Source: Enterobacter ludwigii (GTDB lineage: Bacteria; Pseudomonadota; Gammaproteobacteria; Enterobacterales; Enterobacteriaceae). From it: a stretch of 64,000 nt of DNA. The notes under the pieces were generated by a model. The model worked only from the letters and a program-made list of their open reading frames with translations, was not told the DNA's origin and searched no databases. Each line of letters opens with the position of its first letter. The stretch's first letter is position 1. The stretch spans positions 4,464,001 to 4,528,000 of the forward strand of contig NZ_CP017279.1 of the NCBI RefSeq assembly GCF_001750725.1, in the 5' to 3' direction. This document shows, one piece after another, positions 1 through 64,000 of the stretch. Made by a program: the position numbers and the translations under genes.

Positions 1-473
1 CGCTGCCGTGGATTGATGAAGGTGCCCTGACGCGCGTAGAGAAGAGCCGCGTCGCGCTGGATAAGATCATCACCAAAGAGGTGGGAGAGAGCAGTAACAT
101 GCGCACCCGCCTGACGAAGCTCGACAAACAGCTGAAAGAGCAGATGAACCGCATTATTGAGCATCGCGCCGACGGCCTGACGTTCCATTACAAGGCAATC
201 GATCAGGTTCGTGCCGACGGTCAGCAGCTGGTGAACCAGGCAATGGGTGGCATCCTGCAGGACAGCATTAACGAGATGGGGGCTAAAGCGGTGCTGAAAG
301 GCGGCGGTAACCCACTGCAGGGCGTGCTCGGTAGCCTGGGCGGTCTGCAGACCTCGATTCAGAACGAGTGGAAGAACCAGGAAGACGATTTCCAGCAGTT
401 CGGCAAAGACGTCTGTAAGCGCGTAGTGTCGCTGGAAGATAGCCGCAAGGCGCTGGTGGGAACGCTGAAGTAA
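1..473 (+). CDS. yggN: YggN, DUF2884 family protein (3' part only)
   Basis: The window opens inside this gene. The frame is open from base 3 and ends with TAA at 471-473, so about 156 C-terminal residues are visible. The sequence is charged and helical, with a middle stretch rich in Gly and Leu (around bases 295-345). I identify it as YggN from the sequence and from its place next to hemW. YggN is a periplasmic protein of unknown function in enteric bacteria; the signal peptide would lie outside the window. The GTG at 81 is internal and is not the start. Confidence 0.8.
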   Translation, partial: LPWIDEGALTRVEKSRVALDKIITKEVGESSNMRTRLTKLDKQLKEQMNRIIEHRADGLTFHYKAIDQVRADGQQLVNQAMGGILQDSINEMGAKAVLKGGGNPLQGVLGSLGGLQTSIQNEWKNQEDDFQQFGKDVCKRVVSLEDSRKALVGTLK

Positions 474-476
474 TTT

Positions 477-560
477 CCCCTCACCCTAAACCTCTCCCCA
501 AAGGGGCGAGGGGATGGTTTGCGCCCTTTCCCTTTTAGAGAGAAGGCCGGGGTGAGGGTT
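477..560. repeat. GC-rich intergenic palindromic repeat, copy 1
   Basis: The stretch begins with CCCCTCACCCT and ends with GGGGTGAGGG, two near-complementary arms. Between them is a smaller hairpin, CCTCTCCCC against GGGGCGAGG. Related units occur at 15181, 30640, 41656, 52525 and 56339. It lies between the converging yggN and DUF559 genes. The right end runs into the DUF559 reading frame and encodes its last residues. Confidence 0.7.
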
Positions 561-903
561 GCAGCATTTGCAGTGTTTCAAGGATCTTTTCTAACACCGC
601 TTCTTCGTTATTCCAGAGTTCGTTGTTCCAAAATCGAATGACATACCAGCCTTTCTCGTTAAGCCAGCACGTTCTTTGACGATCGTATTCCTGCTTTTCA
701 TCATGTTGCCCGCCATCCAGTTCAATAGCCAGATGAGCCGCGCAGCAGGCGAAATCCAGAATGTAGTAATCTACAGGATGTTGTCGACGAAATTTATAAT
801 TTTCGAAACGGCGGCTGCGCAGTAGATACCAAAGCCGTCTTTCTTCTTTTGTCAGCTCCCGTCTGAGCTGTTTTGCATAAGTTCGAGTAATATCCATCCC
901 CAC
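535..903 (-). CDS. DUF559 domain protein (Vsr-like nuclease fold)
   Basis: A 122-aa protein of the DUF559 family, a small relative of the Vsr/restriction-endonuclease fold; its cellular role is unknown. Visible family marks are the RR-FENYKFRRQHPV segment (about 31-44), the VDYYILDFACCAAHLAIELDG segment with Asp50 and Glu61, and DGGQHDE (63-69). These are the usual positions of the acidic nuclease residues. The C-terminus (QPSPRPSL) is encoded by the adjoining palindromic repeat and is probably not part of the fold. In E. coli this place, between yggN and hemW, holds yggM and ansB, so this is a local replacement. It is transcribed leftwards, 57 bases downstream of hemW. Confidence 0.8.
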   Translation of the reverse strand: MGMDITRTYAKQLRRELTKEERRLWYLLRSRRFENYKFRRQHPVDYYILDFACCAAHLAIELDGGQHDEKQEYDRQRTCWLNEKGWYVIRFWNNELWNNEEAVLEKILETLQMLQPSPRPSL

Positions 904-960
904 ACTCTGCCAGCCTTTCCCTCAGCCGGCAGAATGGGGTGCAAAATCCTGAATCAGCCT

Positions 961-2103
961 TCAGGAATCTTCTGCGAGGAACAACTCAAGCAGGGAGTTT
1001 AAAAACAGTTTGCCGTGCTCGGTGATCTGCCAGTAATCCTCACACTCGGTGAGATATCCCTGCGCCAGCGCCTCGTCAATCTGCGGACGAATCGTGGCTT
1101 CCGGCAATCCGGTATAACGCGCAAACTCCGCACGTGGTGCGGGTTCCAGCAAGCGGAAGCGGTTCATAAAGAACTCAAACGGTTTATCCGCCGCCTCAAC
1201 ATCATGCTGACGTTCAAGGTAGCGGCCTTCCATGTAACCACGCGGATGACGCGTTTTGGCGGTACGCAGGATGCGCCCGTCAGGGAAGGTTACTTTACCG
1301 TGTGCGCCACAGCCAATCCCCAGATAATCACCAAAGCGCCAGTAGTTCAGGTTGTGCTGACACTGGTAACCCGGCTTCGCGTATGCGGAGGTTTCGTATT
1401 GCTGATAACCTGCCGCGGTCAAAAGCTGATGACCTTGCTCAAAGATATCCCACAGGGCGTCATCATCCGGCAGCACCGGCGGACGGGAACCAAACAGCGT
1501 GTTTGGCTCAATAGTCAGCTGATACCATGAGAGATGCGGTGGGTTAAGCGCGATCGCCTGACGCAGATCGTCCAGCGCTTCCTCCAGCGACTGGTCCGGC
1601 AGGCCGTGCATCAAATCCAGGTTAAAGCTGCGCAGGCCTAAGCCAGTGGCCAGGTTTGCCGCGCGCTTTGCCTCTTCCGGGCCGTGAATGCGTCCCAGAC
1701 GTTTCAGCTTCGGCTCGCTAAAGCTCTGGACACCGATCGAGATGCGGTTTACGCCTGCACGTTGATAATCGACAAAACGGTCGGCTTCAACGGTGCCGGG
1801 GTTGGCTTCCATTGTTATTTCAGCATCCGCGGCCAGGTTCAGGCGCGCACGCACGCCGTCCAGCAGCGTTTGCATCGCCGGGCCAGAAAGCAGGCTCGGC
1901 GTACCGCCACCAATGAAAATGGTCTTAACTTCACGTCCCTGTGCGTAAGGTACATCGGCATCGAGGTCGGCCAGCAGATGCGCAACGTAGTCATCATGCG
2001 GCACTTCACCTTTCAGCGCGTGCGAGTTGAAATCGCAGTACGGGCATTTCTGCACGCACCACGGGATGTGAATATAAAGACTCAGAGGCGGCAAATTAGC
2101 CAT
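961..2103 (-). CDS. hemW: HemW, radical SAM heme chaperone
   Basis: 380 aa, close to E. coli HemW (formerly YggW). The family resembles oxygen-independent coproporphyrinogen oxidase but in E. coli is viewed as a heme-trafficking protein, not an oxidase. The radical-SAM cluster motif C-VQK-C-PY-C is at about residues 16-23, just after IHIPW. The glycine-rich [11 protein letters not shown]-binding segment follows near residue 66. The N-terminus overlaps the end of rdgB by 8 bases, so it is the last gene of the leftward yggS-yggT-yggU-rdgB-hemW run. No truncation is seen. Confidence 0.95.
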
Positions 2104-2689
2104 TACGCAGTGCTTCCAGTAACAGTTTCAGGGCGCGTCCACGGTGGGAAATCGCGCTTTTCTCTTCGCGGGACAGTTCCGCAGCGGTTTTGCCCTCAGA
2201 CGGGACAAAGAAAATCGGGTCGTAGCCAAAGCCACCACTGCCTGCCGCTTCACGGGTAATCACACCCGGCCAGCTGCCGTGGCAGACGACTGGCGTAGGG
2301 TCTTCGGCATGACGCAGATAGACCAGTACGCAGTGGAACTGAGCCTGGCGTTTATCATCTGGCACGTCTTTCAGCGCGACAAGCAGCTTTTCCAGATTCT
2401 GCTGGTCGGTGGCATCGATGCCTGAATAGCGTGCGGAGTAGATACCCGGCGCACCGCCAAGGGCATCTACCGCCAGACCGGAGTCGTCGGCAATCGCGGG
2501 CAAACCGGTAATCTGTGCGGCATGGCGCGCTTTCAGGATCGCGTTTTCGATAAACGTCAGCCCTGTCTCTTCAGCGGACTCCACACCCAGTTCGGTCTGT
2601 GCAACGACATCCAGTCCAAAATCATTTAATAGCGAGGCCAGCTCGCGCACTTTACCGGCGTTACCGGTAGCGAGAACAACTTTCTGCAT
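2096..2689 (-). CDS. rdgB: RdgB, dITP/XTP pyrophosphatase
   Basis: 197 aa, the full family length. It hydrolyses non-canonical purine nucleoside triphosphates (dITP, XTP, ITP) to monophosphates and keeps them out of DNA. The nucleotide-binding N-terminus [10 protein letters not shown] (7-16), the ADDSGL motif (67-72) and the C-terminal SHRGRAL (180-186) are all present. It starts 3 bases after the end of yggU and overlaps hemW, so translation is probably coupled through the operon. Confidence 0.96.
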
Positions 2690-2692
2690 GGT

Positions 2693-2989
2693 TTAATCCT
2701 GCTCTGTCAGCGCCGCGACTTCCGTCGGGATAGATTGCGGGTTAAGAATTTTTACCTGTTTATGCCGCCCAAGTTCACCTTTCTCGATGATCACCTGGCT
2801 TTTGGCGACACGAAACTGTTTTGCCAGATATTTGGTCAGATGCGCATTCGCCTGGCCATCAACCGGTGGGGCAGTGATGGCGACTTTTAGCTCGTCGCCA
2901 TGCAGTCCAACAATACTGTCACGGCTGGCTTTCGGCTGAATATACAGCCGTAAAACCAGCCCGTCAGCGCAGGTGCTCACTGCACTCAT
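2693..2989 (-). CDS. yggU: YggU, DUF167 family protein
   Basis: 98 aa if started at ATG 2989. I prefer this over the upstream codon at 3001 because it gives the MSAV start of the E. coli protein and makes an ATGA overlap with the yggT stop. It is a small alpha/beta DUF167 protein with no established biochemical role. The conserved IQPKASRD (about 17-24) and PPVDGQAN (about 41-48) segments are present. It sits between yggT and rdgB in the operon. Confidence 0.93.
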
Positions 2990-3552
2990 AGCGCCATCCA
3001 CAGCCCCGGCAGCAGCATATCGCCCGTGGACTGTAACAGCTCAGCGATCCCCATATTCACGACGTACAGCAGCAGAACCAGGATCATCGGAGAGAAATCG
3101 ATGCCGCCCATAGACGGAAGCAGGTTACGGATTGGACGCAGCAGCGGTTCAGCCAGCTGAATTAACGCGTACTCCACCGGACTACGGCCCTGGCTTACCC
3201 AGCTCATGATCGCCATGACCAGCAGCACCCAGAAGATCAGCAGACCGACGGTTTTTATCAGGATCAGAACGGCGGCAATCCAGATTATCGGCTGGAAGGT
3301 GATAACCATAAACAGCACAATCGCTTTGATCACGCTCAGAATAAACGCGACCAGCAGAGAAGCACTGTCAATGGGGCCCATCGCCGGAATGACGCGACGC
3401 AGCGGTCCTACGATAGGTTGCGTGATTTTCACGACAAACTGCGAGAACGGATTGTAAAAATCACAGCGGGCCCACTGCATCCAGACGCGCAGTAACAGCG
3501 CCATCGTATACAGCTCAATGACCGTTGAAAGCAGGAAAGTCAACGTCTTCAT
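2986..3552 (-). CDS. yggT: YggT, integral membrane protein
   Basis: 188 aa, the full E. coli length. It is strongly hydrophobic with two copies of the YGGT domain. Each has a hydrophobic helix followed by a short conserved segment ending in a P-[IL]-[LV]-[GR]-[PR]-[LI]-R pattern ([12 protein letters not shown] near 45-56 and [12 protein letters not shown] near 136-147). The family is linked to osmotic tolerance and membrane organisation in other bacteria, but the E. coli role is unsettled. It lies 21 bases after yggS, and its stop overlaps the yggU start. Confidence 0.92.
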
Positions 3553-3573
3553 GGCGTTCCTCAGGTTTCCTTA

Positions 3574-4275
3574 TTATTGGGTGTAATCGCGCGCACCGAA
3601 AATTGCTGTGCCGATGCGCACCATAGTGCTGCCTGCCGCGATGGCGGCTTCCATATCATCCGACATGCCCAGAGAAAGCGTGTCTACCGTTTCATAGCGC
3701 CCTTTAAGCGCCTCAAATGCTACAGCCATTTGCTGTGCCACGGCAAACTGCCTTTCATAACTTGACTCCGGTGCAGGGATGGCCATTAACCCGCGCAGGG
3801 TTAAGCGCGGCAGTGCCGCGACATCTGCTGCCAGCGCATCCAGTTCTTCCAGCGCAATACCGGACTTGCTGTTTTCGTCACTGATGTTGACCTGAATCAG
3901 CACATTCAGCGGCGGTAACGCTTCAGGGCGCTGGTCGTTCAGGCGCGAAGCAATACGCAAACGGTCAATGGTATGGCACCAGTCGAAATGTTCAGCGACC
4001 AGACGGCTTTTGTTCGACTGCAAGGGGCCAATAAAGTGCCATTGCAGATCCGTCTTCCCCTGTTCCTGGAAGAAGCGAATTTTATCCACGCCCTCCTGCA
4101 CGTAGTTTTCACCAAACGCATGCTGACCCGCCTCAATCGCATCTGCGATGGCGCTCGCAGGCTTGGTTTTACTCACTGCAAGTAACGTAATTTCTTCTGA
4201 AGCACGGCCGCAACGTGTTGCTGCAGCTGAGATTTTGTCCCGGACCTGTGCCAGGTTGTGCGCAATGTCGTTCAT
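3574..4275 (-). CDS. yggS: YggS, PLP homeostasis protein (PLPBP family)
   Basis: 233 aa, the normal length. It is a single-domain PLP-binding protein with the fold of the alanine racemase N-terminal domain; it binds pyridoxal phosphate and affects vitamin B6 and amino-acid balance rather than catalysing a known reaction. LLAVSKTKP (about 31-39) carries the PLP lysine, and FGENYVQE (54-61), WHFIGPLQSNK and LSLGMSDDMEAAI follow as in the family. It is the first gene of the leftward operon and is divergent from yggR: the two starts are only 18 bases apart (4275 and 4293). Confidence 0.95.
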   Translation of the reverse strand: MNDIAHNLAQVRDKISAAATRCGRASEEITLLAVSKTKPASAIADAIEAGQHAFGENYVQEGVDKIRFFQEQGKTDLQWHFIGPLQSNKSRLVAEHFDWCHTIDRLRIASRLNDQRPEALPPLNVLIQVNISDENSKSGIALEELDALAADVAALPRLTLRGLMAIPAPESSYERQFAVAQQMAVAFEALKGRYETVDTLSLGMSDDMEAAIAAGSTMVRIGTAIFGARDYTQ

Positions 4276-4292
4276 TTTCCGAGGAGTATTGT

Positions 4293-5318
4293 ATGGATGT
4301 GGAAGAAATTGTGGCCCTTAGTGTAAAGCATAATGTCTCCGATCTACACCTGTGCAGTGATTCGCCACCGCGCTGGCGCAGATCAGGTCGTCTTGAACCC
4401 GCACCGTTTCCGCCTCCCGAAGTCGATACGCTATTAAAAGCGTGGCTCAACGATGAACAGCAGGGAACGTGGTGGGCGAACGGGCAGGTGGATTTTGCCG
4501 TCACCCTGGCGGGCAACCAGCGCCTGCGCGGAAGCGCGTTTAAACAGACAAGCGGCGTCTCAATGACGCTGCGGCTGTTGCCCGGGGTCTGCCCGCAACT
4601 CCCCGCGTTGGGGGTGCCCCGGGTTGTTCCTGAGCTGTTATCCAGTGACAACGGGTTGATCCTGGTCACCGGGGCAACCGGCAGCGGTTAGTCCACTACG
4701 CTGGCAGCGATGGTAGATTTTCTTAATCACCATACTGACGGGCATATTCTGACGCTCGAAGACCCGGTGGAGTTTCTGTACCAGAGCGAACGTTGCCTGA
4801 TCCAGCAGCGCGAGATTGGCCAACACAGCCCGTCATTTGCCGACGCGCTGCGCGGGGCGTTACGCCAGGATCCTGATGTCATACTGCTGGGTGAGCTGCG
4901 CGACAGTGAAACAATCCGCCTCGCGCTGACGGCGGCGGAAACCGGACATCTGGTGCTCGCGACACTGCATACCCGCGGGGCAGCGCAGGCGATTGAGCGG
5001 CTGGTCGATACGTTTCCGGCGCAGGAGAAAGAGCCGGTGCGCAATCAGCTGGCCGGCAGCCTGCGGGCGGTGCTGGCGCAAAAGCTCCTCCCCGATGCGC
5101 AGGGCGGGCGCGTGGCGCTTTATGAGCTGCTGGTGAATACTCCGGCGGCGGCGAATCTCATTCGCGAAGGAAAAACGTGGCAATTGCCCGGTATTATTCA
5201 AACCGGCCAGCAGGCGGGGATGCAGAACTTTGACCAGAGCCTGGCTGAAAGACGGGCGCAGGGGCAACTCCAGGCCCCGGCGCTCAATAACCCTGTTCGA
5301 AATAGCTTTCGAGAATGA
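4293..5318 (+). pseudogene. yggR: yggR, PilT-like ATPase gene with an amber codon at the Walker A lysine
   Basis: The frame runs from ATG 4293 to TGA 5318 (341 codons), matching E. coli YggR throughout, except for one in-frame TAG at 4689-4691 (codon 133). The codons around it read G-A-T-G-S-G-stop-S-T-T, so the stop replaces the invariant Walker A lysine. A single A-to-T change of AAG would explain it. Downstream parts are intact: LEDPVEF, DPDVILLGELRDSET (Walker B) and LATLHTRGAAQA. YggR belongs to the type IV pilus retraction (PilT) ATPase family; its role in enterics is unknown. The 132-aa product would lack the ATPase core. A sequencing error cannot be excluded. The end overlaps ruvX by 35 bases, tail to tail. 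Confidence 0.88.
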
Positions 5319-5700
5319 TGACAGCAGACGCGGAGTCAACGCTGCCTTTGTTGAGAGCCCTGAAGCCGCCGTGTTCAAAAAGACCTGCGCGTGCTTCAAC
5401 GGTGCTCAGACGCTCGTCGTGGAGCTTCACGGAGACGCCAAAGCGGCCATGGATTTTATTGGCGAACTTACGCGCTCGGGCGGTAAGCGGTTGTTCAGTG
5501 CCATCCATGTTCAGCGGTAACCCAACGATGACGTCATCCGGCTGCCACTCTTTTAGCAGGCGCTCGATGAGGTTCCAGTCCGGTGTGCCGTCACTGGCCT
5601 TCAGAGCCGTGAGCGGGCGTGCGGTACCCGTGATTCGCTGACCCACGGCGACGCCTATGCTTTTGGTGCCAAAATCGAAGGCCAGAAGTGTTCCGCTCAT
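5284..5700 (-). CDS. ruvX: RuvX/YqgF, Holliday junction resolvase-like / pre-16S rRNA nuclease
   Basis: 138 aa, the full family length. RNase H-like fold with [16 protein letters not shown] (4-19) carrying the first catalytic Asp, [12 protein letters not shown] (58-69) and LHDERLST (94-101). In E. coli it takes part in maturing the 5' end of 16S rRNA and is essential. Its ATG shares one base with the TGA of yqgE (TGATG), so the two are probably translationally coupled. Confidence 0.95.
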
Positions 5701-6260
5701 CAGGCATGCCCCGCTACGCCAGGCATAGTCAGGATATCAATGCCGATCAGTTTCGCGGCGTCACGCCAGCGATCGGCAATAGGGGTTTTAAACAGAATGT
5801 TCATGTCCGCAGGCGCGGTCAGCCAGGCGTTATCGAGGATCTCTTGCTCAAGCTGGCCTTTCTCCCAGGAAGAGTAGCCCAGGGCCACCAGCACTTCCGA
5901 CGGCTGCTCAGCGGTACCCAGCGTTTCGAGCACGTCGCGAGAGGTCGTAATGACGGTGTTGTCAGAGATGCGAATACTGGAAGAGAAGACCGGCGGTGTA
6001 TGCAGGATAAAACCGCGATCCTCTGCGAGTGGCCCGCCCAGCATCACCGGTTTATCAAGCCTGATTTCCGGCAGACGCTCTTCAGCCGAAATTTTCAGCT
6101 TGTCCAGAATCCCTTCAACCTGCAGGTTTTCCAGCGGTTTGTTGATGATAATGCCCATCGCGCCGTCTTCATTGTATTCACAAATATAAACCACGGCGCG
6201 GCGAAAAATCGGATCCTGGAGAGCAGGCATGGCAATAAGAAAGTGATGCTGTAAATTCAT
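5700..6260 (-). CDS. yqgE: YqgE, UPF0301/DUF179 family protein
   Basis: 186 aa from ATG 6260 ([12 protein letters not shown]), as in E. coli; the frame extends upstream to 6314 but those residues are not conserved. Family motifs are present: [44 protein letters not shown] and [12 protein letters not shown]. No biochemical function is established for the family. The constant pairing with ruvX (one-base overlap here) is the main hint about its role. Confidence 0.93.
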
Positions 6261-6346
6261 TGTCAGAGGTACTGTTTCCTGGTTTAAAAAGCGACAGCCC
6301 CAGTATGCGGACAAACCGGGGTGCTGTCACTAATAGTATTGAAAGG

Positions 6347-7294
6347 TTATTTCTGTAAACGTTTCTCGATGGCGTCCATCAGCATTCCGGTGATCGAAAT
6401 CGGGAATTCCGCTTCGATTTCACGAATACAGGTTGGGCTGGTCACGTTCACTTCGGTCAGGCGATCGCCGATGATATCCAGGCCGACAAAAATCAGGCCC
6501 TTGGCTTTCAGTGTCGGGCCAACGCGGCGGGCAATTTCCCAGTCGCTTTCACTTAACGGGCGCGGCTCACCGCGGCCACCGGCCGCCAGGTTACCGCGGG
6601 TTTCGCCGCCCTGCGGGATACGCGCGAGGCAATACGGCACCGGTTCACCATCCACCACCAGAACGCGTTTATCGCCATCTTTAATGGCCGGGAGGTAGTT
6701 TTGTGCCATGCAGTAACGCGTGCCCAGCTCGGTCAGCGTTTCGGCAATCACCCCAATATTCGGGTCGCTCTCCTTCACGCGGAAAATAGATGCGCCACCC
6801 ATGCCGTCCAGCGGTTTCATGATGATGTCGCCGTGTTTCTGCCAGAACGCTTTCAGCTGTGCCTTGTTGCGGGTCACCAGCGTTTCAGGCGTCAGGTCAG
6901 AGAACCATGCGGTGTAGAGCTTCTCGTTACAGTCGCGCAGGCTCTGCGGTTTGTTGACGATCAGCGTTCCTTTCTCTTCCGCGCGCTCAAGGATATAGGT
7001 GCAGTAGATGTATTCGGTGTCGAACGGAGGATCTTTACGCATCAGAATGACATTGAGGTCGGCAAGGGCAATATCCTGCTCGGTGCCGAATTCATACCAT
7101 TTGTCGTAATTCTGCTCGACGTTAACGATGCGGGTGCGTGCGCGGGCTTCACCGTTGATCAGGTAAAGATCGTTCATCTCCATGTAGTGGAGTTCATAGC
7201 CGCGACGCTGCGCTTCCAGCAGCATCGCGAAGCTGGAATCTTTCTTGATGTTAATGTTTGCGATGGGATCCATCACGATGCCGAGCTTGATCAT
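6347..7294 (-). CDS. gshB: GshB, glutathione synthetase
   Basis: About 315 aa. It joins gamma-glutamylcysteine and glycine with ATP, the second step of glutathione synthesis, in the cytoplasm. ATP-grasp features are visible: IIMKPLDGMGGASIF (glycine-rich loop), RVLVVDGEPVPYCLARIP, GGETRGNLAAGGRGE and the metal-binding EVNVTSPTCIREIE. I chose ATG 7294 over ATG 7300 because GGAG is correctly spaced only for the inner one. The gene lies 87 bases upstream of yqgE-ruvX in the same orientation. Confidence 0.95.
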   Translation of the reverse strand: MIKLGIVMDPIANINIKKDSSFAMLLEAQRRGYELHYMEMNDLYLINGEARARTRIVNVEQNYDKWYEFGTEQDIALADLNVILMRKDPPFDTEYIYCTYILERAEEKGTLIVNKPQSLRDCNEKLYTAWFSDLTPETLVTRNKAQLKAFWQKHGDIIMKPLDGMGGASIFRVKESDPNIGVIAETLTELGTRYCMAQNYLPAIKDGDKRVLVVDGEPVPYCLARIPQGGETRGNLAAGGRGEPRPLSESDWEIARRVGPTLKAKGLIFVGLDIIGDRLTEVNVTSPTCIREIEAEFPISITGMLMDAIEKRLQK

Positions 7295-7333
7295 TTTCAT
7301 CTCCGTTAAAAGCCTGAGGGCTCAGGCTTAGCG

Positions 7334-8065
7334 TTAACCCAGATCGCCAAAACGCACCTGTAGCGCGGTAATGGCTGTGAGTGCCGTTGTCTCAGTACGC
7401 AGAACGCGAGGTCCCAACAGAATATCAGTAAACTGGTAACGCGCCGTCATGGCAATTTCGTCAGCGGACAAGCCGCCTTCCGGACCAATCAGCAGGCGAA
7501 CACGTTCAACGGGTAGCGGCAGCGTATTGATGCTGGCGCTGGCGCGTGGATGGAGATTGAGCTTCAGCCCGCTTTCCTCTTCAGCACACCAGTCCTCCAG
7601 ATCCATCGCCGGGCGGATCTCCGGAATACGGTTGCGGCCACTCTGTTCACAGGCAGCAATGGCAATTTTCTGCCACTGCTGGATCTTTTTATTCAGACGT
7701 TCCGCATCCAGTTTAACGCCACAGCGCTCAGAAAAAAGTGGCGTAATGAGGCTTACACCCAGTTCAATGGATTTCTGGATGGTGAACTCCATCTTTTCTC
7801 CGCGCGACATCACCTGTCCCAGGTGTATGTGCAGCGGAGATTCACGGTCATCCACTTCGCCGCGCAATATCGTTACATGCACGCTTTTTTTATCAGCACG
7901 CGTAATTTCCGCGTCGAAAACCTGATTAGAACCATCAAACAGCTGAATAGCTTGTCCTGCTCCCATGCGCAGTACGCGACCAACATGGTTGGCGGCATCG
8001 TCAGAGAGGGCAATTTCGCGGCCGACGGTAATCAGCTCAGGGTGGTAGATGCGAGGAATGCGCAT
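7334..8065 (-). CDS. rsmE: RsmE, 16S rRNA m3U1498 methyltransferase
   Basis: 243 aa from ATG 8065 ([10 protein letters not shown]), the E. coli length. It methylates U1498 of 16S rRNA using SAM. N-terminal PUA-like part (about 1-72) followed by a SPOUT domain: [34 protein letters not shown], and the knot region [14 protein letters not shown] and [13 protein letters not shown]. It is 39 bases upstream of gshB in the same direction. Confidence 0.95.
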
Positions 8066-8117
8066 AGTCAGAAATTCCATATGTCATGCGGTATAAGCGA
8101 ATTGCCGCTAGTGTAGG

Positions 8118-8825
8118 TTAGCTCTTTTGCGCCTGGCAAGCCCGCTGGACGTAAGGGTTATGATTACCCTGAACTTTCGCGATGCGCGCGTCACGCTGGC
8201 ATTCCCATTCCGTCACCGGATATTGCTTGTCCCATGCGTTGAACAGTTGCGTCTGCTGGCGGGAAAGGTTGAGGTCGTAACGGTCACGCATATAGAAATA
8301 GGTGCGGGCGATACTGCCGCGCGCGCGGGCCGGGGGCTCAGCGACTTTCTCTTTAAAATCAACCTTCATGCCGCACTGGCCGTACTGACCCTCTCCGCCG
8401 TTCCACTGGCTGTACATAAAGTTGCCGCGATCGCCATTCACCTCGCCAACCGCGGGTTGCAGGTTGTGCATATCGCTTTCCATCTGGCGATAGACCGGAT
8501 CTTTGGCGCAATTTTTACGACCGCCATCCTGCCAGCACTGACGCTGGTGGCCAAACTGCCATGCCGGCACCACGTGTTCCCACTCGATGCGGCTGGCGCG
8601 GTTTTCATTCTTACGCACTTTATAGCCGCAGGATTCGAGATCAACGATCCCTTTTTTACCCTGCCAGTTAATCTTACAGCCGCAATAAAAATCACCGGGA
8701 ACATCCGCGTTGACCTTTACGCCTGCCGCTTTTGCCTGGGAGAAACTGTTAATACCGTCGGCCAGAGCCTGGCCGGAGAGTGCTGTCGCCAGAAAAGCGA
8801 CCGCGAGAGAAAAATTACGGGACAT
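8118..8825 (-). CDS. endA: EndA, periplasmic DNA endonuclease I
   Basis: 235 aa from ATG 8825, the E. coli length. It is a non-specific nuclease cutting double-stranded DNA in the periplasm. The N-terminus [20 protein letters not shown] followed by ADG is a clear Sec signal peptide. The His-Cys/beta-beta-alpha metal region appears as [14 protein letters not shown], followed by [19 protein letters not shown]. It has six or more cysteines, consistent with disulfides. It lies between sprT and rsmE, all leftward. Confidence 0.95.
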
Positions 8826-8919
8826 CTTACACTCCGTGTCAAAACGAGCCCGCAACGTAACGAATGTTGTTCCTGTATGCAATCAGTCAGATCAGGAAAG
8901 TTCCTGAAAGTTCAGTTGG

Positions 8920-9417
8920 TTATTCCGCGACCAGCGGTTCACCACATTTGACGCAACGGTAGGTGGCCTCGCCGCGCACCACGCGATTATGACGGCGGAC
9001 GGTAAGCTGATGCTGCTGACACTGGCAGCGGTAGGGGAAGGTATTGCGGCGTACCGACTCAAGTTCAAACTGATGGGTTCTGCGTGCCGGAACGCCCAGC
9101 ACGGCTTCCATCATCCACTTCCACTCTTTGCCGTGGGGTGCCACGCGGCCAAAGTGTTTCCATACCAGCAGGTGCGCCAGCTCGTGCGGCACCACTTCCT
9201 CAATAAAAGCCTGCTGATTTTCCAGCATCAGCACCGGGTTCAGACGGATCTCATAGGATTCGAGCCACGCCGTGCCCGCCGCCGTGCCACGCTGTTGGTA
9301 GACGAGTTTCGGCTCAGGGTAATTCCGGCCGAGTTTCAGGTTGGCCTGGGCGAGTTTTTCCCGCAGGCTGCGCATAACGGCTTGCTGAAGGGCGATGGGG
9401 AGACGGGGTGCTTTCAT
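8920..9417 (-). CDS. sprT: SprT, zinc metalloprotease-like protein
   Basis: 165 aa from ATG 9417 ([10 protein letters not shown]). The longer frame to 9492 adds a stretch not seen in E. coli SprT. It contains the zinc motif [13 protein letters not shown] (HExxH plus a downstream His) and a C-terminal zinc-ribbon-like part (YRCQCQ...YRCVKCG). The family is related to the DNA-protein crosslink protease SPRTN; the role in bacteria is not settled. The gene begins 59 bases past the galP stop. Confidence 0.93.
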
Positions 9418-9475
9418 AGGGGCAGAGCATAAAGCGCGAAGCGGGGAGGTGCAAGAGGCACCTCCCGCCAGAGAA

Positions 9476-10873
9476 TTAGTCGTGTGCGCCAATCTCGCGC
9501 AGTGGACGACCCTTCATCAGGTTACGTTCAATATGTTCCAGTGACACGTGTTTGGTTTCAGGAACCAGCCACAGCGTCAGAACAATAAAGAAGATGTTCA
9601 GGCCGGAGTAGACCCAGAAGGTGTTCGCGTTGCCCAGCGTATTGAGCATGGTCAGGAACGTCGCACCCACAATCATGTTGGCAATCCAGTTGGTCGCGGT
9701 GGAGCAGGTGATACCGAAATCACGCCCTTTCAACGGCTGGATTTCAGAGCACAGCACCCAAATCAGCGGACCGGCGCTCATCGCAAACCCGACGATAAAC
9801 ATCAGCAGCATCCCCACAGCGAAATACTGGGCGGTTGGAGAGTGAATCCCCACGTGCATCATCGTGCCGAGAACACCCATACCGGCGGCCATCACCAGGA
9901 AGCCCAGCGTCAGGGTTGGCTTACGGCCCCAGCGGTCCACCAGACCGATAGCGATAAAGGTCGCCAGAACGTTGGTCAACCCAACGATGACGGTCCCCCA
10001 CATCTGCTCGGTGGTATTGGTATACCCCGCCAGTTCAAAGATTTTTGGTGCGTAGTACATGATGACGTTCATCCCGGTGAACTGCTGCATCACCTGCAGG
10101 AGCACGCCCAGGAATACCGCACGACGGAAGTTGCTGTTCTCTTTAAACAGCGCCCAGCCTGACTGTTTTACCTTCAGGCTCTCGCGGATCTCTTCCAGTT
10201 CGTTTTTGGCTTCCGCGCTGGTATCGCGCAGTCGCAGCAGCACGCGCTCGGCATCGACGAAACGACGCTTCGCTGCAAACCAGCGTGGGCTGTCCGGCAG
10301 GAAGAAAACGCCAATCAGCAGCAGAATGGCAGGGATAATGATCACGCCAAGCATCCAGCGCCATGCGCCGCTGTAGCTGAACGCGGTATCGGAAAGGTAA
10401 GCTCCGAGGATGCCGATGGTAATCATCAGCTGGTACATCGAAATCATACTGCCACGGATTTTCTCGGGTGCGATTTCAGAGAGATAGAGTGGGGCGGTAT
10501 ACGATGCCACACCCACGGCCAGACCAAGCAGCACGCGAGAAAGCAGCAATACCTCAACGTTTGGAGCCGCTGCTGAGAAGAGCGAACCTGCAACAAACAG
10601 GATTGCACCGATCATCAGGCTCTTTTTGCGGCCCAGCCTGAAAGAGAGCCAGCCGCTGCCCACGGCACCCACGGCCGCACCAAACATCATGGAACTTACT
10701 ACCCACTCCTGGGTGTGAGCGCTTATCTGGAACTCTTCAGTGATAAAGGGTAACGCACCGGCAATCACGCCAATGTCCAGGCCAAAAAGTAATCCTGCCA
10801 GGGCGGCGAGGAAGCAGACGAAAAATGTCATCGCCTTATTGGACGTACGCCCCTGTTTTTTATTGTCAGGCAT
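9476..10873 (-). CDS. galP: GalP, galactose-proton symporter
   Basis: 465 aa, one residue longer than E. coli GalP. Inner-membrane MFS sugar porter importing galactose and glucose with protons. The twelve-helix pattern is clear. Family signatures include GxxxDR/K-RxGRR ([10 protein letters not shown] near 78-87 and VDRWGRKPT in the second half), [10 protein letters not shown], the [14 protein letters not shown] substrate-binding helix and the [12 protein letters not shown] tail. The upstream region carries two GalR-type operators and a CRP site, giving the expected galactose induction and catabolite control. Confidence 0.96.
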
Positions 10874-10938
10874 TATGCCCTCCAGTTGGGTTATCAGTTT
10901 TATCGATGTTAAGGGTAAGTGAGCAACCCGTATAAATA

Positions 10939-10954
10939 TGTGAGATAAATCACA
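10939..10954. promoter_or_regulatory. CRP binding site upstream of galP
   Basis: TGTGA-GATAAA-TCACA, a perfect match to the CRP consensus arms with the standard six-base spacer. It is 66-81 bases upstream of the galP start and four bases from the proximal GalR operator. This arrangement suggests cAMP-CRP control of galP. Confidence 0.85.
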
Positions 10955-10957
10955 TTG

Positions 10958-10973
10958 GTGTAATCGGTTACAC
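10958..10973. promoter_or_regulatory. GalR/GalS operator, galP-proximal
   Basis: GTGTAATCGGTTACAC is a near-perfect palindrome matching the known gal operator consensus GTGTAANCGNTTACAC. Its distance from the galP start is about 85 bases. A second site lies at 11140. Confidence 0.88.
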
Positions 10974-11139
10974 TGGTGTGCAACCGTAAATAAAATTAAA
11001 GCTTTGAAAATATAGAGGTAAATTAGTTGATGCGCATCGCGTTTGAATGAATTTCAGACTTAACTGAAAGGAAATGTAACAGCATAAGACATGCGATCAT
11101 GCAAAGAGATTATTCTGAAAGCGAGGTATATCGGGTGGG

Positions 11140-11155
11140 GTGTAATCGGTTTCAC
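11140..11155. promoter_or_regulatory. GalR/GalS operator, galP-distal
   Basis: GTGTAATCGGTTTCAC differs from the proximal operator by one base. Centre-to-centre distance is 182 bp. By analogy with the gal operon, repression by a DNA loop is possible; that part is inference. Apart from these sites, the 366-base galP-metK gap holds only the metK terminator. Confidence 0.8.
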
Positions 11156-11190
11156 GCAAAGCGCAATGTCAGGCTCTCTGGCTGACAAAA

Positions 11191-11222
11191 GCAAAAGGCC
11201 AGCACGGGGCTGGCCTTTTTTA
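11191..11222. terminator. Bidirectional hairpin terminator after metK
   Basis: AAGGCCAGC and GCTGGCCTT arms with a short ACGGG loop. It is followed by a T-run on the plus strand and by TTTTGCTTTT on the minus strand, where it ends metK transcription 19 bases past the stop. Confidence 0.88.
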
Positions 11223-11240
11223 ACATTTGCTGTCAGTCGA

Positions 11241-12395
11241 TTATTTCAGACCGGCAGCTTCACGCAGCAGAGCGGCTTTGTCGGTTTTTTCCCATGGGAA
11301 ATGTTCACGACCAAAGTGACCGTATGCAGCGGTTTCTTTGTAGATTGGGTGCAGCAGATCCAGCATCTGAATCAGACCGTATGGGCGCAGGTCGAAGAAC
11401 TCGCGCACCAGCAGCGTCAGTTGCTCGGATGGCACTTTCTCGGTACCAAAGGTTTCAACCATGATGGAGGTCGGTTCAGCCACGCCGATAGCGTAGGAAA
11501 CCTGAATCTCACAGCGGTCAGCCAGGCCAGCAGCAACGATGTTTTTCGCAACATAACGCGCAGCGTACGCAGCAGAACGGTCAACTTTAGACGGGTCTTT
11601 ACCGGAGAAGGCACCGCCACCGTGACGCGCCATGCCGCCGTAGGTATCAACGATGATTTTACGGCCGGTCAGACCGCAGTCACCCATTGGGCCGCCGATA
11701 ACAAAGCGTCCGGTTGGGTTGATGAAGTATTTGGTTGCGGAGCTCAGCCATTCAGTTGGCAGAACCGGCTTGATGATCTCTTCCATCACTGCTTCCTGCA
11801 GGGATTTCTGGTCGATCTCTTCGGAATGCTGAGTAGACAGAACGACCGCGTCAATACCGACGATTTTGCCGTCGTCGTACTGGAAGGTCACCTGGCTTTT
11901 CGCATCAGGACGCAGCCACGGCAGGGTGCCATTCTTGCGCACTTCAGCCTGACGCTGCACCAGACGGTGTGCGTAGGTCACTGGCGCTGGCATCAGCACG
12001 TCAGTTTCGTTGGTTGCATAACCAAACATCAGGCCCTGGTCGCCCGCGCCCTGTTCCAGCGGATCGGCACGGTCAACGCCCTGGTTGATGTCCGGAGACT
12101 GTTTGCCAATTGCGCTCAGTACCGCGCAAGAGTTGGCATCAAAGCCCATATCAGAATGGACATAACCGATCTCACGAACCGTGTTACGGGTGATCTCTTC
12201 GATATCCACCCATGCGCTGGTGGTGATCTCACCGCCAACCAGAACCATGCCGGTTTTGACGTAGGTTTCACACGCGACGCGCGCTTTTGGATCCTGCGTC
12301 AGGATCGCATCAAGCACCGCATCGGAGATTTGGTCAGCAATTTTATCTGGATGTCCTTCTGATACGGACTCGGACGTAAACAGGTGTTTTGCCAT
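11241..12395 (-). CDS. metK: MetK, S-adenosylmethionine synthetase
   Basis: 384 aa, the E. coli length. It makes SAM from methionine and ATP and is an essential cytoplasmic enzyme. Signatures seen are [19 protein letters not shown] (N-terminal methionine/ATP site), [12 protein letters not shown] (hexapeptide signature region) and [16 protein letters not shown] (the second signature). Its regulation by MetJ and methionine is known in E. coli; a degenerate met-box array is visible upstream. No SAM riboswitch is seen, as expected for enterics. Confidence 0.97.
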
Positions 12396-12515
12396 GTTTT
12401 ATTTCACCTAAAAGGAATTTGTTTAGCTCAAGCTGCTGTGTGGAATAGCCAAAGGAGATAATTCTACCAAGGCCTGCAGGTTAATGACACTGGCAGTCTG
12501 AGTGTTAATCAGTAT

Positions 12516-12539
12516 GGATGGATTAACATCTGGATGGCT
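12516..12539 (-). promoter_or_regulatory. Possible MetJ met-box array upstream of metK
   Basis: On the minus strand three adjacent 8-mers read AGCCATCC, AGATGTTA and ATCCATCC. Against the met box AGACGTCT they match 5, 5 and 4 of 8 positions. MetJ binds cooperatively to tandem, often imperfect boxes, and metK is a known MetJ target, so the location is right. The match is weak on its own. Confidence 0.4.
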
Positions 12540-12542
12540 ATT

Positions 12543-12725
12543 TTAGGTCAGTTCTTCGCCCGATTTCCAGTTTTTTTTGACTAACCTCTCACTGAGTTGA
12601 ATTCGCTGCTGGAAATTTTTCCTGACGGCGCTGGCAACCCGCGCATTTATCTTTTGCAATTTACCCCTGTTCTCGGTATAAAACGCGGCGCGCGGCTCAT
12701 ACCAATAAGCGCTCGATGAACTCAT
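12543..12725 (-). CDS. Hypothetical 60-aa protein between metK and yqgB
   Basis: An open frame of 60 codons, basic and with no signal peptide or membrane segment. I do not recognise it. A GGAAG lies 10-11 bases before the ATG, which is a weak ribosome binding site. E. coli has the small genes yqgC/yqgD around here, but I see no clear resemblance to them. It may be a chance frame. Confidence 0.3.
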   Translation of the reverse strand: MSSSSAYWYEPRAAFYTENRGKLQKINARVASAVRKNFQQRIQLSERLVKKNWKSGEELT

Positions 12726-12979
12726 CGTGTCGCCACTTCCAGCCGGGTTAAGCAGTGAACTTTTAGCTTTGGCTTGTGGTCCGTTTCAGCAGGAGCGGCC
12801 GTGGAGGTGATACGAGATAATGAACCAGTGTTTTCCGCTAATTCAGCGCAGCCGTTCTGGCGCGTATTTGATTCCCGCAACCCGCATTACTAATCTGCAA
12901 ACCTGCCGATGTTATACCCATCTCGGGGCTTCTCAGGATTCCAGGGCCGGTCACGCTTTGTGAAAACTGAACAAGGGCG

Positions 12980-13001
12980 CTCTTGTTAAGACAAGAGTTT
13001 T
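12980..13001. other. Perfect 7-bp hairpin upstream of yqgB-speA
   Basis: CTCTTGT-TAAG-ACAAGAG followed by TTTTC. It could be a weak terminator for a short rightward transcript or a regulatory palindrome. Otherwise the 332-base gap 12726-13057 shows no gene that I can support; it should carry the yqgB-speA promoter. Confidence 0.45.
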
Positions 13002-13057
13002 CTCGTGGTTTCGCCGAACGTTGTCATAATTAAGTTCGGACACGTGTTTACAATGAT

Positions 13058-13189
13058 ATGAATATGAAACCGGTCGCACGGTCTGGTTTTCAGCATAGTC
13101 TGCTGGGAAATGGATCCGTTTATGGGTTGTTATCGCCGTATAACGCTGCGATAGTAGTCAACTGTTTTACACTTAATACAAAGAGTTGA
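13058..13189 (+). CDS. yqgB: YqgB, small protein preceding speA
   Basis: A 43-aa frame starting MNMKPVAR and ending TLNTKS. It matches the short E. coli YqgB pattern ([26 protein letters not shown]), which is the basis for the call. The second Met (13064) is an alternative start. The TGA at 13187-13189 lies within the speA ribosome binding region (GAGG at 13188-13191) and 8 bases before the speA ATG, so translation of the two is likely coupled. YqgB has been connected with acid response and virulence in enterics; its mechanism is unknown. Confidence 0.82.
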
Positions 13190-13197
13190 GGTTCGCT

Positions 13198-15174
13198 ATG
13201 TCTGACGACATGTCTTCGCTTTCGCCTTCGTCAGCGGGCGAACAGGGTGTACTACGTTCCATGCAGGAGGTTGCGATGAGCTCCCAGGAAGCCAGCAAGA
13301 TGCTGCGCACTTACAATATTGCCTGGTGGGGCAATAACTACTACGACGTCAACGAACTGGGCCATATCAGCGTTTGCCCGGATCCTGACGTTCCTGAAGC
13401 GCGCGTGGATCTCGCCAAACTGGTGAAAGCACGCGAGGCGCAGGGCCAGCGTTTGCCTGCACTGTTCTGCTTCCCGCAGATCCTGCAACATCGTCTGCGT
13501 TCCATTAACGCCGCGTTTAAACGCGCGCGTGAATCTTACGGCTATAAAGGCGATTACTTCCTGGTTTACCCTATCAAGGTGAACCAGCACCGCCGCGTGA
13601 TTGAATCATTGATCCACTCCGGTGAACCGCTGGGCCTGGAAGCGGGTTCCAAAGCGGAGCTGATGGCCGTGCTGGCACATGCTGGCATGACCCGTTCGGT
13701 GATTGTCTGTAACGGTTATAAAGACCGTGAATACATTCGTCTGGCGCTGATTGGCGAAAAGATGGGCCACAAGGTCTATCTGGTAATCGAGAAGATGACA
13801 GAGATCGCTATCGTGCTGGAAGAGGCAGAGCGTCTGAACGTTATCCCGCGTCTGGGCGTGCGTGCGCGTCTGGCGTCGCAGGGTTCCGGTAAGTGGCAGT
13901 CCTCAGGCGGCGAAAAATCCAAATTTGGTCTCGCGGCGACCCAGGTTCTGCAGCTGGTTGAGATTCTGCGTGAGCGTGGTCGTCTGGACAGCATTCAGCT
14001 GTTGCACTTCCACCTCGGCTCGCAGATGGCCAACATTCGCGACATCGCCACCGGCGTACGCGAATCAGCACGTTTTTACGTTGAGCTGCACAAGCTTGGC
14101 GTAAACATTCAGTGCTTCGACGTGGGCGGTGGTCTGGGCGTGGATTATGAAGGTACCCGCTCGCAGTCCGACTGCTCCGTGAACTACGGCCTGAACGAAT
14201 ATGCCAATAACATCATCTGGGCGATTGGCGATGCCTGTGAAGAGCACGGCCTGCCGCACCCAACGGTGATCACCGAGTCTGGTCGCGCGGTTACTGCACA
14301 CCACACCGTGCTGGTATCGAACATTATCGGCGTTGAACGCAGTGAAATTTCCGAGGTAACCCCACCGGCTGAGGACGCGCCTCGTGCGCTGCAAAGCATG
14401 TGGGAGACCTGGCAGGAGATGCACGAGCCGGGTACCCGCCGTTCGCTGCGCGAGTGGCTGCACGACAGCCAGATGGACCTGCATGATATTCATGTGGGGT
14501 ATTCATCGGGCACGTTCAGCCTGCAGGAACGCGCATGGGCAGAGCAGCTTTATCTGAACATGTGCCACGACGTACAGCAGCAGCTGGACCCGAGCAACCG
14601 TGCTCACCGTCCGATTATTGACGAACTGCAGGAGCGCATGGCGGACAAAATGTACGTCAACTTCTCGCTGTTCCAGTCGATGCCGGATGCCTGGGGTATC
14701 GATCAGCTGTTCCCGGTTCTGCCGCTGGAAGGGCTGAACCACGCCCCGGAACGTCGTGCGGTGCTGCTGGACATCACCTGCGACTCCGACGGTGCTATCG
14801 ATCACTACGTCGACGGCGACGGTATTGCGACCACGATGCCTATGCCAGAGTACGATCCGGAGAACCCGCCGATGCTGGGCTTCTTCATGGTTGGTGCCTA
14901 TCAGGAGATCCTCGGCAACATGCATAACCTGTTCGGTGACACCGAAGCGGTTGACGTGTTTGTCTTCCCTGACGGCAGCGTGGAAGTTGAGCTGTCCGAC
15001 GAAGGGGACACCGTGGCGGATATGCTCGAATACGTTCAGCTGGATCCGAAAAAGCTGCTGACCCAGTTCCGTGACCAGGTGAAGAATACCGGTCTGGACG
15101 ACGCGCTGCAGCAGCAGTTCCTGGAAGAGTTTGAAGCGGGTCTTTACGGATACACCTATCTGGAAGACGAGTAA
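13198..15174 (+). CDS. speA: SpeA, biosynthetic arginine decarboxylase
   Basis: 658 aa from ATG 13198 (MSDDMSS), equal to E. coli. A PLP-dependent fold-III decarboxylase that converts arginine to agmatine, the first step of the agmatine route to putrescine. The PLP lysine is in [12 protein letters not shown] (about 120-131). The glycine-rich phosphate loop is [14 protein letters not shown], and the C-terminal active-site Cys lies in [13 protein letters not shown] frame extension to TTG 13186 is not needed. speB, the next enzyme, follows 208 bases downstream beyond a terminator. Confidence 0.97.
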
Positions 15175-15180
15175 GTAAAC

Positions 15181-15232
15181 CTGCCTCTCTCTGTTGGAGA
15201 GGGGCGTCGTGAGGGCAAGGGGCAATACCCTC
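15181..15232. repeat. GC-rich intergenic palindromic repeat, copy 2
   Basis: CCTCTCTC-TGTT-GGAGAGGGG hairpin followed by GTGAGGGCAAGGGGCAATACCC, placed right after the speA stop. It shares the CCTCTC/GAGAGG and GTGAGGG blocks with the other copies. Confidence 0.55.
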
Positions 15233-15300
15233 GCCTATACTCACTTGAACCCGTATGAATTAGCGGCGATAATTCGCCCCAATAAGCGATTTACAAATCA

Positions 15301-15343
15301 ATCCCTTCCTCGTCGGGTTTAACGACGCGGAGGGGATTTTTTT
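15301..15343 (+). terminator. Terminator between speA and speB
   Basis: ATCCC-TTC-CTCGTCG pairs with CGACG-CGG-AGGGGAT around a GGTTTAA loop and is followed by seven T residues. It ends speA transcription and separates it from speB. Confidence 0.8.
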
Positions 15344-15382
15344 CATCTGTTTTTAATGTATCGACTTTAAAGAGGTCAGGAC

Positions 15383-16303
15383 ATGAGCACTTTAGGCCAT
15401 CAGTACGATAACTCTCTGGTATCTAACGCGTTTGGTTTTTTACGTCTCCCGATGAACTTCCAGCCGTACGACAGTGACGCTGACTGGGTGATCACCGGCG
15501 TGCCGTTTGATATGGCCACGTCAGGCCGTGCTGGTGGCCGTCATGGTCCGGCAGCTATTCGTCAGGTCTCCACTAACCTGGCCTGGGAGCACAACCGCTT
15601 CCCGTGGAACTTCGACATGCGCGAGCGCCTGAACGTGGTTGACTGCGGTGACCTGGTGTACGCCTTTGGCGACGCGCGCGAGATGAGTGAAAAACTGCAG
15701 GCCCATGCCGAAAAACTGCTGGCTGCCGGTAAACGCATGCTCTCTTTCGGGGGTGACCACTTCGTCACGCTGCCGCTGCTGCGTGCTCACGCGAAGCATT
15801 TCGGTAAGATGGCGCTGGTGCATTTTGATGCCCATACCGACACCTACGCGAACGGCTGTGAATTCGACCATGGCACCATGTTCTTCACCGCGCCAAACGA
15901 AGGTCTGATCGATCCAAACCACTCTGTGCAGATCGGTATCCGTACCGAGTTTGATAAAGACAATGGCTTCACCGTGCTGGATGCCGGCCAGGTGAACGAT
16001 CGCGGCGTGGATGACATCATCGCTCAGGTAAAACAGATTGTCGGCGATATGCCGGTTTACCTGACCTTCGATATCGACTGTCTGGATCCGGCGTTTGCCC
16101 CGGGCACCGGCACGCCGGTGATCGGCGGCCTGACCTCTGACCGCGCCATCAAACTGGTGCGCGGCCTGAAGGATCTGAACATCGTGGGTATGGACGTGGT
16201 GGAAGTGGCTCCGGCTTACGACCAGTCAGAGATCACTGCTCTGGCAGCGGCCACCCTCGCGCTGGAAATGCTCTACATCCAGGCCGCGAAAAAAGGCGAA
16301 TAA
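15383..16303 (+). CDS. speB: SpeB, agmatinase
   Basis: 306 aa, the E. coli length. A manganese ureohydrolase that splits agmatine to putrescine and urea, completing the SpeA-SpeB route. Metal-binding motifs of the arginase family are present: GGDHFVTLP (about 124-132), HFDAHTDTY (about 149-157) and [18 protein letters not shown] (about 230-247). In E. coli loiP follows directly; here the accessory catabolic block begins. Confidence 0.97.
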
Positions 16304-16306
16304 GCC

Positions 16307-17518
16307 TTACGCCCGGATTGCTGCTGCGCGACGCATGCGCAGCAGCAACATGCCTCCTGCCAGCAGGGTGATAACCTGCGAGACGACCAGCACCGAAAAA
16401 CCGGAGCTGACTGAACCCACCGATTTCATCACCATCCCCATCAGCAGCGGAATAAACGCCGCGCAAATATTCCCAATCCCGTTGATGATCCCGTAGGCAC
16501 TGCCAACGGCTTCCCGCGCCGCATGATGCTGGATAACCGCCGGAATGGCTGCCCCCTGAAGTCCCCAGAAAATATTGGCCGAGAGCATAAACAGCGCCAG
16601 CCAACCGGGCTGGTGGCTCAGCATCAGCATGACGACGGAACTCGCCGTTAAGATCCCGCCCACCACAAACAGCAGCGGTGCCTGGTCCGGGCGCATTTTG
16701 TCGAGCAGCACACCGCCCAGAAACTTTGAGCCAAGACTCAGCAGGAAGGGGATAGCCGCGAGAAAGCCGGTCGCGTGCAGGGAGAAGTGGTGTTCATCGC
16801 GCAGCCAGGCCGGAAGCCAGGCGCTGCTGCCCCAGAGATAACTCAGCGTGGCGATTTCAACCAGCAGGATCCAGCCCAGAAGCGGCGTCTGCCAGGCAAG
16901 CGTAAAGGTCTGCACAAACCCGGACGTTCGGCGCTTTTCCGAATGTTGAGGGGCCGGCAGGAAACGCCAGATTAACCCCCCACCCAGCGCCAGATTGATC
17001 GCCGCGAGGGCATAAAATGAGCCCGCCCAGCCAAGGTGTGCCATCAGCCAGGTGATCAGCGGAAAGCCTACCGCCAGCCCCAGTGAAACGCCCAGCGCGG
17101 TAACGGCGTTGGGCTTGCCAATCTCCCCGGCGCTAAAGTTATCGCTGATAAAGCGTGTTTTCAGTGAAAAGAGTGGGCCTTCGGCAATGCCTAAAATCAG
17201 GCGGGCGATAAGCATGCCCATCAGCGACCCCAGCAGTGGCGAGATGGCGCAGACCACGGCCCATATCGCAATGCTGATTAACAATCCCTGTCGATAATGT
17301 AATTTGCTTTCGATAACTGGGGTCAATAGTAAAGCGGAAAAACCATAACCCAGCAAAAAGCAGGTCATGAGCATTCCTTGTAACATTCTGTTTTCATTTA
17401 GCTGAAAATGTTCGGCAAATCCAGGGTTTAAAATCATCACCGAGATATTTACGCGGTCAACGTAGGAAATAATAATGAGCACCAGAAGTGCCAACGTGCC
17501 TTGCCATCTTGCCGTCAT
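16307..17518 (-). CDS. MFS transporter, anion:cation symporter type
   Basis: 403 aa with a twelve-helix MFS pattern. The first helix ends in SYVDRVNISVM, and the LGIAEGPLFSLKTRFISDNF segment is typical of the anion:cation symporter branch that takes up organic acids (hexuronates, phthalate, phenyl acids). It converges with speB, leaving 3 bases, and is divergent from the Rieske operon across a 417-base control region. I infer that it imports a substrate or intermediate of that pathway. The exact substrate cannot be told. Confidence 0.82.
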   Translation of the reverse strand: MTARWQGTLALLVLIIISYVDRVNISVMILNPGFAEHFQLNENRMLQGMLMTCFLLGYGFSALLLTPVIESKLHYRQGLLISIAIWAVVCAISPLLGSLMGMLIARLILGIAEGPLFSLKTRFISDNFSAGEIGKPNAVTALGVSLGLAVGFPLITWLMAHLGWAGSFYALAAINLALGGGLIWRFLPAPQHSEKRRTSGFVQTFTLAWQTPLLGWILLVEIATLSYLWGSSAWLPAWLRDEHHFSLHATGFLAAIPFLLSLGSKFLGGVLLDKMRPDQAPLLFVVGGILTASSVVMLMLSHQPGWLALFMLSANIFWGLQGAAIPAVIQHHAAREAVGSAYGIINGIGNICAAFIPLLMGMVMKSVGSVSSGFSVLVVSQVITLLAGGMLLLRMRRAAAIRA

Positions 17519-17599
17519 TTAATCCGCCTTAATCGTGCTGTCTGTTTATATTTTTTATGAACGTTATTGTCACGTAACTAAAATGATTAACCTGTGAAA

Positions 17600-17616
17600 C
17601 TCATTGTTTTAATGAG
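17600..17616. promoter_or_regulatory. Inverted repeat in the divergent control region
   Basis: CTCATT-GTTTT-AATGAG, perfect 6-base arms. It lies about 80 bases upstream of the MFS start and directly after a TGAAAC half-site (17595-17600). It may be part of an operator for the cluster regulator or for another factor. Confidence 0.4.
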
Positions 17617-17631
17617 ATAAATTAAATTAAA

Positions 17632-17647
17632 GTTTCACAGGTGAAAC
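17632..17647. promoter_or_regulatory. Putative IclR-type operator, MFS-proximal
   Basis: GTTTCACAGGTGAAAC, a perfect 7-base inverted repeat around AG. It shares the frame GTTTCA-N4-TGAAAC with the site at 17901. It lies 114 bases upstream of the MFS start, in the AT-rich region between the divergent transcription units. Assignment to the IclR protein encoded at 20359 is inference. Confidence 0.6.
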
Positions 17648-17849
17648 ACCAGAGGTATGCGCGCATATAATTTTTAAGGAATAAAAATAAAAGAAGTCAA
17701 TCTCTATTTTAAAAAATAAAAGATCATCAAAAAAATGTATTCATTCACGCCTGAATAATGAAAATTTCATATCGCTGCATTTTTTCGTGATCGCTTGCAC
17801 ACTTAGCTAATTAAACCTCTACTGATTAACAAATTCGTCACATTCGCGC

Positions 17850-17877
17850 TTGACGAAACATTCTTCGCTTTTATATT
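17850..17877 (+). promoter_or_regulatory. Probable sigma-70 promoter of the Rieske operon
   Basis: TTGACG (17850-17855), a 16-base spacer, then TATATT (17872-17877). Transcription would start near 17884, about 50 bases before the ferredoxin gene. The palindrome at 17901 would then sit just inside the transcribed leader, a good place for repression. Confidence 0.55.
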
Positions 17878-17900
17878 GACCGTATTAAATAAGAAACAGA

Positions 17901-17916
17901 GTTTCATATATGAAAC
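17901..17916. promoter_or_regulatory. Putative IclR-type operator, operon-proximal
   Basis: GTTTCATATATGAAAC, a perfect 16-base palindrome ending 9 bases before the ribosome binding site of the ferredoxin gene. It has the same half-sites and spacing as the site at 17632. The rest of the 416-base gap (17519-17935) is AT-rich and carries no gene that I can support. Confidence 0.65.
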
Positions 17917-17935
17917 AAAAGCCTGGAGGATCGTG

Positions 17936-18259
17936 ATGAGCTGGATAGGCGTATGTGACGCAGAACAAGTACAGGAAGATTTCCCTTTTAGCGGTAACGT
18001 CGAGGGCAAAGAGATCGGCGTTTATTTGATTGATGGCGAATATTACGCGCTGGAAGACGTATGCCCGCACGCTTACGCGCTGCTGAGTCAGGGTTTTGTC
18101 GAGGACGGTAAAGTGGAATGTCCGCTGCATGAGGCGGTTTTCGATGTCAAAACCGGCCAGTGCCTGCACGGCCCCGGCGGACGTAACCTCAATCGTTACC
18201 CGGTTCGGGTATTTGAAAACCAGATCCAGATTACCTTCGTCGAGGAGACAGTGGCATGA
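17936..18259 (+). CDS. Rieske-type ferredoxin of a ring-hydroxylating oxygenase
   Basis: 107 aa from ATG 17936, preceded by a strong GGAGGA. It is a single Rieske [2Fe-2S] domain with Cys43-Pro-His45 and Cys62-Pro-Leu-His65, the standard CxH-x16-CxxH arrangement. It should carry electrons from the reductase encoded at 22149 to the oxygenase encoded at 18575. It resembles BphF/CarAc-type soluble ferredoxins and also NirD-like proteins, but the neighbours decide for an oxygenase partner. It is the first gene of the operon; its TGA overlaps the next ATG. Confidence 0.88.
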   Translation: MSWIGVCDAEQVQEDFPFSGNVEGKEIGVYLIDGEYYALEDVCPHAYALLSQGFVEDGKVECPLHEAVFDVKTGQCLHGPGGRNLNRYPVRVFENQIQITFVEETVA

Positions 18260-18564
18260 GCGAAAGTCTGAACTTCAACCCGGCGCTGCCGGAAAGCCGT
18301 CAGTTTACCCCTCCGGCTGAGGGCGGTAACGGCGCCATCCATAAGCCCGGTGATTACCAGAACCTGATCTGGCAGACCCGCAGCCGCGTACCGGAAAACT
18401 GGGAAATCACGCTTATCTCCACGCTGGAAGACCTTTTCGAACAGGGCGCGGAAACCGTGCCGGAACTGGTCAACGGGCTGAACGCGGTACGTATGCACGA
18501 TCAGCAGGGCGAGCCATGGAGCGATGCCAGCTTCCAGGCTTTCTTACAGGTTAACGGCTACTGA
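18256..18564 (+). CDS. 102-aa conserved protein of the Rieske operon, function unknown
   Basis: It starts with an ATGA overlap on the ferredoxin gene and ends 10 bases before the oxygenase gene, so it is firmly embedded in the operon. The protein is acidic and soluble with no signal peptide, no cysteines and no metal motif. The C-terminal half (about 50-102) looks helical: LEDLFEQGAETVPELVNGLNA, then a SDASFQAFLQVNGY end. I recall similar small proteins in such clusters being labelled as having a recombinase-like helix-turn-helix, but cannot check this. It does not look like the beta subunit of a dioxygenase. It could be an accessory or assembly factor. Confidence 0.7.
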   Translation: MSESLNFNPALPESRQFTPPAEGGNGAIHKPGDYQNLIWQTRSRVPENWEITLISTLEDLFEQGAETVPELVNGLNAVRMHDQQGEPWSDASFQAFLQVNGY

Positions 18565-18574
18565 GGGCAATGCG

Positions 18575-19597
18575 ATGACGACTACCGTACAAAACTATCT
18601 TGATAAAGGTCTGCGCGGCCTCTGGTACCCGGTGCTGGCGAGCTGGGAAGTTCAGTCTGCGCCCGTGGGGATCACCCGTCTGGGCGAACAGATTGTGGTC
18701 TGGCGCAACAAAGATGGCCAGGTGCAGGCGCTGGAAGATCGCTGTCCGCACCGTGGCGCGCGTCTGTCGATGGGCTGGAATCTGGGCGATCGTATCGCCT
18801 GCTGGTATCACGGCGTGGAAGTGGCGGGCAACGGCGAAGTGAAGGATGTGCCTGCAGTGGACAAATGTCCGCTGGTCGGCCAGCAGTGTGTGCGCAGTTA
18901 CAACGTGCAGGAAGTGCACGGGGCCATCTTCCTCTGGTTTGGCGTTACCGCCGATCAGCAACCCGACGAACTGAGCTTCCCGGACGAACTGGCTGACACT
19001 GACGCCTACAGCAATTTTCTCTGCACCGCCGCGTGGAAATGCAATTACCAGTACGCACTGGAAAACGTGATGGACCCGATGCACGGCACCTATCTGCACT
19101 CTTCGTCGCACTCCATGGCTGAAGGGGATCGCAAAGCGGATATGGTTCTGCAGCCAACGAAAACCGGGTTTATCTTCGAGAAAAAAGGCCAGAGCGGCGT
19201 CAACTTCGACTGGGTTGAGCTGGGCAACAGCGGCACCTACTGGATGCGTTTGTCCATTCCTTATAAGAAGTGTTTCGGGCCGGGCGGTCACTTCTTCATT
19301 GTTGGCATGGTGGTGCCGGAAGATAACGATAACTGCCGCGTCTTCTTCTGGCGTATCCGCCGCGTGCAGGGCTGGCAGCGCGATATGTGGCGTTTCATGT
19401 ACCGTAACCGTCTGGAAAAACTGCACTGGGAAGTCCTTGAGCAGGACCGCGTGGTGCTGGAGAGCATGGCGCCAGATGCACGGGAACACGAATACCTTTA
19501 CCAGCATGATGTGGGCCTCTCGCGCCTGCGCCGCATGATGCAAAAAGCGGCGAAAGAGCAGCTGGCGGCGCGTGAAGCTCAGCAGGGAGCCGCCTGA
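18575..19597 (+). CDS. Aromatic ring-hydroxylating oxygenase, alpha subunit (Rieske non-heme iron)
   Basis: 340 aa from ATG 18575 with GAGGG upstream; the frame extends to 18524 without support. The Rieske domain is N-terminal with Cys57-Pro-His59 and Cys76-x2-His79. The catalytic domain shows EN-x2-Asp167-x2-His170-x4-His175 (ENVMDPMHGTYLH), the mononuclear iron ligands and the bridging Asp. At this length and without a beta-subunit gene it belongs to the alpha-only group (phthalate, carbazole or vanillate type). It likely inserts O2 into an aromatic acid, using the operon's ferredoxin and reductase. Its TGA overlaps the next gene by one base. Confidence 0.9.
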   Translation: MTTTVQNYLDKGLRGLWYPVLASWEVQSAPVGITRLGEQIVVWRNKDGQVQALEDRCPHRGARLSMGWNLGDRIACWYHGVEVAGNGEVKDVPAVDKCPLVGQQCVRSYNVQEVHGAIFLWFGVTADQQPDELSFPDELADTDAYSNFLCTAAWKCNYQYALENVMDPMHGTYLHSSSHSMAEGDRKADMVLQPTKTGFIFEKKGQSGVNFDWVELGNSGTYWMRLSIPYKKCFGPGGHFFIVGMVVPEDNDNCRVFFWRIRRVQGWQRDMWRFMYRNRLEKLHWEVLEQDRVVLESMAPDAREHEYLYQHDVGLSRLRRMMQKAAKEQLAAREAQQGAA

Positions 19598-20346
19598 TGA
19601 ATGGGCTGCTGAACGGGAAACGCATCGTGGTGACCGGTGCCGCGCGTGGGCTGGGCTTTCATTTCGCGAAAGCCTGCGCAGAGCAGGGCGCGGCGGTGGT
19701 GATGTGCGACATCCTTCAGGGCGAACTGGCTGAAAGCGCGCATGGCTTAAGTGAGAAGGGCTATGCGATTGAATCACACGTTATCGATCTGGCCGATCCG
19801 CTCTCCATTTCGCGGGTGTTCAGCGCCATTGGCGAACAGGGACCGATCGACGGTCTGGTCAATAACGCGGCGATGGCGACCGGGGTCGGCGGCAAGGACA
19901 TGCTTGATTACGATCCGGATCTGTGGGACCGGGTGATGAGCGTTAACGTCAAAGGCACCTGGCTGGTTACCCGGGATGCGGTACCGCTGCTGCGCGAAGG
20001 GGCAGCCATTGTCAATGTGGCTTCCGATACCGCGCTGTGGGGCGCGCCGCGCCTGATGGCCTACGTAGCCAGCAAGGGCGCCGTGATTGCCATGACCCGT
20101 TCAATGGCACGTGAGCTGGGTGAAAAACGCATTCGTATTAACGCCATCGCCCCGGGCTTAACCCGCGTCGAAGCGACGGAATATGTCCCTGCAGAGCGGC
20201 ATCAGCTTTACGAAAACGGCCGGGCGCTCACCGGGGCGCAGCAGCCGGAAGACGTCACCGGCAGCGTGGTCTGGCTGTTAAGCGATCTGTCGCGGTTTAT
20301 CACCGGACAGCTGATTCCGGTCAACGGCGGTTTTGTCTTTAACTGA
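19597..20346 (+). CDS. SDR oxidoreductase, likely cis-dihydrodiol dehydrogenase
   Basis: 249 aa. A classical short-chain dehydrogenase with TGAARGLG (13-20) for NAD binding, NNAA (89-92) and the catalytic Ser143, Tyr156 and Lys160 (YVASK). Coming directly after the Rieske oxygenase, it is the natural candidate for rearomatising the cis-dihydrodiol to a catechol, which the extradiol enzyme encoded at 21226 could then cleave. That role is inferred from position. Its start shares one base with the preceding stop. Confidence 0.85.
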   Translation: MNGLLNGKRIVVTGAARGLGFHFAKACAEQGAAVVMCDILQGELAESAHGLSEKGYAIESHVIDLADPLSISRVFSAIGEQGPIDGLVNNAAMATGVGGKDMLDYDPDLWDRVMSVNVKGTWLVTRDAVPLLREGAAIVNVASDTALWGAPRLMAYVASKGAVIAMTRSMARELGEKRIRINAIAPGLTRVEATEYVPAERHQLYENGRALTGAQQPEDVTGSVVWLLSDLSRFITGQLIPVNGGFVFN

Positions 20347-20358
20347 GGTAAAGCAAAT

Positions 20359-21147
20359 ATGGCAAGCGATCACGAAGTGAAGTACCTGGTGCCCGGGCTG
20401 GAGCGAGGCTTACAGCTGCTGCTGGCCTTTGGCGAGCAGCACCGTGAACTGACCTTTGCCGAGCTGCACAGGCTGGTCGATATGCCGAAAGCCACCGCCT
20501 ACCGCGTGGTACAAACGCTGGAATACATGGGTTTTCTGGAGCGCAACACGCGAACCAATACCTTCTCACTTGGCATGAACGTCCTGCGTCTGGGCTTTGA
20601 ATACATCGCCTCACTGGATGTGGCGCAGGTCGGTCAGCCGGTCATCGAGCAGCTGCGTGACGTCAGCCAGTGCAGCAGTCATCTGGCGATCCGCGACGGG
20701 CGCGACATCATCTATATCGCCCGCGTCAGTGCCGCCGGTTCTCGCATCAATCAGGTGAGCATTGGTACCCGTTTGCCGGTGCACTGTACGTCGCTGGGAC
20801 GCATGCTGCTGACTGATATTTCGCGAGCCGATTTCGAACAGCTGTTCCCGCACGAACGTCTGCCGGGCAACACGCCGGGCCAGATCCACGACCGTGAAGC
20901 GTTGTGGCAGATGGTGCAGCAGGACAAAGCACGCGGCTATGTGATCGGCGAATCCTTCTTCCGTCATGGCATCTCCTCCATCGTTTATCCGGTGTATGAC
21001 CGCAGCGGAAGGGTGGCAGCCGTGGTGAGCATTCTGGTGCCTTCGGAGGAGATCCCGCAGACCGATCGCGAGCGCCTGCAAAACGATGTCCGCATGGCGG
21101 CGGATAAAATTTCTGGCTTCTTAGGGTATTTGTCACAGGCCAGTTAA
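20359..21147 (+). CDS. IclR family transcriptional regulator of the ring-cleavage cluster
   Basis: 262 aa. N-terminal winged helix (about 14-80: GLERGLQLLLAF, LTFAELHRLVDMPKATAYRVVQTLEYMGFLER in two parts) followed by the IclR effector domain (CSSHLAIRDGRDIIYIARV, HCTSLGRMLLTD, RGYVIGESFFRHGISSIVYPV). Members of this family sense aromatic acids and act as repressors or activators. It lies inside the operon, so it is probably autoregulated. The GTTTCA-N4-TGAAAC palindromes at 17632 and 17901 are its likely targets. Confidence 0.9.
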   Translation: MASDHEVKYLVPGLERGLQLLLAFGEQHRELTFAELHRLVDMPKATAYRVVQTLEYMGFLERNTRTNTFSLGMNVLRLGFEYIASLDVAQVGQPVIEQLRDVSQCSSHLAIRDGRDIIYIARVSAAGSRINQVSIGTRLPVHCTSLGRMLLTDISRADFEQLFPHERLPGNTPGQIHDREALWQMVQQDKARGYVIGESFFRHGISSIVYPVYDRSGRVAAVVSILVPSEEIPQTDRERLQNDVRMAADKISGFLGYLSQAS

Positions 21148-21225
21148 ATCATCAGGTTAACGCCAGGCGCTTCATTGCGTCGGGCATGTTTTACGCCCAA
21201 TCTGGGCCAGACGAGGCAACGAACG

Positions 21226-22152
21226 ATGTGTATAACCGGAATTGAAAAGCTGGAATTTGGCGTCGAAAACCTGACGCACTGCGCCAAATTTATGCGTGAT
21301 TTTGGCCTGACGGGCGATGCCAGCGGCCAGCGTTTTACTACCCTGAGCGGCGCGCGTGTGGAGCTTAATCCTGTCGACAGCCCTGACCTGCCGCCAGCGT
21401 TTGAAGCAGGAAATACGTTGCGCCGGATGACCTGGGCAGTCGCCACCCGGGACGATCTGGAGGCGCTGCGCCCGAAGCTTGAGAAGCAGCCCGGTTTTCG
21501 TGAGGTGGGCGACGCGCTGGAGTGCCGCGATCCGAACGGCATGACCCTGCGCGTACAGGTCAGCCATCAGGTGCCGGTGGAGCTGAACGTCGAGCCGATT
21601 AACCAGTGGGGCGATGCCCGCCGTATCGACACGCCAAGCCCGGTCTACGATCGCGCCCAGCCTATTAACGTGGGCCACGTGGTGTTCTTCGTGGAGGAGC
21701 TGGCGGCGGTGGAGACGTTCTACCGTGAGGTGCTTGGGTTCCAGGTGTCTGACCGCTACATCAACCGTGCGGTGTTCCTGCGCTGTGGCGTGCGCGGCGG
21801 GCATCACAACCTGTTCCTTCTTCAACTGCCTAACCGTAAGCGGGGGCTGAACCACGTGGCCTTTACCGTACGCGACATTCACGAGGTGATCGGCGGTGGG
21901 ATAGCGATGAACAAAAACGCCTGGAGCACCTTTATTGGCCCGGGGCGTCATCCGGTCTCCTCGGCCTATTTCTGGTACGTCAACAGCCCAACCGGCGGGG
22001 CGTTTGAATACTACACCAACGATGATTACCTCACCGAAAACTGGCAGCCGCGCGAGCTGGAACATTCGCTGGTGTCGTTCACCGAGTGGGCGGTAGAGGG
22101 TGGGATTGACCACGACACTCGCCGTCAGCAGAAAAAGCCGGAGGCGGTATGA
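21226..22152 (+). CDS. Type I extradiol dioxygenase, BphC-like (VOC superfamily)
   Basis: 308 aa from ATG 21226 (MCITGIEK), with GAGG 9 bases upstream; the frame to 21175 is not needed. Two VOC domains; the C-terminal one carries the metal ligands His151 (VGH), His210 (LNH) and Glu261 (AFE). Further active-site positions match as well: His194, His242 and Tyr251, close to the numbering of BphC (146/210/260, 195, 241, 250). It should cleave a catechol next to the hydroxyls. The start lies 78 bases after the regulator; its TGA overlaps the reductase ATG. Confidence 0.9.
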   Translation: MCITGIEKLEFGVENLTHCAKFMRDFGLTGDASGQRFTTLSGARVELNPVDSPDLPPAFEAGNTLRRMTWAVATRDDLEALRPKLEKQPGFREVGDALECRDPNGMTLRVQVSHQVPVELNVEPINQWGDARRIDTPSPVYDRAQPINVGHVVFFVEELAAVETFYREVLGFQVSDRYINRAVFLRCGVRGGHHNLFLLQLPNRKRGLNHVAFTVRDIHEVIGGGIAMNKNAWSTFIGPGRHPVSSAYFWYVNSPTGGAFEYYTNDDYLTENWQPRELEHSLVSFTEWAVEGGIDHDTRRQQKKPEAV

Positions 22153-23336
22153 CCTCGCGCATTGTCATTATTGGCGGCGGTCAGGCAGGTGGCTGGGCGG
22201 CGAAAACCCTGCGTGACGAAGGCTTCGACGGCGAGATTTGCGTCGTGGCGGAAGAGGCGTGGGATTTCTACGAACGCCCGCCGCTGTCCAAGGCTGCGTT
22301 ACTGGAGCCGGACGCGCCGCTACCGCGTCTCTTTCCTGAAGCGGCGCAACAGGCATTGAACCTGATATGGTGCCGGCCGGTGCGCGCGGAATCTCTCGAT
22401 CGTCACGCGAAAACGGTGCGCTTAAGCAACGGTGAATATCTTAGTTACAACATTCTATTAATCGCTACCGGTGGTCGGGCGCGTCTGCCGGGCGACGCAT
22501 GGGCGGCCCACCCGCAGGTCTATACCCTGCGCCACTGGCAGGACGCACAGCGGCTGAAGGCGCGCCTGGCAGAGAGTCAAAACCTGGCGATTATCGGCGG
22601 AGGCTGGATTGGCCTGGAGATTGCGGCCTCCGCGCGTAAATGTGGCGTCGCCGTGACGCTGTTTGAGCAGCAGCCCGCGCTGTGCATGCGTTCGGTGAGC
22701 GCCGAGGTATCGCAGCAGCTGGAAACACTTCACCGCGAACAGGGCGTGGATATCCGCACCGGCTGCGGAGCGCTGGAGCTGGAAGATAACAATGGTCTGC
22801 CGGTCATTTACTGTGACGGCAAGCGTGAAACCTTTGATGCCGTGGTCGTCGGGATCGGTGTTGATCTCAATCTCGAGCTGGCACGTGATGCGGGTCTGCA
22901 GACTGAGCGCGGGATCGTGGTGGACGCTCAGGGGCGAACGTCGGATCCGTTTATTTTTGCTGCCGGTGATGTGGCCCAGCACCATCACTATGGGCTGTGT
23001 ATTCAGTCGTGGGCCTTTGCCCAGAATCAGGCGGTTGCCACGGCAAAGGCGATGCTCAATCCCGATGCCCCCGGCTATGACGACGCGCCGTGGCTGTGGT
23101 CGGATCAATACCAGCACAACATTCAGATCCTCGGTATTCCGCAGGCCGGCTGCACAACCCTTGCCCGGGATAATGCGCTGTTTTTCTCACTGGATGAAAA
23201 CGGACGGCTGACCCAGCTGGTGGCGTTCAACGATGCGCGTACCGTCAAGCTGGCGAAGCGCTGGATGGCTGCCGGAAGGGATCTGTCCGATGTGCCGCTG
23301 GCTGACCCGACTTTTTCACTGATGTCATTGCGATAG
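22149..23336 (+). CDS. FAD/NADH-dependent ferredoxin reductase of the oxygenase system
   Basis: 395 aa. FAD-binding GGGQAGG (9-15), NAD-binding GGGWIGLE (150-157), and the second FAD contact DPFIFAAGD (about 268-276) with a C-terminal SWAFAQNQA segment. This is the BphA4/rhodocoxin reductase type. It passes electrons from NADH to the Rieske ferredoxin encoded at 17936. Its ATG overlaps the extradiol enzyme's stop (ATGA). Confidence 0.9.
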   Translation: MTSRIVIIGGGQAGGWAAKTLRDEGFDGEICVVAEEAWDFYERPPLSKAALLEPDAPLPRLFPEAAQQALNLIWCRPVRAESLDRHAKTVRLSNGEYLSYNILLIATGGRARLPGDAWAAHPQVYTLRHWQDAQRLKARLAESQNLAIIGGGWIGLEIAASARKCGVAVTLFEQQPALCMRSVSAEVSQQLETLHREQGVDIRTGCGALELEDNNGLPVIYCDGKRETFDAVVVGIGVDLNLELARDAGLQTERGIVVDAQGRTSDPFIFAAGDVAQHHHYGLCIQSWAFAQNQAVATAKAMLNPDAPGYDDAPWLWSDQYQHNIQILGIPQAGCTTLARDNALFFSLDENGRLTQLVAFNDARTVKLAKRWMAAGRDLSDVPLADPTFSLMSLR

Positions 23337-23361
23337 CTAACCCGCACCCGTAGGGGGAGAC

Positions 23362-24618
23362 ATGACCACATTTGAGACTAACACCGCGCCGGTTGAGGCA
23401 AGCGGTGAGGGCACCCGCACGCCCGAAAAAGCGGTGCGCTGGGCCATTCCGCTGTCATTGCTGGCCTGCGTACTGCTGGCATTTTTCGACAAAATCAGCA
23501 TTGCGGCGCTCTTTTCCGACAGCCATTTCCAGCAGGCGATGGGCATTGATTTTGACACCACGCGCCTCGGTATTCTGATGAGCGCCTTCCTGCTGAGCTA
23601 CGGCTTCTCATCGGTCTTTTTAAGCGGACTGGGGGACAAGATTGCACCGCTTCGCCTGCTCACCGGCATGATGGTGGTGTGGTGCGTGCTGATGGTGGCC
23701 ATGGGGTTTACCCATAACTACACGGTCATGATCGTCCTGCGCATTTTGCTGGGCGTGGCAGAAGGGCCGCTGTTTCCGCTGGCGTTTGCCATTGTGCGGC
23801 ATAACTTCCCGCAGCATCTGCAGGCGCGAGCCACCATGTTGTGGCTGCTGGGTACCCCGGTAGGCGCGGCGATTGGCTTCCCTCTTTCTATCTGGCTGCT
23901 GAATGCCTTCGGCTGGCAGAGCACCTTCTTTGTGATGGCGATGCTCACCGTGCCGGTGCTGGTGTTCGTGCGCATCGGTCTGCGCGGGATCCGTCTGGGT
24001 GCCAAACCGGCTGCGGATCGCGAATCACAGGATGAACGACGTGCCGCGCGGCGCGAGCTGTTTGTCAGCCCGCACTTCTGGATTATCTGCATCTTTAACA
24101 TCGCGTTTCTCACCTACCTGTGGGGAATCAATGGCTGGCTGCCGGGTTACCTGATTAAAGGGAAAGGCATTCATCTTGAACACGCGGGCTGGCTGTCGTC
24201 GATGCCGTTTATTGCCATGCTGGCGGGTGAGGTGATTGGCGCATGGCTTTCTGACCGGGTCGATAAACGCGCGGCGGCCTGCTTTATCTCGATGGCTGGC
24301 GCGGGGTTAGGCCTGACGGCGGTCATGCATCTTGATACCCCGCTGGCCGTTATCGCGGCGATGAGCTTTAGCACCTTTATGTGGGGCACCGGTGCGCCGA
24401 ACATTTTCGCACTGCTGGCGAAGGCTACCCATCCCCGGGTGAGCGCGACGGCGGGCGGTATTTTCAACGGGCTGGGAAACTTTGCGGGCGCGCTGTCGCC
24501 GGCGGTGATGGGCGCGTTGATCGCCTTCACCCACAGCATGGATTCCGGGCTGATTTTTCTGGCGGTGATGGCGGCGGTGGGCTGCGTCCTGTTACTGCCG
24601 CTGCTGAGACGTTACTGA
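23362..24618 (+). CDS. MFS transporter within the ring-cleavage operon
   Basis: 418 aa with a soluble N-terminal tail of about 30 residues and twelve predicted helices. FFDKISIAALF in helix 1, SVFLSGLGDKIAPLR, and LLGVAEGPLFPLAFAIVRHNF are marks of the anion:cation symporter branch, as in the divergent transporter encoded at 16307, but the two are not near-identical copies. GGGGGAG precedes the ATG. It probably imports the aromatic acid substrate. Confidence 0.85.
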   Translation: MTTFETNTAPVEASGEGTRTPEKAVRWAIPLSLLACVLLAFFDKISIAALFSDSHFQQAMGIDFDTTRLGILMSAFLLSYGFSSVFLSGLGDKIAPLRLLTGMMVVWCVLMVAMGFTHNYTVMIVLRILLGVAEGPLFPLAFAIVRHNFPQHLQARATMLWLLGTPVGAAIGFPLSIWLLNAFGWQSTFFVMAMLTVPVLVFVRIGLRGIRLGAKPAADRESQDERRAARRELFVSPHFWIICIFNIAFLTYLWGINGWLPGYLIKGKGIHLEHAGWLSSMPFIAMLAGEVIGAWLSDRVDKRAAACFISMAGAGLGLTAVMHLDTPLAVIAAMSFSTFMWGTGAPNIFALLAKATHPRVSATAGGIFNGLGNFAGALSPAVMGALIAFTHSMDSGLIFLAVMAAVGCVLLLPLLRRY

Positions 24619-24628
24619 GGAGAGTGTC

Positions 24629-25159
24629 ATGACTGATTCAACCGTAACTGCAAAACCAGGCATTAAACCTGACCATCTGACCATGGAAGAGTGGGTCGAG
24701 TCGCGCATTGCGCGCTTTGAAGGGCGTAAATATGACTGGAACGCGCTGAAGTTCCAGGCCGATTTCGATCCTAAATACCGCCGTGCGCAGATGCGCTACA
24801 TCGGTACCGGGGCGACGGGCGTGGCTAGCGATACCAATACCGTGCCGGCTGAGCACTTTACCTTCTCCACCATGGTGCTGCCGTCGAAGTGCGAGGGACC
24901 ATTGCATCTGCATGACGACGTGGAAGAGGTGTTCTTCATGCTTAAAGGGCAGATCACGCTAATGATCCAGGACGGCGATCACTACACCGAAACCGTGCTG
25001 CGCGAACGCGATCTGATCTCCGTTCCGCCGGGCATCTATCGCGGTCTGTTCAATCATGGCGAAGAAGAGGCGCTGATGTGCGTGATGCTCGGCACCAACA
25101 AGCCGGAAATCCCGACCTATCCGGCCGATCACCCGCTGTCGAAAGTGAAGCGGAACTAA
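24629..25159 (+). CDS. Cupin domain protein
   Basis: 176 aa. A single cupin: motif 1 is GPLHLHDDVEEVFFMLKG (90-107), with His93, His95 and Glu99 or Glu100 as possible metal ligands. In motif 2 (PPGIYRGLFN, 133-142) the usual His is Arg138, so the metal site would have only three of four ligands or none. No known reaction can be assigned. A GAGGAG site supports the start. It could be an isomerase, a decarboxylase or a non-catalytic binding protein of the pathway. Confidence 0.8.
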   Translation: MTDSTVTAKPGIKPDHLTMEEWVESRIARFEGRKYDWNALKFQADFDPKYRRAQMRYIGTGATGVASDTNTVPAEHFTFSTMVLPSKCEGPLHLHDDVEEVFFMLKGQITLMIQDGDHYTETVLRERDLISVPPGIYRGLFNHGEEEALMCVMLGTNKPEIPTYPADHPLSKVKRN

Positions 25160-25168
25160 GGGGGCGCG

Positions 25169-25939
25169 ATGACGGGCTTTCGTGAACAGGGAAGCGGCAT
25201 CCCGTTGATGCTGCTCCACGGCATCAGCTCCGGCGCTGCCTCCTGGCATAAACAGATGGCGCTGAACGGTTTTCGCGTACTGGCGTGGGACATGCCCGGT
25301 TATGGCGAAAGCCCGATGCTGGCGGTTGAGCGCGCCAACGCGGGGGATTACGCCGACGCGCTGGCGGCCATGCTGGATCGCGCGGGCGTCTGGCAGGTCG
25401 TTCTGGTCGGGCATTCGCTTGGGGCGCTGGTGGCAAGCGCCTTTGCGGCGAAGTATCCCGAACGCGTGCTGCATCTGGTGCTGGCCGATGCCGCGCAGGG
25501 TTACGGCCAGGCCGAGCCGGCGCAGCGCGAGCAGGTCTGGCGTAACCGGGAGCAGCAGATGGCGCTTGGGGGCGAGATCCTAGCGCAAACCCGGGCCGCT
25601 AAATTATTACGCCCGGGCGCGCGTGAGGACGATATTGCCACCGTTGCGGCGGGCATGCGCAAACTGCGCCCGGAAGGCTACCTCGCTGCCGCATGGATGC
25701 TGGCACATGACGATATTCACGGCTGGCTGAAGCGTTACGCCGGTGACTTTGAAGTCTGGTGCGGCGAGCAGGACGCCATTACCCAGCCTGAGCTGGTTCA
25801 GGGGCTGGCGCTACGTTACGGCATGCCGTTTACCGCGATTCCCCTGGCCGGGCACGCCAGCTATCTCGATAACGACGCGTTTTTTAATCAACAGCTTTTA
25901 CGTATCAACGAAGAGGTGCGCGATGAATGCACAAATTGA
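25169..25939 (+). CDS. Alpha/beta hydrolase, candidate meta-cleavage product hydrolase
   Basis: 256 aa. Catalytic triad Ser83 (GHSLG), Asp202 (GEQD) and His229 (AGHASY); oxyanion hole near LLHGISSG (15-22). It resembles the BphD/MhpC group in size and layout. Next to an extradiol dioxygenase, a C-C bond hydrolase acting on the ring-fission product is the most likely role, but esterases look the same at this level. The end overlaps the next gene by 17 bases. Confidence 0.82.
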   Translation: MTGFREQGSGIPLMLLHGISSGAASWHKQMALNGFRVLAWDMPGYGESPMLAVERANAGDYADALAAMLDRAGVWQVVLVGHSLGALVASAFAAKYPERVLHLVLADAAQGYGQAEPAQREQVWRNREQQMALGGEILAQTRAAKLLRPGAREDDIATVAAGMRKLRPEGYLAAAWMLAHDDIHGWLKRYAGDFEVWCGEQDAITQPELVQGLALRYGMPFTAIPLAGHASYLDNDAFFNQQLLRINEEVRDECTN

Positions 25940-26717
25940 CGGGCGCGTAGCGGTAGTCACCGGCGGTTCTTCTGGCATTGGTTTTGAAACACTGCGCTTG
26001 CTGCTGGGCGAGGGGGCAAAAGTGGCGTTCTGTGGCCGCGACCCGGACCGGCTTGCCAGCGCGCATGCGTCGCTGCAAAACGAATTCCCTGATGGCGAGA
26101 TTTTCTCTCACCGCTGCGACGTGCTGGATGCAGACCAGGTTCAGACCTTTGCCCAGGCCGTTAAGTCCCGCTTTGGCGGGACAGACTTGCTGATTAATAA
26201 CGCCGGACAGGGGTATGTGGCGCACTTCAATGACACCCCGCGCGAGGCCTGGCTGCATGAAGCCGAACTGAAACTATTTGGGGTGATTAACCCCGTGCAG
26301 GCTTTTCAGCCGCAGTTGGAGCAATCGGACATTGCCTCCATTACCTGCGTGAACTCGCTGCTGGCGCTGCAGCCAGAGGAACACATGATTGCCACCTCCG
26401 CAGCACGTGCCGCGCTGCTCAATATGACGCTCACGCTCTCGAAAGAGCTGGTGAGTAAGGGTATCCGCGTGAATTCCATTTTGCTTGGCATGGTGGAATC
26501 CGGCCAGTGGCGGCGTCGCTTTGAGAACCGGGCGGATAAAAGTCAGAGCTGGCCGCAGTGGACGGCGGATATTGCCCGCAAACGCGGCATTCCGATGGCG
26601 CGTCTCGGTAAGCCGCAGGAGCCTGCGCAGGCTCTGCTGTTCCTCGCTTCGCCGCTGGCTTCGTTTACCACCGGTGCGGCGCTGGACGTTTCCGGCGGCT
26701 TCTGCCGTCATCTGTAA
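25923..26717 (+). CDS. SDR-fold protein with altered catalytic residues
   Basis: 264 aa from ATG 25923, with GAGG upstream; the frame running back to 25743 lies inside the hydrolase gene and is not coding. The Rossmann part is intact: TGGSSGIG (13-20) and NNAG (92-95). The conserved Ser is Ser145. Thirteen residues on, where Tyr is expected, is Thr158, and the Lys position is Arg162 (TSAAR). It is therefore not a normal SDR dehydrogenase. It may use a different mechanism, act on another substrate class, or serve as a partner subunit. Confidence 0.82.
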   Translation: MNAQIDGRVAVVTGGSSGIGFETLRLLLGEGAKVAFCGRDPDRLASAHASLQNEFPDGEIFSHRCDVLDADQVQTFAQAVKSRFGGTDLLINNAGQGYVAHFNDTPREAWLHEAELKLFGVINPVQAFQPQLEQSDIASITCVNSLLALQPEEHMIATSAARAALLNMTLTLSKELVSKGIRVNSILLGMVESGQWRRRFENRADKSQSWPQWTADIARKRGIPMARLGKPQEPAQALLFLASPLASFTTGAALDVSGGFCRHL

Positions 26718-26726
26718 GGACACATC

Positions 26727-27497
26727 ATGAAAAAAATCATGTTAATCGGCTACGGTGCCATGGCGCAGGCGGTCATTGAGCGTCTGCCCGAGCAGGTTGC
26801 CATCGGCTGGATCGTGGCGCGCGAGACGCATCATGCCGCGATTCGCCAGCAGTTTGGCGATGCGGTGGTGGCACTGACCTCGCCCGCATTATGTACGGAT
26901 ACTCCCGATCTGGTGCTGGAATGTGCCAGCCAGCAGGCGGTGGCGCAGTACGGGGAAGCGATTTTACGCCGTGGATGGCATCTGGCGGTGATCTCCACCG
27001 GAGCGCTGGCAGACAGCGCGCTGGAACAGCGTCTGCTTAACGCAGGCGGAAAGCTGACGCTGCTCTCCGGTGCGGTGGCGGGCATTGATGGCCTGGCGGC
27101 AGCAAAAGAGGGCGGGCTTGAGAAGGTGACCTACCAGTCGCGTAAAAGCCCGGCCAGCTGGCGCGGCAGCTATGCCGAACAGCTTATCGATCTTAACGCC
27201 GTGTCCGAGGCGCAGATCTTCTTTGAAGGCAGCGCACGTGAAGCGGCACGACTGTTTCCGGCCAACGCCAACGTGGCGGCGACCGTGGCACTTGGCGGCG
27301 TGGGGATGGATGATACCCGTGTGCAACTGATGGTTGACCCGGCCACTCAACGCAATACCCACACGCTGCACGTCGAAGGGATGTTTGGCGAGTTCCATCT
27401 GGAGCTGAGCGGGCTACCGCTTGCCAGCAACCCCAAAACCTCCACCCTGGCGGCACTCAGCGCGGTTCGCGCCTGCCGTGAACTGACGCAGCGCTAA
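26727..27497 (+). CDS. Aspartate dehydrogenase family protein (NadX-like)
   Basis: 256 aa. NAD-binding GYGAMA (8-13), then the family marks STGALADSAL, LSGAVAGIDGLAAA, NANVAATVAL, the NTHTLHVEGMFGEFHLE segment with the conserved His, and ASNPKTS near the C-terminus. Characterised members oxidise L-aspartate to iminoaspartate/oxaloacetate with NAD(P). Why such an enzyme sits in a ring-cleavage operon is unclear; it may deaminate a pathway intermediate. It is too far from nad genes for an obvious NAD biosynthesis role. Confidence 0.85.
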   Translation: MKKIMLIGYGAMAQAVIERLPEQVAIGWIVARETHHAAIRQQFGDAVVALTSPALCTDTPDLVLECASQQAVAQYGEAILRRGWHLAVISTGALADSALEQRLLNAGGKLTLLSGAVAGIDGLAAAKEGGLEKVTYQSRKSPASWRGSYAEQLIDLNAVSEAQIFFEGSAREAARLFPANANVAATVALGGVGMDDTRVQLMVDPATQRNTHTLHVEGMFGEFHLELSGLPLASNPKTSTLAALSAVRACRELTQR

Positions 27498-27506
27498 GGA
27501 GCGACG

Positions 27507-28976
27507 ATGGACGATCTTAACATTTTCATTGGCGGCAACTGGCGGCGTGGCGGCGGTAACCTGATGCAGAGCCATTTCCCGGCAGACGGTGCGGTGAACG
27601 CCACGCTCCACGCGGCAAGCCTGGACGATCTGCAGGAGGCTATCGACGCCGGAGAGCGCGCGTGGCGCGATCCTGCCTGGCGTAACAGCCTGCCGCATGC
27701 GCGTGCGAAGATCCTGCATAAGGTGGCGGATCTGATCGAATCCCGCGTCGATGAACTGGCCCGCATGCAGAGTCGCGACAACGGTAAACCGCTGGCGGAA
27801 GCGCGGGGTCTGGTGATGAGCGCGGCAGGCACTGCGCGTTATTTTGCCGCCGCCTGCGAGCTGCTGGAAGGTGAACTGCCGACACCACGCCAGCCTGATG
27901 TGCTTACCCTCAGCCGATATGAACCGCTCGGCGTGGTGGCAGCTATCACGCCCTGGAATTCCCCCATTGCCAGCGAAATGCAGAAAGTGGCGCCGGCCAT
28001 TGCTGCCGGTAACGCGGTGGTTCTCAAACCAGCCGAAGCCACCCCGCTGATGGCGCTGGAGCTGGCGCGTATTTTTGAGCAGGCAGGCTTACCCGCCGGG
28101 CTGCTGAGCGTGCTGCCGGGCAAAGGCTCGGTGATTGGCGATGCGCTGGCGCGTCACCCGAAAGTGCGAAAAATCTCCTTTACCGGTGGCACCACCACGG
28201 GCCGTCATCTGGCGCACGTGGCGGCGGAAAAATTGATCCCGGCCTCGCTGGAACTGGGCGGTAAATCCCCGACCATCGTACTGGAAGATGCCGACGTTGA
28301 GCTGGCTGCGCGCGGGATCTGCTACGGCATTTTCAGCTCGGCAGGTCAGGCCTGCATTGCCGGTTCGCGGCTCTTTATCCATGAGCGCCTTTACGCCCCA
28401 CTGATGGCGAGGCTGCTCGAGTTAACGCGCGGCCTGCGGGTCGGGCATCCCTTTACCGACGGCACCCATGTGGGACCGCTGATTAACGACGCGCACCGCA
28501 AGAGCGTGCAGGCTTACGTTGAACTGGCAAAGCGTGAAGGGGGCCGCGTGCTGTGTGGCGGGGAGATCCCTGCCGATCCACTGCTGGCAAACGGCAGTTA
28601 CTTCCAGCCCACCATCATCGAAGGCCTGATCAACAGCGCGCGCGCCTGTCAGGAGGAGATCTTCGGCCCGGTGCTGGTGGCGATGCCCTTTAGCGATGAA
28701 GCCGCGTTGATCCGTGAGGCGAATGACTCCGTTTATGGCCTTGCCGCCGGGATCTGGACGCGGGATACCGGGCGCGCCCTGCGCCTGAGCGAGCAGCTTG
28801 AAGCGGGCACGGTGTGGATAAACACCTACAAAGTGTTTGCAATTTCGACCCCGTTCGGGGGCTTTAAAGAGAGCGGTCTGGGCCGCGAAAAGGGCATTCA
28901 GGGGCTGAAAGCCTGGATGCAGCAAAAGAGCATTTATCTGGCGACGGGTAACAGCGTCAACCACTGGTGCGACTGA
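27507..28976 (+). CDS. Aldehyde dehydrogenase
   Basis: 489 aa, the full ALDH length. Catalytic Cys283 (GQACIAGS) and Glu249 (LELGGKSP), with the NAD-contact segments ITPWNSPI and SFTGGTTTGR. It resembles betaine/salicylaldehyde-type dehydrogenases. Coming just before a 2-oxoacid decarboxylase gene, it probably oxidises the aldehyde formed by that enzyme. TAAGGAG precedes the start. Confidence 0.9.
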   Translation: MDDLNIFIGGNWRRGGGNLMQSHFPADGAVNATLHAASLDDLQEAIDAGERAWRDPAWRNSLPHARAKILHKVADLIESRVDELARMQSRDNGKPLAEARGLVMSAAGTARYFAAACELLEGELPTPRQPDVLTLSRYEPLGVVAAITPWNSPIASEMQKVAPAIAAGNAVVLKPAEATPLMALELARIFEQAGLPAGLLSVLPGKGSVIGDALARHPKVRKISFTGGTTTGRHLAHVAAEKLIPASLELGGKSPTIVLEDADVELAARGICYGIFSSAGQACIAGSRLFIHERLYAPLMARLLELTRGLRVGHPFTDGTHVGPLINDAHRKSVQAYVELAKREGGRVLCGGEIPADPLLANGSYFQPTIIEGLINSARACQEEIFGPVLVAMPFSDEAALIREANDSVYGLAAGIWTRDTGRALRLSEQLEAGTVWINTYKVFAISTPFGGFKESGLGREKGIQGLKAWMQQKSIYLATGNSVNHWCD

Positions 28977-28989
28977 GAAAGGGTGAGTA

Positions 28990-30630
28990 ATGAGCGAAAT
29001 GATAACCGTCGGCGACGCCATCGCCAGAACGCTGGAGCAGTATCAGGTTGAGGCCATCTACGGCGTCATCTCCATCCACAATTTACCCATCGCCGATGCG
29101 GTAGGGCAGCGCGGGAATATTCGCTTTGTACCCGCACGTGGCGAAGCGGGGTCGGTCACCATGGCCGATGCCCACGGCCGTTTTTCCGGGCTCGGCGTGG
29201 CGCTGACCAGTACCGGCGCCGGGGCGGGTAACGCCGTCGGCGCGCTGGTGGAAGCCATGAATGCCTGCACGCCGCTGCTGCATATCACGGGCCAGGTGGA
29301 AAAAGCCTGGCTGGATGCCGACACCGGCTTTATCCACGAAACCCGCGACCAGCTGACCTTCCTGAAGGCCAGCTCAAAACGGGCATACCGCATCAGCAAC
29401 GCGAACCAGGCGATAGCGATCCTTCACAAGGCCATTCAGGAGGCGCAAACTCCGCCGTGCGGGCCGGTTTCCGTGGAGATCCCGATTGATATTCAGGGGG
29501 CGAAAATCCCCGTGTCGCTGATCACCGCTCCGGTGAAACCGACGTCGGTTTCCGCAGTTGATACGACAGTGGTCGACACGCTGTGGGCGCAGCTTAAACA
29601 GGCCAGACAGCCGCTGCTGTGGCTGGGGGGCGGAGCACTTGGTAGCGCTGATGCGGTAAAAAAACTGGCGGATGCAGGAGTGACGGTTATCTCCAGCACC
29701 CACGCGCGCGGCGTGCTGCCGGACAGCCATCGCGCCAGCCTGCGGGCGTTTCATAACTCGCCGTCAGTTGAGGCGTTGATCGCCCAGTGCGACTTTACGC
29801 TGGTCGCTGGCTCACGCCTGCGCAGCAACGAAACCCGCTCGTGGACGCTTGAATTACCGCATCCCCGCGTCCAGATTGATATCGACCCCGCGGCGGCGAG
29901 CCGCAACTATCTGATGGACACAACCCTTGTGGCCGACTGCGCGGCGCTGTTAACCGCGCTGGCGGCTAAAGCGCAGGGGCGTGAATGGGGCGATGCACAG
30001 TGGGATACACAGGTGCAGCAGGCGCTGGCGAAAGCCGTTGCGGGACTGCGTGAGCAGTGCGGTGCTTATGCGAAGCTCAACGACGCCATCGAGAACGCGC
30101 TGCCGCAAGATGGCCTGCTGGTCCGTGATATCACCGTATCCGGAAGCCTGTGGGGCAGCCGTTTGTTCCGCGCCAACGGACCGCTGATGAACATTCACTC
30201 GCTGGCAGGCGCCATCGGCATGGGGCTACCGATGGCGATTGGCACGGCGATTGCCAACCCGCAACGCAAAGTGGTGGGGCTGGTGGGCGATGGTGGCGTA
30301 AGCCTGAATCTGGGCGAGATGGCAACGCTGGCGCAGGAGAAGGCCAACGTGACGCTGCTGGTGATGAACGACGGCGGTTACGGCGTCATGCGCGGCATTC
30401 AGGATAAGTATTTCGGCGGGCGTCAGTATTATAACGAGCTGCATACCCCGGACTTTACACAGCTGGCGCATGCGATGGGGTTACAGGCGTGGAGCGTCGA
30501 ACGGGCGGAGGATTTTGACGCGGTGATGACCGAAGCGCTTGCCATGCCAGGACCGTCGGTAGTGGAAGTGCGGATGGGACAGATTGGCGCGCTTAAGTTT
30601 GCCGGGCCGCCGCAGAAGACGTTGTACTAA
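28990..30630 (+). CDS. ThDP-dependent 2-oxoacid decarboxylase/synthase family protein
   Basis: 546 aa with the three-domain layout of acetolactate synthase and benzoylformate decarboxylase. The catalytic Glu is Glu52 (ARGEAGSVTMAD). The ThDP/Mg motif GDG is at about 432-434, followed by ND near 461 (VMNDGGYG). The conserved GAGAGNAVGALVEA region is present. In this setting a decarboxylase making an aldehyde for the neighbouring ALDH is the best guess; carboligation is also possible. It is the last gene of the rightward operon and converges with the porin gene. Confidence 0.85.
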   Translation: MSEMITVGDAIARTLEQYQVEAIYGVISIHNLPIADAVGQRGNIRFVPARGEAGSVTMADAHGRFSGLGVALTSTGAGAGNAVGALVEAMNACTPLLHITGQVEKAWLDADTGFIHETRDQLTFLKASSKRAYRISNANQAIAILHKAIQEAQTPPCGPVSVEIPIDIQGAKIPVSLITAPVKPTSVSAVDTTVVDTLWAQLKQARQPLLWLGGGALGSADAVKKLADAGVTVISSTHARGVLPDSHRASLRAFHNSPSVEALIAQCDFTLVAGSRLRSNETRSWTLELPHPRVQIDIDPAAASRNYLMDTTLVADCAALLTALAAKAQGREWGDAQWDTQVQQALAKAVAGLREQCGAYAKLNDAIENALPQDGLLVRDITVSGSLWGSRLFRANGPLMNIHSLAGAIGMGLPMAIGTAIANPQRKVVGLVGDGGVSLNLGEMATLAQEKANVTLLVMNDGGYGVMRGIQDKYFGGRQYYNELHTPDFTQLAHAMGLQAWSVERAEDFDAVMTEALAMPGPSVVEVRMGQIGALKFAGPPQKTLY

Positions 30631-30639
30631 ACGTGTTTA

Positions 30640-30684
30640 CCCTCACTCGCGCCCTCTCCCTTAGGGAGAAGGGCGGGTGAGGGG
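30640..30684. repeat. GC-rich intergenic palindromic repeat, copy 3
   Basis: CCCTCACTCGCGCCCTCTCCC-TTA-GGGAGAAGGGCGGGTGAGGG folds into one long imperfect hairpin. It sits between the converging ThDP-enzyme and porin genes and may act as a transcription stop or mRNA end stabiliser for both. Confidence 0.65.
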
Positions 30685-30689
30685 CTTAA

Positions 30690-31958
30690 TCAGAACACGT
30701 TAAACGGGTATTCCACGTACGCGCGGATCTCATCCCCGCCCACGTTATAGTCGCTGGCGTTGCTGGACACACGCAGGACGGAGTAACGGAGTTTCAGTTT
30801 CAGATCTTTAGCCGGGCCGTCCTGCACCTGATACTGGATCTGGTTAAACCACTCATGCTCTTTACCGTTGCTGGTTTCAGAGGTCTTGATGTTGTCGCCA
30901 CGCACGTAAGCAGTTGTCCAGCTCAGGCCTGGTAAACCCAGACCGCCGAAGTCCAGTGCGTAAGAAGCCTGCCATGAGCGCTCGTCTTCGCCGTTGAAAT
31001 CAGACCAGTAGGAGTTCGCCAGCCAGATGGTATTGCCGCCGTCACCTACGCCACCCTGATCGCGATAGCTGCCATAGTGATAGCCGGTGCTGCCGCTGCT
31101 CTGCTGATACGCCACCTTGAAGGTATGAATATCCCAGATGTAGCTTGCCGCCAGGCTCCAGATGCTATTGCTGCGTCCGGTATCAAGGCTGTCTGCGTAG
31201 CGCTGATCCAGGCGTGAGTTATAGCCGTTGAAATCGAGCACCAGCTGTTGCCCGGTGCTGAACGGCTGTTTGAAGTTCATTCCCAGGTACTGCTTGTTCA
31301 TCACCTCTTCCACATGAGAGGCATACAGCGCACCGCTGAACTGGTCGTTGAACTGGTAGCTCGCACCGCCGAAGGAGAGGCTCTTCAGGCCGCTGTCGTG
31401 GCGGTCGTCACTTTTGCGCTGCTCATCGGTGAAGTAACCGGCGTTCACTTCCAGACCCGTGATTTCTTTTGATGTCAGCATGGTGCCGGTAAAGCTTTCA
31501 AACAGCAGACGGGAATTGTCGGCATTCACAATCGGTAATTCCGGACGCTGGTTACCGTAGCTCAGCACGGTATTGGAAATACGCATTTTTGCTGTGGCGC
31601 CAAATTTCGCCAGATCGGATTTAGCCCGGCCATCGTCTTCCTGTTTAAAGAAGTCAATGCCGCCCGCGCCGCTCTTTCCACGACCGCCGTCCAGACGCAC
31701 GCCATACTGGGCAATGCCGTCCACACCAAAGCCAACCAGCCCTTCGGTATAGCCGGATTCAAACGTGGCAACGATGCCCTGACCCCATTCGGCTTTGTCC
31801 TGCTGACCCTGATGATAATCACGGCTGATATACGCATTGCGTAAAAACAGATCTAAATGGCTGTCATCAACAAACCCTTTGCTGTCGGATTGCTGGCTTG
31901 CAACGGCGGGTAATGCGGCGAATAAACTTAACGCAATTAATGATAATTCTTTTTTCAC
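30690..31958 (-). CDS. OprD-family outer-membrane porin
   Basis: 422 aa. Signal peptide of about 20 residues (MKKELSLIALSLFAALPAVA), then GFVDDSHLDLFLRNAYISRDY, the typical OprD start. Many alternating amphipathic strands follow, and the chain ends in the aromatic FNVF, the outer-membrane assembly signal. OprD/Occ porins admit amino acids or aromatic and other carboxylates. At the edge of the block it is likely the outer-membrane entry for the pathway substrate. This family is common in pseudomonads but less so in enterics. Confidence 0.88.
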   Translation of the reverse strand: MKKELSLIALSLFAALPAVASQQSDSKGFVDDSHLDLFLRNAYISRDYHQGQQDKAEWGQGIVATFESGYTEGLVGFGVDGIAQYGVRLDGGRGKSGAGGIDFFKQEDDGRAKSDLAKFGATAKMRISNTVLSYGNQRPELPIVNADNSRLLFESFTGTMLTSKEITGLEVNAGYFTDEQRKSDDRHDSGLKSLSFGGASYQFNDQFSGALYASHVEEVMNKQYLGMNFKQPFSTGQQLVLDFNGYNSRLDQRYADSLDTGRSNSIWSLAASYIWDIHTFKVAYQQSSGSTGYHYGSYRDQGGVGDGGNTIWLANSYWSDFNGEDERSWQASYALDFGGLGLPGLSWTTAYVRGDNIKTSETSNGKEHEWFNQIQYQVQDGPAKDLKLKLRYSVLRVSSNASDYNVGGDEIRAYVEYPFNVF

Positions 31959-32143
31959 GGAGGGAACGTCTCTGTATTAATATTGTAAATTGAATTACTG
32001 CGAGCTCGATAATTACCCGAATGGTAAATGATTGCAATAATTATGTGACGAGACGTTTCAGGGCAATAATCTAGTGTTTGCGCGGCTTAGAAAGGTACTG
32101 AAGTGCTATTACCGATATGTGCGGTTAAATTAACAATTCATGC

Positions 32144-32174
32144 GAAATAAAAAGGAGGCAAATATGCCTCCTTT
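32144..32174 (-). terminator. Terminator of loiP
   Basis: On the minus strand AAAGGAGGCA-TATT-TGCCTCCTTT followed by TTATTTC, a perfect 10-base stem starting 5 bases past the loiP stop. Confidence 0.85.
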
Positions 32175-32178
32175 CGAA

Positions 32179-32937
32179 TTATTTAATTCCGTCTGCGGCC
32201 ATACGGTCGCGAATATGCTGTGCGCGCTCTTCTGACGCCGGGTGGTCATCAAACATAGAGCTCTGGCGACCGGCTTCCAGTTTGGCCAGTTTTTCGAAGC
32301 TGGTGGCTAAACCTGATGGATTAATGCCGCGTTTGCGCAACAGATCGTAGGAGTAGTCATCCGCTTCGGATTCCTGACGCTGCGAGAACTGAGAGTTAAC
32401 CAGTTTTTCACCCACATCGCCAAGCTGCGACTGTGACAGGCTGCCGACGATACCGCCCGTAGACGCCGCCGCGGCGCGGATGGCGTTAGTGCCTAACGCA
32501 ACCTGCATGCCTTTCTTCACGTGGCCAAGTGCAACGTGGCCCATTTCATGGCCGATAACCGCTTCAACTTCGTTGTCGGTCATCATATCCATCAGCCCGC
32601 TGTAAACGCGGATGCAGCCGTTCGCCATCGCGAAGGCGTTTACATCTTTGGCCATGTACACCTTATAGTTCACCGGCTGGCCGTTAATGTTATCACCCAG
32701 CGCGGAGGCTATCTTATTCAGACGCTGCGTGTAGGTACTATTGGCCGGGGCAAGCGTGGCTTTTCCGTCCATATCTTTACAGGCCTGGTCGCTCAGCGCT
32801 TTAACCTGTGCGTCGCTCAGGGAGTAGGCCTGAAAGGCTTCTGCGCCTGAGGACATCAGGCCGTTAGAATCCATATTCTGACAGCCGCTCAGCAGGAGCG
32901 TTGTACCCAGGGCCAGCACTATTGCACGCATTTTCAT
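32179..32937 (-). CDS. loiP: LoiP (YggG), outer-membrane lipoprotein metalloprotease
   Basis: 252 aa from ATG 32937, which has GGAAG 8 bases upstream. M48 family protease induced by low osmolarity in E. coli. The lipobox LLSG-Cys and the zinc motif HEMGH with downstream E-ADDYSYD are visible. It is a periplasmic, membrane-anchored enzyme that works with BepA in E. coli. The gene marks the return to the conserved backbone after the accessory block. Confidence 0.95.
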   Translation of the reverse strand: MKMRAIVLALGTTLLLSGCQNMDSNGLMSSGAEAFQAYSLSDAQVKALSDQACKDMDGKATLAPANSTYTQRLNKIASALGDNINGQPVNYKVYMAKDVNAFAMANGCIRVYSGLMDMMTDNEVEAVIGHEMGHVALGHVKKGMQVALGTNAIRAAAASTGGIVGSLSQSQLGDVGEKLVNSQFSQRQESEADDYSYDLLRKRGINPSGLATSFEKLAKLEAGRQSSMFDDHPASEERAQHIRDRMAADGIK

Positions 32938-33209
32938 GATGTCGCTTCCGTACTCGTTAATCTGAATAAAATCTGAAAAGTGCACCGGCAACGAAGCCGG
33001 GGTCGGGCTAAGTATAAGGAATATCTACGGGGCCGGGCGAGCAGATTGCGCAACATGCGAGCATGATCCAGAGATTTCTTAAGCTGCAAAAGAATGCTCC
33101 ATGTACATGACATGCCGCTTGGGTTACATTGTTGGCACTTTTTTCCGGCGTAGCCCAAAACGCGCTGTCGTCAAGGGCATGGCCTTTAACAGTCCGATCT
33201 GGAGTTAAA

Positions 33210-35201
33210 ATGTCCTCACGTAAAGAGCTTGCTAATGCTATTCGTGCGCTGAGCATGGACGCAGTACAGAAAGCCAAATCCGGCCACCCGGGCGCCCCAA
33301 TGGGTATGGCTGATATCGCCGAAGTCCTGTGGCGCGATTTCCTGAACCACAACCCGCAGAACCCTTCCTGGGCTGACCGCGACCGTTTCGTGCTGTCTAA
33401 TGGCCACGGCTCAATGCTGATCTATAGCCTGCTGCACCTCACTGGCTACGATCTGCCAATTGAAGAGCTGAAAAACTTCCGCCAACTGCACTCCAAAACG
33501 CCAGGACACCCGGAAGTGGGTTACACCGCAGGTGTAGAAACCACCACCGGCCCGCTGGGTCAGGGTATTGCTAACGCGGTGGGTATGGCGATTGCCGAGA
33601 AAACCCTGGCCGCGCAGTTCAACCGTCCAGGTCATGACATTGTTGACCACTTCACCTACGCATTCATGGGCGACGGCTGCATGATGGAAGGCATTTCTCA
33701 CGAAGTGTGCTCCCTGGCAGGTACCCTGAAGCTGGGCAAACTGGTTGCGTTCTATGACGACAACGGCATCTCCATCGACGGTCACGTTGAAGGCTGGTTC
33801 ACTGACGACACCGCGAAGCGTTTCGAAGCTTACGGCTGGCACGTTGTGCGTGGCGTTGACGGTCACGATGCTGACTCGATTAAACGTGCAGTAGAAGAAG
33901 CGCGCGCTGTGACGGACAAGCCGTCACTGCTGATGTGCAAAACCATCATTGGTTTCGGTTCCCCGAACAAAGCGGGTACCCACGATTCCCACGGTGCGCC
34001 ACTGGGCGACGCGGAAATCGCTCTGACGCGCGAAGCGCTGGGCTGGAAATATCCTGCTTTCGAAATCCCATCTGAAATTTACGCGCAGTGGGATGCTAAA
34101 GAAGTGGGTCAGGCGAAAGAATCCGCATGGAACGAGAAGTTCGCTGCCTATGCGAAAGCCTTCCCACAGGAAGCGGCTGAATTTACCCGTCGTATGAAGG
34201 GCGACATGCCGTCTGACTTCGACGCCAAAGCGAACGAGTTCATTGCTAAACTGCAGGCGAACCCATCCAAAATCGCCAGCCGTAAAGCCTCTCAGAATGC
34301 GATTGAAGCGTTCGGTCCGCTGCTGCCAGAATTCCTGGGCGGCTCCGCTGACCTGGCGCCATCTAACCTGACAATCTGGTCTGGTTCTAAAGCAATCAAC
34401 GAAGACACTGCCGGTAACTACATCCACTACGGTGTGCGTGAATTCGGTATGACCGCGATTGCGAACGGTATCTCCCTGCACGGTGGTTTCCTGCCGTACA
34501 CCTCTACCTTCCTGATGTTTGTTGAGTATGCGCGTAACGCCGTGCGTATGGCTGCGCTGATGAAACAGCGTCAGGTGATGGTCTACACCCACGACTCCAT
34601 CGGTCTGGGCGAAGATGGTCCAACTCACCAGCCGGTAGAGCAGGTGGCTTCCCTGCGCGTGACGCCAAACATGAGCACATGGCGTCCATGTGACCAGGTT
34701 GAGTCCGCCGTGGCGTGGAAATACGGTGTTGAGCGTCAGGACGGTCCAACCGCACTGATCCTCTCCCGCCAGAACCTGGCACAGCAGGAACGTACTCCAG
34801 AGCAGCTGGCGAACATCGCCCGTGGTGGTTACGTGCTGAAAGATTGCGCGGGTCAGCCAGAGCTGATCTTCATCGCGACCGGTTCTGAAGTTGAGCTGGC
34901 TGTTGCCGCATGGGAAAAACTGTCTGCCGAAGGCGTTAAAGCGCGCGTGGTTTCCATGCCGTCTACCGATGCGTTCGACAAGCAGGATGCCGCCTACCGC
35001 GAATCCGTACTGCCTAAAGCCGTTACCGCGCGCGTGGCAGTAGAAGCAGGTATCGCTGACTACTGGTTCAAATATGTGGGCCTGAACGGCGCCATCGTCG
35101 GCATGACCACCTTCGGTGAATCTGCTCCGGCAGAGCTGCTGTTCGAAGAGTTCGGCTTCACCGTTGAAAACGTTGTCGCGAAAGCAAAAGAACTGCTGTA
35201 A
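33210..35201 (+). CDS. tktA: TktA, transketolase
   Basis: 663 aa from ATG 33210 (MSSRKELAN), with GGAG upstream, the E. coli length; the frame to 33129 is not coding. ThDP-dependent two-carbon transfer in the non-oxidative pentose phosphate pathway. [11 protein letters not shown] (ThDP/Mg motif), [25 protein letters not shown] and [17 protein letters not shown] are all present. It is divergent from loiP across a 272-base gap that should hold both promoters. Confidence 0.97.
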
Positions 35202-35267
35202 TCGTTTGTAGGGTAGGGGCGCGAGCCCCTGTCCGTGCTCTCACTGAGAAGAGGGCGCAAACACCCT

Positions 35268-35301
35268 AAACGGTAACCTTTGGGTTACCGTTTTGTTTTT
35301 T
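35268..35301 (+). terminator. Terminator of tktA
   Basis: AAACGGTAACC-TTT-GGGTTACCGTTTT with further T residues after a G, 66 bases past the tktA stop. The region between (35204-35260) holds an imperfect GC-rich palindrome. Confidence 0.85.
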
Positions 35302-35372
35302 TCACGCTATCCGCCTTATATGTCCACTATTCCTCAAACATGTAACGTTCCTGTGAATTATTCCATCCAAAA

Positions 35373-35388
35373 TGTGACGCAAGTCATA
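35373..35388. promoter_or_regulatory. CRP site upstream of epd
   Basis: TGTGA-CGCAAG-TCATA fits the CRP consensus with one mismatch in the second arm. A cAMP-CRP-dependent epd promoter is known in E. coli, so the placement fits. Confidence 0.65.
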
Positions 35389-35445
35389 TAGCGCGCTTAT
35401 TGCTCTGGACAGACATTCCTTTTATTCACTGATTCGCTTATTCTA

Positions 35446-35461
35446 GCTGAAGCGTTTCAGT
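35446..35461. promoter_or_regulatory. Cra (FruR) site upstream of epd
   Basis: GCTGAAGCGTTTCAGT matches the Cra consensus GCTGAAWCGWTTCAGC at almost every position. It lies about 120 bases upstream of epd. Cra control of the epd-pgk-fbaA glycolytic group is established in E. coli. The 382-base gap 35202-35583 otherwise holds the tktA terminator and the CRP site. Confidence 0.8.
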
Positions 35462-35583
35462 CGATTAAATGTTCGACAATTGACCAATCAATCGCAGTTT
35501 GTGACAGCAAGGATTCCCCTTCGGGCGTAGCTGGATTACTCTTTCAGCCACCTCAAACTCAGGGATAGCTTTGCAGGAGATCT

Positions 35584-36603
35584 ATGACCGTACGCGTAGC
35601 GATTAATGGCTTCGGTCGCATCGGGCGTAACGTGGTTCGTGCTTTATATGAATCCGGGCGTCGGGCGGAAATAACCGTGGTGGCTATCAACGAACTGGCG
35701 GATGCTGCGGGCATGGCGCATTTGTTGAAATATGACACCAGCCACGGACGCTTTGCCTGGGATGTTCGCCAGGAAAGAGATCAGCTGTTTGTCGGCGACG
35801 ATGCCATCCGCGTGCTGCATGAGAGCAGTATTGCCGGGCTACCGTGGCGTGAACTGGGTGTGGATATCGTACTTGACTGTACTGGCGTATACGGTAACCG
35901 CGAGCATGGCGAAGCGCATCTGACAGCAGGTGCGAAAAAAGTCCTGTTTTCCCATCCTGGCAGCAACGACCTCGACGCGACCGTCGTATTTGGCGTGAAT
36001 CAGCATGAGCTGCAAGCCGAACACCGCATTGTTTCCAACGCCTCCTGCACCACCAACTGCATTATTCCGGTCATCAAACTGTTAGACGATGCGTATGGCA
36101 TTGAATCCGGCACCGTAACCACGATTCATTCAGCGATGCACGATCAGCAGGTGATTGACGCCTATCATCCGGACTTACGACGCACGCGAGCCGCGAGCCA
36201 GTCAATCATTCCGGTGGACACAAAACTGGCGGCAGGTATCACCCGTTTTTTCCCGCAGTTTAATGATCGTTTTGAAGCAATTGCCGTACGTGTACCGACG
36301 ATTAACGTCACCGCAATTGACCTGAGCGTGACGGTGAAAAAACCGGTAAAAGCCTGTGAAGTCAACCTGTTGCTGCAAAAAGCGGCACAGGGGGCATTTC
36401 ATGGTATAGTTGACTATACGGAATTACCGTTGGTCTCAGTAGATTTTAACCACGACCCGCACAGCGCCATTGTCGATGGCACTCAAACGCGCGTCAGTGG
36501 CGCACACCTTATCAAGACGCTGGTCTGGTGTGATAACGAATGGGGCTTTGCTAACCGAATGCTCGACACCACGTTAGCAATGGCCGCTCAAGGTTTCAGG
36601 TAA
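35584..36603 (+). CDS. epd: Epd, erythrose-4-phosphate dehydrogenase
   Basis: 339 aa, the E. coli length. A GAPDH-like enzyme oxidising erythrose 4-phosphate to 4-phosphoerythronate for PLP synthesis. NAD-binding [11 protein letters not shown] (8-18) and the catalytic Cys in [10 protein letters not shown] are present; the WCDNEWG motif near the C-terminus is as in GAPDH. It is the first of the epd-pgk-fbaA group. CAGGAGA precedes the ATG. Confidence 0.96.
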
Positions 36604-36652
36604 GACGCATCGTGCGTCTGCAAAACTTTAAGAATCAACGAGAGGATTCACC

Positions 36653-37816
36653 ATGTCTGTAATTAAGATGACCGATCTGGATCTGGCTGGTAAACGCGTT
36701 TTCATCCGTGCTGATCTGAACGTACCGGTTAAAGATGGCAAAGTGACCAGCGACGCGCGTATCCGTGCATCTCTGCCAACCATCGAACTGGCTCTGAAGC
36801 AGGGCGCTAAAGTGATGGTGACCTCCCACCTGGGTCGTCCAACTGAAGGCGAGTACAATGAAGAGTTCTCTCTGCTGCCAGTTGTTAATTACCTGAAAGA
36901 CAAACTGTCCAACCCGGTTCGCCTGGTAAAAGATTACCTGGACGGCGTAGACATCGCTGCCGGTGAACTGGTTGTTCTGGAAAACGTTCGCTTCAACAAA
37001 GGCGAAAAGAAAGACGACGAAGCGCTGTCCAAAAAATACGCTGCACTGTGTGACGTATTCGTGATGGACGCCTTCGGTACTGCTCACCGTGCGCAGGCTT
37101 CAACCCACGGTATCGGTAAATTCGCAGACGTCGCGTGTGCCGGTCCTCTGCTGGCTGCTGAGCTGGACGCACTGGGTAAAGCACTGAAAGAACCTGCTCG
37201 TCCAATGGTTGCAATCGTTGGTGGTTCTAAAGTTTCTACCAAACTGACCGTACTGGATTCCCTGTCTAAAATCGCTGACCAGCTGATCGTTGGCGGTGGT
37301 ATCGCGAACACCTTCGTGGCGGCACAAGGCCATAACGTCGGTAAATCCCTGTACGAAGCGGATCTGGTTGACGAAGCAAAACGTCTGCTGACCACCTGCG
37401 ATATCCCGGTTCCAACGGATGTTCGCGTCGCGACTGAGTTCTCTGAAACAGCGGCTGCGACCCTGAAATCTGTTAACGACATCAAAGATGATGAGCAGAT
37501 TCTGGACCTGGGCGACGTTTCTGCACAGAAACTGGCTGAAATCCTGAAAAACGCAAAAACTATCCTGTGGAATGGTCCTGTTGGCGTGTTCGAATTCCCG
37601 AACTTCCGCAAAGGTACTGAAATCGTTGCTAACGCTATCGCAGACAGCGAAGCGTTCTCTATCGCAGGCGGCGGTGATACGCTGGCAGCAATCGACCTGT
37701 TCGGTATTTCTGACAAGATCTCCTACATCTCCACTGGCGGCGGCGCATTCCTCGAGTTCGTGGAAGGCAAAGTACTGCCAGCAGTAGCAATGCTCGAAGA
37801 GCGCGCTAAGAAGTAA
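36653..37816 (+). CDS. pgk: Pgk, phosphoglycerate kinase
   Basis: 387 aa. Glycolytic transfer of phosphate from 1,3-bisphosphoglycerate to ADP. The signature [12 protein letters not shown] is at about residues 14-25. VTSHLGRP, the GGSKVSTKL hinge region and the C-terminal GGGDTLAAI nucleotide loop follow. It lies 49 bases after epd and is highly biased towards preferred codons, as expected for an abundant enzyme. Confidence 0.97.
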
Positions 37817-37907
37817 GCCATTCAAGGGCAGGGAAACCTGCCCAATTTTCAGCGCGCTTTAAGAGCTCGCACCTTTTCTAACGGCCGAAGATACAGGACT
37901 AAGCAAC

Positions 37908-38987
37908 ATGTCTAAAATTTTTGATTTCGTAAAACCTGGCGTGATCACTGGTGATGACGTTCAGAAAGTGTTCCAGGTAGCTAAAGAAAACAACTTCGCT
38001 CTGCCAGCAGTTAACTGCGTTGGTACCGACTCCATTAACGCCGTACTGGAAGCTGCTGCAAAAGTTAAAGCACCGGTTATCGTTCAGTTCTCTAACGGTG
38101 GCGCAGCATTCATCGCTGGTAAAGGCGTGAAAACTGACGTTCCTCAGGGCGCGGCAATCCTGGGCGCAATCTCTGGTGCGCACCATGTACACCAGATGGC
38201 TGAACACTACGGTGTTCCGGTTATCCTGCACACTGACCACTGCGCGAAGAAACTGCTGCCGTGGATCGACGGTCTGCTGGATGCGGGTGAAAAACACTTT
38301 GCAGCGACCGGTAAGCCACTGTTCTCTTCTCACATGATCGACCTGTCTGAAGAGTCCCTGCACGAAAACATCGAAATCTGCTCTAAGTACCTGGCGCGCA
38401 TGGCCAAAATGGACATGACCCTGGAAATCGAACTGGGTTGCACCGGTGGTGAAGAAGACGGCGTGGACAACAGCCACATGGACGCTTCTGCACTGTACAC
38501 CCAGCCAGAAGACGTTGATTACGCTTACACCGAGCTGAGCAAAATCAGCCCACGCTTCACCATCGCAGCGTCCTTCGGTAACGTACACGGCGTTTACAAA
38601 CCAGGTAACGTGGTTCTGACCCCAACTATCCTGCGTGATTCTCAGGAATATGTTTCTAAGAAACACAACCTGCCGCACAACAGCCTGAACTTCGTCTTCC
38701 ACGGCGGTTCCGGTTCTTCTGCACAGGAAATCAAAGACTCCGTAAGCTACGGCGTAGTGAAAATGAACATCGATACCGACACCCAGTGGGCAACATGGGA
38801 CGGTATCCTGCAGTACTACAAAACGAACGAAGCTTACCTGCAGGGCCAGCTGGGCAACCCGAAAGGCGAAGACCAGCCGAACAAGAAATACTACGATCCA
38901 CGTGTATGGCTGCGTGCTGCGCAGACTTCCATGGTGGCGCGTCTGGAGCAGGCTTTCAAAGAACTGAACGCGGTTGACGTTCTGTAA
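37908..38987 (+). CDS. fbaA: FbaA, class II fructose-bisphosphate aldolase
   Basis: 359 aa, the E. coli length. Zinc-dependent aldolase of glycolysis. The metal-binding VILHTDHCAKK (about 105-115) and GNVHGVYKPG segments and the phosphate-binding FHGGSGSS loop are present. It follows pgk after 91 bases and is ended by a strong terminator. Confidence 0.97.
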   Translation: MSKIFDFVKPGVITGDDVQKVFQVAKENNFALPAVNCVGTDSINAVLEAAAKVKAPVIVQFSNGGAAFIAGKGVKTDVPQGAAILGAISGAHHVHQMAEHYGVPVILHTDHCAKKLLPWIDGLLDAGEKHFAATGKPLFSSHMIDLSEESLHENIEICSKYLARMAKMDMTLEIELGCTGGEEDGVDNSHMDASALYTQPEDVDYAYTELSKISPRFTIAASFGNVHGVYKPGNVVLTPTILRDSQEYVSKKHNLPHNSLNFVFHGGSGSSAQEIKDSVSYGVVKMNIDTDTQWATWDGILQYYKTNEAYLQGQLGNPKGEDQPNKKYYDPRVWLRAAQTSMVARLEQAFKELNAVDVL

Positions 38988-39010
38988 TTTAAGCAGCTCA
39001 TAGCATCAGA

Positions 39011-39036
39011 AGGCCCGCAAATGCGGGCCTTTTTTT
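39011..39036 (+). terminator. Terminator after fbaA
   Basis: AGGCCCGCA-AA-TGCGGGCCT followed by seven T residues, 23 bases past the fbaA stop. Confidence 0.92.
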
Positions 39037-39174
39037 ATGCTTTTTCAATGGTCTGCCCGGTCCGTTTATGTGATCTGTTTGGCAAAACCGGTCCTTTTTG
39101 TTTACCCTTTACTGACCTGCCTGTCTCCATGGGGGATGGATTTTGTGTTTTTGGGATAACAAAAGGAAGACTAA

Positions 39175-40029
39175 ATGGAACAACTCGATGTTGTAGACAG
39201 CATCAATAATGCCGGTAACTGGCTGGTGCGCAACCAGGCGCTGCTGTTGAGCTATGCCGTTAACATCGTCGCGGCGATTGCCATCATCATTGTCGGGATG
39301 ATCGTGGCGCGTATCGTATCAAACGCCGTAAACCGCGTGATGCTGGCGCGTCACATTGACGCCACTGTGGCTGACTTCCTCTCTGCACTGGTGCGCTACG
39401 GTATTATTGCCTTTACGCTGATTGCTGCACTGGGGCGTGTTGGCGTACAGACTGCCTCGGTGATTGCTGTTCTCGGTGCCGCCGGTCTGGCCATTGGTCT
39501 GGCGCTGCAGGGGTCGCTCTCGAACCTGGCTGCGGGTGTGTTGCTGGTAACCTTCCGTCCGTTCCGCTCTGGCGAGTACGTTGACCTGGGCGGTATTGCC
39601 GGCACCGTACTGCAGGTGCAGATTTTCTCAACCACTCTGCGAACTGTGGATGGCCGTATCGTGGTGGTACCGAACGGGAAAATCATCGCGGGCAACATCA
39701 TTAACTTCTCCCGCGAGCCGGTGCGTCGTAACGAGCTGATTATCAGCGTGGCGTATGACTCTGATATCGATCAGGTGAAATCGCTGATCGCCAATATCAT
39801 TGCCTCCGACGATCGTATTCTGAAAGATAAAGAGCAGACCGTTCGCCTGAACGAGTTGGGGGCATCTTCCATCAACTTTGTCGTGCGCATCTGGAGCAAA
39901 AGCAGCGATCTGCAAAACGTTTACTGGGATGTTCTGGAACGTATCAAACGTGATTTTGATGCCAACGGGATCAGCTTCCCGTATCCACAGATGGACGTGA
40001 ACCTTAAACGCGAGAAAGAAGCCGAGTAA
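39175..40029 (+). CDS. mscS: MscS, small-conductance mechanosensitive channel
   Basis: 284 aa, two shorter than E. coli MscS. Three N-terminal membrane helices; the pore helix shows the Gly/Ala pattern [23 protein letters not shown] (in two halves, about 95-117). The cytoplasmic beta and alpha-beta domains follow, with [10 protein letters not shown] and [11 protein letters not shown] at the C-terminal end. It releases solutes on hypo-osmotic shock. It is monocistronic between two terminators. Confidence 0.96.
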
Positions 40030-40044
40030 TCCTCTTCCTCAGCA

Positions 40045-40080
40045 GGCCCGGTGAGCGGCAACGCCACCGGCCCTTTTTAT
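40045..40080 (+). terminator. Terminator after mscS
   Basis: GGCC-CGGTG pairs with CACCGGCC around an AGCGGCAACGC loop, with one bulged base, followed by TTTTTATT. Confidence 0.75.
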
Positions 40081-40175
40081 TAGCAATACTAATCACCAAT
40101 TAATATTATCAATTTCCTCTAATAAGATTCTCGCAGTATAGTCAGCTCCCAGGACAACTTGCTGAGAATTTATTC

Positions 40176-40811
40176 ATGTTATCTTATTATTTTCAAGGTC
40201 TTGCATTAGGCGCGGCCATGATCCTTCCTCTTGGCCCGCAGAACGCGTTCGTGATGAACCAGGGCATTCGCCGTCAGTATCATCTTATGATTGCCCTGCT
40301 GTGCGCGGTGAGCGATTTGCTGCTGATCTGCGCCGGAATCTTTGGCGGCAGTGCACTGCTGATGCAGTCTCCCTGGCTGCTGGCGCTGGTGACCTGGGGT
40401 GGGGTAGCGTTCCTGCTGTGGTATGGGTTTGGGGCGCTGAAAACGGCAATGAGCAGCAATCTCGAACTGGCGAGTGCCGAGGTCATGAAGCAGGGCCGCT
40501 GGAAGATTATCGTTACCATGCTGGCGGTCACCTGGCTCAACCCGCACGTTTATCTGGATACCTTTGTGGTGCTGGGCAGCCTGGGCGGGCAGCTCGACGT
40601 TGAGCCGAAACGCTGGTTTGCCCTGGGTACCGTCAGCGCCTCATTCCTGTGGTTCTTCGGTCTCGCGATTCTGGCGGCATGGCTGGCCCCGCGTCTGCGT
40701 ACCGCTAAAGCCCAGCGGATCATCAACACGCTGGTGGGCGTGGTGATGTGGTTTATTGCCTTTCAGCTGGCAAAAGAGGGGATTCATCATGTTCAGGAAT
40801 TGCTCAACTAA
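40176..40811 (+). CDS. argO: ArgO, arginine exporter (LysE family)
   Basis: 211 aa, the E. coli length, with five to six hydrophobic helices. The LysE family start [23 protein letters not shown] (in two halves, about 8-30) is typical. It exports arginine and canavanine. In E. coli it is switched on by ArgP, whose gene lies 880 bases downstream here. A TATAGT at 40137-40142 may be the -10 element. Confidence 0.95.
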
Positions 40812-40902
40812 GCGTTGTCTTATGGACAACTGAGCGAGAGCCGCTAAGCTTGCTGGCATGCGCCCTGTTGTTGGGCACTCTTCGCAACATGGAGGAATGA
40901 CA

Positions 40903-41643
40903 GTGAAGTTTAAAGTGATGGCCCTGGCGGCATTAGTGAGTTTAGGTGCGGTGTCGGTGCAGGCAAGTGAATTGCCTGATGGCCCGCACATCGTCACTTC
41001 AGGCACCGCAAGCGTGGATGCGGTACCCGATGTTGCAACGCTGGCAATTGAAGTGAACGTGGCCGCGAAAGATGCCGCTTCTGCCAAGAAGCAGGCTGAC
41101 GATCGTGTTGCGCAATATCTCTCTTTCCTGGAGCAGAACGGTGTCGCTAAAAAAGACATCAGCTCTGCCAACCTGCGTACCCAGCCTGATTACGACTACC
41201 AGAACGGTAAAAGCATCCTGAAAGGCTACCGTGCCGTGCGCACCGTTGAAGTAACCGTGCGTCAGCTCGATAAACTGAACTCGTTGCTGGATGGCGCGCT
41301 GAAAGCGGGTCTGAACGAAATTCGTTCCGTCTCACTGGGTGTTGCGCAACCGGAAAAATACAAAGACCAGGCGCGTAAAGCCGCCATTGATGATGCAATC
41401 CATCAGGCACAACAGCTGGCGTCCGGGTTCAACAGTAAGCTCGGTCCGGTATACAGCGTGCGTTACCATGTCTCAAATTATCAGCCAAGCCCGATGGTAC
41501 GGATGATGAAGGCCGACGCGGCGCCGGTGTCTGCTCAGGAAACTTATGAGCAGCCGACGATTCAGTTCGACGATCAGGTTGATGTGGTATTCCAGCTGCA
41601 GCCGACCCAAAGTCAGCAGACTGAGCCGGCAAAAGCGCAGTAA
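40903..41643 (+). CDS. yggE: YggE, SIMPL domain periplasmic protein
   Basis: 246 aa from GTG 40903 (MKFKVMALAAL), chosen because GGAGG lies 7 bases upstream and because it gives the E. coli length; the ATG at 40897 is too close to the GGAGG. Signal peptide of about 20 residues ending QAS. The SIMPL (DUF541) domain shows GTASVDAVPDVATLAIEV and YRAVRTVEVTVRQLDKL. In E. coli it is linked to oxidative stress protection; the mechanism is not clear. Confidence 0.92.
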   Translation: MKFKVMALAALVSLGAVSVQASELPDGPHIVTSGTASVDAVPDVATLAIEVNVAAKDAASAKKQADDRVAQYLSFLEQNGVAKKDISSANLRTQPDYDYQNGKSILKGYRAVRTVEVTVRQLDKLNSLLDGALKAGLNEIRSVSLGVAQPEKYKDQARKAAIDDAIHQAQQLASGFNSKLGPVYSVRYHVSNYQPSPMVRMMKADAAPVSAQETYEQPTIQFDDQVDVVFQLQPTQSQQTEPAKAQ

Positions 41644-41655
41644 TCTGTCTTCACA

Positions 41656-41684
41656 ATTCCCCTCTCCCGTCAGGAGAGGGGAAT
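41656..41684. terminator. Bidirectional hairpin between yggE and argP (palindromic repeat, copy 4)
   Basis: AATTCCCCTCTCC-CGTCA-GGAGAGGGGAATT, a perfect 13-base stem between two convergent genes. The core CCCCTCTCC/GGAGAGGGG is shared with the recurring repeat family of this window. Confidence 0.75.
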
Positions 41685-41690
41685 TGTTCC

Positions 41691-42584
41691 TTAATCCTGT
41701 CTCAACACCTTATGCCCATACGCCAGCAGCGCGTCGGTGACGTTGCGCATCATGCGGCTTTCCGGCGCAAAACGGTGCCAGTAGAGCATCCGGCGCTGAT
41801 ACAGCCCCGGCGTTAAGTCAATCAGCTCACCGCTTTTCAACTCTTTCTCTATCTGCAGGTGCGGGATCATACAGCATGTGGTGCCCTGACGTGCGAGCTG
41901 CACAAACGCTTCAGACGAGTTCACGATATGACATGGCACGCTGCCCGGCGGCAGATCGAAGTTTTGCTGCAGGAAGGCCTGATGCATATCGTCCAGATGG
42001 TCGAACGCCACCGCAGGGGCTTTCAGCAGCGCGGCGCGGGTGACGCCGTTCGGGAAGTAGCGCTCGGCAAACGCTTTTGAGCCGACAAACAGGTAGTCCA
42101 GTGCGCCCAACTGATCGACAAGACAGCTCGGCAGCGCCTGAGGCTGGATACTGACCGCCCCAACCACTTCACCGCGACGCAGGCGCTCCTGCGTACGGGT
42201 TTCATCTTCAACCTGCAGATTCAGGCGAATCGGGGAGTCTGCTAATACCGGCGCAAGGGCTGGCAACAGCCAGGTTGCCAGACTGTCGGCGTTCACCGCC
42301 AGCGAGAGCAGCAGCGGCGTTGAGCCGGTCTGTTCGTCACCCAGCCACTCATCTTCGAGCAGTTCAACCTGGCGCAGCAGGGCGAGGAGCTTTTGCCCTT
42401 GCTCCGTTGGACGCGGTGGAACGGTACGTACCAGCAGAGGCTGCCCGAACATGTTCTCCAGCTGTTTGATGCGTTGTGATACGGCGGACTGAGTGATACA
42501 AAGCTTTTGCGCTGCGCGCTCAAAACCGCGTTCACGAATAACTGCATCAAGTGCCTGTAGTGTTCTGTAGTCCGGACGTTTCAT
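41691..42584 (-). CDS. argP: ArgP (IciA), LysR-type regulator
   Basis: 297 aa, the E. coli length. Winged helix at the N-terminus ([21 protein letters not shown], then [16 protein letters not shown]). It senses lysine and arginine and controls argO, dapB, lysA and others in E. coli. It is divergent from rpiA, whose start is 128 bases away. Confidence 0.95.
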
Positions 42585-42670
42585 TGCTCTGGCTGACTCC
42601 TTAATTTTGCTTAATCTGCACTATGACACAATTTTCCCTTCGTGGCAGACGAAATCCACCCGACGTGTTC

Positions 42671-42676
42671 TATAAT
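42671..42676 (+). promoter_or_regulatory. Likely -10 element of the rpiA promoter
   Basis: A perfect TATAAT lies 36 bases upstream of the rpiA ATG. The -35 element is not well conserved. This is the best promoter candidate in the argP-rpiA gap. Confidence 0.5.
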
Positions 42677-42711
42677 GCGGCCTACGTTTTCACACCACAG
42701 GCTAAACGATC

Positions 42712-43371
42712 ATGACGCAGGATGAACTGAAAAAAGCAGTAGGATGGGCCGCTCTCCAGTATGTGCAACCGGGTACCATTGTCGGTGTTGGTACGGGCTC
42801 GACGGCGGCACACTTTATCGATGCGCTGGGCACGATGAAAGGGCAGATCGAGGGCGCAGTTTCCAGCTCCGACGCTTCCACGGATAAGCTGAAAAGCCTT
42901 GGCATCACCGTTTTCGATCTGAATGAAGTTGACCGTCTTGGCATCTACGTTGATGGCGCGGATGAAATCAACGGCCATATGCAGATGATCAAAGGCGGCG
43001 GTGCGGCGCTGACGCGTGAAAAAATCATCGCCTCCGTGGCGGATAAATTCATCTGTATCGCCGATGCGTCAAAGCAGGTTGATATCCTGGGTAAATTCCC
43101 GCTGCCGGTAGAAGTGATCCCAATGGCGCGTAGCGCTGTGGCGCGTGAACTGGTGAGACTGGGTGGACGCCCGGAATATCGTCAGGGCGTTATCACTGAC
43201 AACGGCAACGTGATCCTCGACGTTCACGGTCTGGAAATTCTCGACGCCATTGCGCTGGAAAATGCCATTAACGGTATTCCAGGCGTAGTGACTGTAGGGT
43301 TATTCGCCAACCGTGGCGCGGATGTCGCGCTGATCGGCACGGCAGATGGCGTGCAAACCATCGTAAAATGA
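42712..43371 (+). CDS. rpiA: RpiA, ribose-5-phosphate isomerase A
   Basis: 219 aa, the E. coli length. Interconverts ribose 5-phosphate and ribulose 5-phosphate. [13 protein letters not shown] (about 26-38), the [10 protein letters not shown] active-site segment (about 82-91), [12 protein letters not shown] and the catalytic Glu within it are all present. A G-rich hairpin follows the stop. Confidence 0.97.
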
Positions 43372-43376
43372 TCTGA

Positions 43377-43410
43377 TGGGGGGAGCCCTCCCCCCGCTAA
43401 AAAAATTTTG
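43377..43410 (+). terminator. Possible rpiA terminator
   Basis: GGGGGGA-GCCC-TCCCCCC hairpin directly after the rpiA stop, followed by GCTAAAAAAATTTTG. The T-run is short and separated from the stem, so the call is tentative. The rest of the 272-base gap to serA should hold the serA promoter; a 72-codon frame in it ends at the serA start and looks non-coding. Confidence 0.5.
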
Positions 43411-43643
43411 AAAAGCTAAATTCGGTGACTTGTGTCACGCTTTTTACCTCTCGTTTGCCGATCCTGCCGCATTCGCAAATTTCTACAGCATTTTCCTCTG
43501 TCATTTTGCTCTGTATGACTTTTCTTCAGAGTGCCGACGCAAACGTTCATATTGCTGCAATAGTTTTTTTTGATATGTTGGCTACAGCGGATTTAAATCC
43601 AGCACAACATCAGTTCAGACAAAAACAGGGTCGGGTAAGGTAA

Positions 43644-44876
43644 ATGGCAAAGGTATCACTGGAGAAAGACAAGATTAAATTCCTGCTGGTTGAGGGCGTG
43701 CATCAGAAAGCGCTTGATAGCCTTCGTGCAGCAGGTTACACCAACATCGAATTTCACAAAGGCGCGCTGGACACCGAAGAGCTGAAAGCGTCCATCCGTG
43801 ATGCCCATTTCATTGGCCTGCGATCCCGTACCCAACTGACTGAAGACGTGATTGCCGCGGCGGAAAAGTTGGTTGCCATCGGCTGTTTCTGCATCGGTAC
43901 CAACCAGGTTGATCTGAATGCCGCCGCAAAACGCGGTGTGCCTGTCTTTAACGCCCCGTTCTCCAACACCCGTTCCGTGGCGGAGTTAGTGATTGGCGAG
44001 CTGCTGCTGTTGCTGCGTGGTATTCCGGAAGCTAACGCCAAAGCGCACCGCGGCGTGTGGAACAAACTGGCTGCGGGTTCATACGAAGCCCGTGGTAAAA
44101 AACTCGGTATCATCGGCTATGGTCACATCGGTACTCAGCTGGGGATCCTGGCTGAATCCCTGGGGATGCATGTCTATTTTTATGATATCGAAAGCAAACT
44201 GCCGTTGGGCAACGCCACTCAGGTTCAACACCTCTCTGACCTGCTGAACATGAGCGACGTGGTCAGCCTGCACGTGCCGGAAAATGCGTCGACGAAAAAC
44301 ATGATGGGTGCTGAGGAACTGGCGCTGATGAAGCCAGGTTCACTGCTGATCAACGCCGCGCGCGGTACGGTTGTCGATATTCCGGCGCTGTGCGATGCGC
44401 TGAAGCGTAAGCATCTGGCGGGAGCGGCAATTGACGTCTTCCCGACTGAGCCTGCTACCAACAGCGATCCGTTCACCTCTCCGCTGTGCGAATTCGACAA
44501 CGTGATCCTGACGCCGCACATCGGCGGCTCGACGCAGGAAGCGCAGGAAAATATCGGTCTGGAAGTCGCGGGCAAGCTGAGCAAATACTCCGACAACGGT
44601 TCTACGCTCTCTGCCGTGAACTTCCCGGAAGTGTCTCTGCCGTTGCACGGTGGCCGTCGTCTGCTGCACATCCATGAAAACCGTCCGGGCGTGCTGACTG
44701 CGATCAACCAGATCTTTGCCGAGCAGAGCGTCAACATTGCCGCGCAGTATCTGCAAACGAACTCTCAGATGGGTTACGTGGTGATTGATATTGAAGCGGA
44801 CGAAGATGTAGCGGAAAAAGCGCTGCAGAGCATGAAGGCCATTCCGGGTACCATTCGCGCCCGTCTGCTGTACTGA
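43644..44876 (+). CDS. serA: SerA, D-3-phosphoglycerate dehydrogenase
   Basis: 410 aa, the E. coli length. First step of serine synthesis. NAD-binding GIIGYGHIGTQLG (about 154-166), substrate and catalytic residues in INAARGTVVD and LTPHIGGSTQEAQENIG, and a C-terminal ACT domain (about 335-410) that binds serine for feedback inhibition. A methyl-accepting spacer is not needed to explain the length. Confidence 0.97.
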   Translation: MAKVSLEKDKIKFLLVEGVHQKALDSLRAAGYTNIEFHKGALDTEELKASIRDAHFIGLRSRTQLTEDVIAAAEKLVAIGCFCIGTNQVDLNAAAKRGVPVFNAPFSNTRSVAELVIGELLLLLRGIPEANAKAHRGVWNKLAAGSYEARGKKLGIIGYGHIGTQLGILAESLGMHVYFYDIESKLPLGNATQVQHLSDLLNMSDVVSLHVPENASTKNMMGAEELALMKPGSLLINAARGTVVDIPALCDALKRKHLAGAAIDVFPTEPATNSDPFTSPLCEFDNVILTPHIGGSTQEAQENIGLEVAGKLSKYSDNGSTLSAVNFPEVSLPLHGGRRLLHIHENRPGVLTAINQIFAEQSVNIAAQYLQTNSQMGYVVIDIEADEDVAEKALQSMKAIPGTIRARLLY

Positions 44877-44891
44877 TTCTGTTTCTGTGAG

Positions 44892-44924
44892 CATAAAGCC
44901 GGGTCGCTACCCGGCTTTATTTTA
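44892..44924. terminator. Bidirectional terminator between serA and fau
   Basis: ATAAAGCCGGGT-CGCT-ACCCGGCTTTAT followed by TTT on the plus strand and by CTCAC on the minus strand after the A/T stem end. It overlaps the fau stop codon. Confidence 0.85.
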
Positions 44925-45518
44925 CCAGCGCCAGGTTTTGCCCGGCGTCACTACCGCCGGCAGCGGAATATCCCACTTCTCTACCGGCAAGGCTTCGACG
45001 CCCTGACAGTCATGTGCGTACCCCACAGGCTGTAAATGATACTGCTGCCAGTTTTGCAGCGTCCTGTCATAAAAACCGCCACCCATCCCTAAGCGCTGAC
45101 CCTGCTCATCAAATGCAACCAGCGGCGTGATCAGCACATCCAGTTCTGAGAGGGGGAGGACGTCGCGGACGTCGAGTTTTGGTTCGGTGATTTTCAGACG
45201 ATTCACCACCAGTTCGCTGTGCGGATGGTAGTGTAAAAACAGCAGATTTCCCTGGCTAAACGGATGCAGCACCGGCAGGTAAACTCTTTTCCCGGCGCGC
45301 CACAGCTGTTCTATCAGCGGTTGAGTATCCAGCTCGCCATCAAACGAGAGGAACAGGGCGACGGTACGCGCCATCACAACAGGGGGATAGGCCATCATAC
45401 GGGCTGCGCCTTGCTGGGCAAACTGTGCTTGCTGTTCGGGAGTTAACGCACGACGGCGTTGACGCATGAGCTGACGGATGTCCTGGCGTGAGGAAGAGAC
45501 TTCAGGGAGTTGGGTCAT
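44922..45518 (-). CDS. fau: 5-formyltetrahydrofolate cyclo-ligase
   Basis: 198 aa (ygfA in E. coli). Converts 5-formyl-THF to 5,10-methenyl-THF with ATP. The C-terminal substrate/ATP motif VAFDEQGQRLGMGGGFYDRTL is clear (split as VAFDEQGQR and LGMGGGFYDRT). The start is uncertain: ATG 45518 gives a conserved-looking N-terminus, but no good ribosome binding site is visible, and an inner Met (45464) matches the shorter E. coli annotation. It lies 25 bases downstream of 6S RNA and is likely co-transcribed with it. Confidence 0.93.
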   Translation of the reverse strand: MTQLPEVSSSRQDIRQLMRQRRRALTPEQQAQFAQQGAARMMAYPPVVMARTVALFLSFDGELDTQPLIEQLWRAGKRVYLPVLHPFSQGNLLFLHYHPHSELVVNRLKITEPKLDVRDVLPLSELDVLITPLVAFDEQGQRLGMGGGFYDRTLQNWQQYHLQPVGYAHDCQGVEALPVEKWDIPLPAVVTPGKTWRW

Positions 45519-45543
45519 GGTAGTCGGTAGAAGAAAAAGAGAG

Positions 45544-45727
45544 GGAATCTCCGAGATGCCGCCGCAGGCTGTAACCCTTGAACCCTTGGTTCAAGGTGAA
45601 TGTGTCGTCATAGTTTTAAGGCTTCTCGGACGAACCGAGCATGCTCACCAACCATGGAGCGCCACATTCTTGTGGTATGAAATATCGGCTCAGGGGACTG
45701 GCCCGCTTGCGAACATCTCAGAGAAAT
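45544..45727 (-). ncRNA. ssrS: 6S RNA
   Basis: On the minus strand the sequence starts ATTTCTCTGAGATGTTCGC and ends GGCATCTCGGAGATTCC, the closing stem of E. coli 6S RNA, over 184 bases (E. coli 183). The internal parts CAGTCCCCTGAGCCGATA and GAACCAAGGGTTCAAGGG are conserved; a few substitutions fall in the central stem. It binds sigma-70 RNA polymerase and mimics an open promoter in stationary phase. Its place between zapA and fau is the standard one. Confidence 0.96.
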
Positions 45728-45768
45728 TTTGTCTTCACAGTTACTCTACCATAGTCAACTGAGAAGTG

Positions 45769-46164
<396 letters not shown>

Positions 46165-46266
46165 CTATAGCTACCCTGATGTGAAGATACAAGCCCTTTT
46201 CTGGTATCACCAGGGTCCAAAGTGGTAGCATATCATGAATATTCCTCCCAACGATGACGAATGCGC

Positions 46267-46845
46267 ATGTCTATACAGAACGAAATGCCTGGTTACAAGG
46301 ATTTAAACCAGTTACTGAACCAGCAGGGAGTCGGTTTAACCTCTGCGGAAATGCACGGTCTGATCAGTGGCATGCTGTGCGGCGGAAACAGCGACAGCTC
46401 ATGGCAGCCGCTGATCCACGACCTGACGAACGAAGGGCTGGCGTTTGGTCACGAGCTGGCGGAAGCCGTGCGTAAAATGCACTCCGCGATCAGCGATTCG
46501 CTGGAAGACGATGGCTTCCTTTTTCAGCTTTATCTGCCTGAAGGCGATGACGTCAGCGTCTTCGATCGTGCCGATGCGCTCGCAGGTTGGGTTAACCACT
46601 ACCTGTTGGGGCTGGGCGTCACGCAGCCGAAACTCGATAAAGTGACCGGCGAAGCGGGTGAGGCGATCGACGATCTGCGTAACATTGCGCAGTTGGGCTA
46701 CGATGAAGACGAAGACCAGGAAGAGCTGGAAATGTCTCTCGAAGAGATCATCGAATACGTTCGCGTTGCAGCGTTGCTGTGCCACGACCACTTTACGCGT
46801 TCGCAGCCGACCGCGCCGGAAGTCCGCAAGCCAACCTTACATTAA
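46267..46845 (+). CDS. ygfB: YgfB, UPF0149 family protein
   Basis: 192 aa from ATG 46267 ([10 protein letters not shown]), as in E. coli; ATG 46261 is possible. All-helical, acidic protein with [23 protein letters not shown] and the acidic [18 protein letters not shown] stretch near the end. Cellular role unknown in enterics; in Pseudomonas a homologue affects an alginate/ampDh regulatory path. It is first in the run ygfB-pepP-ubiH-ubiI. Confidence 0.94.
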
Positions 46846-46870
46846 GAAAAATAACGCACAGGAGGGTGTC

Positions 46871-48190
46871 ATGGTTATCTCAAATCAAGAGTATTCGCGC
46901 CGTCGTCAGGCGCTGCTGGCCAATATGCAGCCGGGCAGCGCTGCGCTGATTTTTGCTGCGCCAGAAGTGACGCGCAGCGCCGACAGCGAATACCCCTATC
47001 GCCAGAGCAGCGATTTCTGGTACTTCACCGGCTTCAACGAGCCGGAAGCGGTACTGGTGCTGATTAAGAGTAATGACACCCACAACCACAGCGTGATTTT
47101 TAACCGCGTACGCGATCTCACTGCGGAAATCTGGTTTGGCCGCCGCTTAGGGCAAGAGGCTGCGCCAGAGAAGCTGGGGGTGGATCGGGCGCTGGCATTC
47201 AGTGAAATCAACCAGCAGCTCTATCAACTGCTCAATGGCCTGGATGTGCTTTACCACGCGCAGGGCGAGTATGCGTATGCCGATGAGATTGTCTTTACCG
47301 CTCTGGATAAACTGCGCAAAGGTTCGAGGCAGAATCTGTCCGCGCCGGCCACCCTGACGGACTGGCGTCCGGTGGTGCATGAGATGCGTCTGTTCAAATC
47401 GCCGGAAGAGCTGGACGTGATGCGCCGCGCGGGTGAAATCAGTGCGCTGGCACACACCCGTGCCATGGAGAAATGCCGCCCGGGAATGTTTGAATACCAG
47501 CTGGAAGGGGAAATACATCACGAATTTAACCGCCACGGCGCGCGTTATCCTTCTTACAACACCATTGTCGGCGGCGGTGAAAACGGCTGCATTCTGCACT
47601 ACACCGAAAACGAAAGTGCGCTGCGCGACGGCGATCTGGTGCTGATTGACGCCGGATGCGAATTCCAGGGGTATGCGGGCGATATCACCCGTACGTTCCC
47701 GGTGAACGGTAAATTCACCCCCGCACAGCGCGCGGTGTATGACATCGTCCTCGAATCGCTCGAGACGGCGCTCAGGCTGTACCGTCCAGGCACGTCCATT
47801 CAGGAAGTGACCGGCGAAGTGGTGCGCATCATGATCACCGGTCTGGTGAAGCTCGGTATCCTGAAAGGCGACGTGGATACCCTGATTACCGAGAACGCGC
47901 ATCGTCCGTACTTTATGCACGGCCTGAGCCACTGGCTGGGGCTGGATGTGCATGACGTGGGAGCGTACGGTGCCGATCGTTCCCGCGTGCTGGAGCCAGG
48001 CATGGTATTAACCGTTGAGCCGGGGCTGTATATCGCGCCGGATGCCGACGTGCCGGTAGCATACCGTGGGATTGGCATTCGTATCGAAGACGACATCGTC
48101 ATTACCGAAACCGGCAACGAAAACCTGACCGCCAGCGTCGTGAAAAATGCTGACGATATCGAGGCGCTGATGGCAGCGGCACGCGTATGA
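46871..48190 (+). CDS. pepP: PepP, Xaa-Pro aminopeptidase
   Basis: 439 aa from ATG 46871, with GGAGG upstream; the long frame to 46658 lies inside ygfB. Manganese aminopeptidase removing an N-terminal residue before proline. The metal site is intact: VLIDAGCEFQGYAGDITRTFP (two Asp), HGLSHWLGLDVHDVG (His), TVEPGLYI (Glu) and RIEDDIVI (Glu). Its stop overlaps the ubiH start. Confidence 0.96.
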   Translation: MVISNQEYSRRRQALLANMQPGSAALIFAAPEVTRSADSEYPYRQSSDFWYFTGFNEPEAVLVLIKSNDTHNHSVIFNRVRDLTAEIWFGRRLGQEAAPEKLGVDRALAFSEINQQLYQLLNGLDVLYHAQGEYAYADEIVFTALDKLRKGSRQNLSAPATLTDWRPVVHEMRLFKSPEELDVMRRAGEISALAHTRAMEKCRPGMFEYQLEGEIHHEFNRHGARYPSYNTIVGGGENGCILHYTENESALRDGDLVLIDAGCEFQGYAGDITRTFPVNGKFTPAQRAVYDIVLESLETALRLYRPGTSIQEVTGEVVRIMITGLVKLGILKGDVDTLITENAHRPYFMHGLSHWLGLDVHDVGAYGADRSRVLEPGMVLTVEPGLYIAPDADVPVAYRGIGIRIEDDIVITETGNENLTASVVKNADDIEALMAAARV

Positions 48191-49365
48191 GCGTGATTAT
48201 CGTTGGCGGCGGGATGACCGGAGCCACGCTGGCACTGGCCATCTCGCATTTTACGCAGGGAAAACTGCCGGTGCATCTGGTGGAGGCCGTTGCGCCAGAG
48301 GCCTCTGATCACCCCGGTTTTGATGCCCGCGCCATTGCACTGGCGCAGGGTACCTGTCAGCAACTCTCACGCATTGGCATCTGGCAGGCGATAGCCGACT
48401 GCGCGACGGCGATTAAAACCGTTCACGTCAGCGATCGCGGTCATGCCGGTTTCGTTACTCTGGATGCGCATGATTACCGTATAGATGCGCTGGGCCGGGT
48501 CGTGGAGCTGCACGACGTCGGGTTACGCCTGTTCCGCCTGCTTAAGGATGCGCCAGGCGTGACCCTGCATTGCCCGGCGCGTGTGGCCAGCTTTAGCCGC
48601 AGTGACGCGTCGGTCAACGTGGTGCTGGATAACGGTACCGTCCTTGAAGGTCAGCTTCTGGTAGCGGCAAACGGTTCGCGCTCTTCGCTCGGCACGCAGT
48701 GCGGCGTGGAGTGGCGACAACAGCCCTACGGGCAGGTGGCCGTCATTGCTAACGTTTCGACAGCGGGCGCTCACAACGGCCGCGCTTTTGAGCGTTTTAC
48801 CCAGCATGGCCCGCTGGCGATGCTGCCCATGTCCCACGATCGCAGTTCGCTGGTGTGGTGCCATCCGCAGGACAACGCGGCTGAGATACAGACCTGGTCT
48901 GACGAACGTTTTTGTACCGAGCTGCAAAAAGCCTTTGGCTGGCGGCTGGGACGTATTACCCACGCGGGAAAGCGGAGCGTATACCCGTTGTCGCTGACCA
49001 CCGCCTCGCAGTCTATCTCCCATCGCATGGCGCTGGTCGGCAATGCCGCGCAGACATTGCATCCCATCGCCGGGCAGGGGTTTAACCTCGGGCTTCGCGA
49101 CGTGATGAGCCTGGCAGAAACGCTTTCGCAGGCGTGGAGCGAGCAAAAAGACTGTGGTGCCTGGTCGGTGCTCAGCCATTACCAGAAGCGACGCCGGGCA
49201 GATAAAGAGGCGACGATTGGTGTGACGGATGGTCTGGTGCACCTGTTTGCCAATCGCTGGGCACCCCTGGTTGCAGGCCGCAATCTTGGGCTGATGGCGA
49301 TGGAATTATTCATTCCGGCACGTGACGTGCTGGCGCAGCGGACTCTTGGTTGGGTCGCGCGTTAA
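48187..49365 (+). CDS. ubiH: UbiH, 2-polyprenyl-6-methoxyphenol hydroxylase
   Basis: 392 aa, the E. coli length. FAD monooxygenase adding the C1 hydroxyl in ubiquinone synthesis. The dinucleotide fold IIVGGGMTGATLAL (4-17), the DG-type motif at VAANGSRSSLG and the GNAAQTLHPIAGQGFNLGLRD segment (about 281-301) are present. It is joined to pepP by an ATGA overlap. Confidence 0.95.
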   Translation: MSVIIVGGGMTGATLALAISHFTQGKLPVHLVEAVAPEASDHPGFDARAIALAQGTCQQLSRIGIWQAIADCATAIKTVHVSDRGHAGFVTLDAHDYRIDALGRVVELHDVGLRLFRLLKDAPGVTLHCPARVASFSRSDASVNVVLDNGTVLEGQLLVAANGSRSSLGTQCGVEWRQQPYGQVAVIANVSTAGAHNGRAFERFTQHGPLAMLPMSHDRSSLVWCHPQDNAAEIQTWSDERFCTELQKAFGWRLGRITHAGKRSVYPLSLTTASQSISHRMALVGNAAQTLHPIAGQGFNLGLRDVMSLAETLSQAWSEQKDCGAWSVLSHYQKRRRADKEATIGVTDGLVHLFANRWAPLVAGRNLGLMAMELFIPARDVLAQRTLGWVAR

Positions 49366-49377
49366 GGAGTTATCACC

Positions 49378-50580
49378 GTGCAAAATGTTGATGTCGCCAT
49401 CGTTGGCGGCGGAATGGTAGGACTGGCGCTGGCCTGTGGTTTACAGGGCAGCGGCCTGCGCGTTGCGGTACTGGAGCAAAACGTACCTCAGCCTGTCGCG
49501 CAGGACGCGCCGCCGGAACTGCGCGTCTCGGCAATCAATGCGGCCAGTGAAAAGTTGCTGACGCACCTTGGCGTCTGGTCAGAGATCGTGGCGCAGCGTG
49601 CCAGCTGTTATCACGGCATGGAAGTGTGGGACAAAGACAGCTTTGGTCATATCGCGTTTGATGATGAAAGCATGGGCTACAGCCATCTGGGACACATCAT
49701 CGAAAATGCCGTTATCCACCATGCTCTGTGGCAAAAAGCGCAGTCCTGCAGCGATATCACGCTGTTGGCACCGGCGCAAATCCAGCAGGTCGCCTGGGGA
49801 GAAAACGACGCCTTTATCACCCTGCAAAGCGGTGACATGCTGACCGCGCGACTGGTTGTGGGCGCTGACGGTGCCAACTCCTGGCTGCGTAACAAGGCGG
49901 ATATTCCGCTGACGTTCTGGGACTATCGCCATCATGCTCTGGTGGCAACGATTCGCACTGAAGAGCCGCACGGTGGGGTGGCGCGCCAAATCTTCCACAA
50001 TGACGGCATTCTGGCATTCCTGCCGTTGAGCGATCCGCACCTGTGTTCGATTGTCTGGTCTCTGGTTCCTGATAAAGCGCAACAGATGCAGGAGGCGACT
50101 CCCGAGGCGTTTAACCAGGCGCTGTGCGTCGCGTTTGATAACCGTCTTGGGCTATGCACCCTTGAGAGCGAGCGGCTGGTGTTCCCGTTAACCGGACGCT
50201 ATGCGCGTCAGTTTGCGGCGCACCGTCTGGCGCTGGTGGGTGACGCGGCGCATACGATCCATCCGCTGGCCGGGCAGGGCGTGAACCTTGGCTTTATGGA
50301 CGCGGCAGAGCTGGTTGAAGAGTTGCGTCGCCTGCATCGCGAAGGCAAAGATATCGGCCAGCATCTCTATCTGCGTCGCTACGAACGCAGCCGTAAGCAC
50401 AGTGCAGCGGTGATGCTGGCAGGCATGCAGGGTTTCCGTGAGCTGTTTGCCGGCGCGAATCCAGCGAAAAAACTGCTGCGCGACCTCGGCCTTAAACTTG
50501 CCGATACCCTTCCAGGCGTAAAACCTCAACTCCTTCGCCAGGCGATGGGTCTTAACGACCTGCCGGACTGGCTGCGCTAA
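49378..50580 (+). CDS. ubiI: UbiI, 2-polyprenylphenol C5-hydroxylase
   Basis: 400 aa with a GTG start at 49378 (AAGGAG 8 bases upstream), as in E. coli. FAD monooxygenase of ubiquinone synthesis and paralogue of the adjacent UbiH. AIVGGGMVGLALA (8-20), VGADGANSWLR and GDAAHTIHPLAGQGVNLG are intact. It is the last gene of the run. Confidence 0.95.
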   Translation: MQNVDVAIVGGGMVGLALACGLQGSGLRVAVLEQNVPQPVAQDAPPELRVSAINAASEKLLTHLGVWSEIVAQRASCYHGMEVWDKDSFGHIAFDDESMGYSHLGHIIENAVIHHALWQKAQSCSDITLLAPAQIQQVAWGENDAFITLQSGDMLTARLVVGADGANSWLRNKADIPLTFWDYRHHALVATIRTEEPHGGVARQIFHNDGILAFLPLSDPHLCSIVWSLVPDKAQQMQEATPEAFNQALCVAFDNRLGLCTLESERLVFPLTGRYARQFAAHRLALVGDAAHTIHPLAGQGVNLGFMDAAELVEELRRLHREGKDIGQHLYLRRYERSRKHSAAVMLAGMQGFRELFAGANPAKKLLRDLGLKLADTLPGVKPQLLRQAMGLNDLPDWLR

Positions 50581-50645
50581 TCTAGACCCCCGTCACACTT
50601 TGTTTTCCCGGCCTCTGCGCCGGGGAAATTCGCTCGTTTGAAATA

Positions 50646-50686
50646 ATCTAATTTCACCGCATTTTTCGCATTAGAAAATCTAATCT
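50646..50686. promoter_or_regulatory. GcvA-type binding region upstream of gcvT
   Basis: Three copies of the GcvA core CTAAT lie close together: 50648-50652, 50670-50674 (as ATTAG) and 50680-50684. The 430-base gap 50581-51010 is AT-rich and free of genes, as at the E. coli gcv operon where GcvA, Lrp and CRP act. No glycine riboswitch was seen. Confidence 0.6.
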
Positions 50687-51010
50687 TACTATTTTTATGT
50701 TACGGAAATTCCGCCCGTTTTTCCGCATGAAATATCACCATCTGCTAAATCCTGTTAGAGCAATGTTAATTTTATGCGGGTTTAATCGCAGTTTGCCAGT
50801 GAATAACTCTGTAAGCTTTTTCGTGTTTTTAGGTCATAAGCTAATGTGATGACCCGTTTTACCTTATGGTTAATCGCCGGTTTCGGTGGTAAGTTCAGGT
50901 AAAAGAGAACGTTTGCGTCGGGGTCCAGAAAGCGATCGCGGCGCCGGGTTTCGTGGCACTGTTCAGGTGTGCGAAACGCAAGACAGCCCTGCTTATTCAA
51001 CGAGGAAAAG

Positions 51011-52105
51011 ATGGCTCAACAGACTCCTTTGTACGAACAACACGTGTTATGCGGCGCACGCATGGTGGACTTCCATGGCTGGATGATGCCGCTGCACTAC
51101 GGCTCGCAGATTGATGAGCACCACGCGGTGCGCACCGATGCCGGTATGTTCGACGTGTCACACATGACGATTGTCGACCTGCATGGCAGCCGCACCCGGG
51201 AGTTTTTACGTTATCTGCTGGCAAACGACGTCGCCAAACTGAAGACGCCAGGCAAAGCGCTCTACACCGGCATGCTGAATGCCTCCGGCGGCGTAATTGA
51301 TGACCTCATCGTCTATTACTTCTCTGAAGATTTCTTCCGCCTCGTTGTAAACTCCGCCACCCGCGAAAAAGACCTCTCCTGGATTACCCAACACGCTGAA
51401 CCTTACGCCATCGACATCACCGTCCGCGATGATCTGTCGCTGATCGCCGTGCAGGGGCCGAACGCGCAGTCTAAAGCCGCCTCTCTGTTCACCGATGAGC
51501 AGCGTAAAGCCACCGACGGCATGAAGCCGTTCTTCGGCGTACAGGCAGGCGATCTGTTTATCGCGACCACCGGCTACACCGGTGAAGCGGGCTATGAAAT
51601 TGCCATGCCGAATGAGAAAGCCGCCGATTTCTGGCGTGCGCTGGTGGAAGCCGGCGTTAAGCCGGCAGGTCTGGGCGCGCGCGATACGCTGCGTCTGGAA
51701 GCCGGTATGAACCTCTACGGGCAAGAGATGGATGAAGGCGTGTCACCGCTGGCGGCCAACATGGGCTGGACCATCGCCTGGGAACCGGCTGACCGTGAGT
51801 TTATTGGCCGTGAAGCGCTGGAAATGCAGCGTGAAAAGGGCACTGAACAACTGGTAGGCCTGGTGATGACCGAGAAAGGCGTGCTGCGCGGCGAGCTGCC
51901 GGTGCGTTTTACAGATGCTGACGGCAACCCGCGTGAGGGCGTGATCACCAGCGGTACCTTCTCCCCGACGCTGGGCTACAGTATTGCACTGGCGCGTGTT
52001 CCGGCGGGCATTGGCGAAACGGCAGTGGTGCAAATCCGCAACCGTGAAATGCCGGTCAACGTGACCAAACCGATTTTTGTTCGCGCCGGTAAGCCGGTCG
52101 CCTAA
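51011..52105 (+). CDS. gcvT: GcvT, aminomethyltransferase of the glycine cleavage system
   Basis: 364 aa from ATG 51011 ([11 protein letters not shown]), preceded by GAGGAAA; the frame to 50969 is not needed. Transfers the methylene group from the aminomethyl-lipoyl H protein to tetrahydrofolate. [31 protein letters not shown], and [13 protein letters not shown] with the catalytic Asp are present. First gene of gcvTHP. Confidence 0.97.
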
Positions 52106-52128
52106 TCATTTTTATCAGGAGAACTTCA

Positions 52129-52518
52129 ATGAGCAATGTGCCAGCAGAACTGAAATACAGCAAAGAACACGAGTGGCTGCGCAAAGAGGCGGACGGCACT
52201 TACACCGTAGGGATCACCGAGCATGCGCAGGAGCTGCTGGGCGACATGGTGTTTGTTGACCTGCCTGAAGTCGGCGCATCCGTGGAAGCAGGCGATGACT
52301 GCGCCGTGGCCGAGTCCGTAAAAGCGGCTTCTGATATCTACGCTCCGGTAAGCGGTGAAATTGTTGCCGTGAACGACGCCCTGAGCGACTCCCCGGAGCT
52401 GGTGAACAGCGAGCCTTATGAAGGCGGCTGGATCTTCAAGATCAAAGCCAGCGACGAATCGCAGGTCGCCGCGCTGCTGGATGCCACCGCGTACGAAGCG
52501 CTGTTAGAAAACGAGTAA
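52129..52518 (+). CDS. gcvH: GcvH, lipoyl carrier protein of the glycine cleavage system
   Basis: 129 aa, the E. coli length. The lipoyl-lysine is Lys65 in [17 protein letters not shown]. It shuttles the aminomethyl group between the P, T and L proteins. It is 23 bases after gcvT with TCAGGAG upstream. Confidence 0.97.
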
Positions 52519-52524
52519 GCCTTA

Positions 52525-52607
52525 ACCCTCTCCTCTTTGGGGGAGGGTAGGGTGAGGGGAACAGACGACACCCTCACCCCAGCCCTTTCCCTCCGGGAGA
52601 GGGAGAA
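52525..52607. repeat. GC-rich intergenic palindromic repeat, copy 5
   Basis: Two hairpins side by side: ACCCTCTCCTCTTTGGGGGAGGGT, then CCCTCACCCCAGCCCTTTCC with a GGAGAGGGAG arm; the outer blocks GGGTGAGGGG and CCCTCACCCC also pair. It lies between gcvH and gcvP inside the operon, and so could affect the relative mRNA levels of the two. Confidence 0.7.
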
Positions 52608-52642
52608 AACACATTCACTGCACGTTTCAGGAACCATCGCTC

Positions 52643-55516
52643 ATGACACAGACTTTAAGCCAGCTTGAAAACCGTGGCGCCTTCATTGAACGTCACATTG
52701 GGCCGGATGCTCAGCAACAGCAGGAGATGCTGAAGACAGTTGGCGCGGATTCATTAAATGCACTGATCGGCCAAATTGTGCCAAAAGACATCCAGCTTGC
52801 CACGCCGCCTCAGGTGGGTGAAGCCACCACTGAATTCGCCGCTCTGGCGGAGCTGAAGGCGATTGCCGGCCTGAACAAGCGCTATAAGTCTTACATTGGC
52901 ATGGGCTACACCAACGTGCAGTTACCTCCGGTTATTCTGCGTAATATGCTGGAAAACCCGGGCTGGTACACCGCCTACACCCCGTATCAGCCAGAAGTTT
53001 CTCAGGGCCGTCTGGAAGCGCTGCTGAACTTCCAGCAGGTTACGCTGGATTTGACCGGCCTGGATATCGCGTCCGCTTCACTGCTGGATGAAGCCACCGC
53101 CGCCGCCGAAGCAATGGCAATGGCGAAGCGCGTGAGCAAACTGAAAAATGCCAACCGCTTCTTCGTGGCAGCGGACGTGCATCCGCAAACGCTTGATGTG
53201 GTTCGTACCCGTGCCGAAACCTTTGGTTTTGACGTGATTGTCGACGACGCCGACAAAGTCCTCGATCATCAGGATGTGTTTGGCGTGCTGCTGCAACAGG
53301 TCGGCACCACCGGCGACGTTCACGACTACAGCGCACTGATTGCTGAGCTGAAGGCCCGCAAAGTGGTTGTCAGCGTCGCGGCTGATTTTATGGCGCTGGT
53401 CCTGCTGACGGCTCCAGGTAAACAGGGCGCGGATATTGTTTTCGGTTCTGCACAACGCTTTGGTGTCCCGATGGGCTACGGTGGCCCACATGCGGCGTTC
53501 TTTGCCGCAAAAGATGAATTCAAACGCTCCATGCCTGGCCGTATCATCGGCGTTTCAAAAGATGCTGCCGGTAATACCGCGCTGCGCATGGCAATGCAGA
53601 CTCGCGAGCAGCATATTCGTCGCGAGAAAGCGAACTCCAACATCTGTACCTCGCAGGTCCTGCTGGCCAATATCGCCAGCCTGTACGCTGTCTTCCACGG
53701 TCCGGTTGGCCTGAAACGCATTGCCAGCCGTATTCACCGTCTGGCGGATATTCTGGCCTGTGGTCTGCAGCAGAAAGGCCTGAAACTGCGCCACGCCCAT
53801 TACTTTGACACGCTGTGCGTTGAAGTGGCTGACAAAGCCGCGGTGCTGGCTCGTGCTGACGCGGCAGAGATCAACCTGCGTAGCGACATCCATAACGCGG
53901 TAGGCATTACCCTGGATGAAAGCACTACCCGCGAAGATATCGTAAACCTGTTTAACGTCTTGCTGGGCGATGCGCACGGCCTGGATATTGATACGCTCGA
54001 TAAAGATGTCGCGCTCGACAGCCGCTCTATCCAGGAAAGCATGCTGCGTGATGATGCGATCCTGACTCACCCGGTGTTCAATCGCTACCACAGCGAAACC
54101 GAGATGATGCGCTATATGCACTCTCTGGAGCGCAAAGACCTGGCGCTGAACCAGGCGATGATCCCGCTGGGCTCCTGCACCATGAAGCTGAACGCTGCGG
54201 CAGAGATGATCCCAATCACCTGGCCTGAATTTTCCGAGCTGCACCCGTTCTGCCCACCAGAGCAGGCGGAAGGTTACCATCTGATGATCAACCAGCTCTC
54301 CGACTGGCTGGTGAAGCTGACCGGTTACGATGCACTCTGCATGCAGCCAAACTCCGGGGCGCAGGGGGAATACGCGGGCCTGCTGGCAATTCGTCACTAT
54401 CACGAAAGCCGCAATGAAGGGCATCGCGATATCTGCCTGATCCCAAGTTCTGCGCACGGCACCAACCCGGCGTCTGCCCAGATGGCGGGTATGGAAGTGG
54501 TGGTGGTGGCTTGCGACAAGAATGGCAACATTGACCTGGCCGATCTGCGTGCGAAAGCCGAGCAGGCGGGCGAAAAACTCTCCTGCATCATGGTGACCTA
54601 CCCGTCCACCCACGGTGTGTACGAAGAGACCATCCGTGAAGTGTGTGAAGTGGTCCATCAGTTCGGCGGTCAGGTTTATCTCGACGGTGCGAACATGAAC
54701 GCACAGGTTGGCATTACCTCTCCGGGCTTTATCGGCGCGGATGTGTCGCACCTGAACCTGCATAAAACCTTCTGTATTCCACACGGCGGTGGTGGTCCGG
54801 GTATGGGCCCAATCGGTGTGAAAGCACACCTGGCGCCGTTTGTCCCAGGCCACAGCGTAGTGCAGATTGAAGGCATGTTGACCCGTCAGGGCGCGGTCTC
54901 TGCGGCACCGTTCGGTAGCGCCTCAATCCTGCCCATCAGCTGGATGTACATCCGCATGATGGGCGCGGAAGGGCTGAAGCAGGCAAGCCAGGTGGCTATT
55001 CTCAATGCTAACTACATCGCAACGCGTCTGAAAGAAGCGTATCCGGTGCTCTACACGGGCCGTGATGGTCGCGTGGCGCACGAGTGCATCCTCGATATCC
55101 GTCCATTGAAAGAAGAGACAGGTATCAGCGAGCTGGACATTGCTAAGCGTCTGATTGACTACGGATTCCATGCGCCAACCATGTCGTTCCCGGTGGCGGG
55201 TACGCTGATGGTTGAACCCACCGAGTCTGAAAGCAAAGTTGAGCTGGACCGCTTTATTGACGCGATGCTGGCTATCCGCGCTGAAATCGACCGCGTGAAA
55301 GCCGGTGAGTGGACGCTGGCTGATAACCCGCTGGTTAACGCACCGCACACCCAGAATGAGCTGGTCTCCGGGTGGGAGCACGGTTATACCCGTGAGCAGG
55401 CGGTGTTCCCGGCTGGCATAGCAAACAAATACTGGCCGACCGTGAAACGTCTCGATGACGTTTACGGTGACCGTAATCTGTTCTGCTCTTGTGTGCCAAT
55501 GAGCGAATACCAGTAA
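52643..55516 (+). CDS. gcvP: GcvP, glycine decarboxylase (P protein)
   Basis: 957 aa, the E. coli length. PLP enzyme that decarboxylates glycine and passes the aminomethyl group to GcvH. The PLP lysine is in [19 protein letters not shown] (about 700-718); [15 protein letters not shown] and the [12 protein letters not shown] substrate loop are present. The C-terminal domain is complete. A strong terminator follows. Confidence 0.97.
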
Positions 55517-55540
55517 TCGTTCCGCGGTTATAATGTGTAC

Positions 55541-55576
55541 AGGCCGGGTCAGCGTTAACGCTACCCGGCTTTTTTT
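55541..55576 (+). terminator. Terminator of gcvTHP
   Basis: AGCCGGGT-type stem: GGCCGGGT and ACCCGGCT arms, with an inner palindrome AGCGTTAACGCT, then seven T residues. It ends just 15 bases before the ygfF ATG, so ygfF needs readthrough or a promoter inside this short gap or upstream. Confidence 0.88.
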
Positions 55577-55590
55577 ATAAGGAGACATAG

Positions 55591-56334
55591 ATGGCAATTG
55601 CACTGGTCACCGGCGCCAGCCGCGGTATTGGTAAAGCCACCGCGCTGCAGCTGGCGCGCGAAGGCTACACCGTGGCGGTGAACTATCACCACAACATTAA
55701 AGCCGCGACGGATGTGATCACGATGATTACCGACGCGGGGGGCACCGCGTTTGCCGTGCGTGCAGATATCAGTGATGAAGCTCAGGTGCTGGCGATGTTC
55801 GACAGTATCGATCGTGAAGCCGGACCGCTTACCGCACTGGTGAACAACGCCGGGATCCTGTTTGAACAATCCACGATTGAACACCTCTCCGCTGAACGGA
55901 TCAACCGCGTGTTAGCCACGAACGTGACCGGTTATTTCCTCTGCTGCCGTGAAGCGGTAAAACGCATGTCGTTCAGACATGGTGGCAAAGGCGGCGCGAT
56001 CGTGAACGTGTCATCCGCGGCATCGCGCCTCGGTGCTCCGGGTGAATATGTGGATTACGCCGCGTCCAAAGGTGCTGTTGATTCGTTGACGACGGGATTA
56101 TCGCTGGAAGTGGCAGCGCAAGGGATCCGCGTAAACTGCGTGCGTCCCGGGCTGATTTACACCGAGATCCATGCATCTGGCGGTGAGCCGGGCCGGGTGG
56201 ATAGGGTCAAATCCATGCTGCCTATGCAGCGTGGCGGTCAGCCGGAAGAGGTGGCGCAGGCGATTGTCTGGCTGCTGAGCGAGAAAGCCTCGTATGTGAC
56301 GGGAAGTTTTATTGAACTGGCGGGTGGGAAATAA
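55591..56334 (+). CDS. ygfF: YgfF, SDR family oxidoreductase
   Basis: 247 aa, the E. coli length. Classical SDR with TGASRGIGKA (7-16), NNAG, and the catalytic Ser and Tyr-Lys in VNVSSAASRLG and YVDYAASKGAVD. Substrate not known; relatives include glucose 1-dehydrogenases. In E. coli it lies between bglA and yqfA; here it is on the other side of bglA, directly after gcvP. AAGGAG precedes the start. Confidence 0.93.
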   Translation: MAIALVTGASRGIGKATALQLAREGYTVAVNYHHNIKAATDVITMITDAGGTAFAVRADISDEAQVLAMFDSIDREAGPLTALVNNAGILFEQSTIEHLSAERINRVLATNVTGYFLCCREAVKRMSFRHGGKGGAIVNVSSAASRLGAPGEYVDYAASKGAVDSLTTGLSLEVAAQGIRVNCVRPGLIYTEIHASGGEPGRVDRVKSMLPMQRGGQPEEVAQAIVWLLSEKASYVTGSFIELAGGK

Positions 56335-56338
56335 ACAT

Positions 56339-56363
56339 CTCCTCTCCCCATCGGGGAGAGGAG
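56339..56363. terminator. Hairpin between ygfF and bglA (palindromic repeat, copy 6)
   Basis: CTCCTCTCCCC-ATC-GGGGAGAGGAG, a perfect 11-base stem between convergent genes, followed by AAAAGCG. Its core matches the recurring GC-rich repeat of the window, and it may serve as a terminator in both directions. Confidence 0.65.
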
Positions 56364-56370
56364 AAAAGCG

Positions 56371-57897
<1,527 letters not shown>

Positions 57898-57920
57898 TCA
57901 CATCGAAAAAACAGGGTGTT

Positions 57921-58658
57921 TTATTCTGTCAGTTTCTTCGCCAGTTTCCGGCCAAGCGATTCGAGAATATAGATGACGGGTATTTGTGTGGTGATATCGT
58001 ACACGCCGCCTATCCGTGTCTGAGGGACATGCCAGGAGAGGTTAAAGTCCGCGAGCTTTGCCAGGCGCGAGTGCTCGTGGCTGGTAATGGAGAGCACTTT
58101 GCAGCGATGCAGGCTAAACTGGCTGGCAAAGCGCAGGATCTCTTCCGTTTCACCGGATACCGACAGCACAATCGCCAGCGCGTTTTTAGCCATATCATTG
58201 GTGACCGGGAAATAAGGATCGTCGATGTGGTTGCTGAATTTACCGATATTCGAAAAGAAGCGTGCGCCATATTTTGCCAGCGAGCCAGACGTGCCCGCGC
58301 CGACAAATATAATACGTTCGGAAGATAAAATAATATCGACCGCCTCATCTAATAAAGCATCGAACTCTTCGTTATTAACGCCTTTAAAGAAGCTGATAAT
58401 TTCACTGGCACCAAAATTTGCCTGCTGAGGTTCGTTCTGCTCTAAATAGAGCTTAAAGCGCACGCGGAATTCAGAGTAGCCTTCGCAGTTGAGTTTGCGG
58501 CAAAAGCGCAGGATAGTGGTCGTTGAGACGCCGGCCGCATCCGCCAGCTCGCGGATGGTCATGTACATGACTTTGTCACGATTTTTAATGACATAGTTGT
58601 AGACCATCATTTCCAGATTATTGAGACTGGCAATGGCGGCGTGGGTGAACATACTCAC
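57921..58658 (-). CDS. MurR/RpiR family transcriptional regulator
   Basis: 245 aa. N-terminal helix-turn-helix of the RpiR type (MTIRELADAAGVSTTTILRFCRKL in two parts, about 33-56), then a SIS phosphosugar-binding domain (about 100-235; IIFVGAGTSGSLAKYGARFF and AIVLSVSGETEEIL). Such proteins respond to sugar phosphates. It lies 116 bases upstream of bglA and points the same way, so control of bglA by a phosphorylated glucoside is plausible. E. coli has no regulator at this spot. An inner Met (58652) is an alternative start. Confidence 0.85.
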   Translation of the reverse strand: MSMFTHAAIASLNNLEMMVYNYVIKNRDKVMYMTIRELADAAGVSTTTILRFCRKLNCEGYSEFRVRFKLYLEQNEPQQANFGASEIISFFKGVNNEEFDALLDEAVDIILSSERIIFVGAGTSGSLAKYGARFFSNIGKFSNHIDDPYFPVTNDMAKNALAIVLSVSGETEEILRFASQFSLHRCKVLSITSHEHSRLAKLADFNLSWHVPQTRIGGVYDITTQIPVIYILESLGRKLAKKLTE

Positions 58659-58876
58659 AATGGCGAAACTCTCATTCAGACATCATTTATCCATCATAAC
58701 ATGCAGCGAGTCGGCAGGATCCAATTTTATGCCCTTGATTCTTAATGATTAAATTTTAATGTGAACAAATGTTAGGTGAATAATTTGTTTATGTTCATGA
58801 TTTATAGATAAAAATTATGTTTGTGAAATTATTTTAGCTAACAGGTGTTCACTGGAATCATTCTCAGTTAGCATAG

Positions 58877-59578
<702 letters not shown>

Positions 59579-59629
59579 TTTCAGAACGTTGATCTTCTTG
59601 CCTCAGCCCTCTCTTTGTGAGAGTAAGCA

Positions 59630-59663
59630 AAAAAAAACGGTAACCGTCAGGTTACCGTTTTTT
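59630..59663. terminator. Bidirectional terminator between yqfA and ygfZ
   Basis: AAAAAAACGGTAAC-CGTCAG-GTTACCGTTTTTTT, a strong stem with T-runs both ways, between convergent genes. E. coli has yqfB in this place; only this hairpin remains here. Confidence 0.9.
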
Positions 59664-59688
59664 TATCTCGTCGCCGGGCAATGACGCC

Positions 59689-60669
59689 TTACTCTTCCAG
59701 CGAATACGGCAGTGGCTCAATGCTCAGCGTATTGGCATCGTCACGCACGCGGAACACGCTGTCGGCTTCCATATCGTTGTTCATGACGGCCTGAACCAGA
59801 AGGCGGCCATCATCCAGTTGAACTGCGGCTAACACCGTGCCGGTACGGCGCCAGTTCTCGCCCATCTTCAGCTCTAAATCTTCACCAGCGTCAGGCACGC
59901 GGCTGGCGTGGCCCGTCAGGGTCCACAGTGCGCGTTTGTTGGCTCCGCGGAATTTGGCGCGTGCCACCATCTCCTGGCCGGTATAGCACCCTTTCTTAAA
60001 GCTAATGCCACCCAGCGCCTGCAGGTTGGTGGCCTGAGGAATGAACTGCCCGCTGTTTGCGGCGTCAATCACCGGCAGACCGGCTTCAATGTTCAGCGCC
60101 AGCCACTGTTGGCTGTTATTAAACTGGGCTTCACCACGCAGCGCCTCGGTGACGCGTTCGGCGGTCGCGGTATCCGTGACTAACAGAAAGCGTTCCGCCG
60201 GGTGTTCAAACCACAGGATAGACGTTGCGCCTTCGCTGACGACCTGTTTCTGGGCATCCGGGAGTTCACTGAACAGATTTTTCAGCGCCGCACGGGCCTG
60301 GAAGCCTGCCACGCCCAGCAGAACGTGTTCATCATCCGCGGCGATAGTGACTTTTGAGAAGACCGCGTATTTTTTCAGCTCGGTGAGCTGCGCGTCCCGC
60401 AGGCTGCGGCGCTCAATGAAGGCAAAACCCTCCTGACGACGGAACAGGCGCAGGTTGCTCCACATCTTCCCTTTTGGATCGCAGTGTGCGACCAGCAGAT
60501 GCTGATGTTCGTCCATCTGGCTGACGTCGGCGGTTACCTGGCCCTGCAGGTATTTTTCGCTGTCTGCACCGGTGAGTGTCGCCAGCGCCCAGTCATCAAG
60601 AGTAATAAGCGTCAGCGGCAGACGCGCAGAGGCGGCGGGCTGGCGAGGAGAAAATGGTGTAAAGGCCAT
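59689..60669 (-). CDS. ygfZ: YgfZ, folate-binding Fe-S cluster assembly / tRNA modification protein
   Basis: 326 aa, the E. coli length. Homologous to GcvT in fold; helps maturation of some Fe-S enzymes, including MiaB-dependent tRNA thiomethylation. The diagnostic KGCYTGQE motif with its essential Cys is present (about 226-233), as is LQGQVTADV near residue 40. Confidence 0.94.
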
Positions 60670-60963
60670 AACGATATCCTTAATTGCTTAACGCTTTGAT
60701 AATGCCTAATGGTAAAAGAGCCTGCTGGCATTGCAAGCGCTTTCAACAGGCCATTTGTGCCATAACCCGGTTATGCGTAGCGCCACGCAAAATAGTGTAA
60801 TCCGCTGTCTTTATAGGGTTTATTGTGGAAGCGCGCTCGTGGTTCGCAATATTCCAGTAAAGAAACGGTCAAAAACACGTTACACTAGCTGGTGTCCCCG
60901 CAGAGAAATCAAGAACACTGGACGGGGTGCCGACTGTGCCAAACGTAATGCAGGAAACAGAAC

Positions 60964-61230
60964 ATGGATATTAACAACAAGGCCCGTATTCACTGGGCGT
61001 GCCGTCGCGGCATGCGTGAACTTGATATTTCCATCATGCCTTTCTTCGAATATGAGTATGACAGCTTAAGCGATGATGATAAGCGTCTGTTTGTTCGCCT
61101 GCTTGAGTCTGACGATCCTGATTTATTTAACTGGCTGATGAATCACGGCAAACCCGCCGACACCGAGTTGCAACGGATGGTGCAATTAATTCAAACACGG
61201 AATCAGGAACGTGGTCCTGTGGCAATCTGA
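60964..61230 (+). CDS. sdhE: SdhE, FAD assembly factor (antitoxin CptB)
   Basis: 88 aa. Promotes covalent flavin attachment to SdhA and FrdA. The RGMRELD motif (about 17-23, with Gly-Met-Arg-Glu) is intact, and a small acidic helical protein follows the family length. It overlaps the start of cptA by 20 bases. The 293-base gap to ygfZ shows no further gene. Confidence 0.94.
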
Positions 61231-61621
61231 CCTTCGCGTCTCGTGGCGCTCGCAGTGGATGTCGTTGTTGCTCCACGGCCTGGTCGCGGCCTTTGTGTTA
61301 CTGATGCCGTGGCCGCTTAGCTATACGCCTCTGTGGCTGCTGTTGCTGTCGTTTGTGGTGTTTGACAGCGTGCGCAGCCAGCGCCGCATTCATGCCCGTC
61401 AGGGGGAGATCAAATTACTGATGGATTCCCGCCTGCGCTGGCAGGGAAAAGAGTGGGAAATTCTCGGTATGCCCTGGATGATCGCTTCCGGCATGATGCT
61501 GCGGCTACGTAGCGTGGACAGCGGGCGTCGCCAGCATCTGTGGCTGGCCGCGGACAGTATGGATAGCGCTGAGTGGCGGGACCTGCGTCGGATGTTATTA
61601 CAACAGCTGACGCAGGAGTAA
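61211..61621 (+). CDS. cptA: CptA (YgfX), inner-membrane protein
   Basis: 136 aa. Two membrane helices near the N-terminus (about 13-50, [17 protein letters not shown] and [12 protein letters not shown]), then a cytoplasmic domain ([29 protein letters not shown]). In E. coli described as a toxin affecting FtsZ and MreB and partner of SdhE/CptB, though that view is debated. Overlap with sdhE implies translational coupling. Confidence 0.92.
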
Positions 61622-61627
61622 TTCGCG

Positions 61628-62149
61628 TTAGCTGAACTGTTCTGCCATTTCGCCCAGAATCTGCTCACACCAGCTTTGCAGGCGCTCATCGCTGAGATCG
61701 TACTGGTTGGTTTCATCCAGTGCCAGCCCGACAAACAGCTGCCCATCGGCAATAATCGGTTTCTTACTGGTGAACTCGTACCCTTCGGTTGGCCAGTAAC
61801 CGATAAACGTGACGCCCTTCGGTGCCAGTTTGTCGTGCAGCATGCCGAGTGCGTCCAGGAACCACTCACCGTAACCCAGCTGATCTCCCATGCCGTACAT
61901 GGCAATGATTTTGCCGTCGAGGTTAAGCGTATCAAGCTGGTCCCAGATGGCTTCCCAGTCTTCCTGTATTTCGCCAAAATCCCAGGTCGGGATGCCGAGG
62001 ATCAGCACGTCGTACTGCTCCATCAGCGTAAGCGCGTCATCTTTCAGGTTATGCAACGTCACCAGTTCCGGGCCAATGATGTCCCGAATTTTCTCTGCCG
62101 CCATTTCGGTGTAGCAGGTGCTGGAACCATAGAACAGACCAATATTCAT
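61628..62149 (-). CDS. fldB: FldB, flavodoxin 2
   Basis: 173 aa, the E. coli length. The FMN phosphate loop [16 protein letters not shown] is at 4-19; [11 protein letters not shown] and [12 protein letters not shown] form the isoalloxazine-contacting loops. Low-potential electron carrier, SoxRS-induced in E. coli. Convergent with cptA and divergent from xerD. Confidence 0.95.
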
Positions 62150-62250
62150 CGCGTGACTATCTCAATTCTTGCTTTGACTTTGCGCGTAGTGTACCAGAAA
62201 CCGATCGCAATCAGGCATAATGGCCTGACTGCAGAATCAAAGGGGCTGAT

Positions 62251-63147
62251 GTGGAAAAGGATCTCGCACTCATCGAACAGTTTCTCGATGCACTGTGGCT
62301 GGAGAAGAACCTGGCCGAGAATACGCTCAGTGCCTACCGGCGCGATCTCACCATGCTGGTGGAGTGGCTGGCGCACCGTGGGCTGTCGCTGGCGAACGCC
62401 CAAAGCGACGACCTGCAGGCGCTGCTGGGCGAGCGGATGGAAGGGGGCTACAAGGCCACCAGTTCCGCACGTTTGCTCAGCGCAATGCGTCGGCTGTTCC
62501 AGCACCTCAACCGTGAAAAAATTCGCGAAGACGATCCCAGCGCGCTCCTGGCCTCCCCGAAACTCCCGCAGCGGCTGCCGAAAGATCTCAGCGAAGCACA
62601 AGTTGAGAGATTATTACAGTCACCCGCAGTTGACCTGCCGCTGGAGTTACGCGATAAAGCCATGCTTGAGCTATTGTATGCTACCGGTTTGCGTGTTTCT
62701 GAACTGGTCGGCCTGACGATGAGCGACATTAGCCTTCGTCAGGGCGTGGTTCGCGTAATCGGTAAAGGAAACAAGGAAAGGCTGGTGCCGCTGGGTGAAG
62801 AGGCGGTGTACTGGCTGGAAACGTATCTGGAGCACGGTCGTCCATGGTTGCTTAATGGCGCTTCAATCGACGTCTTGTTCCCCAGCCAGCGCGCACAACA
62901 GATGACGCGGCAAACGTTCTGGCATCGCATCAAACATTACGCCACACTGGCGGGTATCGACAGTGAAAAGCTTTCGCCACACGTTTTGCGTCATGCCTTT
63001 GCGACGCATCTGCTGAACCACGGCGCCGACCTGCGCGTGGTGCAGATGCTGCTGGGACACAGCGATCTTTCCACGACCCAAATTTATACCCATGTCGCGA
63101 CGGAACGGCTGCGGCAGCTACACCAACAGCACCACCCACGAGCGTGA
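62251..63147 (+). CDS. xerD: XerD, site-specific tyrosine recombinase
   Basis: 298 aa, the E. coli length. Works with XerC at dif to resolve chromosome dimers. N-terminal core-binding domain (about 1-85), then the catalytic residues: Arg in ATGLRVSEL, Lys in GKGNKER, HVLRHAFATHLL (His and Arg), LGHSD and the Tyr nucleophile in TTQIYTHV. GTG is the start codon. dsbC and recJ follow, as in E. coli. Confidence 0.96.
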   Translation: MEKDLALIEQFLDALWLEKNLAENTLSAYRRDLTMLVEWLAHRGLSLANAQSDDLQALLGERMEGGYKATSSARLLSAMRRLFQHLNREKIREDDPSALLASPKLPQRLPKDLSEAQVERLLQSPAVDLPLELRDKAMLELLYATGLRVSELVGLTMSDISLRQGVVRVIGKGNKERLVPLGEEAVYWLETYLEHGRPWLLNGASIDVLFPSQRAQQMTRQTFWHRIKHYATLAGIDSEKLSPHVLRHAFATHLLNHGADLRVVQMLLGHSDLSTTQIYTHVATERLRQLHQQHHPRA

Positions 63148-63170
63148 GTGCCGACGAATTAGGATCTTAT

Positions 63171-63884
63171 ATGAAAAAGTCTTTCGCGCTGTTCACCCTG
63201 CTGGCAGCCTCATTTACCGGTTTTGCCCATGCGGATGACGCCGCTATCAAACAGTCTCTGGCGAAGCTTGGCGTCACCAGCAGTGATATCCAGTCTGCAC
63301 CGGTTGCCGGCATGAAAACGGTTCTGACGAACAGCGGCGTGCTGTACGTGACCGAGGACGGAAAACACATTATTCAGGGCCCAATGTACGACGTGAGCGG
63401 TGCACAGCCGGTCAACGTAACCAACCAGCTGCTGATGAAAAACCTGAATGCGCTCGAAAAAGAGATGATCGTTTATAAAGCGGCGCAGGAAAAACACGTC
63501 ATTACCGTCTTCACCGACATCACCTGTGGCTACTGCCATAAGCTGCATGAAGAGATGAAAGATTACAACGCGCTGGGGATCACCGTGCGTTATCTGGCCT
63601 TCCCGCGCGCGGGCGTTGAGAGCAAGCCAGAGCAGGATATGAAAGCTATCTGGTGTGCGAAAGACCGCAACAAAGCCTTTGATGACGCGATGAATGGCAA
63701 AGGCGTGCAGCCTGCATCCTGCGACATTGATATCGCTAACCACTACGCGCTGGGTGTGCAGTTTGGCGTGAACGGTACGCCAGCGATTGTCCTGAGCAAT
63801 GGCTATGTTGTTCCGGGTTATCAGGGACCTAAAGAGATGAAAGAGTTCCTCGACGCGCACCAGAAACAGTTTGGTGGTAAATAA
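63171..63884 (+). CDS. dsbC: DsbC, periplasmic disulfide isomerase
   Basis: 237 aa from ATG 63171 (MKKSFALFTLL). Signal peptide of about 20 residues ending AHA, an N-terminal dimerisation domain, then a thioredoxin domain with the active site CGYC (TDITCGYCHKLHEE, about 119-122). It reshuffles wrong disulfides and is kept reduced by DsbD. A second Cys pair is seen at WCAKD and ASCDID. Confidence 0.96.
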   Translation: MKKSFALFTLLAASFTGFAHADDAAIKQSLAKLGVTSSDIQSAPVAGMKTVLTNSGVLYVTEDGKHIIQGPMYDVSGAQPVNVTNQLLMKNLNALEKEMIVYKAAQEKHVITVFTDITCGYCHKLHEEMKDYNALGITVRYLAFPRAGVESKPEQDMKAIWCAKDRNKAFDDAMNGKGVQPASCDIDIANHYALGVQFGVNGTPAIVLSNGYVVPGYQGPKEMKEFLDAHQKQFGGK

Positions 63885-63889
63885 TTCGC

Positions 63890-64000
63890 GTGAAAGCCCC
63901 AATAAAACTGCGCCGCCGCGAGGCGGTTGAACATGCTGATTTGCCTGACGACCTCCCGCCGCTGCTAAAGCGGCTATACGCCAGCCGTGGCGTGCGTACC
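63890..64000 (+). CDS. recJ: RecJ, single-strand DNA exonuclease (5' end only)
   Basis: A GTG at 63890 starts a frame of 37 codons running off the window: MKAPIKLRRREAV, then LPPLLKRLYASRGVR. This matches the start of E. coli RecJ, which also follows dsbC. The DHH catalytic domain lies beyond the window. The gap to dsbC is 5 bases, so co-translation is likely. Confidence 0.9.
   Translation, partial: MKAPIKLRRREAVEHADLPDDLPPLLKRLYASRGVRT

What the first reader, a model, noticed from the sequence alone, without database searches (positions are those of the whole stretch)
16307..31958. A 15.6-kb oxidative ring-cleavage block inserted between speB and loiP
Rieske ferredoxin, oxygenase alpha subunit, reductase, two SDR proteins, BphC-like extradiol dioxygenase, alpha/beta hydrolase, ALDH and ThDP enzyme lie in one tightly packed rightward run with their own IclR regulator, two MFS carriers and an OprD porin. 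speB and loiP are neighbours in E. coli. The enzyme set makes a plausible route from an aromatic acid to central metabolism, but it does not match a named pathway that I know (not mhp, hca, hpa, paa, iac or ant). From memory, P. aeruginosa has a similar set around its AspDH gene PA3505, with no established substrate.
Basis: partly seen in the sequence, partly recalled or inferred. Interest (0 to 1): 0.85.

Follow-up and report, generated by a model that had tools for sequence, protein, structure and literature searches.

The report
Candidate genes for kynurenic acid breakdown
A conserved run of fourteen bacterial genes looks like the missing gene set that breaks down kynurenic acid, a tryptophan product made by animals and microbes, into ordinary building blocks of metabolism.

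Summary
The block is real and at the stated coordinates: a co-directional run of 14 genes plus a divergent MFS gene. OprD is separable: five of seven cluster-less same-genus sites read keep it. The set recurs, reshuffled, in gamma-, beta- and alphaproteobacteria and in a Streptomyces, so it is one pathway. Its AspDH is the anchor: the single K. pneumoniae copy has the size and motif of KpnAspDH, published as aspartate/oxaloacetate-specific, so the pathway should release an aspartate-type unit. Some variants add a molybdenum hydroxylase, a NicC-like monooxygenase, arylsulfatase or RidA. Best fit: the kynurenate 'quinoline pathway' known from 1960s enzymology. Dioxygenase, diol dehydrogenase, extradiol cleavage, side-chain reduction, 2-oxoacid decarboxylation and aldehyde oxidation each have a gene; cupin, hydrolase and AspDH could finish the pyridine ring. 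SDR2 lacks the catalytic Tyr and Lys in 96 of 96 aligned rows, fitting a C=C reductase. The substrate is inferred, not shown. Conserved linkage to tryptophan dioxygenase was looked for and not found. Ten open-access searches (six on kynurenate) listed no paper that I recognised as giving these genes.

The parts
16307..17518 (-). MFS carrier (divergent), probable substrate uptake
   Evidence: PF07690 140.9 bits; same position and strand in most Enterobacteriaceae loci
17936..18259 (+). Rieske ferredoxin (107 aa; start chosen by eye)
   Evidence: PF00355; CxH..CxxH; 80 of 80 loci
18256..18564 (+). 102-aa 'recombinase-like HTH' PF20552 protein, likely oxygenase accessory protein
   Evidence: PF20552 71.8 bits; 80 of 80 loci
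18575..19597 (+). Rieske oxygenase alpha subunit (OxyA), proposed kynurenate 7,8-dioxygenase (searches used 18569-19597)
   Evidence: PF00355 and PF19112; Rieske and mononuclear-iron motifs invariant in 16 sequences and present; Foldseek lowest E-value carbazole 1,9a-dioxygenase 4nbb
19597..20346 (+). SDR1, proposed cis-dihydrodiol dehydrogenase
   Evidence: PF13561; Ser, Tyr, Lys in 122 of 123 aligned rows, gap in one
20359..21147 (+). IclR regulator, PcaR/PcaU/PobR-like
   Evidence: PF09339 and PF01614; TIGR02431 169.5 bits, cut-off 284.75
21226..22152 (+). two-domain extradiol dioxygenase (EDO), proposed 7,8-dihydroxykynurenate 8,8a-dioxygenase (start chosen by eye)
   Evidence: PF00903; His151 and His210 in 100, Glu261 in 99 of 101 aligned rows, the rest gaps
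22149..23336 (+). FAD ferredoxin reductase, HcaD/AndAa-like
   Evidence: PF07992 and PF14759; NF042949 317.6 bits, cut-off 450
23362..24618 (+). second MFS carrier
   Evidence: PF07690 193.2 bits
24629..25159 (+). cupin, proposed oxidative pyridine-ring (beta-dicarbonyl) cleavage
   Evidence: PF07883; H93, H95, E100 and R138 invariant in 18 sequences
25169..25939 (+). alpha/beta hydrolase, proposed enamide/lactam hydrolase
   Evidence: PF00561; Ser83 in 98 of 98, His229 in 96 of 98 aligned rows with 2 gaps; solved relatives include 3kxp at 47 bits, not the top hit
25923..26717 (+). SDR2, non-canonical SDR (Thr for Tyr, Arg for Lys), proposed side-chain C=C reductase (start chosen by eye)
   Evidence: NF005468 441.3 bits over cut-off 266; Thr158 in 95 of 96 aligned rows (Ser in one), Arg162 in 96 of 96
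26727..27497 (+). L-aspartate dehydrogenase (AspDH)
   Evidence: PF01958 and PF03447; NF009828 400.5 bits over cut-off 177; GxGxxA motif; only PF01958 match in the genome
27507..28976 (+). aldehyde dehydrogenase, proposed 5-(2-formylethyl)-4,6-dihydroxypicolinate oxidation
   Evidence: PF00171 557 bits; GQxC and ELGG motifs
28990..30630 (+). ThDP enzyme, proposed 2-oxoacid decarboxylase for the oxopropyl side chain
   Evidence: PF02775, PF02776, PF00205; NF005470 821.7 bits over cut-off 495; GDG..N motif and Glu in GEAG
30690..31958 (-). OprD-family porin; neighbour, separable from the catabolic unit
   Evidence: PF03573 403 bits; retained in 5 of 7 cluster-less sites read

Best explanation
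The 14-gene run 17936-30630, with the divergent MFS gene, encodes the aerobic 'quinoline pathway' for kynurenate (4-hydroxyquinoline-2-carboxylate); xanthurenate or quinaldate may feed in where variants carry extra hydroxylases. Proposed steps, all substrates inferred: (1) ferredoxin, reductase and OxyA make the 7,8-cis-diol; (2) SDR1 oxidises it to 7,8-dihydroxykynurenate; (3) EDO opens the benzo ring between C8 and C8a, leaving an oxopropenyl side chain on a 4,6-dihydroxypicolinate; (4) SDR2, which lacks the usual catalytic Tyr and Lys, reduces the side-chain double bond; (5) the ThDP enzyme decarboxylates the 2-oxoacid; (6) ALDH gives 5-(2-carboxyethyl)-4,6-dihydroxypicolinate; (7) cupin and alpha/beta hydrolase open the pyridine ring to 2-oxoglutarate (or glutarate) and aminofumarate/iminosuccinate; (8) AspDH turns the imine into aspartate or oxaloacetate plus ammonia. 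Carbon balance 5 + 4 + 1 CO2 = 10, as in kynurenate. Shown here: gene content, conserved residues, conservation of the set. Shown elsewhere: aspartate specificity of a K. pneumoniae AspDH that is very probably the orthologue. Inferred: the substrate and steps 1-7.
For: AspDH: K. pneumoniae ATCC 13883 has one PF01958 gene, inside this cluster, 26.79 kDa with GYGAMA; published KpnAspDH is 26.8 kDa with GxGxxA, 100% with oxaloacetate or aspartate and 5.5% or less with the other substrates quoted. The set travels together: 66 of 80 loci show all 12 core families other than ThDP within the fetched stretch. Compounds named in text fit a decarboxylase-ALDH pair: 7,8-dihydroxykynurenic acid formed enzymatically from kynurenic acid (title of Taniuchi and Hayaishi 1963), 5-(3'-carboxy-3'-oxopropyl)-4,6-dihydroxypicolinate (compound name in a table), 5-(2'-carboxyethyl)-4,6-dihydroxypicolinate as tryptophan- or kynurenine-derived. 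Variants: molybdenum hydroxylase genes at or near the oxygenase in 5 genomes (all three subunits in L065, L153, L163; cut by contig ends in L172 and L159); a monooxygenase family in 10 loci, 8 with arylsulfatase, the L055 member closest to 6-hydroxynicotinate 3-monooxygenase; RidA beside OxyA copies in L161 and L154 and fused in P0228. SDR2 lacks Tyr and Lys in 96 of 96 aligned rows, some from one genome.
Against: No conserved linkage to tryptophan genes: tryptophan dioxygenase family found in 46 of 72 cluster genomes (22 of 36, 24 of 36), not in the window's genome; near the cluster only in the few cases I worked out by hand, and the two canonical ones also carry kynureninase, the anthranilate branch. 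I did not search for kynurenine aminotransferases. The molybdenum subunit is closest to 4-hydroxybenzoyl-CoA reductase; quinoline 2-oxidoreductase ranks fourth. The monooxygenase family also covers salicylate and 3-hydroxybenzoate hydroxylases. OxyA's best PDB sequence hit is a putative phthalate 4,5-dioxygenase and dicamba monooxygenase has a higher TM-score than the carbazole enzymes (0.72 against 0.64 for the top E-value hit); model confidence is low around residues 170-185. The hydrolase's best PDB hit is an esterase; the cupin model is poor with generic matches. CsiD is absent from this genome, against a glutarate product. Of 14 incomplete loci, L042, L056, L065, L074 and L079 miss genes within the stretch held. 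The order of the side-chain steps, the formylethyl intermediate and the end products are recalled.
Confidence: 0.55

Rival explanations
1. Another bicyclic or N-heteroaromatic carboxylate (quinaldate, xanthurenate, a 4-quinolone or a different fused ring) is the physiological substrate, with the same enzyme logic.
For: The same genes suit any benzo-fused N-heterocycle whose hetero ring ends as an aspartate-type unit; variants with Mo hydroxylase or NicC-like monooxygenase suggest substrate diversification.
Against: Mo hydroxylase genes were seen in only 5 genomes of the loci scanned, so the usual substrate should already carry the ring oxygen that later steps need; kynurenate does, quinaldate does not.
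Confidence: 0.2
2. An mhp-like route for an alanyl catechol (phenylalanine, m- or o-tyrosine): extradiol cleavage, then C-C hydrolysis to aspartate plus 2-hydroxypentadienoate.
For: Explains AspDH directly by analogy with MhpB/MhpC, where the side chain becomes succinate (recalled); oxygenase, SDR, EDO and hydrolase are present.
Against: No pentadienoate hydratase or aldolase among the cluster genes of the window; the genome's only TIGR03220 match is about 0.7 Mb away at 208 of 408.8 bits. ThDP enzyme, ALDH and cupin, and the Mo hydroxylase and RidA of variants, would have no clear role.
Confidence: 0.12
3. A general benzenoid aromatic-acid pathway in which AspDH and cupin are incidental.
For: Rieske, extradiol and ALDH genes are common in such pathways; IclR is PcaR/PobR-like.
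Against: AspDH and cupin are in the cluster about as often as EDO (69, 71 and 72 of 80 loci); the Klebsiella AspDH is aspartate-specific.
Confidence: 0.08

Closest known systems
Quinoline pathway of kynurenate degradation (Taniuchi, Hayaishi and others, Pseudomonas extracts, 1960s)
   Same: The intermediates I saw named (7,8-dihydroxykynurenate, oxopropyl- and carboxyethyl-dihydroxypicolinate) call for enzyme types that the cluster has
   Different: Described from enzymology; I recognised no gene paper among the listings of ten open-access searches, so identity at gene level is untested
3-phenylpropionate hca/mhp pathways
   Same: HcaD-like reductase and HcaC/AndAb-like ferredoxin (below cut-offs), extradiol enzyme, alpha/beta hydrolase
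   Different: Oxygenase is a single VanA_C-type alpha subunit; no hydratase or aldolase; extra ThDP enzyme, AspDH, cupin
P. aeruginosa AspDH (PA3505) neighbourhood
   Same: A P. aeruginosa protein of this oxygenase family is on record (P0228, 75% to the L114 query); AspDH of P. aeruginosa PAO1 was characterised (reference seen)
   Different: P0228 is fused to RidA and is a single sequence; the locus was not read here
Riboflavin/lumichrome catabolism (Lum)
   Same: Thiamin enzyme, Rieske dioxygenase and extradiol enzyme acting on an N-heterocycle (passages)
   Different: Oxygenase has alpha and beta subunits; 'aspartate' does not occur in the text

Membership tests
Kynurenate quinoline pathway | Ring dioxygenase system plus diol dehydrogenase (gene types) | tested here: met
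   Ferredoxin, reductase, OxyA and canonical SDR1; substrate not tested
Kynurenate quinoline pathway | Extradiol ring-cleaving dioxygenase (gene type) | tested here: met
   PF00903 with His/His/Glu triad
Kynurenate quinoline pathway | 2-oxoacid decarboxylase and aldehyde dehydrogenase for the side chain (gene types) | tested here: met
   ThDP enzyme and ALDH present and recurrent; activity not tested
Kynurenate quinoline pathway | Activity on kynurenate | not testable with these tools
   Needs enzyme assay or growth test
Kynurenate quinoline pathway | Linkage to tryptophan dioxygenase (supporting, not defining) | tested here: not met
   Family in 46 of 72 cluster genomes, absent from own genome, close to the cluster only in a few cases
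hca (3-phenylpropionate dioxygenase) | HcaE-type alpha subunit above curated cut-off | tested here: not met
   33.7 of 830 bits
hpa (homoprotocatechuate) | HpaD and HpaE above curated cut-offs | tested here: not met
   78.7 of 321.4 and 452.2 of 638.35 bits
And (anthranilate 1,2-dioxygenase) | AndAc-type large subunit above curated cut-off | tested here: not met
   22 of 750 bits
mhp-type meta-cleavage | 2-oxopent-4-enoate hydratase with the cluster | tested here: not met
   None among the cluster genes; one sub-cut-off match elsewhere in the genome, 208 of 408.8 bits
NadX/AspDH family | AspDH domains and curated model | tested here: met
   PF01958 109.5 bits; NF009828 400.5 over cut-off 177
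iac (indole-3-acetate) | iac gene set | not tested
   No iac model was searched by name; none is in the family tables, of which the longer ones show only the best 25

The most novel reading that the evidence does not exclude
This is the missing gene set of the kynurenate quinoline pathway, with two new enzyme types: a Tyr-less, Lys-less SDR that reduces the C=C of the ring-cleavage product, and a cupin with an HxHx4E motif that oxidatively cleaves a cyclic beta-dicarbonyl pyridine to a 2-oxoglutaryl enamide, which the hydrolase splits into 2-oxoglutarate and iminosuccinate for AspDH. Its presence in Klebsiella, Enterobacter, Serratia, Yersinia and Acinetobacter genomes would make common gut and environmental bacteria sinks for a host-active tryptophan metabolite.
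Probability: 0.35. Interest if true: 0.85.

Novelty: new variant of a known kind. Interest (0 to 1): 0.68.

Why it matters
Kynurenate breakdown was described enzymatically around 1961-1963 (titles seen), but I found no paper naming its genes in the open-access library. Kynurenate acts on host receptors (recalled), so knowing which bacteria can remove it matters for studies of tryptophan metabolites in the gut. The cluster also offers a physiological home for bacterial AspDH enzymes, which the one paper opened treats as biocatalysts, and a testable substrate for a Rieske family that records call phenylpropionate dioxygenase or vanillate demethylase.

Tried and rejected
Linkage to tryptophan dioxygenase and kynureninase as substrate evidence: rejected. 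The family is in 46 of 72 cluster genomes. Close cases that I worked out by hand, not for all 46: G263 (about 26 kb from OxyA, about 10 kb from the nearest cluster gene), Zobellella endophytica (about 30 kb), both with kynureninase; and two Marinobacterium genomes (about 7 kb), where the gene is a divergent PF03301 protein at 170.9 of 390.7 bits (scored in L061 only).

AspDH as an aromatic-amino-acid dehydrogenase: set aside because the Klebsiella enzyme is aspartate-specific among the substrates tested.

Glutarate with CsiD downstream: less attractive, CsiD not found in this genome; not excluded.

Orphan-enzyme survey PMC1940265 as support for an orphan EC number: no use; the two matches were other numbers (1.14.99.24 and, in the passage shown, 1.14.99.22). 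PMC5307852: the match was 1.14.99.29.

Cupin structure: low-confidence model, generic matches. Promoter scan of 17400-18000: 3 sites against 2.2 by chance. 4-Hydroxypyridine paper PMC7356986: different enzymes (passages). Not opened: PMC11585892, the one paper holding 'kynurenic acid', 'Rieske' and 'gene cluster' (listing), and most titles listed.
Full report
WHAT IS THERE. From 17936 to 30630 lie 14 co-directional genes: ferredoxin, a 102-aa PF20552 protein, oxygenase alpha subunit (OxyA, start at 18575), SDR1, IclR, extradiol dioxygenase (EDO), reductase, MFS carrier, cupin, alpha/beta hydrolase, SDR2, AspDH, ALDH and ThDP enzyme. All but the carrier are the 13 'core' families counted below. 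A divergent MFS gene precedes them and an opposing OprD gene follows. Expected catalytic motifs are present.

THE SITE. speB and loiP are adjacent in E. coli ECCWS199, and the block gave no megablast match in the 5,426-genome E. coli collection. In the window's genus 22 of 36 genomes carry OxyA. In the 14 without it, the SpeB-LoiP distance is 50-236 bp in 7 and about 1.5-1.7 kb in 7. I read 7 of the 14 sites: five keep oprD, with homology ending at window 16305-16311 and 30689-30692; two have neither. The catabolic unit is therefore about 14.4 kb and OprD is separable. Klebsiella has the block at the same place, and Serratia silvae has it near an agmatinase gene, so an old location with losses is at least as likely as a recent insertion.

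DISTRIBUTION. Of these 80 loci, 66 show all 12 core families other than ThDP in the stretch held; ThDP is in view in 46. Of the 14 incomplete loci, nine are cut by a contig end or the flank; L042, L056, L065, L074 and L079 miss genes within the stretch and may be rearranged or partial. Saccharospirillum L055 was completed with the adjoining stretch L168. In an even draw of 398 genomes of the phylum 15 carry OxyA; in 300 of one order, partly the same genomes, 12; and 26 of 72,556 plasmid records. Gene order is reshuffled between groups but the set persists, with weaker matches to nearly all of it in a Streptomyces plasmid (L165). This is one pathway, not a chance grouping.

THE ANCHOR: AspDH. 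PMC5554190 (passages) reports KpnAspDH from K. pneumoniae 34618: 26.8 kDa, GxGxxA motif, NADPH-preferring, 100% with oxaloacetate or aspartate against 5.5% or less with the other substrates quoted, and a Km of 52.6 mM for ammonium. K. pneumoniae ATCC 13883 has a single PF01958 gene, inside this cluster; it is 26.79 kDa with GYGAMA and 87% identical to the window's. The published sequence itself was not available, so the link is very probable, not proven. The pathway should thus release aspartate, iminosuccinate or aminofumarate.

ACCESSORY GENES. Molybdenum hydroxylase genes sit at or near the oxygenase in 5 genomes: all three subunits in L065, L153 and L163; two in L172 and one in L159, both at contig ends. 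In Caballeronia NK8 they belong to a second oxygenase/ThDP/EDO module a few kilobases from a full cluster. A flavin monooxygenase family occurs in 10 loci (L055-L059, L069, L115-L117, L177), 9 of them with a TRAP carrier gene and 8 with an arylsulfatase; the L055 member, used as the query, is closest to 6-hydroxynicotinate 3-monooxygenase in the PDB and lies with the others inside the run. RidA, an imine/enamine deaminase family (recalled), follows OxyA in L161, follows a second, more distant OxyA copy in L154, and is fused to OxyA in one P. aeruginosa protein. An ortho-hydroxylase plus sulfatase would fit xanthurenate (8-hydroxykynurenate) and its sulfate entering at the same catechol; this is inference.

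MECHANISM. Compounds of kynurenate breakdown that I saw named are 7,8-dihydroxykynurenic acid (title of Taniuchi and Hayaishi 1963 in the reference list of PMC5610271, whose text says a degradation pathway was suggested in P. fluorescens), 5-(3'-carboxy-3'-oxopropyl)-4,6-dihydroxypicolinate (a compound name in a table of PMC11364965) and 5-(2'-carboxyethyl)-4,6-dihydroxypicolinate (passages of PMC10543884, PMC12007202 and PMC13175069). Their order, the formylethyl intermediate and the end products 2-oxoglutarate, oxaloacetate and ammonia are recalled. Going from oxopropyl to carboxyethyl needs a 2-oxoacid decarboxylase and an aldehyde dehydrogenase: the ThDP enzyme and ALDH. Going from oxopropenyl to oxopropyl needs a C=C reductase: SDR2 has Thr158 (95 of 96 rows; Ser in one) and Arg162 (96 of 96) where SDRs have Tyr and Lys, while SDR1 keeps Ser, Tyr and Lys in 122 of 123 rows with one gap (rows include several per genome in places). 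The remaining pyridine ring holds carbons for C5 plus C4; lactam and C4-C5 cleavage give a C5 diacid and aminofumarate. If the cupin cleaves oxidatively, as some cupin dioxygenases do with beta-dicarbonyls (recalled), the C5 product is 2-oxoglutarate; if cleavage is hydrolytic it is glutarate. The cupin has invariant H93, H95, E100 and an Arg at the usual last His position in 18 sequences. The hydrolase's solved relatives include alpha-(N-acetylaminomethylene)succinate hydrolase 3kxp at 47 bits, below its best hit, an esterase at 70 bits.

ALTERNATIVES AND RESULTS AGAINST. An alanyl-catechol route would also give aspartate but needs a pentadienoate hydratase and aldolase, absent from the window's cluster; the genome's only TIGR03220 match scores 208 of 408.8. 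The hca, hpa and And models fail their cut-offs. Against my reading: no conserved linkage to tryptophan genes; 4-hydroxybenzoyl-CoA reductase as top relative of the Mo subunit; OxyA's best PDB sequence hit is a putative phthalate 4,5-dioxygenase, and among folds the carbazole enzymes lead by E-value but dicamba monooxygenase by TM-score; no CsiD; an uninformative cupin fold.

LITERATURE. Ten searches of open-access PMC (six of them on kynurenate) listed no title that I recognised as giving genes for kynurenate catabolism or describing this cluster. Most listed papers were not opened, and subscription journals are not covered. PA3505 appears in one Tn-seq paper as predicted essential in 3 of 4 host-like conditions (passages of PMC9732424).

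VERDICT. A widespread, apparently uncharacterised catabolic cluster, best read as the gene set of the kynurenate quinoline pathway (confidence 0.55, unchanged after checking).

Noticed in passing
18256-18564; 80 of 80 loci: The PF20552 'recombinase-like HTH' protein accompanies this oxygenase family; probably an accessory protein rather than part of a recombinase.
   Followed up: partly
L061 1475-2731 (and PF03301 match in L064): A divergent tryptophan-dioxygenase-family protein, in L061 next to a class V aminotransferase-like gene and far below the TIGR03036 cut-off.
   Followed up: partly
P0228: P. aeruginosa protein with a RidA domain fused to the Rieske oxygenase (single sequence).
   Followed up: no
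L004 and L005 (LR134124.1, CP125156.1): PLSDB 'plasmid' records with metK, speA and tkt, chromosomal in content; the second is 5.37 Mb long.
   Followed up: no
G022 and G014, loiP match: The loiP match contains one in-frame stop in each of these two same-genus genomes.
   Followed up: no
G000:C1:849532-849771: The only other PF00355 Rieske match in the window's genome besides the two in the cluster.
   Followed up: no
L173 and L163 (Caballeronia NK8 pNK84): Full cluster just downstream of IS21 genes, with the same ferredoxin and HTH_62 protein accessions repeated in a second module.
   Followed up: no
L161 9756-17405 (Caballeronia M1242): Variant with a VanB-type reductase, RidA and a flavin monooxygenase around the oxygenase.
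   Followed up: partly
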